Positions 1 through 64,000 of a stretch of DNA of 64,000 bases are shown here, one piece after another (position 1 is the first letter of the stretch; every line of letters begins with the position of its first letter). The translations under genes and the position numbers were made by a program. A model generated the notes under the pieces. It was not told the origin of the DNA. It saw nothing but the letters and a program-made list of their open reading frames with translations, and did not search any database. The DNA comes from Siphonodentalium dalli (taxonomy: Eukaryota; Mollusca; Scaphopoda; Gadilida; Siphonodentaliidae): NCBI GenBank assembly GCA_032622095.1, contig CP136069.1, forward strand, positions 184,625,122 to 184,689,121, in the 5' to 3' direction.

Positions 1-705
1 TGAATTCCGTCATTTTTCACCGAAACAAGCAATTGTTTACCCCAAAATCGAACCCAGAGTATTGACGGACCAACGAATTATCTTACAGTAGGCGAACATG
101 ATCACTCTTTGTAATATAGTTAAATTCCTAACCAGAAATATATGGAAAAAGTATGAAAATATATGGACAGTAGGACTCCAATTTACTGTTTCCACTTACG
201 AAAAAGCTTATTTTGCCGTTAAAGTAAACAACCTTAGAACATTTCACATTAAGGTAGCATCGGCATATTATCCGCTCTATTAAGACTATTATTTTGATAT
301 ATAATTCGTCTTGTTACTCTTCCTCATGATTCAATTCGAATTATGGCTGATTCTATAGTCCCAGCTAATATATCGAAATAAGGTAGGGGTGTTTTTCAAA
401 GTACTGAATTCCAGTTTTCACTGATTTGATTCATAACAAAACAAATTACCATGGTAACCACATAACATGCCTTAGTTAAACGGCGCCTTACTATTTTAAT
501 TTTTTTTTATTAACAGCATTGAACACTTAAATTGTAACTAAATGAAACTTAGAATTCTTATGAAATTGATTGAATTAACGATGAATATCATGTTGTGAAT
601 TATCCCAGATTTCTCTAATTGTTCGCAAAAAAATTATGTTTATCCGAAAAACAAACACTATAACATAGACATATTCCAAAGTTCTCTGACAAAAAGTAAT
701 CTGCT
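1..705. other. A+T-rich sequence without recognised gene
   Basis: No open frame of convincing length or composition, no splice-bounded exon and no repeat structure that I can support. It may be intergenic or intronic. Confidence 0.5.
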
Positions 706-1599
706 CCATTATAACAGTATATACATACGTATACCGTCATTCTATGTACACATACACACCACCATTATAACAGTATATACTTACGTATACCGTCATTCCA
801 TTTACACACACACCACCATTATAACAGTATATACATACGCATACCGTCATTCCATGCACACATACACACCACCATTATAAAAGTATATACATACGTATAC
901 CGTCATACCATGTACACCACCGCCATTATAACAGTATATACATACGTATACCGTCATTCCATGTACACATACACACCACAATTATAAAAGTATATACATA
1001 CGTATACCGTCATTCCATGTACACCACCACCATTATAACAGTATATACATACGTATACCGTCATTCCATGTACACATACACACCACCATTATAACAGTAT
1101 ATACATACGTATACCGTCATTCCATGCACACATACACACCACCATTATAAAAGTATATACATACGTATACCGTCATTCCATGTACACATACACACCACCA
1201 TTATATAACGGTATATACATACGTATACCGTCATTCCATGTACACATACACACCACCATTATATAACAGGATATACATACGTATACCGTCATTCCATGTA
1301 CACATACACACCACCATTATATAACGGTATATACATACGTATACCGTCATTCCATGTACACATACATACCACCATTATATAACAGGATATACATACGTAT
1401 ACCGTTATTCCATGTACACATACACACCACCATTATAACAATATATACATACGTATACCGTTATTCCATGTACACATACACACCACCATTATAACACTAT
1501 ATACATACGTATACCGTCATTCCATGTACACATACACACCACCATTATACCAGTATATACATACGTATACCGTTATTCCATGTACACATACACACCACC
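706..1599. repeat. 56-bp minisatellite, about 16 copies
   Basis: Direct tandem repeat. The unit is about 56 bp and carries the constant core ACATACGTATACCGTCATTC, followed by a CA-rich spacer. Some units are 58 bp because of an extra TA, and several lose part of the CACATACACA spacer. I count 16 copies of the TATACCGT core. The 58-bp variants cluster between about 1,200 and 1,390, which suggests local amplification of variant units. No coding potential. Confidence 0.93.
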
Positions 1600-2850
1600 C
1601 GTGACGATACAATCGCTCCTTATGTATCCATACCCCAACCAAATATACCTCACCGATTATCACACTGTCGTTCCCTTTATACTTATACACCTAACAGATT
1701 TGATTGAGTGACGTGTTTTCGAACCCGCGACCTGTTATCACATGTCAAATAAAGGTTTGAATATGTATATAAATCTGACTTGTGTTCTATGTGATGTATG
1801 TCTCTGTCTCTACGTATTTTTATGGAGTCTTCGTAACAAAACACCCACTGATTCAAAGAATTGCATACCTTAAGTGATTAGCGTCCAGTCAGTTGTGACA
1901 AATCATTTGAAAATGACGTCATATTTGGGCCAACAAATTCGAAACAGACTGTATTTGATGGTCACATTGTGCGCGTTAATGTTTCTTCTGTACGACAAGC
2001 CTATAAAATTCACTAAGTTGTCAATGTTTTCCCACAAGAAGTAACGATAGTTTGTGGTTTAGAGTAAATTTCCGCTGCCATCTTGGCCGACTCCGGTTTG
2101 GTGACATCTTATTGCAGCATCGATCGAACAAATATAATTTCGGCCAATTTGGCCGGTTACTTCATGTGACTTTTTCATCTGACGTGTGTGTCGGATAATT
2201 GATCTGGAGGATTTATGTAAATGTTAGCCCAAACTACATTTCCAAGTAACGATGGTTTTGTTGTTTATTTTGAGGAATAATACCGCGTCAGATGAATTCA
2301 GCCCAAATATGTTAACAGTTGTCGTGTCAAACATTCGGCAGTAGGTTAGCGTTATTTAGTATTTGTGGATGTCCTTTAACATGGGGAAAATAGACTAACT
2401 GCGCTTGAACGAGCATGTGAATTTGTCGTTTTTAATGTACAGCAACTTGATAATCAATAACAGAGGCATTCTCTGTCAAATAAGGTCGCTCTATTTACGG
2501 TATTAATTGCGGAACTTTCTAAAGTAAACTACGCGTAAACGGATACATACGGTAAATTCTAGAATGTGCCGGAATCGGCCTAATCGCCCCAGGGCCAACT
2601 CGCCCAGTCGACGTGTGTCAATTCGGTACCTACTATAACATGTACCCGAGTCCGATACGGAATAAAAGATGTATACGGGTGTTATATAGCGTTTGGTCCG
2701 TTGTTTCTCAATGAATATTATTGAAATTTGGTGTATATGTCCGGGCTGGGACATGGAATACAACAACGTTTGAATTGTTTTTAAATTTACAAATTTGTTG
2801 ATTTTATTCAATTTGTTTTCGTTCTGAAAACACACTATAAAGTGTATATA
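1600..2850. other. Unassigned sequence
   Basis: No gene recognised. A 124-residue reverse-strand open frame at 2503-2877 has no recognisable motif and runs into the duplicated sequence that follows, so I treat it as chance. Confidence 0.45.
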
Positions 2851-3155
2851 ATATAATAACGAACACGAGACATACATAATTTATAAACTGTTAACAAAAG
2901 ATATCAAATTCAATACATGACAAAGATGACTCAGTGGAGTTTATAAAGTGAACATAAAAACATTGAGGTAAGAATCTTTTTAAGGAATGCAACTTTATTT
3001 AATGATAATAAACACATAAATTAAAATAACAAACATGAGACATACATGATTTATAAACTGTTAACAAAAGATATCAAACTCAATACATGACAAAGATGAC
3101 TCAGTGAAGTTTATAAAGTGAACATAAAAATATTAAGGTAAGAATCTTTTTAAGC
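2851..3155. repeat. Tandem duplication, period 170 bp
   Basis: About 133 bp starting near 2,851 recurs 170 bp downstream, starting near 3,021. Both copies contain TTATAAACTGTTAACAAAAG and, further on, GGTAAGAATCTTTTTAAG. A few substitutions separate them. The remaining 37 bp of the period is less conserved. Confidence 0.85.
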
Positions 3156-3175
3156 ATTACTAAACCGTTTAGCAC

Positions 3176-3330
3176 AGACCACAGTCCACTTCACTCATCC
3201 GATCATCACCAAACTTCATATTTATCTTGATATTGATCTATCAGATGAGAGCTATCAAATATTTTTTTAATTTCATAGGAAAAAATGGTCGCCAGCGGCC
3301 ATATTGCATTTACGTTATATTTTATCGCGT
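3176..3330 (+). repeat. Dispersed repeat, GGCCATATTG family (copy 1)
   Basis: Contains CCGATCATCACCAAACTTCA and, about 100 bp later, GTCGCCAGCGGCCATATTG. The same two blocks in the same order occur twice in tandem at 21,525-21,860 and in decayed form at 4,040-4,250. This defines a dispersed family with a unit of about 165 bp. Function unknown. Confidence 0.65.
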
Positions 3331-4039
3331 CATGTCGATATCTAGTATTGCTCCATTGACTGTAACAGATGAAATTATTCCCCTCTTCGGATAGAGTGTC
3401 ACTGAAACTTTATTTTGTCAGACTGTCTGTATAATCACTGATTATATATGGCAATAATCTGTAATAAGATGTAGCACTATTTTATTTTATATTTACATGC
3501 AGTGCTGTTTTTATACATCAATTCTAATCCCCCTAGATCATCATGTGATCGATCATACATCGCGCGAGGACCTGGTTGAATTAAGGGGGTTTTATGGATC
3601 ACTTCTGTCCTCAAGCTAGATTATACTTATGACATTTAATGGCATGTTACTAACGTGGAGGGTTAGATATGCTTGAGAAACCACCACTCTTTAATTCACA
3701 CCAAGTTCTCAGCTGTCATGTTCGGATATTAGAACCCATAGCCATGATATATGGTTTATTTTGTGTATACTAGTAATATAGTTATTTTCAGTACCTTTAT
3801 ATACCAGTACTGTGTATAACAATGCATATAAATTAATCCATGTATACATGTATATTGATTCAACGGATTCAGTGGTTTTGTCCATCAGTCTATCAAATTT
3901 GCGGGGAAAACATGGCCACAAGCAGTACACCCTGCTAAATTTCGAATTTGAATCAATTGGCGCACCCTGCAGCCAGCTTTTATTGGAGAACTTTTTCTTA
4001 TGTGGATATTTTGGGTCACCGCTAGATGTGAGCCATATT

Positions 4040-4250
4040 TTGTTCTCAAACTGTCCTTGTGAAGACATCACTGCCAGCGGTGATCTTCAATTTTACTATT
4101 TTTATGGCTAAATAATTTGGTTGATCCTACAGACGAGACCCCTTGTCCGATCGTCATCAGATTCCACAATTATCTTCTGGATAACCAGGGTGAGAGTAAT
4201 CTAATTTTCCCGAATTTCGTTAAAAAACATTACCACAGGCAGCAATTTGG
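4040..4250 (+). repeat. Dispersed repeat, GGCCATATTG family (decayed copy)
   Basis: Retains a CACTGCCAGCGGTGATCTT block and a CCGATCGTCATCAGATTCCA block, recognisably related to the repeats at 3,176 and 21,525 but more diverged. Confidence 0.5.
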
Positions 4251-4568
4251 TATCTTACTCTTTGATCCTCTTTTGCATGACTGAATTGTTTAGCAACTGT
4301 ACAGACATATCCCTCATCTGGTTTTTATATACATGTATATCTCTTCATGCGGATAGCCAGTATTACGTAGGTACTTCAACTTTCTGCATTCCTGTCATCA
4401 TTTGAAATATAAAAATTTACCTGATACATGCACCCTTCAAAATTTGTTTCGTCGTATCTATTTTAATGACCCGTATGGTAATATTGATACAGATATATTT
4501 GTCAAACATTTCTTTGTACAATATACAGGTATTTAGTTTGTAACTAAATCTAGAAATATATAATAGTA

Positions 4569-5067
4569 GCTCGTGGACCCCACTTCGTCCGGGATGTTCC
4601 CCTCTGATTTTCGGAGAAATGCGCGATTTAACCTTGAATTGACTATTTTAAAGGTGAAGGTCATGTCGGGGTCACGATTTGACCCGTCCAAAACACTCCC
4701 CGGACAAAAGTCACGACAAAAGTACCCGTCGAAATCCGCCCGGCTTTATACCCGATTTGACCTTGAATTGACAATTTTGAATGTCAAGATCAGGTCAGGG
4801 TCATGATTTGACCCACCCGAAACACTCCTGGGACAAAAGTAACAGTAGGTATCAAATTTCGTTGAAATACTTCCGTTTTACCAGATTTGACCTTGAATTG
4901 ATCTTTTTGAATGTCAAAGTCAGGTCGGGATCAAGATTTGACCCGTCCAAAATACTCCCTGGAAATAATTTCCCCTAGGTATCAAATTTCGTCAAATCTG
5001 TCCGGCAGTTTTCCCGGCCATAGCTAACAGACAAACAGACAGACAAATGTCCAAAATATATATTAAA
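4569..5067 (-). mobile_element. Helitron-like non-autonomous relic, type B
   Basis: A diverged, inverted copy of the type B unit of the 29.9-64 kb array. Read on the minus strand it runs from an ATATATATTTTGGAC start and a (CTGT)n tract, through repeated blocks of TCAAGGTCAAATC and GGACGGGTCAAATC, to a GGACGAAGTGGGGTCCACGAG end. The terminal tetranucleotide is CTAC instead of CTAG, a decay product. It abuts the next relic directly. It shows that the family is older than the array and lies in both orientations. Confidence 0.75.
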
Positions 5068-5450
5068 CTAGCTGATGTACTCGACTTCGTTCGGGCTAGT
5101 TAGGGATTTTTTTTGTGATCGCCTCCATCTGGACAGTACCCAGTATATACAGCGTCTGGCCAAACTATTGTTCAATTGGTCCAGAAACATGCCTATATCA
5201 GCACGTTCGAGAACATGGTCCCACGTGAAATTGGACCCGTCCATATTGCTCCCGGGATCGAAGTAGTCCTACACACAAATTTTTAGTCGGATCGGTCAAG
5301 GTCCAGAAACATGCCTATGAGCGAGGTCAAGTTGACACGTTAAATACCAAATTCGAGCAGTGTTAGAGTCTATAACACATACACACATGCATTCACGCAT
5401 ACACACATACATACATACATACAGACAGGTGTTTCAAAATGTATAATCGA
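5068..5450 (-). mobile_element. Helitron-like non-autonomous relic
   Basis: On the minus strand it begins TCGATTATACATTTTG, preceded by a host A, passes through a (CTGT)/(ATGT) microsatellite, and ends CATCAGCTAG at 5,071-5,068, immediately before the relic at 5,067-4,569. The A|TC start and CTAG end fit Helitron termini. The 3' hairpin is degenerate. The interior has no counterpart elsewhere in the window. Confidence 0.65.
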
Positions 5451-6243
5451 TAGCTACAACAATTCTATGGTAGATAGTTCACGGCCGACCTGATGCATGC
5501 ATCTTAGTTTTCTTGTTGTTATTGTTACACACATTATCCGCCGTCAGTGGTGGATAATAATCACACCGGTCACCCGCGTATAACCAACCCGGTGGAGTAC
5601 CCATTGGCACGGACATCCGTTCGTCTGATAAATGTTTTGGTGTCAACAAAATGTGAGTTTATTTATTTATATGCATTTCATTTATAATTATATCCGGTTT
5701 AATATTACGAAAATAAATCCATTCCAATATTTGTGTGTGTTGATAATCTGATATGTTTGCTTTCTTTGAATAACCTCGTTGTATTCAGTGATAACTACAG
5801 CGAAAATGGAAATAACAGTATTAATCGCCTTTTTTTACTAATAACAACTGGCGCCGAACGGATCAAAGTGGCCATAATATATTATATGATGTGTACCCCA
5901 CAAACGGTGTTTCACCTGATGCATAATTCTCATGAAACAGTCTCTTGAAAAAACGTCGATTGAAAAACATTTGTACCAACAACTCGGTGCCAAGTACCGC
6001 TGTTGCGGTGAGAAATCCGTTTTGAGTACCAACCGACTCGGTGTTAAAGTTTCCCAAAATTGCAATATTTCTTGAATTTAGGACACGTCGGACAGATTAT
6101 AACTCTGGAATATAGCATGGCATTAAACGGTATATGGAATTAGATGGAAGTGATGGGGTTTCAACCGATTTTCCCGTCTGGCTGTCTTTTAAAAACATTT
6201 ATTAGTTCCAGGATTATATTTTATGCATCTTAACGTTATTTTT
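5451..6243. other. Unassigned sequence
   Basis: No gene recognised. Positions 5,554-5,580 hold an inverted match to the GGTGATACGCGGGTGACCGG block at about 9,990 inside the 2.93-kb duplication, so a fragment of that repeat lies here. Confidence 0.4.
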
Positions 6244-6261
6244 TACATTTATTTTTTCCAG
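6243..6261 (+). promoter_or_regulatory. Candidate 3' splice acceptor
   Basis: A T-rich tract ending TTTTTTCCAG, seven bases before the ATG of the 122-aa open frame. The best local acceptor by eye; no matching donor was identified. Confidence 0.4.
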
Positions 6262-6268
6262 AAATGAT

Positions 6269-6637
6269 ATGGCAGATCATGACCAGACACCATTCGGATG
6301 TCACCGCTGTCGACTCTTTTTCAACACCTTGGAGTCGGCAGTCGAAAACGCCATCAACCACCATCAAAATGAGGAACTAGAATACGTCAAATTAACATTA
6401 AATCACACACCAGGACACAACGGATACCAACGTATAAAACATCCTGGATTAATACCATCGGAAATATCAAAAAGTAATCGGGAAATAGTTGTGTCCGTGG
6501 ACGACGGGATAACGCTGCGCGAATACCATCTATATATAGCTACATTTAAGAAAAGAAAAATATCCGTATCTAATGACCATAGCTATACCACCACCAATAC
6601 CGAAGACGACTCAGCAATAACATCAACACCACATTGA
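6269..6637 (+). CDS. Hypothetical protein, 122 aa, zinc-finger-like N-terminus
   Basis: Not recognised as a named family. The open frame starts with an ATG at 6,269, just after a pyrimidine tract ending in CAG at 6,243-6,261 that looks like a 3' splice acceptor, so this is probably an exon rather than a whole gene. Near the N-terminus, residues 10-32 hold Cys-x2-Cys, then an aromatic/hydrophobic stretch, then His-His, a spacing reminiscent of a C2H2-type zinc-binding unit. The rest is polar, with a basic KKRK cluster near residue 93 and a Ser/Thr-rich acidic tail. The frame closes with TGA at 6,635-6,637, and an AATAAA lies at 7,079-7,084. Coding status is moderate to weak: composition is protein-like, but there is no second exon to confirm it. 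Confidence 0.45.
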   Translation: MADHDQTPFGCHRCRLFFNTLESAVENAINHHQNEELEYVKLTLNHTPGHNGYQRIKHPGLIPSEISKSNREIVVSVDDGITLREYHLYIATFKKRKISVSNDHSYTTTNTEDDSAITSTPH

Positions 6638-6681
6638 TCAACAATAATGGTGATAACGAGCAAGGCACCACCACCGCCATC

Positions 6682-6682
6682 T

Positions 6683-6712
<30 letters not shown>
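6682..6712 (+). repeat. (CAA)n microsatellite
   Basis: About ten copies of CAA just downstream of the stop of the 122-aa open frame. Confidence 0.9.
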
Positions 6713-6714
<2 letters not shown>

Positions 6715-7124
6715 ACCAGAGCCTCAGGATTCCAGAAATTATCAGCTCGGATCCAGCATGTGTTATCGGATCAACCACATCGAGTTGGAGCTTGTACATG
6801 TAACACAAACTGTCAATCTTTGAGTTTAATTTTCAACGTTACACTAATATGGTTGGCCATTTCAAATAATTGACATTTCAGTCCACAATATATCTGACAC
6901 AAATCGACTAATCTGCAATTGCCAAGTAAAGTGGCATGCATGACATTTCCAACTATTGGCCATATTGACAAACTTTGGCGGAGTAGACACTCAAATCCCT
7001 TAACCAATGTTCCATAATAAACAGTTATCAATTAATGTTTTACCCATAATGATAGCCAACTTCTCCCCGTTAACGCTCAATAAATGAGCGTGTCGACATG
7101 GGGTAGTTTTGTTAATTTCTTTCA

Positions 7125-7345
7125 ACAATCAGGGGGGGGGGGGGGGGGGTCGGAAAAAATTTCCAGGCACGTATGAACAGTTTAATTTTTTCCGGCCTCG
7201 ATGAACCCACCACCCAATTTCTTTCGTTTCCGGCCTTTTTTCCAGGCAATTTTGGACACCCACCCTTTTTTTCCGTTTCAGGATTTTTTTGCTGGTCAGT
7301 TTTGGACACCCACCCCCTAAATTTGAGAAAATTATCAATTGGCCA
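7125..7345 (+). mobile_element. Poly-G element (forward copy)
   Basis: Starts with CAATCA and an uninterrupted run of 18 G at 7,132-7,149, then GTCGGAAAAAATTTCCAGG. Three imperfect blocks follow with TTTCCGG or TTTCAGG and GGACACCCACCC. The same G-run plus TTTCCAGGCACGTATGA block occurs inverted at 8,437-8,500 and 11,376-11,437, so it is a dispersed family. No terminal repeats or coding potential seen. Confidence 0.6.
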
Positions 7346-7369
7346 ACCAAATAGCTGATTATCCTACAT

Positions 7370-8274
7370 TATCATAGTTTATTGCGCGAGATTTTAATAA
7401 ACAGTGCATAATGAAGATAACGTTACTATTGAAATTTATCATATAAGTGTCATTAATCAAGAAATGTGTCAACATAATCACATTTCTAGGGATAGACAGA
7501 GTGCCAAAGTTTTTATTAACATTCATTTTCATAATATATAGTCACATGATCTAGTCACATAATCACATTTGAGTATTCTACAGACTACATGGTACAACAC
7601 ATTTCAGATTATTTGATATTTTGATATTTGCTATGTGATATATTACTTGAACCAAATTGTTTATCAAAACATGTGGAAATACAACCGTTCATTCCAGTTC
7701 ATCCTAGTTTGAAGAATAATGCTAATACCAAACATAACCATGATATACCCGCATGACTCTTATTGGGGCATCTCAGAAACCAGAACTGAGGAAACATGTT
7801 ATAGCATGTAATGGCAGGCTGGTAGCCACTGCCTGAAGTAATAGCTTCGTAATAATTGGGAATAACATATGGTTGGATAGCCCAATCTCACTTCTTTTTT
7901 GCTCACGATATCAGTGATGATGACATCTTTGATACTGTGATTAACATTACAAGCTGATCCACATTAACTTGGAAAACAATTTGAAATTTTTCAAGCTGGC
8001 CCGACTGGCCTTCAATTTATATGTTAAGATTTTATGTTTTACGTTGTCAAAAGTCTATTTTATTCCATTATTTATTATATCTTTATTTCCATGTCACATA
8101 TGGTCAAGTGTGCTTTCATTTTATTGCTTATTTTCAGCTGAGTTCTGCATAGTTATTCTTATTTTGTTGTATCAGTAGATGGAATCCTGATTAAATTTTA
8201 TGTTTCCATTTCCAATACCTGTATAGCGCAGTTTCTTGTTCTATCAAGTTGAATTTGGGTTATTGTTGGCCATT
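7370..8274. other. Unassigned A+T-rich sequence
   Basis: A 69-aa hydrophobic open frame at 7,969-8,178 is T-rich and probably chance. Nothing else recognised. Confidence 0.4.
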
Positions 8275-8399
8275 GTGAAACTGATCCAACTTCTGATAAC
8301 ATATATATATAGTATAGCATTGCTATTAACTATGTATGAGCTGTTTCTGTTCAAAACACATCAAAATAAGACTCAATAGCAGAAATGGAGAAAAACAAA

Positions 8400-8500
8400 A
8401 TTGGCACATGGAAAAAACTGCTTTTCGGACCCGAGAGACACACACCCACCCCATCATACGTGCCTGGAAATTTTGTCCGACCCCCCCCCCCCCCTGCAAC
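8400..8500 (-). mobile_element. Poly-G element (inverted copy)
   Basis: On the minus strand: CAATCGG-type flank, then G14, GTCGGACAAAATTTCCAGG and CACGTATGA, matching 7,125-7,180. Copied again at 11,339-11,437 by the segmental duplication, with a 12-base run. Confidence 0.6.
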
Positions 8501-9382
8501 AATCGGAAATTGTATTCATCACACAACGTTATTGGAAACGTTATGTACACTAAGTATATAATAGATTCATATTGTTTCCATTGTTTGATTTTCCAAACAG
8601 TAATTAAGGGGGGTATGTTGTTTTCAGAAGAACGAAAGCATATTTATTTTTTATAAATTTTGTCTGAAATGGCCATCAGTTGAACATATTACAACCTTAG
8701 TTTGGAAAATGTCCAAGAGTTGATGAGTTTGAAATGCCAGTTGGAAATTTCCAACCAAGGTTGATGTAATGGTATGTCAACTCTATGGATTTGGTCTGGC
8801 TGTTTGTGGATGGGTGCAGTTGGAAATCCCCCCCCCCACTGGGATCTGACAGCCACGTCCTTTGACCCATAAGTGTGTTAGTAGTATGCAAACAATACCC
8901 AGGTTTTTACAACAAACGAAATTGGAAGACATTGCTTTATTGTGAACACTTAATTCGTTGTCTTCTGTCTGTGGTTTGTATTGCCAGTGTTGTACTTGTA
9001 GACCATGCCACATTCACAACTGAATGTGGTCCCACTATGTGCGGCAATTCTCAGTCTAGTAATAACTAGACCAAGGTTTCCTTACAGTCAAATAAGTTGA
9101 AAGTAATGAAAATTAGGTCTGGTTTTAATAAGACTGTGCAATTCTGTGAACTTTTAAACTGTTTGCGTCAGAGTAACACAGCGTACATTCTGAGGATGAG
9201 CAGCCAGAGTTTCCACCGCATGCTTTTGCATGACGTTGCGGGTACTCTTTAGCGGTAAACGTGTTCCCGCGCGACTTACTTTTATATGAACATGAGCCAG
9301 TTTGTCTATTCACGTGTGTCTGGAACACCGTATTCTTGTAAAATTATTTTGTTCTTAGTGACAAACCCCTGACCAGACAAAT

Positions 9383-9745
9383 ATGCGGAGCTTCTGTCAC
9401 CATTTATTAATCAATACATTGTTGTTGTTATTGTTTTTGTTGAAATGTTACCTGGAAAGAGAAACAAAAAGACTTTTAAATCAGGAAAACAATTTGGACG
9501 TTTGCAAAATATCCGCACCAGTGGGTACTTCAACGGCGACAATAGGTACTTTCACAAGAAATTACACCGATTTGTTGATACTCATAAAATTATCGACAGC
9601 AATTATTCAAATCCATAATTTGGCGTTTTGTATGATTCTAACACCCGACAAGGACTTGTTCCTGTCAAAAGTAATACACATCTTTCCGAATAGCTTCAGG
9701 ATGACATGGACAATTGAACACGGTTGTGATTATATCAATATTTAG
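9383..9745 (+). CDS. Hypothetical 120-aa open frame
   Basis: Not recognised. An ATG-started frame with a strongly hydrophobic Leu-rich stretch at residues 8-21, which could act as a signal or anchor segment. No domain, cysteine pattern or splice evidence is visible. It is preserved in the duplicate at 12,319-12,681, but the two copies are too young for that to indicate selection. It may be chance. Confidence 0.15.
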   Translation: MRSFCHHLLINTLLLLLFLLKCYLERETKRLLNQENNLDVCKISAPVGTSTATIGTFTRNYTDLLILIKLSTAIIQIHNLAFCMILTPDKDLFLSKVIHIFPNSFRMTWTIEHGCDYINI

Positions 9746-10287
9746 TCAGAATTATTCCCTCAGACTGTAAAATTTTCCAAATAATCCTTTCAAATCATTA
9801 GAAAAGTCACGATTTAAATGGGTCAGAGAATTTCTATCAACGAGTGATAATCCATCTGTATAATATGTGGTTAACTGTTTTTTCTGGGATATCGATTTGC
9901 AGTCATTTTAGCGATGTTAGCGTACGTATATCTTCTTCCATCGCACGGGATAAGCTTGACCGGATCCTCGATCGGCGGTACGATCACCGGGTTGGTGATA
10001 CGCGGGTGACCGGTGTGATAATGCCCCAGACGAAAAACCTAGCGTAAAAAAGTTGGATGAGAGCGAGCTATGTTCGCTATCCCATTGAGGGAACATTCCG
10101 CTTTATTAAAGTATGTATCGTCCGATTTGGTGATACCTTCCGGGTTGGTGATACCAGGTAGAAGGGGGGTGATACATTCGGGGGAAATTTCAGTTGGAGA
10201 AAAGCGCCAAGCACACAGACAATATATGGAATGTATCTCACGTTCTAAACTAAACACCAGGCTATTTATCTGTATCTGTATCTATGT

Positions 10288-10318
10288 ATGTCTGTCTGTC
10301 TGTCTGTCTGTCTGTGTT
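10288..10318 (+). repeat. (CTGT)n microsatellite
   Basis: Tetranucleotide run at the start of the dimeric-repeat element, in the place where the Helitron-like units of the main array carry theirs. The copy near 13,224 is two units shorter. Confidence 0.85.
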
Positions 10319-10459
10319 CTATATAAATCACAGGGGACCATCTAGATGGCACCAAAGGGGTCTAACAGGGGTAACTTTTTACGAGAAAGATAATGGTGCG
10401 GGTTAGAAATTTCTGAAGTGACACCGTTGTTGTCAGGGGCAGAAAGGGAGAAGGGCAGA

Positions 10460-11213
10460 ATTTTTTTTCGTCGATTGTTACCAAACTTATATATAATCAT
10501 CCCCATGATATGAGGAATCTAATGGTGTTTTTATATATGGCAAAAGTTGCGCCGTTCGAGTCAGGGATGCACGGAAAGTGAGATGGGCACCAAAATCGAT
10601 TTCCATCAAATTGATACACATTCTTCTCCATGATACAAGGAATCTAATTGTGTGATTTAAAGACGTCAAATTGGTGTCGTTTGGATAAGAGATTGAGGGG
10701 TTGGCACTAAATTTGATAAGAATTGGTTTAGTCGCCGATTGCCACCAAACTTATATAATATCATTCACATGGTATAGGGAGTATAATGGTGTGGCTTAAA
10801 GCTGTCAAAAGTGGCGTCATTCGAGTCAGGGGTGCAATGAAAGGAAGAGCGGCACCAAAATTGATACACAATATTTTATCGCCAATTTCCACCAAATTGA
10901 TACACATTCTTATCCATGACATGAGGAATCTAATCATCTGATTGAAAGACGCCATATTGGTGCTGTTTGTGTGAGAGATGGTGCAGGGGGTGGGTGGGCA
11001 CTAAATTTGATAAAAATTTGTTTACTCGCCGACTAGCAACACACTTATGAATAACCATCTCCATGATATCAGGAGTATAATTGTGTGGTTTAAAGATGTC
11101 AAAAGTGGGGCCATTCGAGTCAGGAGTGCAACGGAGGTTGAGATAGAGAAAAAAAAATTGATAAACAATATGTTTAGCGCCGATTTCCACGAAATTGATA
11201 CAAATTCTTCTCC
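10460..11213 (+). repeat. Dimeric core repeats, about 280 bp
   Basis: Alternating blocks of about 140 bp. One half carries CACCAAACTTATATA and CATTCGAGTCAGG, the other CAAATTGATACACATTCTT and GAGGAATCTAAT. GAGTCAGG recurs near 10,557, 10,823 and 11,114. Array positioned after a CTGT microsatellite, like core repeats in pearl/DINE-type elements, but no clean CTAG end is seen. Confidence 0.75.
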
Positions 11214-14141
11214 GTGAAACTGATCCAACTTCTGATAACATATATATATAGTATAGCATTGCTATTAACTATGTATGAGCTGTTTCTGTTCAAAACACAT
11301 CAAAATAAGACTCAATAGCAGAAATGGAGAAAAACAAAATTGGCACATGGAAAAAACTGCTTTTCGGACCCGAGAGACACACACCCACCCCATCATACGT
11401 GCCTGGAAATTTTGTCCGACCCCCCCCCCCCTGCAACAATCGGAAATTGTATTCATCACACAACGTTATTGGAAACGTTATGTACACTAAGTATATAATA
11501 GATTCATATTGTTTCCATTGTTTGATTTTCCAAACAGTAATTAAGGGGGGTATGTTGTTTTCAGAAGAACGAAAGCATATTTATTTTTATAAATTTTGTC
11601 TGAAATGGCCATCAGTTGAACATATTACAACCTTAGTTTGGAAAATGTCCAAGAGTTGATGAGTTTGAAATGCCAGTTGGAAATTTCCAACCAAGGTTGA
11701 TGTAATGGTATGTCAACTCTATGGATTTGGTCTGGCTGTTTGTGGATGGGTGCAGTTGGAAATCCCCCCCCCCACTGGGATCTGACAGCCACGTCCTTTG
11801 ACCCATAAGTGTGTTAGTAGTATGCAAACAATACCCAGGTTTTTACAACAAACGAAATTGGAAGACATTGCTTTATTGTGAACACTTAATTCGTTGTCTT
11901 CTGTCTGTGGTTTGTATTGCCAGTGTTGTACTTGTAGACCATGCCACATTCACAACTGAATGTGGTCCCACTATGTGCGGCAATTCTCAGTCTAGTAATA
12001 ACTAGACCAAGGTTTCCTTACAGTCAAATAAGTTGAAAGTAATGAAAATTAGGTCTGGTTTTAATAAGACTGTGCAATTCTGTGAACTTTTAAACTGTTT
12101 GCGTCAGAGTAACACAGCGTACATTCTGAGGATGAGCAGCCAGAGTTTCCACCGCATGCTTTTGCATGACGTTGCGGGTACTCTTTAGCGGTAAACGTGT
12201 TCCCGCGCGACTTACTTTTATATGAACATGAGCCAGTTTGTCTATTCACGTGTGTCTGGAACGCCGTATTCTTGTAAAATTATTTTGTTCTTAGTGACAA
12301 ACCCCTGACCAGACAAATATGCGGAGCTTCTGTCACCATTTATTAATCAATACATTGTTGTTGTTATTGTTTTTGTTGAAATGTTACCTGGAAAGAGAAA
12401 CAAAAAGACTTTTAAATCAGGAAAACAATTTGGACGTTTGCAAAATATCCGCACCAGTGGGTACTTCAACGGCGACAATAGGTACTTTCACAAGAAATTA
12501 CACCGATTTGTTGATACTCATAAAATTATCGACAGCAATTATTCAAATCCATAATTTGGCGTTTTGTATGATTCTAACACCCGACAAGGACTTGTTCCTG
12601 TCAAAAGTAATACACATCTTTCCGAATAGCTTCAGGATGACATGGACAATTGAACACGGTTGTGATTATATCAATATTTAGTCAGAATTATTCCCTCAGA
12701 CTGTAAAATTTTCCAAATAATCCTTTCAAATCATTAGAAAAGTCACGATTTAAATGGGTCAGAGAATTTCTATCAACGAGTGATAATCCATCTGTATAAT
12801 ATGTGGTTAACTGTTTTTTCTGGGATATCGATTTGCAGTCATTTTAGCGATGTTAGCGTACGTATATCTTCTTCCATCGCACGGGATAAGCTTGACCGGA
12901 TCCTCGATCGGCGGTACGATCACCGGGTTGGTGATACGCGGGTGACCGGTGTGATAATGCCCCAGACGAAAAACCTAGCGTAAAAAAGTTGGATGAGAGC
13001 GAGCTATGTTCGCTATCCCATTGAGGGAACATTCCGCTTTATTAAAGTATGTATCGTCCGATTTGGTGATACCTTCCGGGTTGGTGATACCAGGTAGAAG
13101 GGGGGTGATACATTCGGGGGAAATTTCAGTTGGAGAAAAGCGCCAAGCACACAGACAATATATGGAATGTATCTCACGTTCTAAACTAAACACCAGGCTA
13201 TTTATCTGTATCTGTATCTATGTATGTCTGTCTGTCTGTCTGTGTTCTATATAAATCACAGGGGACCATCTAGATGGCACCAAAGGGGTCTAACAGGGGT
13301 AACTTTTTACGAGAAAGATAATGGTGCGGGTTAGAAATTTCTGAAGTGACACCGTTGTTGTCAGGGGCAGAAAGGGAGAAGGGCAGAATTTTTTTTCGTC
13401 GATTGTTACCAAACTTATATATAATCATCCCCATGATATGAGGAATCTAATGGTGTTTTTATATATGGCAAAAGTTGCGCCGTTCGAGTCAGGGATGCAC
13501 GGAAAGTGAGAGAGGCACCAAAATCGATTTCCATCAAATTGATACACATTCTTCTCCATGATACAAGGAATCTAATTGTGTGATTTAAAGACGTCAAATT
13601 GGTGTCGTTTGGATAAGAGATTGAGGGGTTGGCACTAAATTTGATAAGAATTGGTTTAGTCGCCGATTGCCACCAAACTTATATAATATCATTCACATGG
13701 TATAGGGAGTATAATGGTGTGGCTTAAAGCTGTCAAAAGTGGCGTCATTCGAGTCAGGGGTGCAATGAAAGGAAGAGCGGCACCAAAATTGATACACAAT
13801 ATTTTATCGCCAATTTCCACCAAATTGATACACATTCTTATCCATGACATGAGGAATCTAATCATCTGATTGAAAGACGCCATATTGGTGCTGTTTGTGT
13901 GAGAGATGGTGCAGGGGGTGGGTGGGCACTAAATTTGATAAAAATTTGTTTACTCGCCGACTAGCAACACACTTATGAATAACCATCTCCATGATATCAG
14001 GAGTATAATTGTGTGGTTTAAAGATGTCAAAAGTGGGGCCATTCGAGTCAGGAGTGCAACGGAGGTTGAGATAGAGAAAAAAAAATTGATAAACAATATG
14101 TTTAGCGCCGATTTCCACGAAATTGATACAAATTCTTCTCC
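11214..14141. repeat. 2.93-kb tandem duplication, copy 2
   Basis: Second copy, 2,928 bp. The left edge of copy 1, the junction and the right edge of copy 2 all carry GTGA (8,275, 11,214 and 14,142), so the breakpoints share a 4-bp microhomology. The difference in length from copy 1 comes mostly from two fewer CTGT units and shorter C runs. Confidence 0.97.
12319..12681 (+). CDS. Hypothetical 120-aa open frame (duplicate)
   Basis: Same translated sequence as the frame at 9,383-9,745, carried in copy 2 of the segmental duplication. The same reservations apply. Confidence 0.15.
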   Translation: MRSFCHHLLINTLLLLLFLLKCYLERETKRLLNQENNLDVCKISAPVGTSTATIGTFTRNYTDLLILIKLSTAIIQIHNLAFCMILTPDKDLFLSKVIHIFPNSFRMTWTIEHGCDYINI

Positions 14142-14450
14142 GTGATACGAGGAATCTAATCGTGTGGTTTACATACGCCAACTTGGTGTCGTTTGGGTGA
14201 TAGACATGGGGGCCCTAAATTTGATACAAATTTGTATACTCTCCAATTTTCACCAATTCATCTCCATAAAGAGTCTAAGTTTTGTTTTTAATAATGTCAA
14301 AAATTGTGCCGCTTGAGTCCGACATAGGGACGGAAGGGTCACCAAAACTGATAAAAATATGTTTAGTGCCAATTAACATCAAATTCATACACGTTCTTCT
14401 CAAATGATACGAGGAATAAAATCGTGCCTGTTAAAAATGCCAAGCTTGAT
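13388..14450 (+). repeat. Dimeric core repeats, copy in duplication and beyond
   Basis: Continues past the duplication edge at 14,145 for two to three more degenerate half-units, so the ancestral array extended to the right of the duplicated block. Confidence 0.7.
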
Positions 14451-14452
14451 GC

Positions 14453-15100
14453 CTAGATATATTTGCGAATGTCTGTATGTATGTGTTCTATATATAACTT
14501 CACGGGGTACATTCGAGATGGCACCAAGGCGGTCTAACAGCAGTAACTTTTTACGAGGAAGATAATGGTGTGTGTTAAAATTTTCTAAGTCAGAGTCAGT
14601 GTACACTGGTGCACAGGGGCACCAACAATTGATTTAAAACAAATATTTTTATCGCAGATTTCCACGATATTGATATATTATTTTTCTCCATGATATGAGG
14701 AATATAATCGTGTGATTTAAAGACGCCAAATTGGTGCCGTTTGGGTGAGAGATGGGGGGGGGGGTAATAACTATGATAAGAAATGGTTTAGTTGCCGATC
14801 ACCACACAAATTATATATCATCATCTCTATTATACCATGCATGAGTCTAATGGACGTGGTTTAAATGTGTCAAAAGTGGAGCCGTTCAAGTCATGCATGA
14901 GGAGGGGAGTTGAACCAAATCTGATACAAATATAATTGGCACTAATTTCTACGATGAATTAAATCACATTTGGTGTCGTTTGGGTCATGGATGGAGAGAG
15001 GAAATGGACTAGCATTGATAAGATTGTTCTATTCGCCGATATCCACCAAAGTTATACACAGTCATCTCCCAGGCCAACTCCATATCGTTCTGATGAGTTT
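14453..15100 (+). repeat. Second, diverged copy of the dimeric-repeat element
   Basis: Follows a CCTAG at about 14,448 with ATATATTTGCGAATGTCTG, then GTTCTATATATAAC and GAGATGGCACCAAGG blocks that match the start of the element at about 10,310-10,370. Includes an 11-G run at 14,754-14,764. Interpreted as a decayed neighbouring unit of the same family. Confidence 0.55.
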
Positions 15101-16050
15101 TTGGCGCTCAAAGTTCACAATCGCGACAAATGGTGACCGAATTAAGTCACTTAAACAATTATATCTTCTCAACTGTCATATTTATATGGGGATGAGAATC
15201 AGGGCATTCATATTAGATAGCAATTCAGGTACATACATTCAAGAAAGCATTAAATTTATATTTATCTTTCTACTTAAGAGATACATTTATTCTCGCAAAC
15301 TGAGGGATCTTGAACCGTCAGAGGATTGCTTATTAGAATGGCTCATGTTTATATTATAACATAATTGAGTCTGCCCCAAGAAGTTACAATTTCTCAAGAG
15401 ATATATAAATGTATAAAAGGCCTGTTCAGCAATAGTTGTCACAATGTGCAGTCAAATATAATTTCTTCTGAGATAAAAGAAAACGCAGTCAGTGGCACAT
15501 GACTTTCCAGAATCCTCCAATACTGACATCTGACAAGGTTATATCTGCGCGATACAGAGGATTTCTTTCATGTTTTAGAACAAACTAATCGCCTGACATA
15601 AACAACTCAAAATCTCGCTATGTGTCGGGCACATTTAGCTGATATACAAGCATAGCAACATTTCTTTTAAACTGAGAATAATTAGCCAGTATATAGCACC
15701 ACGAACAGAGGAGCACTGGACATTTCATTAAAACATCTGTATCTTCGTGGAGATATGATAACCAGCCTAACCAGGTGTCCTCAAAAACTTAATCTAACCC
15801 ACTAGATTGATTGACACATCTCTATGCAAAACCCAATTGTCGTCTTTTATTTTTGCGAACTAATGTGTTTATGATGATCATGTTTCATGCTATAACGTCT
15901 TAAGTATACGCAGTTGTAAATAAACAAATACTTCTTTGGGACTGATTAATCGCAATAAACAAAATGACAATCGCTCCGATCCGACAAGGTGAGCTACTAC
16001 TTACATTCCGTGTGTAAGTATCATGTTTTGTGATGCTATTCGGATATACA
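15100..16050. other. Unassigned sequence
   Basis: A 129-aa open frame spans 14,970-15,359 but begins inside repeat sequence and has no recognised features. No gene called. Confidence 0.4.
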
Positions 16051-16105
16051 ATTTATGAGAATACGTGTAACACTATCCACAGTATGCAGAGGGTTTCACA
16101 TCGCT

Positions 16106-16138
16106 TTAACCTGGGCAACGCCGGGTAACCCTGCTAGT
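16106..16138 (+). mobile_element. Helitron-like 3' terminus, third family
   Basis: ACCTGGGCAACGCCGGGT forms a hairpin with one bulged G and an AAC loop. It is followed by AACCCTG and CTAG at 16,134-16,137, then T. This is the same layout (bulged-G hairpin, short spacer, CTAG, host T) as both unit types of the main array. The 5' end was not located. Confidence 0.6.
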
Positions 16139-16403
16139 ATGTATATAATGTCGAACTTGAACAATAAATTATATATTTTTTATTTTGTATCTGTCAATTG
16201 CACCGCTTTCGTAATGTCAGCAGCGGCCATCTTCTCTCTATCGGCGTAGTATATAAACACCACCTTTCCTGCCACAACTCAATTAAAAGTTTCTCATTTG
16301 AAGAAGTCCAATGGTTGAATTTGTTGTTTGCGCATGTTGCCAAGTACACGCCACGATTTTCTTGGTGAAAATCAAACATTGCTTGATAGCTACGATGAAA
16401 ATA

Positions 16404-16454
16404 GATAACTCTAAGATCAAGTGGCTATTATTACCACTTGATTTTAGAGTTATC
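16404..16454. repeat. Short perfect-stem palindrome
   Basis: Two 21-bp arms (one mismatch) starting GATAACTCTAAGATCAAG around a 9-bp loop. May be a cruciform-prone relic or a hairpin transcript. Isolated; no family seen. Confidence 0.8.
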
Positions 16455-16550
16455 AATCTTCAACCGCAATTTATCCATCTTCATCCGCAATTTGTCCGAG
16501 ACCGTCCGCATGACCTCGTGTTTCTGGGCCACATATTATTGAGAAAACCC

Positions 16551-16961
16551 CTGTCACACTCCGCTGCGATCAGGCCGGCGCTTGCATTGCGCTGAAAAAT
16601 TATCAAAGCACCAAGCTAAACGCATTAAGGTATCCAAGAACCGATTGGTGACACAGTTGACACTGGCTAGGACGGGGATGGTCCCCATGATCGCCCCTGA
16701 GCACCAGAGCACCTGAGCACTTTGTGCATGCACAAAACAAGCGCAGATGTTCGGTGTTCTGACCAGGGCGTAGTACTGTCGCCATGGCGGTGAAAAGCCA
16801 GCGACGTGAGCGTCTCGTGGACGTAGTAATGATGCATACAAGTTACTCGTGGTCGCAGCAAGAAACCAATTTTGTCCTCTGCTACTGCAGTAAGCTTAAA
16901 ACCACTGTCACACTCAGCTGCAATCGGGCCTGTGCTTGCATTGCGCTGAAAAGGTACCAAA
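16551..16961 (+). repeat. Direct repeats of about 57 bp, 354 bp apart
   Basis: 16,551-16,607 and 16,905-16,961 share CTGTCACACTC, a GCTTGCATTGCGCTGAAAA block and the bases between with about eight differences. The intervening sequence is CG-rich compared with its surroundings and holds a 157-aa open frame (16,784-17,257) that I do not recognise. It may be part of a transposon or an old exon duplication. Confidence 0.6.
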
Positions 16962-17499
16962 CTATGAGTAACACACAGGAGGAGTTGTCCAACATTGTCA
17001 AACTTTTAAAACAAGGTATGCTCCTATGCCGCTTATCACGTTTTTATTGCGCTCTTATTACGACCTATTGCGTTCCTACTTTGTCAAGTCTCACTCTCTC
17101 ACGCGCTCTCATTGCCCTTCCCCTACGCTGTCATTGTGTTGCTAATAGGTTCTCAATAAGTTTGCAAAACGTTCTCTGCGACTTTCGTCTTATATTCAGA
17201 ACAAAACTGGTCAACATTATTTGTTTTGGCTCAACTTTCCAAAGACCGTCATTGTGAGGTACAAAGGTAGGGAGCTTGGGGTATACAGATCCACAGATTT
17301 GCATGTTTCCTTAAGCCTCGAAATCTGACTCATATAAGATTAAGTATACGTTCACGCCATGACGGCAAAACAACTGTTTATTAAATATTTGTTTAATGAT
17401 AACCCACCTTTCATGTCCTGTACAATGTTTTAGAGCATATGAGCAGACAAGTGTCTGTATTTTATGTGTAAGTGGTTAAGTCAATGTGATCCTCTGTAT

Positions 17500-17672
17500 G
17501 ATAAATACACAGGACGACACGATGTGTAAATCGGTTTGTCGATACGACACGAGTGCTGTCGCGGAAGGATAGAACGAGAGGCGTTTGTGCCTCGAGTTAT
17601 ATCCTTCTGCGACAGCACGAGTGCCGTATCGACAAACCCATTTACACATCGTGTCGTTCTGTGTTTATTACA
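17500..17672. mobile_element. Foldback element, about 70-bp arms
   Basis: Long inverted repeat. ACACAGGACGACACGATG and the following bases through GCTGTCGCGGAAGGAT pair with the reverse complement ending CATCGTGTCGTTCTGTGT. The centre is a smaller hairpin, GAGGCGTTTGTGCCTC. Arms are rich in CpG relative to the A+T-rich flanks. No coding sequence. Confidence 0.85.
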
Positions 17673-17831
17673 CGCTTCGTGTCCTAGAATCCGTGCATTA
17701 AAAAAACAGACTTAGAAGGTTTATTTAGGCACATAGAGGGCGTGTTTTGTCATGTGTGATGATGCTTTTATTTTATAGTTCCGGTTTCATGGTTGAGGCG
17801 AACGTCATGTACGTCATTTTACGTCAACGAG

Positions 17832-17861
17832 ATGCGTATGGAACGTACGTTCCATACGTAT
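17832..17861. repeat. Palindrome with upstream ACGTCA motifs
   Basis: CGTATGGAACGTACGTTCCATACG is a perfect palindrome at 17,835-17,858. Three ACGTCA motifs (the CRE/ATF half-site) lie just upstream between about 17,800 and 17,826. May be the outer part of the foldback element at 17,500, or a regulatory block. Confidence 0.6.
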
Positions 17862-17919
17862 TTGTAAATATGGAACAGCAATAACACTGTACTTCTGGGA
17901 ACAAGCGTGTAATAAATAC

Positions 17920-18466
17920 TCATACTTAACACACTTTCATAATAATCAATATCAACATCACCATCATCAACAGCAATAGCACCATCATCGTCATCATCTT
18001 TGTCAAGTTCTATGTTGACTTGTAATCATGTGTTAAGCATCTGCATCAGATACAGATACGCCTGCGACAGATACAGTTTGCATTCAGTAAGTTTAGTCTT
18101 GATATGAACTACGCTTCCACATGTCGACAGTCTGAGTTTTATATAACTCAGATTCAGTGTACAATCCAAAACGTCAAAGTGAAGTATCTATGCGTTGTAA
18201 GTGTAGGTCTTGGACCATTTTGTAAGCAAACAGTCTTAGTGAAGCATCAACACTTTAAAGTTGGACCCCCACATAATGTATAGTGAACTACACGTTTGTG
18301 TTGAATGAATTATACCCAATTGTGTAGCTTATTTGTACTCAATAAAGTGTATGAAAGAGTGAAATTCAATTCTCTATAAATGTGTAGCCATACCTACACA
18401 TCTCGTGTAAATAATTATTCAAAAATCTCTGTACACTTTAAAGAAGTGGCTGTAGAATTCGTATAC
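17920..18466. other. Sequence upstream of the BLES03-like locus
   Basis: Contains ATC/CAT-rich simple sequence at about 17,940-18,000 and no recognised promoter. It probably includes intron or 5' flank of the locus at 18,485, given the acceptor-like site just before that locus. Confidence 0.4.
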
Positions 18467-18482
18467 TTTTGATTTTTTTCAG
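18467..18482 (+). promoter_or_regulatory. Candidate 3' splice acceptor
   Basis: TTTTGATTTTTTTCAG immediately precedes TGATGG, placing the first ATG (18,485) three bases into a presumed exon. This suggests a non-coding or short first exon upstream, not identified. Confidence 0.5.
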
Positions 18483-18484
18483 TG

Positions 18485-20219
18485 ATGGCTTGTATGTCAG
18501 AACAACTACAAAGTGCCTGTGGGCCAAGTTCTTCAAGTGACGACTGGCTATTATGCGAAGACGAGATGCAGATGAGGAAGTACCCATACAACAATGACGA
18601 CGAACATTGGGGTAAATGGATGACCTTCCACCGCCGTGCATCTATCGATGAATCATGGGAGAAAGCAAAGGATTACTATTGCGCAGGATTGTTCGATGGG
18701 GTCAGTTCCATGAAGGTTAGTGGAACAGAACTTGAGAATTCAGACTGTCATCATCTACTACTGCGATTACAATGACGCTTCTTTGTGCAAGGCTATCGGA
18801 GAGCGTGTTGTCAATATGATGAAATACCACAACTGGTGCCATTACAAATCTGACGCCATGTCCCTTGCCGGCGTGTATCGCTCAGTGGGATTCAAGAGTG
18901 CATCAGTAATGGAGGTAGCGCCATTTCAGTCGTCATTTGAGGCGCCAAGTTCTTCCAGTAACCGCTGGCTAAACTGTATAGACGAGCTGCAGAATAAGAA
19001 GTATCCATTCAACCACGATACAGAACATTGGGGTAAATGGATGACCTTGCACGGACGTGCATCTATCGACGAATCATGGGAGAAAGCAAAGGATTACTAT
19101 TGCGCGGGATTGTTCGACGGGGTTAGTTCCATGAAGGTTAGTGGCGTCAGAACAGAGCCAGGATATGCAGACGGTCATGTCATCATTTACTTCTGCGCTA
19201 ACAATGACGCTTCTTTGTGCAAGGCTATCGGGGAGCGTGTTGTTGATATGATGAAATACGACAGACATTGCTATTACAAAACTAGCGCCATGACCACTGC
19301 CAACGTTGATCGCTCAGCGGTGTTCAGGTGTGCATCAGTAATGGAGGTAGCGCCATTTCAGTCGTCAGTGGAGGCGCCAAGTTCTTCCAGTAAACGCTGG
19401 CTAAACTGCATAGACGAGCTGCAGAATAAGAAGTATCCATTCAACCACGATACAGAACATTGGGGTAAATGGATGACCTTGCACGGACGTGCATCTATCG
19501 ACGAATCATGGGAGAATGCAAAGGATTACTATTGCGCGGGATTGTTCGACGGGGTTAGTTCCATGAAGGTTAGTGGCGTCAGAACAGAGCCAGGATATGC
19601 AGACGGTCATGTCATCATTTACTTCTGCGCTTACAATGACGCTTCTTTGTGCAAGGCTATCGGGGAGCGTATTGTTAATATGATGAAATACGACAGACAT
19701 TGCTATTACAAAACTAGCGCCATGACCAGTACCAGCATTGATCGCTCAGCGGGGTTTAAGTATGCATCTGTAATGAAGATAGCACCAGTTGAGGCTTCAA
19801 ATTCTTCCAATGATCTCAACCGATTGCTATTCTGTAGAGACGAGCTGCAGATGACGAAGTATCCATACAAACACGACACCGAACATTGGGGTAAATGGAT
19901 GACCTTCCACAACCATGCTTCTATCGATGAAACATGGGGAAAAGCGAAAGAGTATTATTGCGCGGGATTGCTCGACGGGATCAGTTGCATGAAGGTGATT
20001 AGCGGCTGGACTGAGTCCGAACATGCATACAGTCATGTCGTCATCTACTACTGTGCTTACAATGACGCTTCTTTGTGTAAGGCTATCGGGGAGCGTGTTG
20101 TTCGTATGATGAAATACGACAGACCATGCTATTACAAAACTGACGCCATGACTTTTGCCGGCGAGTGTGAATCTTTAATGAAGATAGCTCCATTTGAGGC
20201 GTCATTTGAGGCGCCTTGA
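18485..20219 (+). CDS. Four-module BLES03/DUF1917 (UPF0696) eIF4E-like protein, frameshifted
   Basis: The sequence encodes four tandem modules of about 142-144 residues. Each has WGKWM (Trp codons near 18,608, 19,029, 19,461 and 19,887), then ID-x-[ST]-W, YYCAGL-x-DG and MKV, a His-x-[IV]-IYYC-like strand, a NDASLCKAIGER helix and a YYKT-x-AMT end. This order matches the C11orf68/BLES03 family (DUF1917), whose human member has an eIF4E-like fold; biochemical role unsettled. Modules 2 and 3 are nearly identical at 432-bp spacing; the others are more diverged. The first ATG, 18,485, follows an acceptor-like tract. Module 1 is 11 nt shorter than its sisters between its halves. Its frame therefore ends at TGA 18,773-18,775, while modules 1b-4 read in another frame from 18,714 to TGA 20,217-20,219. 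Either this is a pseudogene, an assembly error or unusual splicing. Ser-rich linkers separate the modules. No signal peptide or membrane segment. Confidence 0.72.
18714..18775 (+). other. Frameshift zone in module 1
   Basis: Within these 62 bp both reading frames are open. Compared with module 2, module 1 lacks the GTC after GTTAGTGG and several later bases, a net loss of 11 nt. The preceding AAG|GTTAGT resembles a splice donor and is shared with modules 2 and 3, but no plausible acceptor within a normal intron length follows. Confidence 0.8.
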
Positions 20220-20791
20220 ACCGAACGATGTTGGCATAAAATATGTGCATCAGGAATTTGTCATATGTTACAACGGCCAGATGGGGGTACATGTTTTGAA
20301 ATGTCTAATACGGTATGTGATGATACGACTTGAGTGGATTACGGACGGACATCTATAATTAGATCAATATGTCAGTATATATATATATGATAATTATGAA
20401 CATGTATATGCTTCGTGTTCTTGATCGTCAAATATCCGGAAACATGAGGCAAATGAACGATTTGAATGCGATTGATAGCACGTATTCGCGTCGTCTGTTA
20501 GTAACGTGTTATGGCATGCCTGGACGACGGCATATCGTACCATTGTTATCACATCACAACACAACCGTAGTATTTTATTTGACCCAGCAAAAAATAACGC
20601 GATATAGTTCGAACCAATCTAGTCCACCAAAGTAGACGTAATACTGGGAAATATCTTGTTTTATATTATTACATTTACGACTGTTCTTTCCCTCGAAGTC
20701 TATTAATCGAACTGAAAACCAAGCACAGATTTCACCCCTTCAACATACCATTTTCTCTTAAATTTGTTTACTTGTGTAAAAAGTATGATAG
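20220..20791. other. 3' flank of the BLES03-like locus
   Basis: No canonical AATAAA close to the stop; an ATAAAATA lies at about 20,236. An 88-aa open frame at 20,369-20,635 starts in a TA repeat and has no features; not called. Confidence 0.4.
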
Positions 20792-21242
20792 CACTGTGTG
20801 GAATCGCGTGGTTTCGAGGTGAGTACCACGCGTCGAAAGTGTGAAAACGCACAAAAACATAATATATGAGGAATTGACACAAAATATAACAGTTTGACTA
20901 GCATTATATATGCTAGTTTATTTTAAAAACAAGTTGATACCGATATTTCCTCGGAAATACTCAGTAGTTTTTCTATAACATTCTGACCGAAGTTGCCAGT
21001 CGGAGGTATGTGGAATACACCAGTCAATACATCTACGAGTATTGTTCGACTGAAAACTTTGATGTATAAGCTTGTTGGAAAAATAGTATAGCATATGCTC
21101 GTAATTGCCGAAATACTGCGTAATATATTATTATCCTATAGTTTATTACCTTTATCCTCGTTTCTGGTCGCGTTTGCGATCGCCTCGGCCATTTTGAATG
21201 CTTGATACTCATCAACTCGAAACCACGTGATTCCCCACCGTG
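20792..21242. mobile_element. MITE-like element with 27-bp terminal inverted repeats
   Basis: CACTGTGTGGAATCGCGTGG at 20,792 and its inverse at 21,216-21,242 (CCACGTGATTCCCCACCGTG) pair over 27 bp with three mismatches. The element is 451 bp with no coding frame. Clear target-site duplications were not found, so the superfamily is unassigned. Confidence 0.6.
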
Positions 21243-21524
21243 TTTATGGTTAACCGAACGATTTGTCTATCAAACATCATCGCATGGCAAAATTCGACGA
21301 TACACTATAAAGTTGGACAATTTTGAAAAAAATACTATGAAAGCCCAGCTGGGCGTTTTTAGAATACAAACGCCAAATTAAAAGATATTTTGTACGCAAT
21401 ACTGATTGATTATTAGTAGTTGGATAACTAGTATATAATTTCTTTTCGAATATCACGAACACTTGACTTCGGAAAGCTTTCGGAGCGAATAAATTAATGT
21501 AAATTTTCGCTAATTTTCAGACTT

Positions 21525-21860
21525 CTAGGTGGAAGCCATCAAACTTTTCCCAATTTCATTGAAAAACATGGCCGCTAGTGGCCATATTGGATTTTGCTCT
21601 TTGTATGACTAACTCCTTCGGCATACCATACAGGCCACCCCCTCATCCGAGCATCATTACCATCATATGGATCTCCGGGGTGACCTCTAGAAGGGAGCCA
21701 TCAAACTTTTCCGAATTTCATTGAAAAACATGACCGCCAGCGGCCATCTTGGATTTTGCTCCTTCTTTGATTAAATCCTTTGGCACGCCCTAACAGACCA
21801 CACCTCACACCCGATCGTCACCAAACTTCATATGGATTATTATTTTCATGACTTAAGCAT
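21525..21860 (+). repeat. Two tandem units of the GGCCATATTG family
   Basis: Two copies about 168 bp apart, each with GCCATCAAACTTTTCC, ATTTCATTGAAAAACATG, a GCCGCTAGTGGCCATATTGG-like block and a final CCGATCGTCACC-like block. Related to 3,176-3,330 and 4,040-4,250. Confidence 0.8.
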
Positions 21861-22074
21861 GTAAACTGTCCGAGTTCCCTATCGCTATATGGACTGTAAC
21901 GTATGGCATGATCCCAGTTACAAGTTGAACTATAGTGTCATTAACACTTTAACTTGATACGCATGCTACAGCGTCTAAATTAATTAATATAAAACTATTT
22001 TTGAATCGATATCTATCGAATAACATACATGTAGAACCGCCCAACTTTCAATTTCGATAAATATTTTCTTCGCA

Positions 22075-22640
22075 GATTTTTTACACTTTTTCACCACATC
22101 TTGTACGTACGCCCTTGAGTTTAAACATAACAAATGGTCATCTTTTGTTGCACACACACCATCGTTTTGTTAAATATTACATAATTTGAAACGAGTCTTT
22201 ATATGTTTTTGATAGCGTTCGTCGAACCGCTTTTACGAAATATTATGATGGCAGTTTTTGCGAGTGTGCCCGCAAAAATAACAAATGACCACACATTGAT
22301 TTAATCGCCGAGGTTTTGTTGAAATTCTCATTATATAGAACCAGTATTTAGATGATTTTCGAACACTCACTGAACCTCTCAAATGGTTACAATGGGTGAT
22401 CATTTATTATTTTTGAACTTGCGGGCGCACTCTAGTTGATGTGGAAATGAAGAAATCGGCAAAAAACTGCTAGCATAATATTTCGTAAAAACTGTTCGAC
22501 GCACATTCATCAAAATCAATTAAATACTCGTTTCAAATGACATTTTTTTTAGCAATACGTTGGTTTTATGCAACAATAGATGACAATTTGTTATGTTTGT
22601 AATCAATGGCGCATCAGATTTGGTGTAAAAGTGTAGAAAT
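22075..22640. mobile_element. Long imperfect inverted repeat (foldback)
   Basis: The left arm (about 22,075-22,292) holds AACATAACAAATGGTCATC, GAAACGAGTCTTTA and TTACGAAATATTATG. The right arm (about 22,397-22,640) holds the same blocks inverted and in reverse order, with numerous mismatches and indels. The spacer is about 100 bp. A transcript would form a long imperfect hairpin. No transposase. Confidence 0.75.
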
Positions 22641-22962
22641 ATAGGTAAACATCTGTTGAGCAGATGTTTTCCCCGCTAACTTCCACATGTTCACAGGCTG
22701 CAATCCGGTTCCGCTTTTGACGTCAGGTTTCGACATTTTGTGACTAGAAAATTTTAAGTGGCAAGTCTGTTTTCTGGTAATTAATAGTTAAGTGTTGGTA
22801 TATGATAATCGAGCATAGCATGTGAAATTCCCGTTGTTAAACAATGAGGCGATGAACACGAATAATGCTGCACAAAATGTGCACTCGCTTCTCTATGTAA
22901 ACACATAAGTTAAAACAAATGCATTTTTAGCCTTGTTACATACTACGGACAAAGTTAACATA

Positions 22963-23401
22963 TGTGACCCGCCATATCAAATCCAGTCGTAAGTCGGGAT
23001 TTTTTCACCCTGTGCCAATGCATTCTCTTAGGTCGCCTCGCATATATAAGAGAATGCATTGGCCTAACAATTTTTTATCATTTTTTAAATAAATGTTTCT
23101 TACAATTTTTAGGACATAAAATAAAAAAAAACATCCATTATCCTGCAGGGAGCCCCACACATATATAGAAGCATAAAGAAGAGTGTCGTGTGCTCATGTT
23201 GTCTGGGACTCTGTATGGGTGAAGTTATAAAATTGTTAAAGAATACAAGAACAATTTATTAAAATTGTAAAAAAATTGTTAGGCCAATGCATTCTATTAT
23301 ATATGCGAGGCGACCTATGGTCGACTCGCATATAAAGAGAATGCATTGGCACAGGGTAAAATAATCCCGACTTACGACTGGATTTTATATGGCGGGTCAC
23401 A
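22963..23401. mobile_element. MITE with TGTGACCCGCC termini and TA duplication
   Basis: Begins TGTGACCCGCCATAT and ends ATATGGCGGGTCACA. It is flanked by TA at 22,961-22,962 and 23,402-23,403, consistent with a TA target as used by Tc1/mariner-type transposases. The inverted repeats extend inward for about 100 bp (CCAGTCGTAAGTCGGGATT, GCCAATGCATTCTCTT) with small interruptions and contain a further nested palindrome around GAGAATGCATTGGC. 439 bp, no coding frame. Confidence 0.85.
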
Positions 23402-23457
23402 TATTCTATATTTGTATATCTGTAATATACAATACCATGCCACCATACAACATTTAT

Positions 23458-23944
23458 TGTCCCCCGAAAAATTTATTTTTGGGGGACTATAGAAACTGGG
23501 TCCGTTCGTCCGTCACACTTTTGAGTACCTTCATGGTGTAATCATCTCCTCCTACAGATTTCATCCCAGAGATTTGAAACTTCAGAATATTGTTGCCCAT
23601 ATATTGAAGATGTGCAACATGTATATAGATGACGGATTTTTTTTTTTTGGACAGAGTTATTAACCCTTTTCGACTTACAAAATTTCAACATTTTTTATAA
23701 TTTTCTGTATGAGGGTACCTTCATGGTGTAATCAACTCCTCCTACAGTTTTGATTGTAGATATTTGAAACTTCAGAGTATTGTTATCCACATATTGGAGA
23801 TGTGCAACATGTATATAGAGGACGGAAAAATTATTTTTTTACGGAGTTATTAACCCTTTTCGACTTAGAAAATTTCAACATTTCAAAATTTCAAAAAAAT
23901 TTCTTTAACAAAGCGGCATCGACTTGCCACTTTTTCGGGGGACA
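23458..23944 (+). mobile_element. Element bounded by TGTCCCCCGAAAAA inverted repeats
   Basis: Perfect 14-bp terminal inverted repeats, TGTCCCCCGAAAAA at 23,458-23,471 and its inverse at 23,931-23,944. The 5' end also folds on itself (CCCCCGAAAAATTTATTTTT with GGGGG). Inside, two copies about 188 bp apart share ACCTTCATGGTGTAATCA, GATTTGAAACTTCAGA-like and GATGTGCAACATGTATATAG. No target-site duplication recognised. Confidence 0.7.
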
Positions 23945-25153
23945 CTGTGGTCAGCTGACCTTTTATTTCATTCAAAGTTTTCCCTTGTCTCATTTTAAAG
24001 TTGTTGTAAACTGCGATTCCTATACACGCAATAAAACATACAAAGCCTCAAATTGTGGTAAACAATCGGCACAAATTTCCAAGTTTTTGGTCGCAAATCT
24101 CGCATGTTTATGGGGAAGATAACTATTATCATAGTTATTTAGATGAAAATGATTATGATATTTATAGGATTTATTCACACTACATGAGTGATTAAATCTC
24201 ATAATTGAATGCGAGACAACAATTTTACAAGTTTTTCATCAACATACATGTATCCTGAATGTCTACCGATTAGTATTTGAAGCACCATTGCTAAATTGTC
24301 TGGCACTCCGATCATTGTTGGTGTATTCTTATGACGAAATAACATTGAAGCTGATGCGCCAAAAACTGATATAGTAATTTGTCCATGCTTTAGAAAGAGA
24401 ACAGGAAATTCGAAAACAGCGTGCTATCGAACCAGACGATAACGCCAAAAAAAACGGACATCAAAAGAGTTTATTGCCGCTCGGAAATTGTCAGGGAGTG
24501 TCTTTCGCTCTTCGAACAAAAAAACAAAGATACAATCATGGTGTGTTTGGCATATTTGATACCATACCTATAGTCCGTATATGTTGGGGTTATTTATTAG
24601 TAATAAACCGATTCTGATCACCAAAGTGGCTTTTGAAGGAAATATAGCATAATAGTTGTAGCTATCGTAGATGTCATCAGGACCACCGTATCGGATGGGG
24701 GGTCGTTAACACATCAGTTTCCAATATTTATCTTTTTTCATCTAATCACTTTATATATAAGTGCTTTATAATGCACGCTGAATGAATTATGACATACCAT
24801 ATTTTGATCACTGTTACCTATAATTATCAAGCAATTAAATCATTTGTAATGGGCAGAATATAATGTGTGCATGGTAGTTACTGTTTCTTCCCTGTCAGCA
24901 CACCAGAACGTTCATAGGTTCATTTAAATGTTCACATAACAGTGACACAATTACGCTCTTTATTTTGTACCGTATCAGGAATAGTCTTAAGATGGATTGC
25001 TCTTTGTTGTTTCATTCATTACACGGTATTTCTAAATTGTATGGCTTAAATTAGTCTTTCTGTTCCATATATAATTCACATCCAGGTATCTAACGAATCG
25101 ACCTATCGACCTGTTATGACCCCCGGAACCTGAACTGGATCTAACGAATCAAG
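23945..25153. other. Unassigned A+T-rich sequence
   Basis: No gene, RNA or repeat that I can support. Confidence 0.4.
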
Positions 25154-25718
25154 TTATGTTCTAACTCGCCGGGCTCGACCGAACATAAATTATTTATGTA
25201 ATAACGACAAAGAATGTATGGTACGAAATATATGAACTTTAATGCAAATCGGGATGTGTAGATATATATCGTTCACCAACAATTCAATAATAATACATTT
25301 CGAAACTTTATATAATTTTACAACTCTTCAGCTCTTTGGCGCATATTCTGTATAGTTATATTGCGGGTGGTTGGGGGGGGGGGGGGTATAAACTACAAAA
25401 TCCGAAGTAGAGTGAAGCTTGTTCCAGGTGACAAGCTTCTTAAGTCGATACCAAATCAGCCGTGCGAAAAGACTCACACGCTCTTAGCGCAGTGAGTGAC
25501 CACTCTGGCATACATGGACTTGATCCAATTAAACCAAAACAAACTGGACTGTGTCACTAACTCTTACACTGCCATACGCTCCTGGTCGAACTTCAATAAA
25601 TATATTTATGTTCTAACTCGCCGGGCTCGACCGAACATAAATTATTTATGGAATAACGACAAAGAATGTATGGTACGAAATATATGAACTTTAATGCAAA
25701 TCGGGATGTGTAGATATA
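25154..25718 (+). repeat. Direct repeats of 113 bp, 452 bp apart
   Basis: 25,154-25,266 and 25,606-25,718 are nearly identical and include CTCGCCGGGCTCGACCGAAC and AACTTTAATGCAAATCGGG. Between them lies a poly-G run (14 G at 25,373-25,386). Could be a solo pair of element ends or a local duplication. Confidence 0.88.
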
Positions 25719-25921
25719 GATTCACAAAGTTAGGGCCAACTTGTGTGAAATATTTATTACATGATAATTAAACTGAAATTTGATGCATTTAAATGCAAAG
25801 ACTCCTCGAAACGGACAGTGTTAATGGCATGTCTTCATGAACATAACCGTCCTTTGCACTGTCGTTTTTAATTTAGATTTTTTTGACCGTGCACATGTAT
25901 CGAATCAATCACTTTAATCAC

Positions 25922-26071
25922 CCAGCCCCGTTCTGTGGTTTTAGTGCTACGGATCAAAGTTCTGGTGTAGCATTTGCATTTATCGAGCTTTTGAATATTC
26001 ATGACTTCCATATATGGAAATGCTGCTCCGGAACTTTGAAATGTAGCACTAAATCTACGGAACGGGGCTGG
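25922..26071. repeat. Inverted repeat with 54-bp arms
   Basis: CCAGCCCCGTTCTGTGG through GTAGCATTT (25,922-25,975) pairs imperfectly with AAATGCTGCTCCGG through GGAACGGGGCTGG (26,018-26,071). The loop is about 42 bp. Probably a small foldback MITE. Confidence 0.8.
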
Positions 26072-26697
26072 ATGGATCCAATATCGCCGCGAATCAATGA
26101 CACTATGATATAAACAATTAAAGGGATCCAAGGCACTCGCATTGGTTTAAATGTGCAAAAGATATATAAATCTGTGGCAATATTACTAGTAATAAGAACA
26201 CGGAGAAATAGATACACATATTTCTTATATTCATTATTGAATGTTTTCCCAACAACGAAATTTCGTGTGTTGTTCTTGTGTGTGTTGAAACTATTATTAT
26301 GAAAACGGCTACAACGATTTGTCAACTGCCATCGTTAAACGTGAAATACTGTTAAAATATATTAGTCTGATTATGATTTTCAGAATATTTTTCAATGATT
26401 TGACCTTTTCTAATGTTTTCCGTCACGTTTTCATTACACTTTGATATCTAGTTGGACTAATTTGACTTTATCGTTAATTCCACTGTAACAGAATGTTAAT
26501 ACTTTTAAAACAATGATTCTGGAATGCGAAATCATATTTATTTATATAGTTATTAATAATGAAAATAAGAACACAGTCAATATATTTTACGTACTTGTAA
26601 TGATAGATGTTTTACAGACTTTTATACAATTTTTACACACTTACCAACTGCGAATTCTTTGGGTCCCTTTAAATTAGCTGTCAGATTTATTTACAGA

Positions 26698-26789
26698 AGA
26701 AGAATCCAAAGTTATCCATACGGGTTCTACCCTAGTACCCGACAGAAGAATCCAAAGTTGTCCATACGGGTTCTACCCGAGTACCCGAC
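26698..26789 (+). repeat. 46-bp tandem duplication
   Basis: Two adjacent 46-bp units beginning AGAAGAATCCAAAGTT and containing CCATACGGGTTCTACCC, with two substitutions between them. Confidence 0.92.
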
Positions 26790-26879
26790 AAAAATGAGAT
26801 AGAAAACAGGAATCAATTTGCGAGATGTTTTAATTTTAGCATCAAACATTTCGACTTTCCAAATAACCAGTATAATTAT

Positions 26880-26998
26880 CAGGATTACGATTACTTGTAA
26901 TAAAAAAAATGTCATGATTACTAATTACTGACGATTACCCCAAATTGTGTAATCGATTACTTTGATTACGATTACTGATTACGATTACCCCAACCCTG
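26880..26998 (-). mobile_element. GATTAC-rich tip resembling a hAT-type element end
   Basis: On the minus strand it reads CAGGGTTGGGGTAATCG and then many TAATCG/GTAATC motifs. This resembles the end of hAT-type MITEs with CAGGG termini. No partner terminus was found nearby, so it is a partial copy or a chance resemblance. Confidence 0.45.
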
Positions 26999-28219
26999 AG
27001 GATTCCATTTTTAGGAATGATTCCATGCAAATATGAAGAGCGTTTATTATTTCGATGCCCAACTGCGGTATTATTCAGGGTGAGTTCACATTGCTGTATA
27101 TCTGTATATATATATGTGTGAAGTCACGTGCCGCGTATTACTGTGATTACAAGATGATTACTGATAGTGAATGCGTGCTCATCAGTACTCTGGCAATTGA
27201 CAATTCACTATGAGTCGCGTCAGTTTAGGCCAGACAAAAAAATGAATCAACTATCAGCATCGTTGCTGATAGACTCAGTCGAGTCTATGCTTTTGTGGCC
27301 GCCCTGTTGTTCGTTGAGTATATTGAGGTATTAACAAACTCCAGGAAGTCATAAGATATAGTGTATATATATAGTAAAAACTTTACTTTAAGTATCCCGT
27401 GTTCAATATTCGCACCACACGCACATTTACATTGTCACCACACACACCAGCACATATGTTCTCGCTTACAGTGTGAAATACATGGGTTGAAATGACAAAT
27501 AAAGATTAAGCACATTCGCCTAGCCAGAGTAACAATTAATCAAATCAGATTTGTCTGTCGCAATGCCTCGGTATTGACCTGACTAAGGGTCTATTCTCAT
27601 TCCACACGCGCGTGCGATTAATCGCAGCGTTTTTTAAGGTGCGTGTTAACATAACACAGAGCGATTCGTGATCAATTACTTTCCTCAAACAACCACGTCC
27701 TATTCGTGACCAATCATCTTATGCAATCAACCTCGTCATCGAGATAGCCGTTACAGAGAATGGCATGGTTCACTCGGTCACATATACTATCCGGGTACAG
27801 TCATTCTCATAACTGATGGGCGATAAAATAATAAATGAAGTACGGAAAGAAAATGGCTTGGAAAGAAGTTTCCAACGTATAGCTAGCATCAGTGGTGATT
27901 TTTGTAGAATTCAGTCGAATTATATTACCTGTCAGTCTCGCGCAACACTGTACCCAAGATTGTGAATATATAGATTAATAGTAATGTGCCGTTTAGCATG
28001 TGCGATCACTGATGATAAACCGCCAATGGCGATCAAATTGAAATCAATCGCTCATGCATGCGAACAGCGTCCTGGCGACAGAATTCGACCTGAAACGCTG
28101 CGTGTGTGACTCTTAAGGTCGAATTCTGAGTCCCATCACTTATTCTATTTGAATGGTGGTTTGTCAATTATAGTACCGCGTTGTCGCTGTTGCCAGCGGC
28201 TATACAAATGAGCACTCGG

Positions 28220-28380
28220 TGATGGGGGAGGGGGGGGGGGGGGTCTGGAAAAAAACGTTCATGCACAGGGTTGAACATAAAAATCCCTCCCAACCATGGG
28301 TCTACCATCCTCCCTACATGCAAATCTATTTGTTTTTCCCCCCAACAAATTGGGGTCTCATCCCCTCTTTCCCCACAATG
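28220..28380 (+). mobile_element. Poly-G element nested in the 1.42-kb transposon
   Basis: A 14-G run at 28,230-28,243, then GTCTGGAAAAAAACGTTCATG and CCTCCC-rich blocks. A related copy lies inverted at about 28,801-28,900. The order resembles the poly-G elements at 7,125 and 8,400 (G run, GTC-GGA or GTC-TGGA, A/T tract, C-rich blocks) but the sequence is diverged. Confidence 0.5.
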
Positions 28381-28800
28381 TTTACTGGATATCATATGTT
28401 TGAGTACAAATGTTTTAAATGAGCTTTATTCAGAAAGACGATTTTTGTCAGACCTAGCTAACTATAAGGTAAAATGTTGAAAGATCTAATTCAACCACTT
28501 GAATCGTACACTTTTGATAATCTTGAGTGATAATAACAATTATATACATAAAACTCCTGTAATCTGGGTTGTGATCGTACTATATAGTGTTATATACGTT
28601 TCAAGTTGGAATAAAATATGCATATTTATGCCCAACTACATGGAAATGAACCCTCTATTTCTAATTATAATTAGCTAGATATAAATTGTGTCCTCAAAAC
28701 TTATGTCATTTTGATGGCATGGCTCGTTATACTCAACTTATACCTGAGTAAACTGAGGAAAATTAAAGTTAATGTGTCAGCATATATAGGCCTATATGTG

Positions 28801-28900
28801 GTCACCCCCAACCAAAAGTGTACTTTATCATCCTCCAACCTACCCTAGCCCTGTATATGAATGTGTTCGTCAGACCCCCACCCCTATTTGGGGGAAATCT
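28801..28900 (-). mobile_element. Poly-G-type element, inverted partner
   Basis: Minus strand: ATAGGGGTGGGGGTCTG, a spacer, then GGTTGGAGGATGATAAAG. Related to the block at 28,220 in the opposite orientation. Confidence 0.45.
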
Positions 28901-29120
28901 TAGCAGTGGGAGGAATGCCATCGAACACACACATATATAGAGCCGCTCGACCTTAAAAAACGCTGCGATTAATCGCACGCGCGTGTGCAATGAGAATAGA
29001 CCCTTATAACGGACACGATTTATGCTCACACGAACGAATACCGCTTTCTTTCTGTGTGCGTTTCTATATCAACCCGATTACACTACAGTATGCGTGTAGA
29101 AGTGTATACAGATCTACACT

Positions 29121-29202
29121 AATGTAAACGCACCAATGTAAACGCACCAATGTAAATGCACCAATGTAAATGCACCAATGTAAATGCACCAATGTAAATG
29201 CG
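29121..29202 (+). repeat. 14-bp tandem repeat, six copies
   Basis: Unit AATGTAAATGCACC; the first two copies carry ACGC in place of ATGC. Confidence 0.95.
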
Positions 29203-29873
29203 AACTAATAGAGAACTTTCGCATTTTGAACGACGAGATATAATTATTACGAATAACTATTTGTTGGTGTATTTTTTTCTGACGGACCAAACACTTTTTC
29301 GCAGAATTGACGAATACGAGTCCGTTTGTGAAATACTCGCGATTGTTACTCACAGTAAGGGCAGTACGGGTCTATACCTATTTAAAACGATTCAAGAAGA
29401 TATAATGTCATCCACACACTCAGAATCGATATAAATTCCGAAGCGGTGTTCCCGAACTTCCCCGCCGAATTTGCGGAATCCAATGACAAATTCTCTATAA
29501 TTGTCACAGTTTATGCTCTCATAATCACTGCAATGTCATATTAGTATTGGCACGAATCTGGATACATGCTAATACTAATAGTGGATCCTTATGTAACACA
29601 TTCCTTTATCCACTATTAAAGTATCGATTTTCATAGATTCATTGATCAGTATTATTCTTAAATTTTGTTTTCGCGGTATGGTAACTATGGATGTGTTTAC
29701 TAAATGACGTCATGATGTGGGGAAACTGTTGCCCAAATTTTTAAATATCAATGCGCGTTGTGATGCGGGAAAGGACATTTCCCTCGGCTGGCAGCGATTG
29801 ACACTAACAAGCGTATCCGAGGGCATTGACCAATTATATACACGCATTTAAGCGAATGTGAAAGTAGTTGTAA
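29203..29873. other. Left flank of the Helitron-like array
   Basis: No gene recognised. The array begins directly after the A at 29,873. Confidence 0.45.
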
Positions 29874-30417
29874 TCTCATATATATTTTGAAGACCTCTGT
29901 CTGTATGTTTGTTTGTTTGTCTGTCTGTCTGTCTGTCATTTATACAAATCTACGATTCTCGACCGATCGGGACGAAACTTGGTACGTATATGTAGTTTGA
30001 CCAGGCGGTGAACGTTGTCGTATTGGCGAGCCCGTGCGGCGCCCGCTTCGCGCATGCGCAGACGAGATCTCGGAAACGGGTGGAGCTATCGACTTGAAAT
30101 TTGCTATGTGAATGTATCTTGCCCCGGATACGAATTGTATCGGGTCGCCGAACCCGTGCGACGCCAGCTTCGCGCATGCGCAGACGAGATATCGGAAACG
30201 GGTGGAGCTATCGACTTGAAATTTGGTATGTGAATGTATCTTGCCCCGGATACGAATTGTATCGGGTCGCCGAACCCGTGCGACGCCAGCTTCGCACAAG
30301 CGCAGACCAGATCTCGGAAACGGGTAGAGCTATCGACTTGAAATTTGGTTTTTGAATAGCCCGGACAACAAAATTTGGTGTTTGAATAGCCCGGACAACG
30401 TCGGGCTCATCGGCTAG
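29874..30417 (+). mobile_element. Helitron-like unit A1 (first of array)
   Basis: Starts TCTCATATATATTTTGAAG directly after a host A. Then come a CTGT microsatellite, a unique block with GATTCTCGACCGATCGGGAC, about two and a half copies of the 122-bp core, and the hairpin AGCCCGGACAACGTCGGGCT (one bulged G, AAC loop), CATCGG and CTAG. A short internal duplication repeats the hairpin's first half (GAATAGCCCGGACAAC). The A|TC start, hairpin and CTAG end are the defining marks of Helitrons. No Rep/helicase, so non-autonomous. Confidence 0.85.
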
Positions 30418-31065
30418 TCTCATATATATTTTGAAGACCTCTGTCTGTATGTTTGTCTGTCTGTCTGTATGTTTGTCTGTATGTTTGTCATTTATACAAA
30501 TCTACGATTCTCGACAGATCGGGACCAAACTTGGTACGTGTGTGTAGTTTGACCAGGCGGTGGACGTTGTCGTATTGGCGAGCCCGTGCGGCGCCCGCCG
30601 AAATTTGGTATGTGAATGTATCTTGCCCCGGATACGAATTTTATCGGGTCGCCGGGCCCGTGCGACGCCAGCTTCGCGCATGCGCAGACGAGATCTCGGA
30701 AACGTGTGGAGCTATCGACTTGAAATTTGCTATGTGAATGTATCTTGCCCCGGATACGAATTTTATCGGGTCGCCGAGCCCGTGCGACGCCAGTGCAGCG
30801 CATGCGCAGACGAGATCTCGGAAACGGGTGGAGCTATCGACTTAAAATTTGCTATGTGAATGTATCTTGCCCCGGATACGAATTTTATCGGGTCGCCGAG
30901 TCCGTGCGCCGCCAGCTTCGCGCATGCGCAGACGAGATCTCGGAAACGGGTAGAGCTATCGACCTGAAATTTGGCATGCGCAGACCAGATCTCGGAAACG
31001 GGTGGAGCTATCGACTTGAAATTTGGTTTTTGAATAGCCCGGACAACGTCGGGCTCATCGGCTAG
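30418..31065 (+). mobile_element. Helitron-like unit A2
   Basis: 648 bp, TC start and CTAG end, joined to its neighbours without any intervening base. Four core copies, one of them truncated. The first core junction is rearranged (CCGCCGAAATTTGG at about 30,595). Confidence 0.85.
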
Positions 31066-31624
31066 TCTCATATATATTTTGAAGACCTCTGTCTGTCTGT
31101 CTGTCTGTTTGTTTGCCTGTCTGTCATTAATACAAATCTACGATTCTCGACCGATCGGGACGAAACTTGGTACGTGGGTGTAGTTTGATCAGGCGGTGGT
31201 CGTTGTCGTATTGGCGAGCCCGTGCGACGCCCGTGCAGCGCATGCGCAGACGAGATATCGGAAACGGGTGGAGCTATCGACTTGAAATTTGCTATGTGAA
31301 TGTATCTTGCCCCGGATACGAATTTTATCGGGTCGCCGAGCCCGTGCGACGCCACTACGCGCATGCGCAGACGAGATCTCGGAAACGGGTGGAGCTATCG
31401 ACTTGAAATTTGCTATGTGAATGTATCTTGCCCCGGATACGAATTTTATCGGGTCGCCGAGCCCGTGCGACGCCACTACGCGCATGCGCAGACGAGATCT
31501 CGGAAACGGGTGGAGCTATCGACTTGAAATTTGGTTTACAGACCAGATCTCGGAAACGGGTGGAGCTGTCGACTTGAAATTATGGTTTTTGAATAGCCCG
31601 GACAACGTCGGGCTCATCGGCTAG
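31066..31624 (+). mobile_element. Helitron-like unit A3
   Basis: 559 bp. Core copies joined by GCCACTACGCGCATGCGC instead of the usual GCCAGCTTCGCGCATGCGC. This marker identifies the second copy of the unit at 48,048-48,606, which carries it only in its right part. Confidence 0.85.
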
Positions 31625-32066
31625 TCTATAATATATTTTGAAGACCTCTGTTTGTCTGTCTGTCTGTCTGTCTGTATGTATGTATGTCATTTATACAAAT
31701 CTACGATTCTCGACCGATCGGGACGAAACTTGGTACGTGTATGTAGTTTGACCAGGCGGTCGTCGTTGTCGTATTGGCGAACCCGTGCGACGCCCGTGCA
31801 GCGCATGCGCAGACGAGATCTCGGAAACGGGTGGAGCTATCGACTTGAAATTTGCTATGTGAATGTATCTTGCCCCGGATACGAATTTTATCTGGTCGCC
31901 GAGCCCGTGCGACGCCACTACGCGCATGCGCAGACGAGATATCTGAAACGGGTGGAGCTATCGACTTGAAATTTGGTTTACAGACCCGAAACCGGAAACG
32001 GGTGGAGCTGTTGACTTGAAATTATGGTTTTTGAATAGCCCGGACAACGTCGGGCTCATCGGCTAG
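31625..32066 (+). mobile_element. Helitron-like unit A4
   Basis: 442 bp, the shortest complete A unit of the first group, with 5' end TCTATAATATATTTTGAAG. Its last core is decayed (CAGACCCGAAACCGG). Confidence 0.85.
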
Positions 32067-32088
32067 TCTATAATATATTTTGAAGACC

Positions 32089-32133
<45 letters not shown>

Positions 32134-32656
32134 ATGTCTGTCTGTATGTCATTTATACAAATCTACGATTCTCGACCGATCGGGACGAAACTTGGTACCT
32201 GTATGTAGTTTGACAAGGCGGTCGTCGTTGTCGTATTGGCGAGCCCGTGCGACGCCCGTGCAGCGCATGCGCAGACAAGATCTCGGAAACGGGTGGAGCT
32301 ATCGACTTGAAATTTGCTATGTGAATGTACCTTGCCCCAGATACGAATTTTATCGGGTCGCCGAGCCCGTGCGACGCCAGCTTCGCGCATGCGCAGACGA
32401 GATCTCGGACACGGGTGGAGCTATCGACTTGAAATTTGCTATGTGAATGTATCTTGCCCCGGATACGAATTTTATCGGGTCGCCGAGCCCGTGCGACGCC
32501 AGCTTCGCGCATGCGCAGACCAGATATCGGAAACGGGTGGAGCTATCGACTTGAAATTTGGTTTTTTAGTAGCCCGGACAACGTCGGGCTGGGTAGAGCT
32601 ATCGACTTCAAATTTGGTTTTTGAACAGCCCGGACAATGTCGGGCTCATCGGCTAG
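32067..32656 (+). mobile_element. Helitron-like unit A5
   Basis: 590 bp with the longest CTGT tract of the array (about 13 units) and a duplicated 3' hairpin: a first AGCCCGGACAACGTCGGGCT without CTAG at about 32,572, then the terminal one with an AAT loop. Confidence 0.85.
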
Positions 32657-33296
32657 TCTATTATATATTTTGGAAGATCTGTGTGTCTGTCTGTGTGTCT
32701 GTGTGTTCGCGATGGACTCGAAAACGACCGAACCTATTTCGATGAAACTTGGTATGTGAGGGTACATTCGGACGTGAGGTGGCATGGGCCTGTTAATTTG
32801 CCCGTGCGCGTGACCTTGAACTTAAAATCGGGTCATTTCAAGGTCGAACGCCCGAGTATCACGGGATTTCGATGAAAATTAGTGTCTAGGGATACTTTCG
32901 TATGGGGAGTGTCGTAAGCCTATTCGTTTGCCCGTGCGGCGTGACATTGACCTTGAAATCGGGTCAATTTAAGGTCAAATCGCGAATTGTTATGGGATTT
33001 CGACGAAATTTGATTCATAGGGTTAATTTTGTCCACTGAGTGTTTTGGACGGATCGAGTCGTGACCCCGACCTGATATTGACCTTCAAAATGATCAATTC
33101 GAGGTCAAATCGGGTAAAACCGGATGGATTTCGACGGGTACTTTTGTCGGATACTTTTGTCCGGGCAGTGTTTGGACGGGTGAAAACGTTACCCCACCTC
33201 ACCTTGGCCTTCAAAATGGACAATTCAAGGTCAATCGGTCAATTCGCCGAAAAGCAGAGGGGAAACAGCCCGGACGAAGTCGGTTCCACCTGCTAG
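32657..33296 (+). mobile_element. Helitron-like unit B1
   Basis: 640 bp. Starts TCTATTATATATTTTGGAAG, then a (TG/CTGT) microsatellite, then a core unlike type A: TTTCGATGAAACTTGG, GACCTTGA and TCAAGGTC motifs, and GGACGGGT blocks. It ends CCCGGACGAAGTCGG-TTCCACCTG and CTAG, followed by a host T and a (TA)n run. It is the most diverged complete B unit and closes the first group. Confidence 0.85.
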
Positions 33297-34403
33297 TATA
33301 TATATATATATTTGGAAAGTGTGGAGGGCGCTGGCACAGGTCGGTTATCCGATTTCTTATGTAATTATTTCTATGGAACTAGCTAAATTTTGTTAGGTTG
33401 TGTCGGAAATTGACATAAAATATTGTCTTGAGCACAGACAAAGGATAATTATGTTGAAATTGCTAAAAAGCTAATTGAACTGCGTGTTAATCAAGGTCTG
33501 AGTCTAGATCGAACGAGCATATCTCTCAAACTGGGATTTTTCTTGTAGACAATAATAACCCGTTTGTCGAGAGGCTCGGTCAATTTAGTGTTTAATAATG
33601 CAAAGTTTTTTCTGAAAATGTTTGCGATTTCAACATTTCTACGATTGTAGATTAGAGAAATTTCGAGAAACACCTTTGTAGTCAATGTTAAGTCCGAACG
33701 GAAGATATGTTTTAAGTACGTCCATCCAATGATTTTCGCGTTCTAGGCGTATTGAATCGGTTTGGTCTTCGTAGGCTAGAATTGGTGTCTGTTCTATTGG
33801 CTGAAAGCTTATATAGAAGGTGAGAAAAACCTACCTCTTACCATCTATACATCAGTCCGTTCCAGCGTTGCACCTGACATCGCATATCAGAGTTACCATT
33901 CGTGATATTCACACATACATCATTGAGGGTCAGATTTGATGTAGTGTTAATGGCGACGTTTCGACTAATTTGATATAGTTTTATCAAGTGATAAACCTAT
34001 ATTAATTCGGTAAAGTCTCGTCAGAGTGTGAACCGATTTGTTAAATCAAGGAAATCAATGCTGGTTTGCGATATTGATTCTTTGAGTTTGATTGATTCAT
34101 CATGACTGTTCAAGATGTTCAAGAACACCCTAAACTCATCCAGACCATGAGTCCAAATGATAAATATCTCGTCCAAGAATCTATAATAGGCTAATGGTTG
34201 TTTGTCAGATTTGGCTAGGGCGCCTTTCTCCCACTCTGCAACAAAAATTGAGGCAAAATTAGGACTAAACTTCTTGCCCATACTGCAGCCGGAGACCTGT
34301 AAATAATATCGTCCATTAAATTCAAAGTCATTCCCTTTAAGAGAAAGTTCTAATAATTGAAGTAGTTCATCTCCAGGTCTATGAGGATATATATATATAT
34401 ATA
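33297..34403. mobile_element. Interruption of the array: (TA)n-flanked Penelope-like fragment
   Basis: About 1.1 kb between the CTAG of unit B1 and a 5'-truncated B unit, with TA runs on both edges (33,297-33,312 and 34,388-34,403). It contains the Penelope-like reverse transcriptase remnant described separately. Copied whole at 50,279-51,396. Confidence 0.8.
33491..34389 (-). pseudogene. Penelope-like element reverse transcriptase remnant (copy 1)
   Basis: Two coding blocks on the minus strand. The first (34,389-34,021) encodes the palm region: LLELSLKGNDFEFNG, a GKKFSPNFASIF block and YYRFLDEIFIIW, ending IDFLDLT. The second (33,809-33,491) encodes HWMDVLKTYLPFGLN and KNPSLRDMLVRSRL. These are hallmarks of Penelope-like reverse transcriptases. 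The two blocks are separated by about 210 bp of non-coding sequence where roughly 70 residues are missing. The catalytic motif reads F-L-D-E instead of [FY]-x-D-D (Glu codon at 34,168-34,170), and an 11-bp deletion near 33,657 breaks the second block. No endonuclease (GIY-YIG) domain is seen. Clearly dead. Confidence 0.8.
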
Positions 34404-34841
34404 CGTGACCTTGACCTTGACATCGGGATTTCGATGAAAATTAGTGTCTGGGGATACTTTCGTGTGGGGAGTGCCGTAAGCATGTTCGTTTGCCCGTGCG
34501 ACCTGACCTTGACCTTGAAATCGGGTCAATTCAATGTCAAATCGCGAATTTTTATGGGATTTCGACGAAATTTGATACATAGGGATACTTTTGTCCACTG
34601 GGTGTTTTTGACGGGTAAAATCGTGACCCCGACCTGACATTAACCTTCAAAATGATCAATTCAAGGTCAAATCGGGTAAAACCGGATGGATTTCGACGGG
34701 TACTTTTGTCCGGGCAGTGTTTTGGACGGGTCAAATCGTGACCCCACCTGACCTTCAAAGTGGACAATTCAAGGTCAAATCGCGCAATTCGCCAAAAAGC
34801 AGAGGGGAAACAGCCCGGACGAAGTCGGGTCCACCAGCTAG
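34404..34841 (+). mobile_element. Helitron-like unit B, 5'-truncated
   Basis: Lacks the 5' end and microsatellite. It starts CGTGACCTTGACCTTGACAT directly after the (TA)n run and has an internal deletion of about 35 bp just after that. The 3' hairpin and CTAG are intact. Confidence 0.85.
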
Positions 34842-35355
34842 TCTCATATATATTTTGAAGACCGCTGTTTGTTTGTCTGTCTGTTTGTCTGTATGTTTGT
34901 CTGTCATTTATACAAATCTACGATTCTCGACCGATCGGGACCAAACTTGGTACGTATGTGTAGTTTGACCAGGCGGTCGACGCTGTCGTAATGGCGAGCC
35001 CGTGCGGCGCCCGCTTCGTGCATGCGCAGACGAGATCTCGGAAACGGGTGGAGCTATCGACTTGAAATTTGCTATGTGAATGTATCTTGCCCCGGATACG
35101 AATTTTATCGGGTCGCCGAGCCCGTGCGATGTCAGCTTCGCGCATGCGCAGACGAGATCTCGGAAACGGGTGGAGCTATCGACTTGAAATTTGGTATGTG
35201 AATGTATCTTGCCCCGGATACGAATTTTATCGGGTCGCCGAGCCCGCCCGACCCAAGCTTCGCGCATGCGCAGACCAGATCTCGGAAACGGGTAGAGCTA
35301 TCGAATTGAAATTTGGTTTTTGAATAGCCCGGACAACGTCGGGCTCATCGGCTAG
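34842..35355 (+). mobile_element. Helitron-like unit A (d-type)
   Basis: 514 bp. Its last core carries the GCCCGCCCGACCCAAGC variant and GAATTGAAATTTGG, which mark the d position of the higher-order repeat. Confidence 0.85.
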
Positions 35356-35978
35356 TCTATTATATATTTTGGAAGATCTGTGTGTGTGTGTGTGTCTGTG
35401 TGTCTGTCTGTTCGCGATGGACTCGAAAACGACCGAACCGATTTCGATGAAACTTGGTACGTGGGGGTACTTTCGGCCGTGGAGTGGCATGGGCCTCTTA
35501 ATTTGCCCGTGCGACGTTACCTTGACCTTGACATCGGGTCATTTCAAGGTCAAACGCCCGAGTATCACGGGATTTCGATGAAAATTAGTGTCTGGGGATA
35601 CTTTCGTGTGGGGAGTGTCGTAAGCATGTTCGTTTGCCCGTGCGACGTGACCTTGAAATCGGGTCAATTCAATGTCAAATCGCGAATTTTTATGGGATTT
35701 CGACGAAATTTGATACATAGGGTTACTTTTGTCCACTGGGTGTTTGGACGGGTAAAATCGTGACCCCGACCTGACATTAACCTTCAAACCGATCAATTCA
35801 AGGTCAAATCGGGTAAAACCGGATGGATTTCGACGGATACTTTTGTCCGGGCAGTGTTTTGGACGGGTCAAATCGTGACCCCACCTGACCTTCAAAGTGG
35901 ACAATTCAAGGTCAAATCGCGCAATTCGCCGAAAGGCAGAGGGGAAACAGCCCGGACGAAGTCGGGTCCACCAGCTAG
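35356..35978 (+). mobile_element. Helitron-like unit B (e-type)
   Basis: 623 bp, ending CCCGGACGAAGTCGGG, TCCACCAG and CTAG. Same length and variants as the e position of the higher-order repeats that follow. Confidence 0.87.
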
Positions 35979-38895
35979 TCTCATATATATTTTGAAGACC
36001 TCTGTCTGTATGTATGTTTGTTTGTCTGTCTGTCTGTCATTAATACAAATTTACGATTCTTGACCGATCGGGACGAAACTTGGTACGTGAGTGTAGTTTG
36101 ACCAGGCGGTCGTCGTTGTCGTATTGGCGAGCCCGTGCGGCGCCCGCTTCGTGCATGCGCAGACGAGATCTCGGAAACGGGTGGAGCTATCGACTTGAAA
36201 TTTGCTATGTGAATGTATCTTGCCCCGGGTGCGAATTTTATCGGGTCGCCGAGCCCGTGCGACACCAGCTTCGCACATGCGCAGACGAGATCTCGGAAAC
36301 GGGTGGAGCTATCGACTTGAAATTTGGTATGTGAATGTATCTTGCCCCGGATACGAATTTTATCGGGTCGCCGAGCCCGTGCGACGCCAGCTTCGCGCAT
36401 GCGCAGACCAGATCTCGGAAACGGGTAGAGCGATCGACTTGAAATTTGGTTTTTGAATAGCCCGGATGAATAGCCCGGACAACGTCGGGCTCATCGGCTA
36501 GTCTCATATATATTTTGAAGACCGCTGTTTGTTTGTCTGTTTGTCTGTATGTTTGTCTGTCATTTATACAAATCTACGATTCTCGACCGATCGGAACGAT
36601 ACTTGGTACGTGTGTGTAGTTTGACCAGGCGGTCGACGCTGTCGTATTGGCGAGCCCGTGCGGCGCCCGCTTCGTGCATGCGCAGACGAGATCTCGGAAA
36701 CGGGTGGAGCTATCGACTTGAAATTTGCTATGTGAATGTATCTTGCCCCGGATACGAATTTTATCGGGTCGCCGAGCCCGTGCGACGCCAGTGCAGCGCA
36801 TGCGCAGACGAGATCTCGGAAACGGGTGGAGCTATCGACTTAAAATTTGCTATGTGAATGTATCTTGCCCCGGATGCGAATTTTATCGGGTCGCCGAGTC
36901 CGTGCGACGCCAGCTTCGCGCATGCGCAGACGAGATCTCGGAAACGGGTGGAGCTATCGACTTGAAATTTGCTATGTGAATGTATCTTGCTCCGGATACG
37001 AACTTTATCGGGTCGCCGAGCCCGTGCGATGTCAGCTTCGCGCATGCGCAGACCAGATCTCGGAAACGGGTAGAGCTATCGACTTGAAATTTGGTTTTTG
37101 AATAGCCCGGACAACGTCGGGCTCATCGGCTAGTCTATTATATATTTTGGAAGATCTGTGTGTGTGTGTGTGTCTGTGTGTCTGTCTGTTCGCGGTGGAC
37201 TCGAAAACGACCCAACCGATTTCGATGAAACTTGGTACGTGGGGGTACTTTCGGCCGTGGAGTGGCATGGGCCTCTTAATTTGCCCGTGCGACGTAACCT
37301 TGACCTTGACATCGGGTCATTTCAAGGTCAAACGCCCGAGTATCACGGGATTTCGATGAAAATTAGTGTCTGGGGACACTTTCGTGTGGGCAGTGTCGTA
37401 AGCATGTTCGTTTGCCCGTGCGACGTGACCTTGATCTTGAAATCGGGTCAATTCAATGTCAAATCGCGAATTTTTATGGGATTTCGACGAAATTTGATAC
37501 ATAGGGTTACTTTTGTCCACTGGGTGTTTTGGACGGGTAAAATCGTGACCCCGACCTGACATTAACCCTCAAAATGATCAATTCAAGGTCAAATCGGGTA
37601 AAACCGGATGGATTTCGACGGATACATTTGTCCGGGCAGTGTTTTGGACGGGTCAAATCGTGACCCCACCTGACCTTCAAAGTGGACAATTCAAGGTCAA
37701 ATCACGCAATTCGCCGAAAGGCAGAGGGGAAACAGCCCGGACGAAAAGGGTCCACCAGCTAGTCTCATATATATTTTGAAGACCGCTGTTTGTTTGTCTG
37801 TTTGTCTGTATGTTTGTCGGTCATTTTTACAAATCTACGATTCTCGACCGATCGGGACGATACTTGGTACGTGTGTGTAGTTTGACAAGGCGGTCGACGC
37901 CGTCGTATTGGCGAGCCCGTGGGGCGCCAGCTTCGCGCATGCGCAGACGAGATCTCGGAAACGGGTGGAGCTATCGACTTGAAATTTGCTATGTGAATGT
38001 ATCTTGCTCCGGACACGAACTTTATCGGGTCGCCGAGCCCGTGCGATGTCAGCTTCGCGCATGCGCAGACGAGATCTCGGAAACGGGTGGAGCTATCGAC
38101 TTGAAATTTGGTATGTGAATGTATCTTGCCCCGGATACGAATTTTATCGGGTCGCCGAGCCCGCCCGACCCAAGCTTCGCGCATGCGCAGACCAGATCTC
38201 GGAAACGGGTAGAGCTATCGAATTGAAATTTGGTTTTTGAATAGCCCGGACAACGTCGGGCTCATCGGCTAGTCTATTGAATATTTTGGATGATCTGTGT
38301 GTGTGTGTGTGTCTGTGTGTCTGTCTGTTCGCGATGGACTCGAAAACGACCGAACCGATTTCGATGAAACTTGGTACGTGGGGGTACTTTCGGCCGTGGA
38401 GTGGCATGGGCCTCTTAATTTGCCCGTGCGACGTTACCTTGACCTTGACATCGGGTCATTTCAAGGTCAAACGCCCGAGTATCACGGGATTTCGATGAAA
38501 ATTAGTGTCTGGGGATACTTTCGTGTGGGGAGTGTCGTAAGCATGTTCGTTTGCCCGTGCGACGTGACCTTGAAATCGGGTCAATTCAATGTCAAATCGC
38601 GAATTTTTATGGGATTTCGACGAAATTTGATACATAGGGTTACTTTTGTCCACTGGGTGTTTGGACGGGTAAAATCGTGACCCCGACCTGACATTAACCT
38701 TCAAACCGATCAATTCAAGGTCAAATCGGGTAAAACCGGATGGATTTCGACGGATACTTTTGTCCGGGCAGTGTTTTGGACGGGTCAAATCGTGACCCCA
38801 CCTGACCTTCAAAGTGGACAATTCAAGGTCAAATCGCGCAATTCGCCGAAAGGCAGAGGGGAAACAGCCCGGACGAAGTCGGGTCCACCAGCTAG
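35979..38895 (+). repeat. Higher-order repeat 1 (2,917 bp, A-A-B-A-B)
   Basis: Five Helitron-like units: a 35,979-36,501 (A, 523 bp, with a duplicated GAATAGCCCGGAT before the hairpin); b 36,502-37,133 (A, 632 bp); c 37,134-37,762 (B, 629 bp, with GACGAAAAGGGTCC in place of the usual hairpin); d 37,763-38,272 (A, 510 bp); e 38,273-38,895 (B, 623 bp). All junctions are CTAG|TC. Confidence 0.93.
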
Positions 38896-41812
38896 TCTCA
38901 TATATATTTTGAAGACCTCTGTCTGTATGTATGTTTGTTTGTCTGTCTGTCTGTCATTAATACAAATTTACGATTCTTGACCGATCGGGACGAAACTTGG
39001 TACGTGAGTGTAGTTTGACCAGGCGGTCGTCGTTGTCGTATTGGCGAGCCCGTGCGGCGCCCGCTTCGTGCATGCGCAGACGAGATCTCGGAAACGGGTG
39101 GAGCTATCGACTTGAAATTTGCTATGTGAATGTATCTTGCCCCGGGTGCGAATTTTATCGGGTCGCCGAGCCCGTGCGACACCAGCTTCGCACATGCGCA
39201 GACGAGATCTCGGAAACGGGTGGAGCTATCGACTTGAAATTTGGTATGTGAATGTATCTTGCCCCGGATACGAATTTTATCGGGTCGCCGAGCCCGTGCG
39301 ACGCCAGCTTCGCGCATGCGCAGACCAGATCTCGGAAACGGGTAGAGCGATCGACTTGAAATTTGGTTTTTGAATAGCCCGGATGAATAGCCCGGACAAC
39401 GTCGGGCTCATCGGCTAGTCTCATATATATTTTGAAGACCGCTGTTTGTTTGTCTGTTTGTCTGTATGTTTGTCTGTCATTTATACAAATCTACGATTCT
39501 CGACCGATCGGAACGATACTTGGTACGTGTGTGTAGTTTGACCAGGCGGTCGACGCTGTCGTATTGGCGAGCCCGTGCGGCGCCCGCTTCGTGCATGCGC
39601 AGACGAGATCTCGGAAACGGGTGGAGCTATCGACTTGAAATTTGCTATGTGAATGTATCTTGCCCCGGATACGAATTTTATCGGGTCGCCGAGCCCGTGC
39701 GACGCCAGTGCAGCGCATGCGCAGACGAGATCTCGGAAACGGGTGGAGCTATCGACTTAAAATTTGCTATGTGAATGTATCTTGCCCCGGATGCGAATTT
39801 TATCGGGTCGCCGAGTCCGTGCGACGCCAGCTTCGCGCATGCGCAGACGAGATCTCGGAAACGGGTGGAGCTATCGACTTGAAATTTGCTATGTGAATGT
39901 ATCTTGCTCCGGATACGAACTTTATCGGGTCGCCGAGCCCGTGCGATGTCAGCTTCGCGCATGCGCAGACCAGATCTCGGAAACGGGTAGAGCTATCGAC
40001 TTGAAATTTGGTTTTTGAATAGCCCGGACAACGTCGGGCTCATCGGCTAGTCTATTATATATTTTGGAAGATCTGTGTGTGTGTGTGTGTCTGTGTGTCT
40101 GTCTGTTCGCGGTGGACTCGAAAACGACCCAACCGATTTCGATGAAACTTGGTACGTGGGGGTACTTTCGGCCGTGGAGTGGCATGGGCCTCTTAATTTG
40201 CCCGTGCGACGTAACCTTGACCTTGACATCGGGTCATTTCAAGGTCAAACGCCCGAGTATCACGGGATTTCGATGAAAATTAGTGTCTGGGGACACTTTC
40301 GTGTGGGCAGTGTCGTAAGCATGTTCGTTTGCCCGTGCGACGTGACCTTGATCTTGAAATCGGGTCAATTCAATGTCAAATCGCGAATTTTTATGGGATT
40401 TCGACGAAATTTGATACATAGGGTTACTTTTGTCCACTGGGTGTTTTGGACGGGTAAAATCGTGACCCCGACCTGACATTAACCCTCAAAATGATCAATT
40501 CAAGGTCAAATCGGGTAAAACCGGATGGATTTCGACGGATACATTTGTCCGGGCAGTGTTTTGGACGGGTCAAATCGTGACCCCACCTGACCTTCAAAGT
40601 GGACAATTCAAGGTCAAATCACGCAATTCGCCGAAAGGCAGAGGGGAAACAGCCCGGACGAAAAGGGTCCACCAGCTAGTCTCATATATATTTTGAAGAC
40701 CGCTGTTTGTTTGTCTGTTTGTCTGTATGTTTGTCGGTCATTTTTACAAATCTACGATTCTCGACCGATCGGGACGATACTTGGTACGTGTGTGTAGTTT
40801 GACAAGGCGGTCGACGCCGTCGTATTGGCGAGCCCGTGGGGCGCCAGCTTCGCGCATGCGCAGACGAGATCTCGGAAACGGGTGGAGCTATCGACTTGAA
40901 ATTTGCTATGTGAATGTATCTTGCTCCGGACACGAACTTTATCGGGTCGCCGAGCCCGTGCGATGTCAGCTTCGCGCATGCGCAGACGAGATCTCGGAAA
41001 CGGGTGGAGCTATCGACTTGAAATTTGGTATGTGAATGTATCTTGCCCCGGATACGAATTTTATCGGGTCGCCGAGCCCGCCCGACCCAAGCTTCGCGCA
41101 TGCGCAGACCAGATCTCGGAAACGGGTAGAGCTATCGAATTGAAATTTGGTTTTTGAATAGCCCGGACAACGTCGGGCTCATCGGCTAGTCTATTGAATA
41201 TTTTGGATGATCTGTGTGTGTGTGTGTGTCTGTGTGTCTGTCTGTTCGCGATGGACTCGAAAACGACCGAACCGATTTCGATGAAACTTGGTACGTGGGG
41301 GTACTTTCGGCCGTGGAGTGGCATGGGCCTCTTAATTTGCCCGTGCGACGTTACCTTGACCTTGACATCGTGTCATTTCAAGGTCAAACGCCCGAATATC
41401 ACGGGATTTCGATGAAAATTAGTGCCTGGGGATACTTTCGTGTGGGGAGTGTCGTAAGCATGTTCGTTTGCCCGTGCGACGTGACCTTGAAATCGGGTCA
41501 ATTCAATGTCAAATCGCGAATTTTTATGGGATTTCGACGAAATTTGATACATAGGGTTACTTTTGTCCACTGGGTGTTTGGACGGGTAAAATCGTGACCC
41601 CGACCTGACATTAACCTTCAAACCGATCAATTCAAGGTCAAATCGGGTAAAACCGGATGGATTTCGACGGATACTTTTGTCCGGGCAGTGTTTTGGACGG
41701 GTCAAATCGTGACCCCACCTGACCTTCAAAGTGGACAATTCAAGGTCAAATCGCGCAATTCGCCGAAAGGCAGAGGGGAAACAGCCCGGACGAAGTCGGG
41801 TCCACCAGCTAG
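38896..41812 (+). repeat. Higher-order repeat 2
   Basis: 2,917 bp, nearly identical to repeat 1. Units: a 38,896-39,418; b 39,419-40,050; c 40,051-40,679; d 40,680-41,189; e 41,190-41,812. Unit e carries a few private changes (ATCGTGTCATTT, CCGAATATC, TAGTGCCTGG). Confidence 0.93.
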
Positions 41813-44607
41813 TCTCATATATATTTTGAAGACCTCTGTCTGTATGTATGTTTGTTTGTCTGTCTGTCTGTCATTAATACAAATTTACGATTCTTGACCG
41901 ATCGGGACGAAACTTGGTACGTGAGTGTAGTTTGACCAGGCGGTCGTCGTTGTCGTATTGGCGAGCCCGTGCGGCGCCCGCTTCGTGCATGCGCAGACGA
42001 GATCTCGGAAACGGGTGGAGCTATCGACTTGAAATTTGCTATGTGAATGTATCTTGCCCCGGATACGAATTTTATCGGGTCGCCGAGCCCGTGCGACGCC
42101 AGCTTCGCGCATGCGCAGACCAGATCTCGGAAACGGGTAGAGCGATCGACTTGAAATTTGGTTTTTGAATAGCCCGGATGAATAGCCCGGACAACGTCGG
42201 GCTCATCGGCTAGTCTCATATATATTTTGAAGACCGCTGTTTGTTTGTCTGTTTGTCTGTATGTTTGTCTGTCATTTATACAAATCTACGATTCTCGACC
42301 GATCGGGACGATACTTGGTACGTGTGTGTAGTTTGACCAGGCGGTCGACGCTGTCGTATTGGCGAGCCCGTGCGGCGCCCGCTTCGTGCATGCGCAGACG
42401 AGATCTCGGAAACGGGTGGAGCTATCGACTTGAAATTTGCTATCTGAATGTATCTTGCCCCGGATACGAATTTTATCGGGTCGCCGAGCCCGTGCGACGC
42501 CAGTGCAGCGCATGCGCAGACGAGATCTCGGAAACGGGTGGAGCTATCGACTTAAAATTTGCTATGTGAATGTATCTTGCCCCGGATACGAATTTTATCG
42601 GGTCGCCGAGTCCGTGCGACGCCAGCTTCGCGCATGCGCAGACGAGATCTCGGAAACGGGTGGAGCTATCGACTTGAAATTTGCTATGTGAATGTATCTT
42701 GCTCCGGATACGAACTTTATCGGGTCGCCGAGCCCGTGCGATGTCAGCTTCGCGCATGCGCAGACCAGATCTCGGAAACGGGTAGAGCTATCGACTTGAA
42801 ATTTGGTTTTTGAATAGCCCGGACAACGTCGGGCTCATCGGCTAGTCTATTATATATTTTGGAAGATCTGTGTGTGTGTGTGTGTCTGTGTGTCTGTCTG
42901 TTCGCGGTGGACTCGAAAACGACCCAACCGATTTCGATGAAACTTGGTACGTGGGGGTACTTTCGGCCGTGGAGTGGCATGGGCCTCTTAATTTGCCCGT
43001 GCGACGTAACCTTGACCTTGACATCGGGTCATTTCAAGGTCAAACGCCCGAGTATCACGGGATTTCGATGAAAATTAGTGTCTGGGGATACTTTCGTGTG
43101 GGGAGTGCCGTAAGCATGTTCGTTTGCCCGTGCGACCTGACCTTGACCTTGAAATCGGGTCAATTCAATGTCAAATCGCGAATTTTTATGGGATTTCGAC
43201 GAAATTTGATACATAGGGTTACTTTTGTCCACTGGGTGTTTTGGACGGGTAAAATCGTGACCCCGACCTGACATTAACCCTCAAAATGATCAATTCAAGG
43301 TCAAATCGGGTAAAACCGGATGGATTTCGACGGATACATTTGTCCGGGCAGTGTTTTGGACGGGTCAAATCGTGACCCCACCTGACCTTCAAAGTGGACA
43401 ATTCAAGGTCAAATCGCGCAATTCGCCGAAAGGCAGAGGGGAAACAGCCCGGACGAAAAGGGTCCACCAGCTAGTCTCATATATATTTTGAAGACCGCTG
43501 TTTGTTTGTCTGTTTGTCTGTATGTTTGTCTGTCATTTTTACAAATCTACGATTCTCGACCGATCGGGACGATACTTGGTACGTGTGTGTAGTTTGACAA
43601 GGCGGTCGACGCTGTCGTATTGGCGAGCCCGTGCGGCGCCAGCTTCGCGCATGCGCAGACGAGATCTCGGAAACGGGTGGAGCTATCGACTTGAAATTTG
43701 CTATGTGAATGTATCTTGCTCCGGACACGAACTTTATCGGGTCGCCGAGCCCGTGCGATGTCAGCTTCGCGCATGCGCAGACGAGATCTCGGAAACGGGT
43801 GGAGCTATCGACTTGAAATTTGGTATGTGAATGTATCTTGCCCCGGATACGAATTGTATCGGGTCGCCGAGCCCGCCCGACCCAAGCTTCGCGCATGCGC
43901 AGACCAGATCTCGGAAACGGGTAGAGCTATCGAATTGAAATTTGGTTTTTGAATAGCCCGGACAACGTCGGGCTCATCGGCTAGTCTATTATATATTTTG
44001 GAAGATCTGTGTGTGTGTGTGTGTCTGTGTGTGTGTCTGTTCGCGATGGACTCGAAAACGACCGAACCGATTTCGATGAAACTTGGTACGTGGGGGTACT
44101 TTCGGCCGTGGAGTGGCATGGGCCTCTTAATTTGCCCGTGCGACGTTACCTTGACCTTGACATCGGGTCATTTCAAGGTCAAACGCCCGAGTATCACGGG
44201 ATTTCGATGAAAATTAGTGTCTGGGGATACTTTCGTGTGGGGAGTGTCGTAAGCATGTTCGTTTGCCCGTGCGACGTGACCTTGAAATCGGGTCAATTCA
44301 ATGTCAAATCGCGAATTTTTATGGGATTTCGACGAAATTTGATACATAGGGTTACTTTTGTCCACTGGGTGTTTGGACGGGTAAAATCGTGACCCCGACC
44401 TGACATTAACCTTCAAACCGATCAATTCAAGGTCAAATCGGGTAAAACCGGATGGATTTCGACGGATACTTTTGTCCGGGCAGTGTTTTGGACGGGTCAA
44501 ATCGTGACCCCACCTGACCTTCAAAGTGGACAATTCAAGGTCAAATCGCGCAATTCGCCGAAAGGCAGAGGGGAAACAGCCCGGACGAAGTCGGGTCCAC
44601 CAGCTAG
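41813..44607 (+). repeat. Higher-order repeat 3, one core shorter
   Basis: 2,795 bp: exactly 122 bp shorter because unit a (41,813-42,213) has lost one core copy. Others: b 42,214-42,845; c 42,846-43,474; d 43,475-43,984; e 43,985-44,607. Confidence 0.93.
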
Positions 44608-47524
44608 TCTCATATATATTTTGAAGACCTCTGTCTGTATGTATGTTTGTTTGTCTGTCTGTCTGTCATTAATACAAATTTACGATTCTTGACCGATCGG
44701 GACGAAACTTGGTACGTGAGTGTAGTTTGGCCAGGCGGTCGTCGTTGTCGTATTGGCGAGCCCGTGCGGCGCCCGCTTCGTGCATGCGCAGACGAGATCT
44801 CGGAAACGGGTGGAGCTATCGACTTGAAATTTGCTATGTGAATGTATCTTGCCCCGGATGCGAATTTTATCGGGTCGCCGAGCCCGTGCGACACCAGCTT
44901 CGCACATGCGCAGACGAGATCTCGGAAACTGGTGGAGCTATCGACTTGAAATTTGGTATGTGAATGTATCTTGCCCCGGATACGAATTTTATCGGGTCGC
45001 CGAGCCCGTGCGACGCCAGCTTCGCGCATGCGCAGACCAGATCTCGGAAACGGGTAGAGCGATCGACTTGAAATTTTGTTTTTGAATAGCCCGGATGAAT
45101 AGCCCGGACAACGTCGGGCTCATCGGCTAGTCTCATATATATTTTGAAGACCGCTGTTTGTTTGTCTGTTTGTCTGTATGTTTGTCTGTCATTTATACAA
45201 ATCTACGATTCTCGACCGATCGGGACGATACTTGGTACGTGTGTGTAGTTTGACCAGGCGGTCGACGCTGTCGTATTGGCGAGCCCGTGCGGCTCCCGCT
45301 TCGTGCATGCGCAGACGAGATCTCGGAAACGGGTGGGGCTATCGACTTGAAATTTGCTATGTGAATGTATCTTGCCCCGGATACGAATTTTATCGGGTCG
45401 CCGAGCCCGTGCGATGTCAGTGCAGCGCATGCGCAGACGAGATCTCGGAAACGGGTGGAGCTATCGACTTAAAATTTGCTATGTGAATGTATCTTGCCCC
45501 GGATACGAATTTTATCGGGTCGCCGAGTCCGTGCGACGCCAGCTTCGCGCATGCGCAGACGAGATCTCGGAAACGGGTGGAGCTATCGACTTGAAATTTG
45601 CTATGTGAATGTATCTTGCTCCGGATACGAACTTTATCGGGTCGCCGAGCCCGTGCGATGTCAGCTTCGCGCATGCGCAGACCAGATCTCGGAAACGGGT
45701 AGAGCTATCGACTTGAAATTTGGTTTTTGAATAGCCCGGACAACGTCGGGCTCATCGGCTAGTCTATTATATATTTTGGAAGATCTGTGTGTGTGTGTGT
45801 GTCTGTGTGTCTGTCTGTTCGCGGTGGACTCGAAAACGACCCAACCGATTTCGATGAAACTTGGTACGTGGGAGTACTTTCGGCCGTGGAGTGGCATGGG
45901 CCTCTTAATTTGCCCGTGCGACGTAACCTTGACCTTGACATCGGGTCATTTCAAGGTCAAACGCCCGAGTATCACGGTATTTCGATGAAAATTAGTGTCT
46001 GGGGATACTTTCGTGTGGGGAGTGCCGTAAGCATGTTCGTTTGCCCGTGCGACCTGACCTTGACCTTGAAATCGGGTCAATTCAATGTCAAATCGCGAAT
46101 TTTTATGGGATTTCGACGAAATTTGATACATAGGGTTACTTTTGTCCACTGGGTGTTTTGGACGGGTAAAATCGTGACCCCGACCTGACATTAACCCTCA
46201 AAATGATCAATTCAAGGTCAAATCGGGTAAAACCGGATGGATTTCGACGGATACATTTGTCCGGGCAGTATTTTGGACGGGTCAAATCGTGACCCCACCT
46301 GACCTTCAAAGTGGACAATTCAAGGTCAAATCGCGCAATTCGCCGAAAGGCAGAGGGGAAACAGCCCGGACGAAAAGGGTCCACCAGCTAGTCTCATATA
46401 TATTTTGAAGACCGCTGTTTGTTTGTCTGTTTGTCTGTATGTTTGTCTGTCATTTTTACAAATCTACGATTCTCGACCGATCGGGACGATACTTGGTACG
46501 TGTGTGTAGTTTGACAAGGCGGTCGACGCTGTCGTATTGGCGAGCCCGTGCGGCGCCAATGCAGCGCATGCGCAGACGAGATCTCGGAAACGGGTGGAGC
46601 TATCGACTTGAAATTTGCTATGTGAATGTATCTTGCTCCGGATACGAACTTTATCGGGTCGCCGAGCCCGTGCGATGTCAGCTTCGCGCATGCGCAGACG
46701 AGATCTCGGAAACGCGTGGAGCTATCGACTTGAAATTTGGTATGTGAATGTATCTTGCCCCGGATACGAATTTTATCGGGTCGCCGAGCCCGCCCGACCC
46801 AAGCTTCGCGCATGCGCAGACCAGATCTCGGAAACGGGTAGAGCTATCGAATTGAAATTTGGTTTTTGAATAGCCCGGACAACGTCGGGCTCATCGGCTA
46901 GTCTATTATATATTTTGGAAGATCTGTGTGTGTGTGTGTGTCTGTGTGTCTGTCTGTTCGCGATGGACTCGAAAACGACCGAACCGATTTCGATGAAACT
47001 TGGTACGTGGGGGTACTTTCGGCCGTGGAGTGGCATGGGCCTCTTAATTTGCCCGTGCGACGTTACCTTGACCTTGACATCGTGTCATTTCAAGGTCAAA
47101 CGCCCGAATATCACGGGATTTCGATGAAAATTAGTGTCTGGGGATACTTTCGTGTGGGGAGTGTCGTAAGCATGTTCGTTTGCCCGTGCGACGTGACCTT
47201 GAAATCGGGTCAATTCAATGTCAAATCGCGAATTTTTATGGGATTTCGACGAAATTTGATACATAGGGTTACTTTTGTCCACTGGGTGTTTGGACGGGTA
47301 AAATCGTGACCCCGACCTGACATTAACCTTCAAACCGATCAATTCAAGGTCAAATCGGGTAAAACCGGATGGATTTCGACGGATACTTTTGTCCGGGCAG
47401 TGTTTTGGACGGGTCAAATCGTGACCCCACCTGACCTTCAAAGTGGACAATTCAAGGTCAAATCGCGCAATTCGCCGAAAGGCAGAGGGGAAACAGCCCG
47501 GACGAAGTCGGGTCCACCAGCTAG
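44608..47524 (+). repeat. Higher-order repeat 4
   Basis: 2,917 bp. Units: a 44,608-45,130; b 45,131-45,762; c 45,763-46,391; d 46,392-46,901; e 46,902-47,524. Unit d has the AATGCAGCGCATGCGC core junction in place of AGCTTCGCGCATGCGC. Confidence 0.93.
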
Positions 47525-48047
47525 TCTCATATATATTTTGAAGACCTCTGTCTGTATGTATGTTTGTTTGTCTGTCTGTCTGTCATTAATACAAATTTAC
47601 GATTCTTGACCGATCGGGACGAAACTTGGTACGTGAGTGTAGTTTGACCAGGCGGTCGTCGTTGTCGTATTGGCGAGCCCGTGCGGCGCCCGCTTCGTGC
47701 ATGCGCAGACGAGATCTCGGAAACGGGTGGAGCTATCGACTTGAAATTTGCTATGTGAATGTATCTTGCCCCGGATGCGAATTTTATCGGGTCGCCGAGC
47801 CCGTGCGACACCAGCTTCGCACATGCGCAGACGAGATCTCGGAAACGGGTGGAGCTATCGACTTGAAATTTGGTATGTGAATGTATCTTGCCCCGGATAC
47901 GAATTTTATCGGGTCGCCGAGCCCGTGCGACGCCAGCTTCGCGCATGCGCAGAACAGATTTCGGAAACGGGTAGAGCGATCGACTTGAAATTTGGTTTCT
48001 GAATAGCCCGGATGAATAGCCCGGACAACGTCGGGCTCATCGGCTAG
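47525..48047 (+). mobile_element. Helitron-like unit A (a-type), start of a fifth higher-order repeat
   Basis: 523 bp, a-type. The fifth higher-order repeat is cut short in the next unit, where the large duplication begins. Confidence 0.88.
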
Positions 48048-48606
48048 TCTCATATATATTTTGAAGACCGCTGTTTGTTTGTCTGTTTGTCTGTATGTTT
48101 GTCTGTCATTTATACAAATCTACGATTCTCGACCGATCGGGACGATACTTGGTACGTGTGTGTAGTTTGACCAGGCGGTCGACGCTGTCGTATTGGCGAG
48201 CCCGTGCGGCGCCCGCTTCGTGCATGCGCAGACGAGATCTCGGAAACGGGTGGAGCTATCGACTTGAAATTTGCTATGTGAATGTATCTTGCCCCGGATA
48301 CGAATTTTATCGGGTCGCCGAGCCCGTGCGACGCCACTACGCGCATGCGCAGACGAGATCTCGGAAACGGGTGGAGCTATCGACTTGAAATTTGCTATGT
48401 GAATGTATCTTGCCCCGGATACGAATTTTATCGGGTCGCCGAGCCCGTGCGACGCCACTACGCGCATGCGCAGACGAGATCTCGGAAACGGGTGGAGCTA
48501 TCGACTTGAAATTTGGTTTACAGACCAGATCTCGGAAACGGGTGGAGCTGTCGACTTGAAATTATGGTTTTTGAATAGCCCGGACAACGTCGGGCTCATC
48601 GGCTAG
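48048..48606 (+). mobile_element. Hybrid unit: b-type left part, A3 right part
   Basis: The left portion (microsatellite and GGGACGATACTTGG block) is the b-type of the higher-order repeats. From about 48,334 on it is identical to unit A3 (31,066-31,624), including its GCCACTACGCGC core joints and terminal GAAATTATGG. It is a recombination product and marks the start of the second copy of the 16.9-kb block. Confidence 0.9.
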
Positions 48607-49070
48607 TCTATAATATATTTTGAAGACCTCTGTTTGTCTGTCTGTCTGTCTGTCTGTATGTATGTATGTCATTTATACAAATCTACGATTCTCGACCGAT
48701 CGGGACGAAACTTGGTACGTGTATGTAGTTTGACCAGGCGGTCGTCGTTGTCGTATTGGCGAACCCGTGCGACGCCCGTGCAGCGCATGCGCAGACGAGA
48801 TCTCGGAAACGGGTGGAGCTATCGACTTGAAATTTGCTATGTGAATGTATCTTGCCCCGGATACGAATTTTATCTGGTCGCCGAGCCCGTGCGACGCCAC
48901 TACGCGCATGCGCAGACGAGATATCTGAAACGGGTGGAGCTATCGACTTGAAATTTGGTTTACAGACCCGAAACCGGAAACGGGTGGAGCTGTTGACTTG
49001 AAATTATGGTTTTTGAATAGCCCGGACAACGTCGGGCTCATCGGCTAGTCTATAATATATTTTGAAGACC

Positions 49071-49115
<45 letters not shown>

Positions 49116-50278
49116 ATGTCTGTCTGTATGTCATTTATACAAATCTACGATTCTCGACCGATCGGGACGAAACTTGGTACCTGTATGTAGTTTGACAAGG
49201 CGGTCGTCGTTGTCGTATTGGCGAGCCCGTGCGACGCCCGTGCAGCGCATGCGCAGACAAGATCTCGGAAACGGGTGGAGCTATCGACTTGAAATTTGCT
49301 ATGTGAATGTACCTTGCCCCAGATACGAATTTTATCGGGTCGCCGAGCCCGTGCGACGCCAGCTTCGCGCATGCGCAGACGAGATCTCGGACACGGGTGG
49401 AGCTATCGACTTGAAATTTGCTATGTGAATGTATCTTGCCCCGGATACGAATTTTATCGGGTCGCCGAGCCCGTGCGACGCCAGCTTCGCGCATGCGCAG
49501 ACCAGATATCGGAAACGGGTGGAGCTATCGACTTGAAATTTGGTTTTTTAGTAGCCCGGACAACGTCGGGCTGGGTAGAGCTATCGACTTCAAATTTGGT
49601 TTTTGAACAGCCCGGACAATGTCGGGCTCATCGGCTAGTCTATTATATATTTTGGAAGATCTGTGTGTCTGTCTGTGTGTCTGTGTGTTCGCGATGGACT
49701 CGAAAACGACCGAACCTATTTCGATGAAACTTGGTATGTGAGGGTACATTCGGACGTGAGGTGGCATGGGCCTGTTAATTTGCCCGTGCGCGTGACCTTG
49801 AACTTAAAATCGGGTCATTTCAAGGTCGAACGCCCGAGTATCACGGGATTTCGATGAAAATTAGTGTCTAGGGATACTTTCGTATGGGGAGTGTCGTAAG
49901 CCTATTCGTTTGCCCGTGCGGCGTGACATTGACCTTGAAATCGGGTCAATTTAAGGTCAAATCGCGAATTGTTATGGGATTTCGACGAAATTTGATTCAT
50001 AGGGTTAATTTTGTCCACTGAGTGTTTTGGACGGATCGAGTCGTGACCCCGACCTGATATTGACCTTCAAAATGATCAATTCGAGGTCAAATCGGGTAAA
50101 ACCGGATGGATTTCGACGGGTACTTTTGTCGGATACTTTTGTCCGGGCAGTGTTTGGACGGGTGAAAACGTTACCCCACCTCACCTTGGCCTTCAAAATG
50201 GACAATTCAAGGTCAATCGGTCAATTCGCCGAAAAGCAGAGGGGAAACAGCCCGGACGAAGTCGGTTCCACCTGCTAG
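48607..50278 (+). repeat. Second copy of units A4, A5 and B1
   Basis: Corresponds to 31,625-33,296 at a constant offset of 16,982 bp. Units: 48,607-49,048; 49,049-49,638; 49,639-50,278. I saw no difference between the copies by eye. Confidence 0.92.
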
Positions 50279-51396
50279 TATATATATATATATTTGGAAA
50301 GTGTGGAGGGCGCTGGCACAGGTCGGTTATCCGATTTCTTATGTAATTATTTCTATGGAACTAGCTAAATTTTGTTAGGTTGTGTCGGAAATTGACATAA
50401 AATATTGTCTTGAGCACAGACAAAGGATAATTATGTTGAAATTGCTAAAAAGCTAATTGAACTGCGTGTTAATCAAGGTCTGAGTCTAGATCGAACGAGC
50501 ATATCTCTCAAACTGGGATTTTTCTTGTAGACAATAATAACCCGTTTGTCGAGAGGCTCGGTCAATTTAGTGTTTAATAATGCAAAGTTTTTTCTGAAAA
50601 TGTTTGCGATTTCAACATTTCTACGATTGTAGATTAGAGGAAAGCACAAGAAATTTCGAGAAACACCTTTGTAGTCAATGTTAAGTCCGAACGGAAGATA
50701 TGTTTTAAGTACGTCCATCCAATGATTTTCGCGTTCTAGGCGTATTGAATCGGTTTGGTCTTCGTAGGCTAGAATTGGTGTCTGTTCTATTGGCTGAAAG
50801 CTTATATAGAAGGTGAGAAAAACCTACCTCTTACCATCTATACATCAGTCCGTTCCAGCGTTGCACCTGACATCGCATATCAGAGTTACCATTCGTGATA
50901 TTCACACATACATCATTGAGGGTCAGATTTGATGTAGTGTTAATGGCGACGTTTCGACTAATTTGATATAGTTTTATCAAGTGATAAACCTATATTAATT
51001 CGGTAAAGTCTCGTCAGAGTGTGAACCGATTTGTTAAATCAAGGAAATCAATGCTGGTTTGCGATATTGATTCTTTGAGTTTGATTGATTCATCATGACT
51101 GTTCAAGATGTTCAAGAACACCCTAAACTCATCCAGACCATGAGTCCAAATGATAAATATCTCGTCCAAGAATCTATAATAGGCTAATGGTTGTTTGTCA
51201 GATTTGGCTAGGGCGCCTTTCTCCCACTCTGCAACAAAAATTGAGGCAAAATTAGGACTAAACTTCTTGCCCATACTGCAGCCGGAGACCTGTAAATAAT
51301 ATCGTCCATTAAATTCAAAGTCATTCCCTTTAAGAGAAAGTTCTAATAATTGAAGTAGTTCATCTCCAGGTCTATGAGGATATATATATATATATA
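50279..51396. mobile_element. Second copy of the Penelope-like interruption
   Basis: Copy of 33,297-34,403, 11 bp longer because it retains bases lost from copy 1. Confidence 0.85.
50473..51382 (-). pseudogene. Penelope-like reverse transcriptase remnant (copy 2)
   Basis: Same two coding blocks as copy 1, with the same F-L-D-E active site and the same gap between blocks. Here the second block is unbroken across the 11 bp (around 50,640-50,650) missing from copy 1, so it reads from HWMDVLKTYLPFGLN through to LVRSRL in one frame. The 11-bp loss in copy 1 therefore happened after the duplication. Non-functional. Confidence 0.8.
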
Positions 51397-52971
51397 CGTG
51401 ACCTTGACCTTGACATCGGGATTTCGATGAAAATTAGTGTCTGGGGATACTTTCGTGTGGGGAGTGCCGTAAGCATGTTCGTTTGCCCGTGCGACCTGAC
51501 CTTGACCTTGAAATCGGGTCAATTCAATGTCAAATCGCGAATTTTTATGGGATTTCGACGAAATTTGATACATAGGGATACTTTTGTCCACTGGGTGTTT
51601 TTGACGGGTAAAATCGTGACCCCGACCTGACATTAACCTTCAAAATGATCAATTCAAGGTCAAATCGGGTAAAACCGGATGGATTTCGACGGGTACTTTT
51701 GTCCGGGCAGTGTTTTGGACGGGTCAAATCGTGACCCCACCTGACCTTCAAAGTGGACAATTCAAGGTCAAATCGCGCAATTCGCCAAAAAGCAGAGGGG
51801 AAACAGCCCGGACGAAGTCGGGTCCACCAGCTAGTCTCATATATATTTTGAAGACCGCTGTTTGTTTGTCTGTCTGTTTGTCTGTATGTTTGTCTGTCAT
51901 TTATACAAATCTACGATTCTCGACCGATCGGGACCAAACTTGGTACGTATGTGTAGTTTGACCAGGCGGTCGACGCTGTCGTAATGGCGAGCCCGTGCGG
52001 CGCCCGCTTCGTGCATGCGCAGACGAGATCTCGGAAACGGGTGGAGCTATCGACTTGAAATTTGCTATGTGAATGTATCTTGCCCCGGATACGAATTTTA
52101 TCGGGTCGCCGAGCCCGTGCGATGTCAGCTTCGCGCATGCGCAGACGAGATCTCGGAAACGGGTGGAGCTATCGACTTGAAATTTGGTATGTGAATGTAT
52201 CTTGCCCCGGATACGAATTTTATCGGGTCGCCGAGCCCGCCCGACCCAAGCTTCGCGCATGCGCAGACCAGATCTCGGAAACGGGTAGAGCTATCGAATT
52301 GAAATTTGGTTTTTGAATAGCCCGGACAACGTCGGGCTCATCGGCTAGTCTATTATATATTTTGGAAGATCTGTGTGTGTGTGTGTGTCTGTGTGTCTGT
52401 CTGTTCGCGATGGACTCGAAAACGACCGAACCGATTTCGATGAAACTTGGTACGTGGGGGTACTTTCGGCCGTGGAGTGGCATGGGCCTCTTAATTTGCC
52501 CGTGCGACGTTACCTTGACCTTGACATCGGGTCATTTCAAGGTCAAACGCCCGAGTATCACGGGATTTCGATGAAAATTAGTGTCTGGGGATACTTTCGT
52601 GTGGGGAGTGTCGTAAGCATGTTCGTTTGCCCGTGCGACGCGACCTTGAAATCGGGTCAATTCAATGTCAAATCGCGAATTTTTATGGGATTTCGACGAA
52701 ATTTGATACATAGGGTTACTTTTGTCCACTGGGTGTTTGGACGGGTAAAATCGTGACCCCGACCTGACATTAACCTTCAAACCGATCAATTCAAGGTCAA
52801 ATCGGGTAAAACCGGATGGATTTCGACGGATACTTTTGTCCGGGCAGTGTTTTGGACGGGTCAAATCGTGACCCCACCTGACCTTCAAAGTGGACAATTC
52901 AAGGTCAAATCGCGCAATTCGCCGAAAGGCAGAGGGGAAACAGCCCGGACGAAGTCGGGTCCACCAGCTAG
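51397..52971 (+). repeat. Second copy of the truncated B, d-type A and e-type B units
   Basis: Corresponds to 34,404-35,978 at offset 16,993. Units: 51,397-51,834; 51,835-52,348; 52,349-52,971. One substitution visible at about 52,639 (GACGCGACC against GACGTGACC). Confidence 0.92.
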
Positions 52972-55766
52972 TCTCATATATATTTTGAAGACCTCTGTCT
53001 GTATGTATGTTTGTTTGTCTGTCTGTCTGTCATTAATACAAATTTACGATTCTTGACCGATCGGGACGAAACTTGGTACGTGAGTGTAGTTTGACCAGGC
53101 GGTCGTCGTTGTCGTATTGGCGAGCCCGTGCGGCGCCCGCTTCGTGCATGCGCAGACGAGATCTCGGAAACGGGTGGAGCTATCGACTTGAAATTTGCTA
53201 TGTGAATGTATCTTGCCCCGGGTGCGAATTTTATCGGGTCGCCGAGCCCGTGCGACACCAGCTTCGCACATGCGCAGACGAGATCTCGGAAACGGGTGGA
53301 GCTATCGACTTGAAATTTGGTATGTGAATGTATCTTGCCCCGGATACGAATTTTATCGGGTCGCCGAGCCCGTGCGACGCCAGCTTCGCGCATGCGCAGA
53401 CCAGATCTCGGAAACGGGTAGAGCGATCGACTTGAAATTTGGTTTTTGAATAGCCCGGATGAATAGCCCGGACAACGTCGGGCTCATCGGCTAGTCTCAT
53501 ATATATTTTGAAGACCGCTGTTTGTTTGTCTGTTTGTCTGTATGTTTGTCTGTCATTTATACAAATCTACGATTCTCGACCGATCGGAACGATACTTGGT
53601 ACGTGTGTGTAGTTTGACCAGGCGGTCGACGCTGTCGTATTGGCGAGCCCGTGCGGCGCCCGCTTCGTGCATGCGCAGACGAGATCTCGGAAACGGGTGG
53701 AGCTATCGACTTAAAATTTGCTATGTGAATGTATCTTGCCCCGGATGCGAATTTTATCGGGTCGCCGAGTCCGTGCGACGCCAGCTTCGCGCATGCGCAG
53801 ACGAGATCTCGGAAACGGGTGGAGCTATCGACTTGAAATTTGCTATGTGAATGTATCTTGCTCCGGATACGAACTTTATCGGGTCGCCGAGCCCGTGCGA
53901 TGTCAGCTTCGCGCATGCGCAGACCAGATCTCGGAAACGGGTAGAGCTATCGACTTGAAATTTGGTTTTTGAATAGCCCGGACAACGTCGGGCTCATCGG
54001 CTAGTCTATTATATATTTTGGAAGATCTGTGTGTGTGTGTGTGTCTGTGTGTCTGTCTGTTCGCGGTGGACTCGAAAACGACCCAACCGATTTCGATGAA
54101 ACTTGGTACGTGGGGGTACTTTCGGCCGTGGAGTGGCATGGGCCTCTTAATTTGCCCGTGCGACGTAACCTTGACCTTGACATCGGGTCATTTCAAGGTC
54201 AAACGCCCGAGTATCACGGGATTTCGATGAAAATTAGTGTCTGGGGACACTTTCGTGTGGGCAGTGTCGTAAGCATGTTCGTTTGCCCGTGCGACGTGAC
54301 CTTGATCTTGAAATCGGGTCAATTCAATGTCAAATCGCGAATTTTTATGGGATTTCGACGAAATTTGATACATAGGGTTACTTTTGTCCACTGGGTGTTT
54401 TGGACGGGTAAAATCGTGACCCCGACCTGACATTAACCCTCAAAATGATCAATTCAAGGTCAAATCGGGTAAAACCGGATGGATTTCGACGGATACATTT
54501 GTCCGGGCAGTGTTTTGGACGGGTCAAATCGTGACCCCACCTGACCTTCAAAGTGGACAATTCAAGGTCAAATCACGCAATTCGCCGAAAGGCAGAGGGG
54601 AAACAGCCCGGACGAAAAGGGTCCACCAGCTAGTCTCATATATATTTTGAAGACCGCTGTTTGTTTGTCTGTTTGTCTGTATGTTTGTCGGTCATTTTTA
54701 CAAATCTACGATTCTCGACCGATCGGGACGATACTTGGTACGTGTGTGTAGTTTGACAAGGCGGTCGACGCCGTCGTATTGGCGAGCCCGTGGGGCGCCA
54801 GCTTCGCGCATGCGCAGACGAGATCTCGGAAACGGGTGGAGCTATCGACTTGAAATTTGCTATGTGAATGTATCTTGCTCCGGACACGAACTTTATCGGG
54901 TCGCCGAGCCCGTGCGATGTCAGCTTCGCGCATGCGCAGACGAGATCTCGGAAACGGGTGGAGCTATCGACTTGAAATTTGGTATGTGAATGTATCTTGC
55001 CCCGGATACGAATTTTATCGGGTCGCCGAGCCCGCCCGACCCAAGCTTCGCGCATGCGCAGACCAGATCTCGGAAACGGGTAGAGCTATCGAATTGAAAT
55101 TTGGTTTTTGAATAGCCCGGACAACGTCGGGCTCATCGGCTAGTCTATTGAATATTTTGGATGATCTGTGTGTGTGTGTGTGTCTGTGTGTCTGTCTGTT
55201 CGCGATGGACTCGAAAACGACCGAACCGATTTCGATGAAACTTGGTACGTGGGGGTACTTTCGGCCGTGGAGTGGCATGGGCCTCTTAATTTGCCCGTGC
55301 GACGTTACCTTGACCTTGACATCGGGTCATTTCAAGGTCAAACGCCCGAGTATCACGGGATTTCGATGAAAATTAGTGTCTGGGGATACTTTCGTGTGGG
55401 GAGTGTCGTAAGCATGTTCGTTTGCCCGTGCGACGTGACCTTGAAATCGGGTCAATTCAATGTCAAATCGCGAATTTTTATGGGATTTCGACGAAATTTG
55501 ATACATAGGGTTACTTTTGTCCACTGGGTGTTTGGACGGGTAAAATCGTGACCCCGACCTGACATTAACCTTCAAACCGATCAATTCAAGGTCAAATCGG
55601 GTAAAACCGGATGGATTTCGACGGATACTTTTGTCCGGGCAGTGTTTTGGACGGGTCAAATCGTGACCCCACCTGACCTTCAAAGTGGACAATTCAAGGT
55701 CAAATCGCGCAATTCGCCGAAAGGCAGAGGGGAAACAGCCCGGACGAAGTCGGGTCCACCAGCTAG
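52972..55766 (+). repeat. Higher-order repeat 1, second copy, one core shorter
   Basis: 2,795 bp. Units: a 52,972-53,494; b 53,495-54,004 (510 bp, one 122-bp core lost relative to 36,502-37,133); c 54,005-54,633; d 54,634-55,143; e 55,144-55,766. The loss is private to this copy and so is younger than the 16.9-kb duplication. Confidence 0.92.
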
Positions 55767-58683
55767 TCTCATATATATTTTGAAGACCTCTGTCTGTATG
55801 TATGTTTGTTTGTCTGTCTGTCTGTCATTAATACAAATTTACGATTCTTGACCGATCGGGACGAAACTTGGTACGTGAGTGTAGTTTGACCAGGCGGTCG
55901 TCGTTGTCGTATTGGCGAGCCCGTGCGGCGCCCGCTTCGTGCATGCGCAGACGAGATCTCGGAAACGGGTGGAGCTATCGACTTGAAATTTGCTATGTGA
56001 ATGTATCTTGCCCCGGGTGCGAATTTTATCGGGTCGCCGAGCCCGTGCGACACCAGCTTCGCACATGCGCAGACGAGATCTCGGAAACGGGTGGAGCTAT
56101 CGACTTGAAATTTGGTATGTGAATGTATCTTGCCCCGGATACGAATTTTATCGGGTCGCCGAGCCCGTGCGACGCCAGCTTCGCGCATGCGCAGACCAGA
56201 TCTCGGAAACGGGTAGAGCGATCGACTTGAAATTTGGTTTTTGAATAGCCCGGATGAATAGCCCGGACAACGTCGGGCTCATCGGCTAGTCTCATATATA
56301 TTTTGAAGACCGCTGTTTGTTTGTCTGTTTGTCTGTATGTTTGTCTGTCATTTATACAAATCTACGATTCTCGACCGATCGGAACGATACTTGGTACGTG
56401 TGTGTAGTTTGACCAGGCGGTCGACGCTGTCGTATTGGCGAGCCCGTGCGGCGCCCGCTTCGTGCATGCGCAGACGAGATCTCGGAAACGGGTGGAGCTA
56501 TCGACTTGAAATTTGCTATGTGAATGTATCTTGCCCCGGATACGAATTTTATCGGGTCGCCGAGCCCGTGCGACGCCAGTGCAGCGCATGCGCAGACGAG
56601 ATCTCGGAAACGGGTGGAGCTATCGACTTAAAATTTGCTATGTGAATGTATCTTGCCCCGGATGCGAATTTTATCGGGTCGCCGAGTCCGTGCGACGCCA
56701 GCTTCGCGCATGCGCAGACGAGATCTCGGAAACGGGTGGAGCTATCGACTTGAAATTTGCTATGTGAATGTATCTTGCTCCGGATACGAACTTTATCGGG
56801 TCGCCGAGCCCGTGCGATGTCAGCTTCGCGCATGCGCAGACCAGATCTCGGAAACGGGTAGAGCTATCGACTTGAAATTTGGTTTTTGAATAGCCCGGAC
56901 AACGTCGGGCTCATCGGCTAGTCTATTATATATTTTGGAAGATCTGTGTGTGTGTGTGTGTCTGTGTGTCTGTCTGTTCGCGGTGGACTCGAAAACGACC
57001 CAACCGATTTCGATGAAACTTGGTACGTGGGGGTACTTTCGGCCGTGGAGTGGCATGGGCCTCTTAATTTGCCCGTGCGACGTAACCTTGACCTTGACAT
57101 CGGGTCATTTCAAGGTCAAACGCCCGAGTATCACGGGATTTCGATGAAAATTAGTGTCTGGGGACACTTTCGTGTGGGCAGTGTCGTAAGCATGTTCGTT
57201 TGCCCGTGCGACGTGACCTTGATCTTGAAATCGGGTCAATTCAATGTCAAATCGCGAATTTTTATGGGATTTCGACGAAATTTGATACATAGGGTTACTT
57301 TTGTCCACTGGGTGTTTTGGACGGGTAAAATCGTGACCCCGACCTGACATTAACCCTCAAAATGATCAATTCAAGGTCAAATCGGGTAAAACCGGATGGA
57401 TTTCGACGGATACATTTGTCCGGGCAGTGTTTTGGACGGGTCAAATCGTGACCCCACCTGACCTTCAAAGTGGACAATTCAAGGTCAAATCACGCAATTC
57501 GCCGAAAGGCAGAGGGGAAACAGCCCGGACGAAAAGGGTCCACCAGCTAGTCTCATATATATTTTGAAGACCGCTGTTTGTTTGTCTGTTTGTCTGTATG
57601 TTTGTCGGTCATTTTTACAAATCTACGATTCTCGACCGATCGGGACGATACTTGGTACGTGTGTGTAGTTTGACAAGGCGGTCGACGCCGTCGTATTGGC
57701 GAGCCCGTGGGGCGCCAGCTTCGCGCATGCGCAGACGAGATCTCGGAAACGGGTGGAGCTATCGACTTGAAATTTGCTATGTGAATGTATCTTGCTCCGG
57801 ACACGAACTTTATCGGGTCGCCGAGCCCGTGCGATGTCAGCTTCGCGCATGCGCAGACGAGATCTCGGAAACGGGTGGAGCTATCGACTTGAAATTTGGT
57901 ATGTGAATGTATCTTGCCCCGGATACGAATTTTATCGGGTCGCCGAGCCCGCCCGACCCAAGCTTCGCGCATGCGCAGACCAGATCTCGGAAACGGGTAG
58001 AGCTATCGAATTGAAATTTGGTTTTTGAATAGCCCGGACAACGTCGGGCTCATCGGCTAGTCTATTGAATATTTTGGATGATCTGTGTGTGTGTGTGTGT
58101 CTGTGTGTCTGTCTGTTCGCGATGGACTCGAAAACGACCGAACCGATTTCGATGAAACTTGGTACGTGGGGGTACTTTCGGCCGTGGAGTGGCATGGGCC
58201 TCTTAATTTGCCCGTGCGACGTTACCTTGACCTTGACATCGTGTCATTTCAAGGTCAAACGCCCGAATATCACGGGATTTCGATGAAAATTAGTGCCTGG
58301 GGATACTTTCGTGTGGGGAGTGTCGTAAGCATGTTCGTTTGCCCGTGCGACGTGACCTTGAAATCGGGTCAATTCAATGTCAAATCGCGAATTTTTATGG
58401 GATTTCGACGAAATTTGATACATAGGGTTACTTTTGTCCACTGGGTGTTTGGACGGGTAAAATCGTGACCCCGACCTGACATTAACCTTCAAACCGATCA
58501 ATTCAAGGTCAAATCGGGTAAAACCGGATGGATTTCGACGGATACTTTTGTCCGGGCAGTGTTTTGGACGGGTCAAATCGTGACCCCACCTGACCTTCAA
58601 AGTGGACAATTCAAGGTCAAATCGCGCAATTCGCCGAAAGGCAGAGGGGAAACAGCCCGGACGAAGTCGGGTCCACCAGCTAG
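55767..58683 (+). repeat. Higher-order repeat 2, second copy
   Basis: 2,917 bp, matches 38,896-41,812 at offset 16,871. Units: a 55,767-56,289; b 56,290-56,921; c 56,922-57,550; d 57,551-58,060; e 58,061-58,683. It shares the private changes of unit e in repeat 2. Confidence 0.92.
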
Positions 58684-61478
58684 TCTCATATATATTTTGA
58701 AGACCTCTGTCTGTATGTATGTTTGTTTGTCTGTCTGTCTGTCATTAATACAAATTTACGATTCTTGACCGATCGGGACGAAACTTGGTACGTGAGTGTA
58801 GTTTGACCAGGCGGTCGTCGTTGTCGTATTGGCGAGCCCGTGCGGCGCCCGCTTCGTGCATGCGCAGACGAGATCTCGGAAACGGGTGGAGCTATCGACT
58901 TGAAATTTGCTATGTGAATGTATCTTGCCCCGGATACGAATTTTATCGGGTCGCCGAGCCCGTGCGACGCCAGCTTCGCGCATGCGCAGACCAGATCTCG
59001 GAAACGGGTAGAGCGATCGACTTGAAATTTGGTTTTTGAATAGCCCGGATGAATAGCCCGGACAACGTCGGGCTCATCGGCTAGTCTCATATATATTTTG
59101 AAGACCGCTGTTTGTTTGTCTGTTTGTCTGTATGTTTGTCTGTCATTTATACAAATCTACGATTCTCGACCGATCGGGACGATACTTGGTACGTGTGTGT
59201 AGTTTGACCAGGCGGTCGACGCTGTCGTATTGGCGAGCCCGTGCGGCGCCCGCTTCGTGCATGCGCAGACGAGATCTCGGAAACGGGTGGAGCTATCGAC
59301 TTGAAATTTGCTATCTGAATGTATCTTGCCCCGGATACGAATTTTATCGGGTCGCCGAGCCCGTGCGACGCCAGTGCAGCGCATGCGCAGACGAGATCTC
59401 GGAAACGGGTGGAGCTATCGACTTAAAATTTGCTATGTGAATGTATCTTGCCCCGGATACGAATTTTATCGGGTCGCCGAGTCCGTGCGACGCCAGCTTC
59501 GCGCATGCGCAGACGAGATCTCGGAAACGGGTGGAGCTATCGACTTGAAATTTGCTATGTGAATGTATCTTGCTCCGGATACGAACTTTATCGGGTCGCC
59601 GAGCCCGTGCGATGTCAGCTTCGCGCATGCGCAGACCAGATCTCGGAAACGGGTAGAGCTATCGACTTGAAATTTGGTTTTTGAATAGCCCGGACAACGT
59701 CGGGCTCATCGGCTAGTCTATTATATATTTTGGAAGATCTGTGTGTGTGTGTGTGTCTGTGTGTCTGTCTGTTCGCGGTGGACTCGAAAACGACCCAACC
59801 GATTTCGATGAAACTTGGTACGTGGGGGTACTTTCGGCCGTGGAGTGGCATGGGCCTCTTAATTTGCCCGTGCGACGTAACCTTGACCTTGACATCGGGT
59901 CATTTCAAGGTCAAACGCCCGAGTATCACGGGATTTCGATGAAAATTAGTGTCTGGGGATACTTTCGTGTGGGGAGTGCCGTAAGCATGTTCGTTTGCCC
60001 GTGCGACCTGACCTTGACCTTGAAATCGGGTCAATTCAATGTCAAATCGCGAATTTTTATGGGATTTCGACGAAATTTGATACATAGGGTTACTTTTGTC
60101 CACTGGGTGTTTTGGACGGGTAAAATCGTGACCCCGACCTGACATTAACCCTCAAAATGATCAATTCAAGGTCAAATCGGGTAAAACCGGATGGATTTCG
60201 ACGGATACATTTGTCCGGGCAGTGTTTTGGACGGGTCAAATCGTGACCCCACCTGACCTTCAAAGTGGACAATTCAAGGTCAAATCGCGCAATTCGCCGA
60301 AAGGCAGAGGGGAAACAGCCCGGACGAAAAGGGTCCACCAGCTAGTCTCATATATATTTTGAAGACCGCTGTTTGTTTGTCTGTTTGTCTGTATGTTTGT
60401 CTGTCATTTTTACAAATCTACGATTCTCGACCGATCGGGACGATACTTGGTACGTGTGTGTAGTTTGACAAGGCGGTCGACGCTGTCGTATTGGCGAGCC
60501 CGTGCGGCGCCAGCTTCGCGCATGCGCAGACGAGATCTCGGAAACGGGTGGAGCTATCGACTTGAAATTTGCTATGTGAATGTATCTTGCTCCGGATACG
60601 AACTTTATCGGGTCGCCGAGCCCGTGCGATGTCAGCTTCGCGCATGCGCAGACGAGATCTCGGAAACGGGTGGAGCTATCGACTTGAAATTTGGTATGTG
60701 AATGTATCTTGCCCCGGATACGAATTGTATCGGGTCGCCGAGCCCGCCCGACCCAAGCTTCGCGCATGCGCAGACCAGATCTCGGAAACGGGTAGAGCTA
60801 TCGAATTGAAATTTGGTTTTTGAATAGCCCGGACAACGTCGGGCTCATCGGCTAGTCTATTATATATTTTGGAAGATCTGTGTGTGTGTGTGTGTCTGTG
60901 TGTGTGTCTGTTCGCGATGGACTCGAAAACGACCGAACCGATTTCGATGAAACTTGGTACGTGGGGGTACTTTCGGCCGTGGAGTGGCATGGGCCTCTTA
61001 ATTTGCCCGTGCGACGTTACCTTGACCTTGACATCGGGTCATTTCAAGGTCAAACGCCCGAGTATCACGGGATTTCGATGAAAATTAGTGTCTGGGGATA
61101 CTTTCGTGTGGGGAGTGTCGTAAGCATGTTCGTTTGCCCGTGCGACGTGACCTTGAAATCGGGTCAATTCAATGTCAAATCGCGAATTTTTATGGGATTT
61201 CGACGAAATTTGATACATAGGGTTACTTTTGTCCACTGGGTGTTTGGACGGGTAAAATCGTGACCCCGACCTGACATTAACCTTCAAACCGATCAATTCA
61301 AGGTCAAATCGGGTAAAACCGGATGGATTTCGACGGATACTTTTGTCCGGGCAGTGTTTTGGACGGGTCAAATCGTGACCCCACCTGACCTTCAAAGTGG
61401 ACAATTCAAGGTCAAATCGCGCAATTCGCCGAAAGGCAGAGGGGAAACAGCCCGGACGAAGTCGGGTCCACCAGCTAG
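58684..61478 (+). repeat. Higher-order repeat 3, second copy
   Basis: 2,795 bp, matches 41,813-44,607 and shares its short unit a (58,684-59,084). Other units: b 59,085-59,716; c 59,717-60,345; d 60,346-60,855; e 60,856-61,478. Confidence 0.92.
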
Positions 61479-64000
61479 TCTCATATATATTTTGAAGACC
61501 TCTGTCTGTATGTATGTTTGTTTGTCTGTCTGTCTGTCATTAATACAAATTTACGATTCTTGACCGATCGGGACGAAACTTGGTATGTGAGTGTAGTTTG
61601 GCCAGGCGGTCGTCGTTGTCGTATTGGCGAGCCCGTGCGGCGCCCGCTTCGTGCATGCGCAGACGAGATCTCGGAAACGGGTGGAGCTATCGACTTGAAA
61701 TTTGCTATGTGAATGTATCTTGCCCCGGATGCGAATTTTATCGGGTCGCCGAGCCCGTGCGACACCAGCTTCGCACATGCGCAGACGAGATCTCGGAAAC
61801 TGGTGGAGCTATCGACTTGAAATTTGGTATGTGAATGTATCTTGCCCCGGATACGAATTTTATCGGGTCGCCGAGCCCGTGCGACGCCAGCTTCGCGCAT
61901 GCGCAGACCAGATCTCGGAAACGGGTAGAGCGATCGACTTGAAATTTGGTTTTTGAATAGCCCGGATGAATAGCCCGGACAACGTCGGGCTCATCGGCTA
62001 GTCTCATATATATTTTGAAGACCGCTGTTTGTTTGTCTGTTTGTCTGTATGTTTGTCTGTCATTTATACAAATCTACGATTCTCGACCGATCGGGACGAT
62101 ACTTGGTACGTGTGTGTAGTTTGACCAGGCGGTCGACGCTGTCGTATTGGCGAGCCCGTGCGGCTCCCGCTTCGTGCATGCGCAGACGAGATCTCGGAAA
62201 CGGGTGGGGCTATCGACTTGAAATTTGCTATGTGAATGTATCTTGCCCCGGATACGAATTTTATCGGGTCGCCGAGCCCGTGCGATGTCAGTGCAGCGCA
62301 TGCGCAGACGAGATCTCGGAAACGGGTGGAGCTATCGACTTAAAATTTGCTATGTGAATGTATCTTGCCCCGGATACGAATTTTATCGGGTCGCCGAGTC
62401 CGTGCGACGCCAGCTTCGCGCATGCGCAGACGAGATCTCGGAAACGGGTGGAGCTATCGACTTGAAATTTGCTATGTGAATGTATCTTGCTCCGGATACG
62501 AACTTTATCGGGTCGCCGAGCCCGTGCGATGTCAGCTTCGCGCATGCGCAGACCAGATCTCGGAAACGGGTAGAGCTATCGACTTGAAATTTGGTTTTTG
62601 AATAGCCCGGACAACGTCGGGCTCATCGGCTAGTCTATTATATATTTTGGAAGATCTGTGTGTGTGTGTGTGTCTGTGTGTCTGTCTGTTCGCGGTGGAC
62701 TCGAAAACGACCCAACCGATTTCGATGAAACTTGGTACGTGGGAGTACTTTCGGCCGTGGAGTGGCATGGGCCTCTTAATTTGCCCGTGCGACGTAACCT
62801 TGACCTTGACATCGGGTCATTTCAAGGTCAAACGCCCGAGTATCACGGTATTTCGATGAAAATTAGTGTCTGGGGATACTTTCGTGTGGGGAGTGCCGTA
62901 AGCATGTTCGTTTGCCCGTGCGACCTGACCTTGACCTTGAAATCGGGTCAATTCAATGTCAAATCGCGAATTTTTATGGGATTTCGACGAAATTTGATAC
63001 ATAGGGTTACTTTTGTCCACTGGGTGTTTTGGACGGGTAAAATCGTGACCCCGACCTGACATTAACCCTCAAAATGATCAATTCAAGGTCAAATCGGGTA
63101 AAACCGGATGGATTTCGACGGATACATTTGTCCGGGCAGTATTTTGGACGGGTCAAATCGTGACCCCACCTGACCTTCAAAGTGGACAATTCAAGGTCAA
63201 ATCGCGCAATTCGCCGAAAGGCAGAGGGGAAACAGCCCGGACGAAAAGGGTCCACCAGCTAGTCTCATATATATTTTGAAGACCGCTGTTTGTTTGTCTG
63301 TTTGTCTGTATGTTTGTCTGTCATTTTTACAAATCTACGATTCTCGACCGATCGGGACGATACTTGGTACGTGTGTGTAGTTTGACAAGGCGGTCGACGC
63401 TGTCGTATTGGCGAGCCCGTGCGGCGCCAATGCAGCGCATGCGCAGACGAGATCTCGGAAACGGGTGGAGCTATCGACTTGAAATTTGCTATGTGAATGT
63501 ATCTTGCTCCGGATACGAACTTTATCGGGTCGCCGAGCCCGTGCGATGTCAGCTTCGCGCATGCGCAGACGAGATCTCGGAAACGCGTGGAGCTATCGAC
63601 TTGAAATTTGGTATGTGAATGTATCTTGCCCCGGATACGAATTTTATCGGGTCGCCGAGCCCGCCCGACCCAAGCTTCGCGCATGCGCAGACCAGATCTC
63701 GGAAACGGGTAGAGCTATCGAATTGAAATTTGGTTTTTGAATAGCCCGGACAACGTCGGGCTCATCGGCTAGTCTATTATATATTTTGGAAGATCTGTGT
63801 GTGTGTGTGTGTCTGTGTGTCTGTCTGTTCGCGATGGACTCGAAAACGACCGAACCGATTTCGATGAAACTTGGTACGTGGGGGTACTTTCGGCCGTGGA
63901 GTGGCATGGGCCTCTTAATTTGCCCGTGCGACGTTACCTTGACCTTGACATCGTGTCATTTCAAGGTCAAACGCCCGAATATCACGGGATTTCGATGAAA
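61479..64000 (+). repeat. Higher-order repeat 4, second copy, cut by window end
   Basis: Units: a 61,479-62,001; b 62,002-62,633; c 62,634-63,262; d 63,263-63,772; e 63,773 to the window end. Matches 44,608-47,129, so the duplicated block is at least 15.7 kb long and continues beyond the window. Confidence 0.92.

Follow-up and report, generated by a model that had tools for sequence, protein, structure and literature searches.

Among described Helitrons, those of bats (Helibat/Helraiser) begin with TC, end in CTAG, insert between A and T with a preference for AT-rich targets, encode a Rep/helicase and form circles in which CTAG is joined to TC (PMC4778049). Head-to-tail copies make up tandem clusters in Myotis and Bombyx and centromeric arrays in plants, and these have been ascribed to missed termination or circular intermediates (PMC4067079, PMC5876387, PMC5148889). 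A single pair of different elements sharing a CTAG-TC joint was reported in 2008; its insertion order was left undecided, consecutive insertion at a host A and the T of the resident 5′ end being one of two possibilities (PMC2267711). The choice between a concatemer and consecutive insertion for head-to-tail Helitrons has been argued from few cases (PMC4067079, PMC2267711). Cg_HINE/Pearl elements of bivalves and DINE-1 combine a tetranucleotide (GTCY-type) microsatellite with core repeats that resemble satellites, and carry a palindrome at the 3′ end (PMC7492417).

The array described here, from the scaphopod Siphonodentalium dalli, has traits in common with each of these systems. It departs from the bat elements in that non-autonomous copies have stacked by the thousand on other Helitrons, often on unrelated ones, and form a higher-order satellite, and from the Myotis, Bombyx and plant arrays in that neighbours are mostly non-identical and come from several families. 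Where the 2008 report had one pair, there are many joints, and a paralogous state with the downstream element alone orders events in one host repeat. We consider it probable that Helitrons inserted serially at the 5′ edges of resident Helitrons and that the resulting stacks were then amplified as a satellite by unequal exchange. With about twelve thousand exact joints, several partner families, paralogues that hold only the downstream unit and a candidate autonomous element, the origin of Helitron stacks becomes directly testable in this genome.

Within the window, by which we mean the whole 64,000-nucleotide stretch analysed, the array runs from 29,874 to the right-hand end (Table 1). A preliminary description of this DNA had proposed about 45 head-to-tail Helitron-like units, each beginning with TC and ending in CTAG, in a satellite longer than 34 kb. 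The tandem arrangement is as described, but the count is 55: 35 starts of type A (four TCTATA variants included) and 20 of type B, with CTAG directly before all except the first, which follows a host A. Spacing is 401-648 bp in 53 of the 55 units, the other two values being 2,185 and 2,196, and strict matches to the joint number 50, against 0 in 200 mononucleotide shuffles. The array continues past the end of the window: it reaches 71,448 in window-extended coordinates, gives way to a 39.2-kb inserted element carrying a 6-bp target duplication, and resumes to 116,689. The CTAG at 33,296, held to precede a host T, is indeed followed by T, but this T sits in a TATATA run and its host origin is uncertain; the same junction is seen again at 50,278.

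Table 1. Positions of the array, its constituent units and repeats, and associated features in the window
Feature	Position	Strand	Basis or remark
Head-to-tail pair, old and degenerate, not part of the array: TC start after A at 5,450; CTAG-T junction at 5,068/5,067; CTAC-T end at 4,566	4566..5450	-	boundaries by eye
Portion of the head-to-tail non-autonomous Helitron array that lies within the window	29874..64000	+	55 starts, CTAG before 54
Unit 1 (type A), preceded by a host A: begins with TC, then TCTG microsatellite, core repeats of ~122 bp and a hairpin-like end before CTAG	29874..30417	+	
B unit with CTAG end, then T (TATATA run); 3′ edge of first sub-array	32657..33296	+	
Non-Helitron segment within the array	33297..34400	+	99% copy at 50,279-51,393
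Weak reverse-transcriptase-like ORF fragment in the non-Helitron segment	34,021-34,437	-	
Typical B unit: begins with TCTATTATATATTTTGG, ends in CACCAGCTAG; TG/TCTG microsatellite; A and B cores unrelated	35356..35978	+	
A single 2,917-bp higher-order repeat, composed of A(523) A(632) B(629) A(510) B(623)	35979..38895	+	unit spacing, 2,917-bp offsets
10.4-kb block, copy 1	36773..47129	+	99.9% identity to copy 2, offset 16,871
10.4-kb block, copy 2	53644..64000	+	

Type A units start with TCTCATATATATTTTG and type B units with TCTATTATATATTTTGG. When the units are compared with an old B-like copy at 4.6-5.1 kb, the match extends through most of B but takes in only the first ~54 bases of A, in agreement with the earlier proposal of two families with unrelated cores. 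Canonical Helitrons have a hairpin about 11 bp from the 3′ terminus; in the units here, AGCCCGGACAACGTCGGGCT is located by eye ten bases from that terminus. The bulged-G hairpin attributed to these ends can likewise be discerned by eye, but its stem is damaged in the 629-bp B units; the folding of four unit ends of 28-34 nt is no more stable than that of shuffled sequences (z = 0.04, -0.30, -0.06 and 0.82).

The array units are non-autonomous Helitrons. The canonical termini, 5′ TC and 3′ CTRR, are present at the 54 CTAG-TC joints, at the first TC start and in genome-wide starts and ends, and insertion is between A and T without target-site duplication, as judged by listed flanks and by an empty site at one place. 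Starts were counted genome-wide when no G precedes them, that is, when they are non-tandem; among 7,806 such matches, A precedes 97 of the first 100 listed (a reversed-pattern control gave 0), and among 4,034 matches to ends, T follows 98 of the first 100 listed. Three of 30 fetched A starts (L021, L022 and L026) follow GGCTA, so that in these the preceding A is probably not host. One solo copy lies in a large host element that is uninterrupted at the same site in 31 of 40 scored copies and split in 9, both halves being evident, 523-787 bp apart, in 8 of those 9. Three uninterrupted copies aligned at this site read TATAAACTAA followed directly by TTAAT, with no target duplication; the solo copy itself terminates in CTA(T), not CTAG.

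Solo copies with these flanks, empty sites and a Rep/helicase element with the same termini were what the preliminary description had pointed to, and the last of these was found as well. On the minus strand at locus L053, an autonomous element of 8.7 kb begins with TCTCATATATATTTTGAAGACC after A, ends in CTAG before T, and encodes a 1,614-aa Rep/helicase (Helitron_like_N, 9e-56; PIF1, 5e-68). Array units are 82-88% identical to its first 311-349 bp (70% in one case), and the final 33 bp of the element are one base off an A end. Rep motif 2 reads IEWQKRGLPHSH, with L between G and P, as is the rule in Helitrons (PMC4067079). Further copies occur at 96-98% identity, some of them open (29 scored of 1,732 candidates), and a near-empty site of one autonomous copy, recovered in the empty-site search among loci, differs by 8 bp. 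Six other Rep loci of 3.5 kb each (L047-L052) had no matching ends within short flanks. Because its ends are shared with A, the endogenous Rep/helicase Helitron is the likely source of the transposase that mobilized A; the similar ends of B suggest that the same source may have served B.

The microsatellite-plus-core layout had also led to a comparison with DINE-1 and pearl-type elements. As a likeness of layout this holds, since a tetranucleotide microsatellite and core repeats are present. Membership in the Helentron/HINE class, which the layout suggested, we reject. Insertion sites are A-T among the matches listed, in contrast to the TT or T-rich sites of that class; the autonomous partner has L in place of the Helentron-type S in its Rep motif and yielded no endonuclease domain in a Pfam scan; and subterminal inverted repeats, which measure 11-15 bp in the class, were absent from all four elements when the first 40 and last 90 nt were compared for repeats of 11 nt or more, allowing up to one mismatch.

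Stacking extends far beyond the window. Genome-wide there are 7,756 exact joints of GCTAG to an A start and 12,216 exact head-to-tail joints of A/B type, totals that satellite amplification has inflated. Of the 30 fetched A starts, read individually, 20 lie in multi-unit stacks at 18 distinct places, L043 being assigned solely through the start of its partner; 8 are solo, among them L030 and L032 with common flanks, and 2 are unresolved. In 29 fetched joints between an A end and a B start, the partners come from five families (L017 was left out of the partner-family analysis), and in 22 of the joints an A start can be recognised upstream. One way to produce such stacks is rolling-circle read-through, in which the 3′ end is missed and one element, or a group of neighbours, is inserted as a concatemer in a single step. 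This has already been proposed for tandem Helitrons of bats and silkworm (PMC4067079, PMC5876387), CTAG-TC joints are the joints of transposon circles too (PMC4778049), and near-identical neighbours do occur in some stacks (L008 units 2-5, L033 units 2-3). We think it unlikely, however, given that most neighbouring units resemble each other no more closely than distant copies do, that unit lengths vary between neighbours, and that A units stand upstream of five B families. The neighbour comparison was made without L003, L004, L006, L020 and L022, which overlap other loci. In 21 adjacent A pairs, taken without the non-abutting L007 pairs and L017 units 2-3, allele sharing over 12 informative columns was 0.017, compared with -0.025 for pairs from different loci; the 5′ unit was less diverged in 11, more diverged in 9 and tied in 1, and is not clearly younger.

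The existence of both host+B and host+A+B states also speaks against read-through. Locus L006 consists of host and B, with one extra T at the boundary, and L045 and L042 carry the same host flank followed by A and then B. Host+B copies were uninterrupted in 40 of 40 scored; these are the best 40 of 3,260 candidates, and for that reason no frequency is given. Serial insertion would account for the two states if a mobile copy inserted just ahead of a resident Helitron, between its TC start and the host A before it, yielding A, a new TC...CTAG unit, the old TC...CTAG unit and T. Since the resident 5′ edge is itself an A-T target, the CTAG-TC joint would be seamless, and stacking could be repeated at each new 5′ edge.

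The position of the joints suggests something more specific. The dispersed B family of the host+B type has 637 exact starts with no preceding G and 507 matches with GCTAG just upstream; among the first 100 of these 507 listed, 66 are the exact joint and 0 are insertions at the three internal A-T sites covered. Near A starts, inspection by eye found 0 of the exact internal form in the first 100 of 159 matches listed; in 17 of these 100, also by eye, GCTAG is joined to TATATATATATTTTG, which could reflect internal insertion into a longer run of TA. That insertion falls precisely on the edge, and not at neighbouring A-T sites, suggests that the transposase recognises the resident 5′ terminus, which it would also nick. 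We put forward, tentatively and as a proposal whose chances we rate slightly below even, that the 5′ terminus of a resident Helitron may be a sequence-specific, self-renewing landing pad: Rep would nick the resident A-TC boundary and join it to the incoming CTAG end, in an intermolecular version of circle closure, and stacks would grow 5′-ward unit by unit, also between unrelated families with a common terminal motif, and so seed satellites. In Helraiser, the bottom strand of the left end was also cut at an internal AT (PMC4778049), which counts against the reading of serial insertion at edges. The accessible portions of the Helitron literature searched held no description of an insertion preference for resident ends. 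If resident ends are hot targets, such a preference would exist in Helitrons, and transposons would have a way of becoming satellites for which a concatemer is not required.

The order of units in stacks counts in favour of serial insertion. A CATCGG-type end is joined to a B-type start at 35 of 57 loci, and a CACC(A/T)G end to an A start at 1, in a count made without the cluster at C1:13.74-13.79 Mb (19 of 100 rows; 81 kept). This count is biased, because few upstream ends of any kind of joint are of the CACC(A/T)G type (6 of 81 rows, 1 before an A start) and because CATCGG also ends other families, namely the autonomous element and the B of L045; A starts follow CATCGG ends in 32 of 69 rows. 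The bias, together with the 17 ambiguous rows in which GCTAG meets TATATATATATTTTG, lowers our confidence in serial insertion and in the targeting of resident ends. A before B is also the order expected if only A 5′ ends are active in composite transposition, whereby a few founding pairs of A and B would be mobile as units, with the inner 3′ end bypassed, and the dispersed stacks would be copies of the founders. Loci L073 and L074, which share a flank and differ by 1.3-1.4% in both parts, look like one duplicated pair. First-pass distances, taken without L020 and one extended-array pair, favoured independence of A and B. A stricter pass, with microsatellites removed, favoured it less: B still exceeds A in divergence, but by a smaller margin (for the two B families compared, medians 0.096 vs 0.130 and 0.066 vs 0.161, and 28 of 45 and 17 of 21 pairs), so some A-B pairs may have moved together. 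This pass dropped 8 of 29 loci with a part missing, and of the 21 left, 17 belong to the two tested B families; Mantel tests gave r = 0.37 (p = 0.067) in one, as composite transposition would have it, and r = -0.39 (p = 0.88) in the other. Composite transposition seems to us quite improbable nonetheless: distances of A and B show no positive correlation in the second family or overall, several unrelated B families lie downstream of A, and the L045 and L042 stacks have the same host flank as B-only copies.

Serial insertion would have supplied the stack, and unequal exchange or similar recombination may then have multiplied it into the 2.9-kb five-unit repeat and the 16.9-kb super-repeat. We propose this second stage because of the periodicity and the 99.9% identity of repeated blocks; a long tandem array with a 2,917-bp five-unit period and a super-repeat has the character of a satellite. 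The two copies of the 10.4-kb block differ by 10 mismatches only, as might be expected if the assembly had duplicated blocks and inflated the array, but adjoining parts of the 16.9-kb super-repeat diverge by 2.5%, the array is broken by an element with its own 6-bp target duplication, and similar stacks lie in many other places, so that an artefact of this kind is very improbable. That the array is an ordinary satellite only, its monomers spread by recombination and its transposon-like ends incidental, is scarcely credible, for higher-order periodicity and 99.9% identical blocks would suit such an origin, but thousands of dispersed copies between A and T, an empty site and a Rep/helicase element with the same ends would not. 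In a Pfam scan of nine ORFs from the window, the single match was to Bles03 (E = 0.01).

The best-supported origin of the array is one in which Helitrons would have stacked serially at the 5′ ends of resident copies and the stacks would then have been amplified as a satellite, a proposal that extends the interpretation in the preliminary description. The head-to-tail arrangement described there is confirmed. Within the window (C9:184,625,122-184,689,121, in a genome of 2.23 Gb and nine contigs) there are 55 unit starts from 29,874 onward, 54 lying directly behind a CTAG and the first behind a host A, and the strict joint motif occurs 50 times in the array versus 0 in 200 mononucleotide shuffles. 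A units start with TCTCATATATATTTTGAAGACC, carry a TCTG-type microsatellite and core repeats of ~122 bp, and end in ...CATCGGCTAG; B units start with TCTATTATATATTTTGGAAGATC, have a core unlike that of A, and end in ...CACC(A/T)GCTAG. Five units, A-A-B-A-B, form a higher-order repeat of 2,917 bp, and a super-repeat of 16.9 kb includes a 10.4-kb block at 99.9% identity. Past the window, 13 further starts carry the array to 71,448 (window numbering extended), within a B unit cut by a 39.2-kb element, beyond which 8 further starts lead to an end at 116,689, CTAG then T. Since four array ends folded no better than shuffles and the hairpin of the 629-bp B units is damaged, array units need not be mobile.

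Features in the window, near the array and at the autonomous locus
Feature	Location	Strand	Description
Minisatellite	window 706-1599		56 bp x16
Tandem duplication	window 8275-14148		2.9 kb, 99.5% identity
432-bp repeat	window 18523-20219		x3.8, inside 501-aa open frame matching Bles03 (PF08939)
ORF fragment	window 34021-34437	minus	in the array's non-Helitron segment; sub-threshold reverse-transcriptase match (E 0.028); by eye similar to Penelope-like enzymes
39.2-kb element	C9:184696570-184735795 (extended 71,449-110,674, beyond window)		6.6-kb inverted terminal repeats, 99.955% identical; 6-bp target duplication GTTCGC
Autonomous element	L053, C1	minus	start A then TCTCATATATATTTTGAAGACC; end CCCGGACAACGTCGGGCACATCGGCTAG then T; 8,675 bp in all

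Termini and insertion sites support the earlier assignment to Helitrons. A starts without a preceding G number 7,806 genome-wide (reversed-pattern control, 0), and the base before the first 100 listed is A in 97, T in 2 and C in 1; among 4,034 ends whose second following base is other than C, T comes next in 98 of the first 100 listed. Three of 30 fetched A starts (L021, L022, L026) have GGCTA directly upstream and resemble joints minus their G, so the A before the start there is probably not host. The empty-site check suggested earlier could be made on a solo A copy, its own end CTA(T) and not CTAG, within the 39.2-kb element, whose inner stretch was scored in 40 copies of 278 candidates genome-wide. 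A joined-flank search found its site uninterrupted in 31 of these 40 and split in 9, with both halves present in 8 of the 9, 523-787 bp apart. Three uninterrupted copies, aligned, read TATAAACTAA followed by TTAAT, which indicates that the solo copy inserted between A and T without target duplication. The 39.2-kb element showed no ORF of ≥150 aa in three 10-kb loci scanned.

An autonomous Rep/helicase element sharing these termini, which the preliminary description had proposed to look for, is present. A genome search with Helitron_like_N gave at least 151 matches (150 of 457 candidates scored), one adjoining an A start on C1. The L053 element is A-type at its 5′ end (82-88% identity to array units over its first 311-349 bp, 70% to one of them) and has a 1,614-aa open frame matching Helitron_like_N (9e-56) and PIF1 helicase (5e-68); copies at 96-98% identity, some with the open frame, lie elsewhere, and the near-empty site of the L053 element shows an 8-bp difference. 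Its Rep motif is IEWQKRGLPHSH, and L in this motif, by the rule given in an excerpt of PMC4067079, points to a Helitron rather than a Helentron. Helentron membership was rejected on this residue and on the lack of subterminal inverted repeats in the four elements tested, while the unit layout recalls Cg_HINE and Pearl elements as outlined in part of PMC7492417. A second class of Helitron_like_N genes (C8:4875782, C8:82475387 and others), with open frames of ~2,200-2,860 aa, is possibly Helentron-type. L053 and L018 also contain a third Helitron-like end type, ...GCCGCCAGTGGCGGGCTAACCTGCTAG then TCTTCTCTTCTATATATTTTGAGAACTCC.

The proposed insertion at resident 5′ ends would be precise. Exact joints before an A start number 7,756 genome-wide and A/B-type joints 12,216, both totals being inflated by satellite amplification. 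Against the 7,756 standard joints stand 159 non-standard matches at A starts; the exact internal form occurs in none of the first 100 listed, and 17 of these, counted by eye, read GCTAG followed by TATATATATATTTTG, where a longer TA run may have been the insertion site. The dispersed B family of loci L006, L042 and L045 has 637 exact starts without a preceding G and 507 matches with GCTAG just upstream; the first 100 listed comprise 66 exact joints and 34 variants, with no insertion at the three internal A-T sites covered by the pattern. Judging from base composition, a genome this large must hold >100 million A-T sites, so exact hits on a resident edge are far commoner than random choice of such sites predicts. 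According to excerpts of PMC4778049, the Helraiser left end, on single-stranded substrates, is cleaved on the top strand at the flank/TC boundary and on the bottom strand at an internal AT, and AT-rich targets are preferred, the bias being greatest on their 3′ side; both would fit a resident Helitron end being bound and nicked here.

Order of insertion is seen most directly at a host repeat. L006, L042 and L045 share a host flank, which in L006 is followed, after one extra T, by a B-type start, and in L045 and L042 by an A unit, CTAG, and then the same B type. Host plus B was uninterrupted in 40 of 40 scored copies (best 40 of 3,260 candidates), which together with these loci argues that B came first and A later; to judge from the sequences, the A unit entered between a host A and a T supplied by B's own 5′ end. 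This evidence is better than a count of end types over 57 loci (from the first 100 listed of the 12,216 joints, one 19-row cluster left out), where a CATCGG-type end precedes a B-type start in 35 and a CACC(A/T)G end precedes an A start in 1, a count weaker than it appears, because, among the 81 rows kept, just 6 have a CACC(A/T)G end upstream, and CATCGG ends are found in other families as well. For one maize pair, the portion of Du et al. consulted (PMC2267711) leaves the order undecided, whereas the host repeat here gives B before A.

One-step insertion of concatemers would instead be expected to leave similar neighbours. Those at L008 and L033 are similar, but neighbours are mostly unlike, allele sharing averaging 0.017 for 21 adjacent pairs versus -0.025 between loci (12 informative columns). 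Two further results lend serial stacking no help. A-A neighbours showed no age polarity (11 vs 9, 1 tie). B divergence clearly exceeded A divergence on a first pass (146 of 156 within-family pairs), but the excess was weaker once microsatellites were taken out (28 of 45 and 17 of 21 pairs).

Stacks, which we attribute to serial insertion at resident 5′ ends, are found well beyond the array. Read by eye, 30 A starts in genome order along C1 comprise 20 in multi-unit stacks (18 distinct places; L043 classed from its partner's start only), 8 solo (L030 and L032 having common flanks) and 2 undetermined. Downstream partners in 29 fetched joints belong to five families, and 22 of the 29 have a recognisable A start upstream. 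Near the autonomous copy, C1:13.74-13.79 Mb holds at least 18 CATCGG-to-B-type joints among the matches listed, all in one orientation, and many A starts preceded by A, not CTAG.
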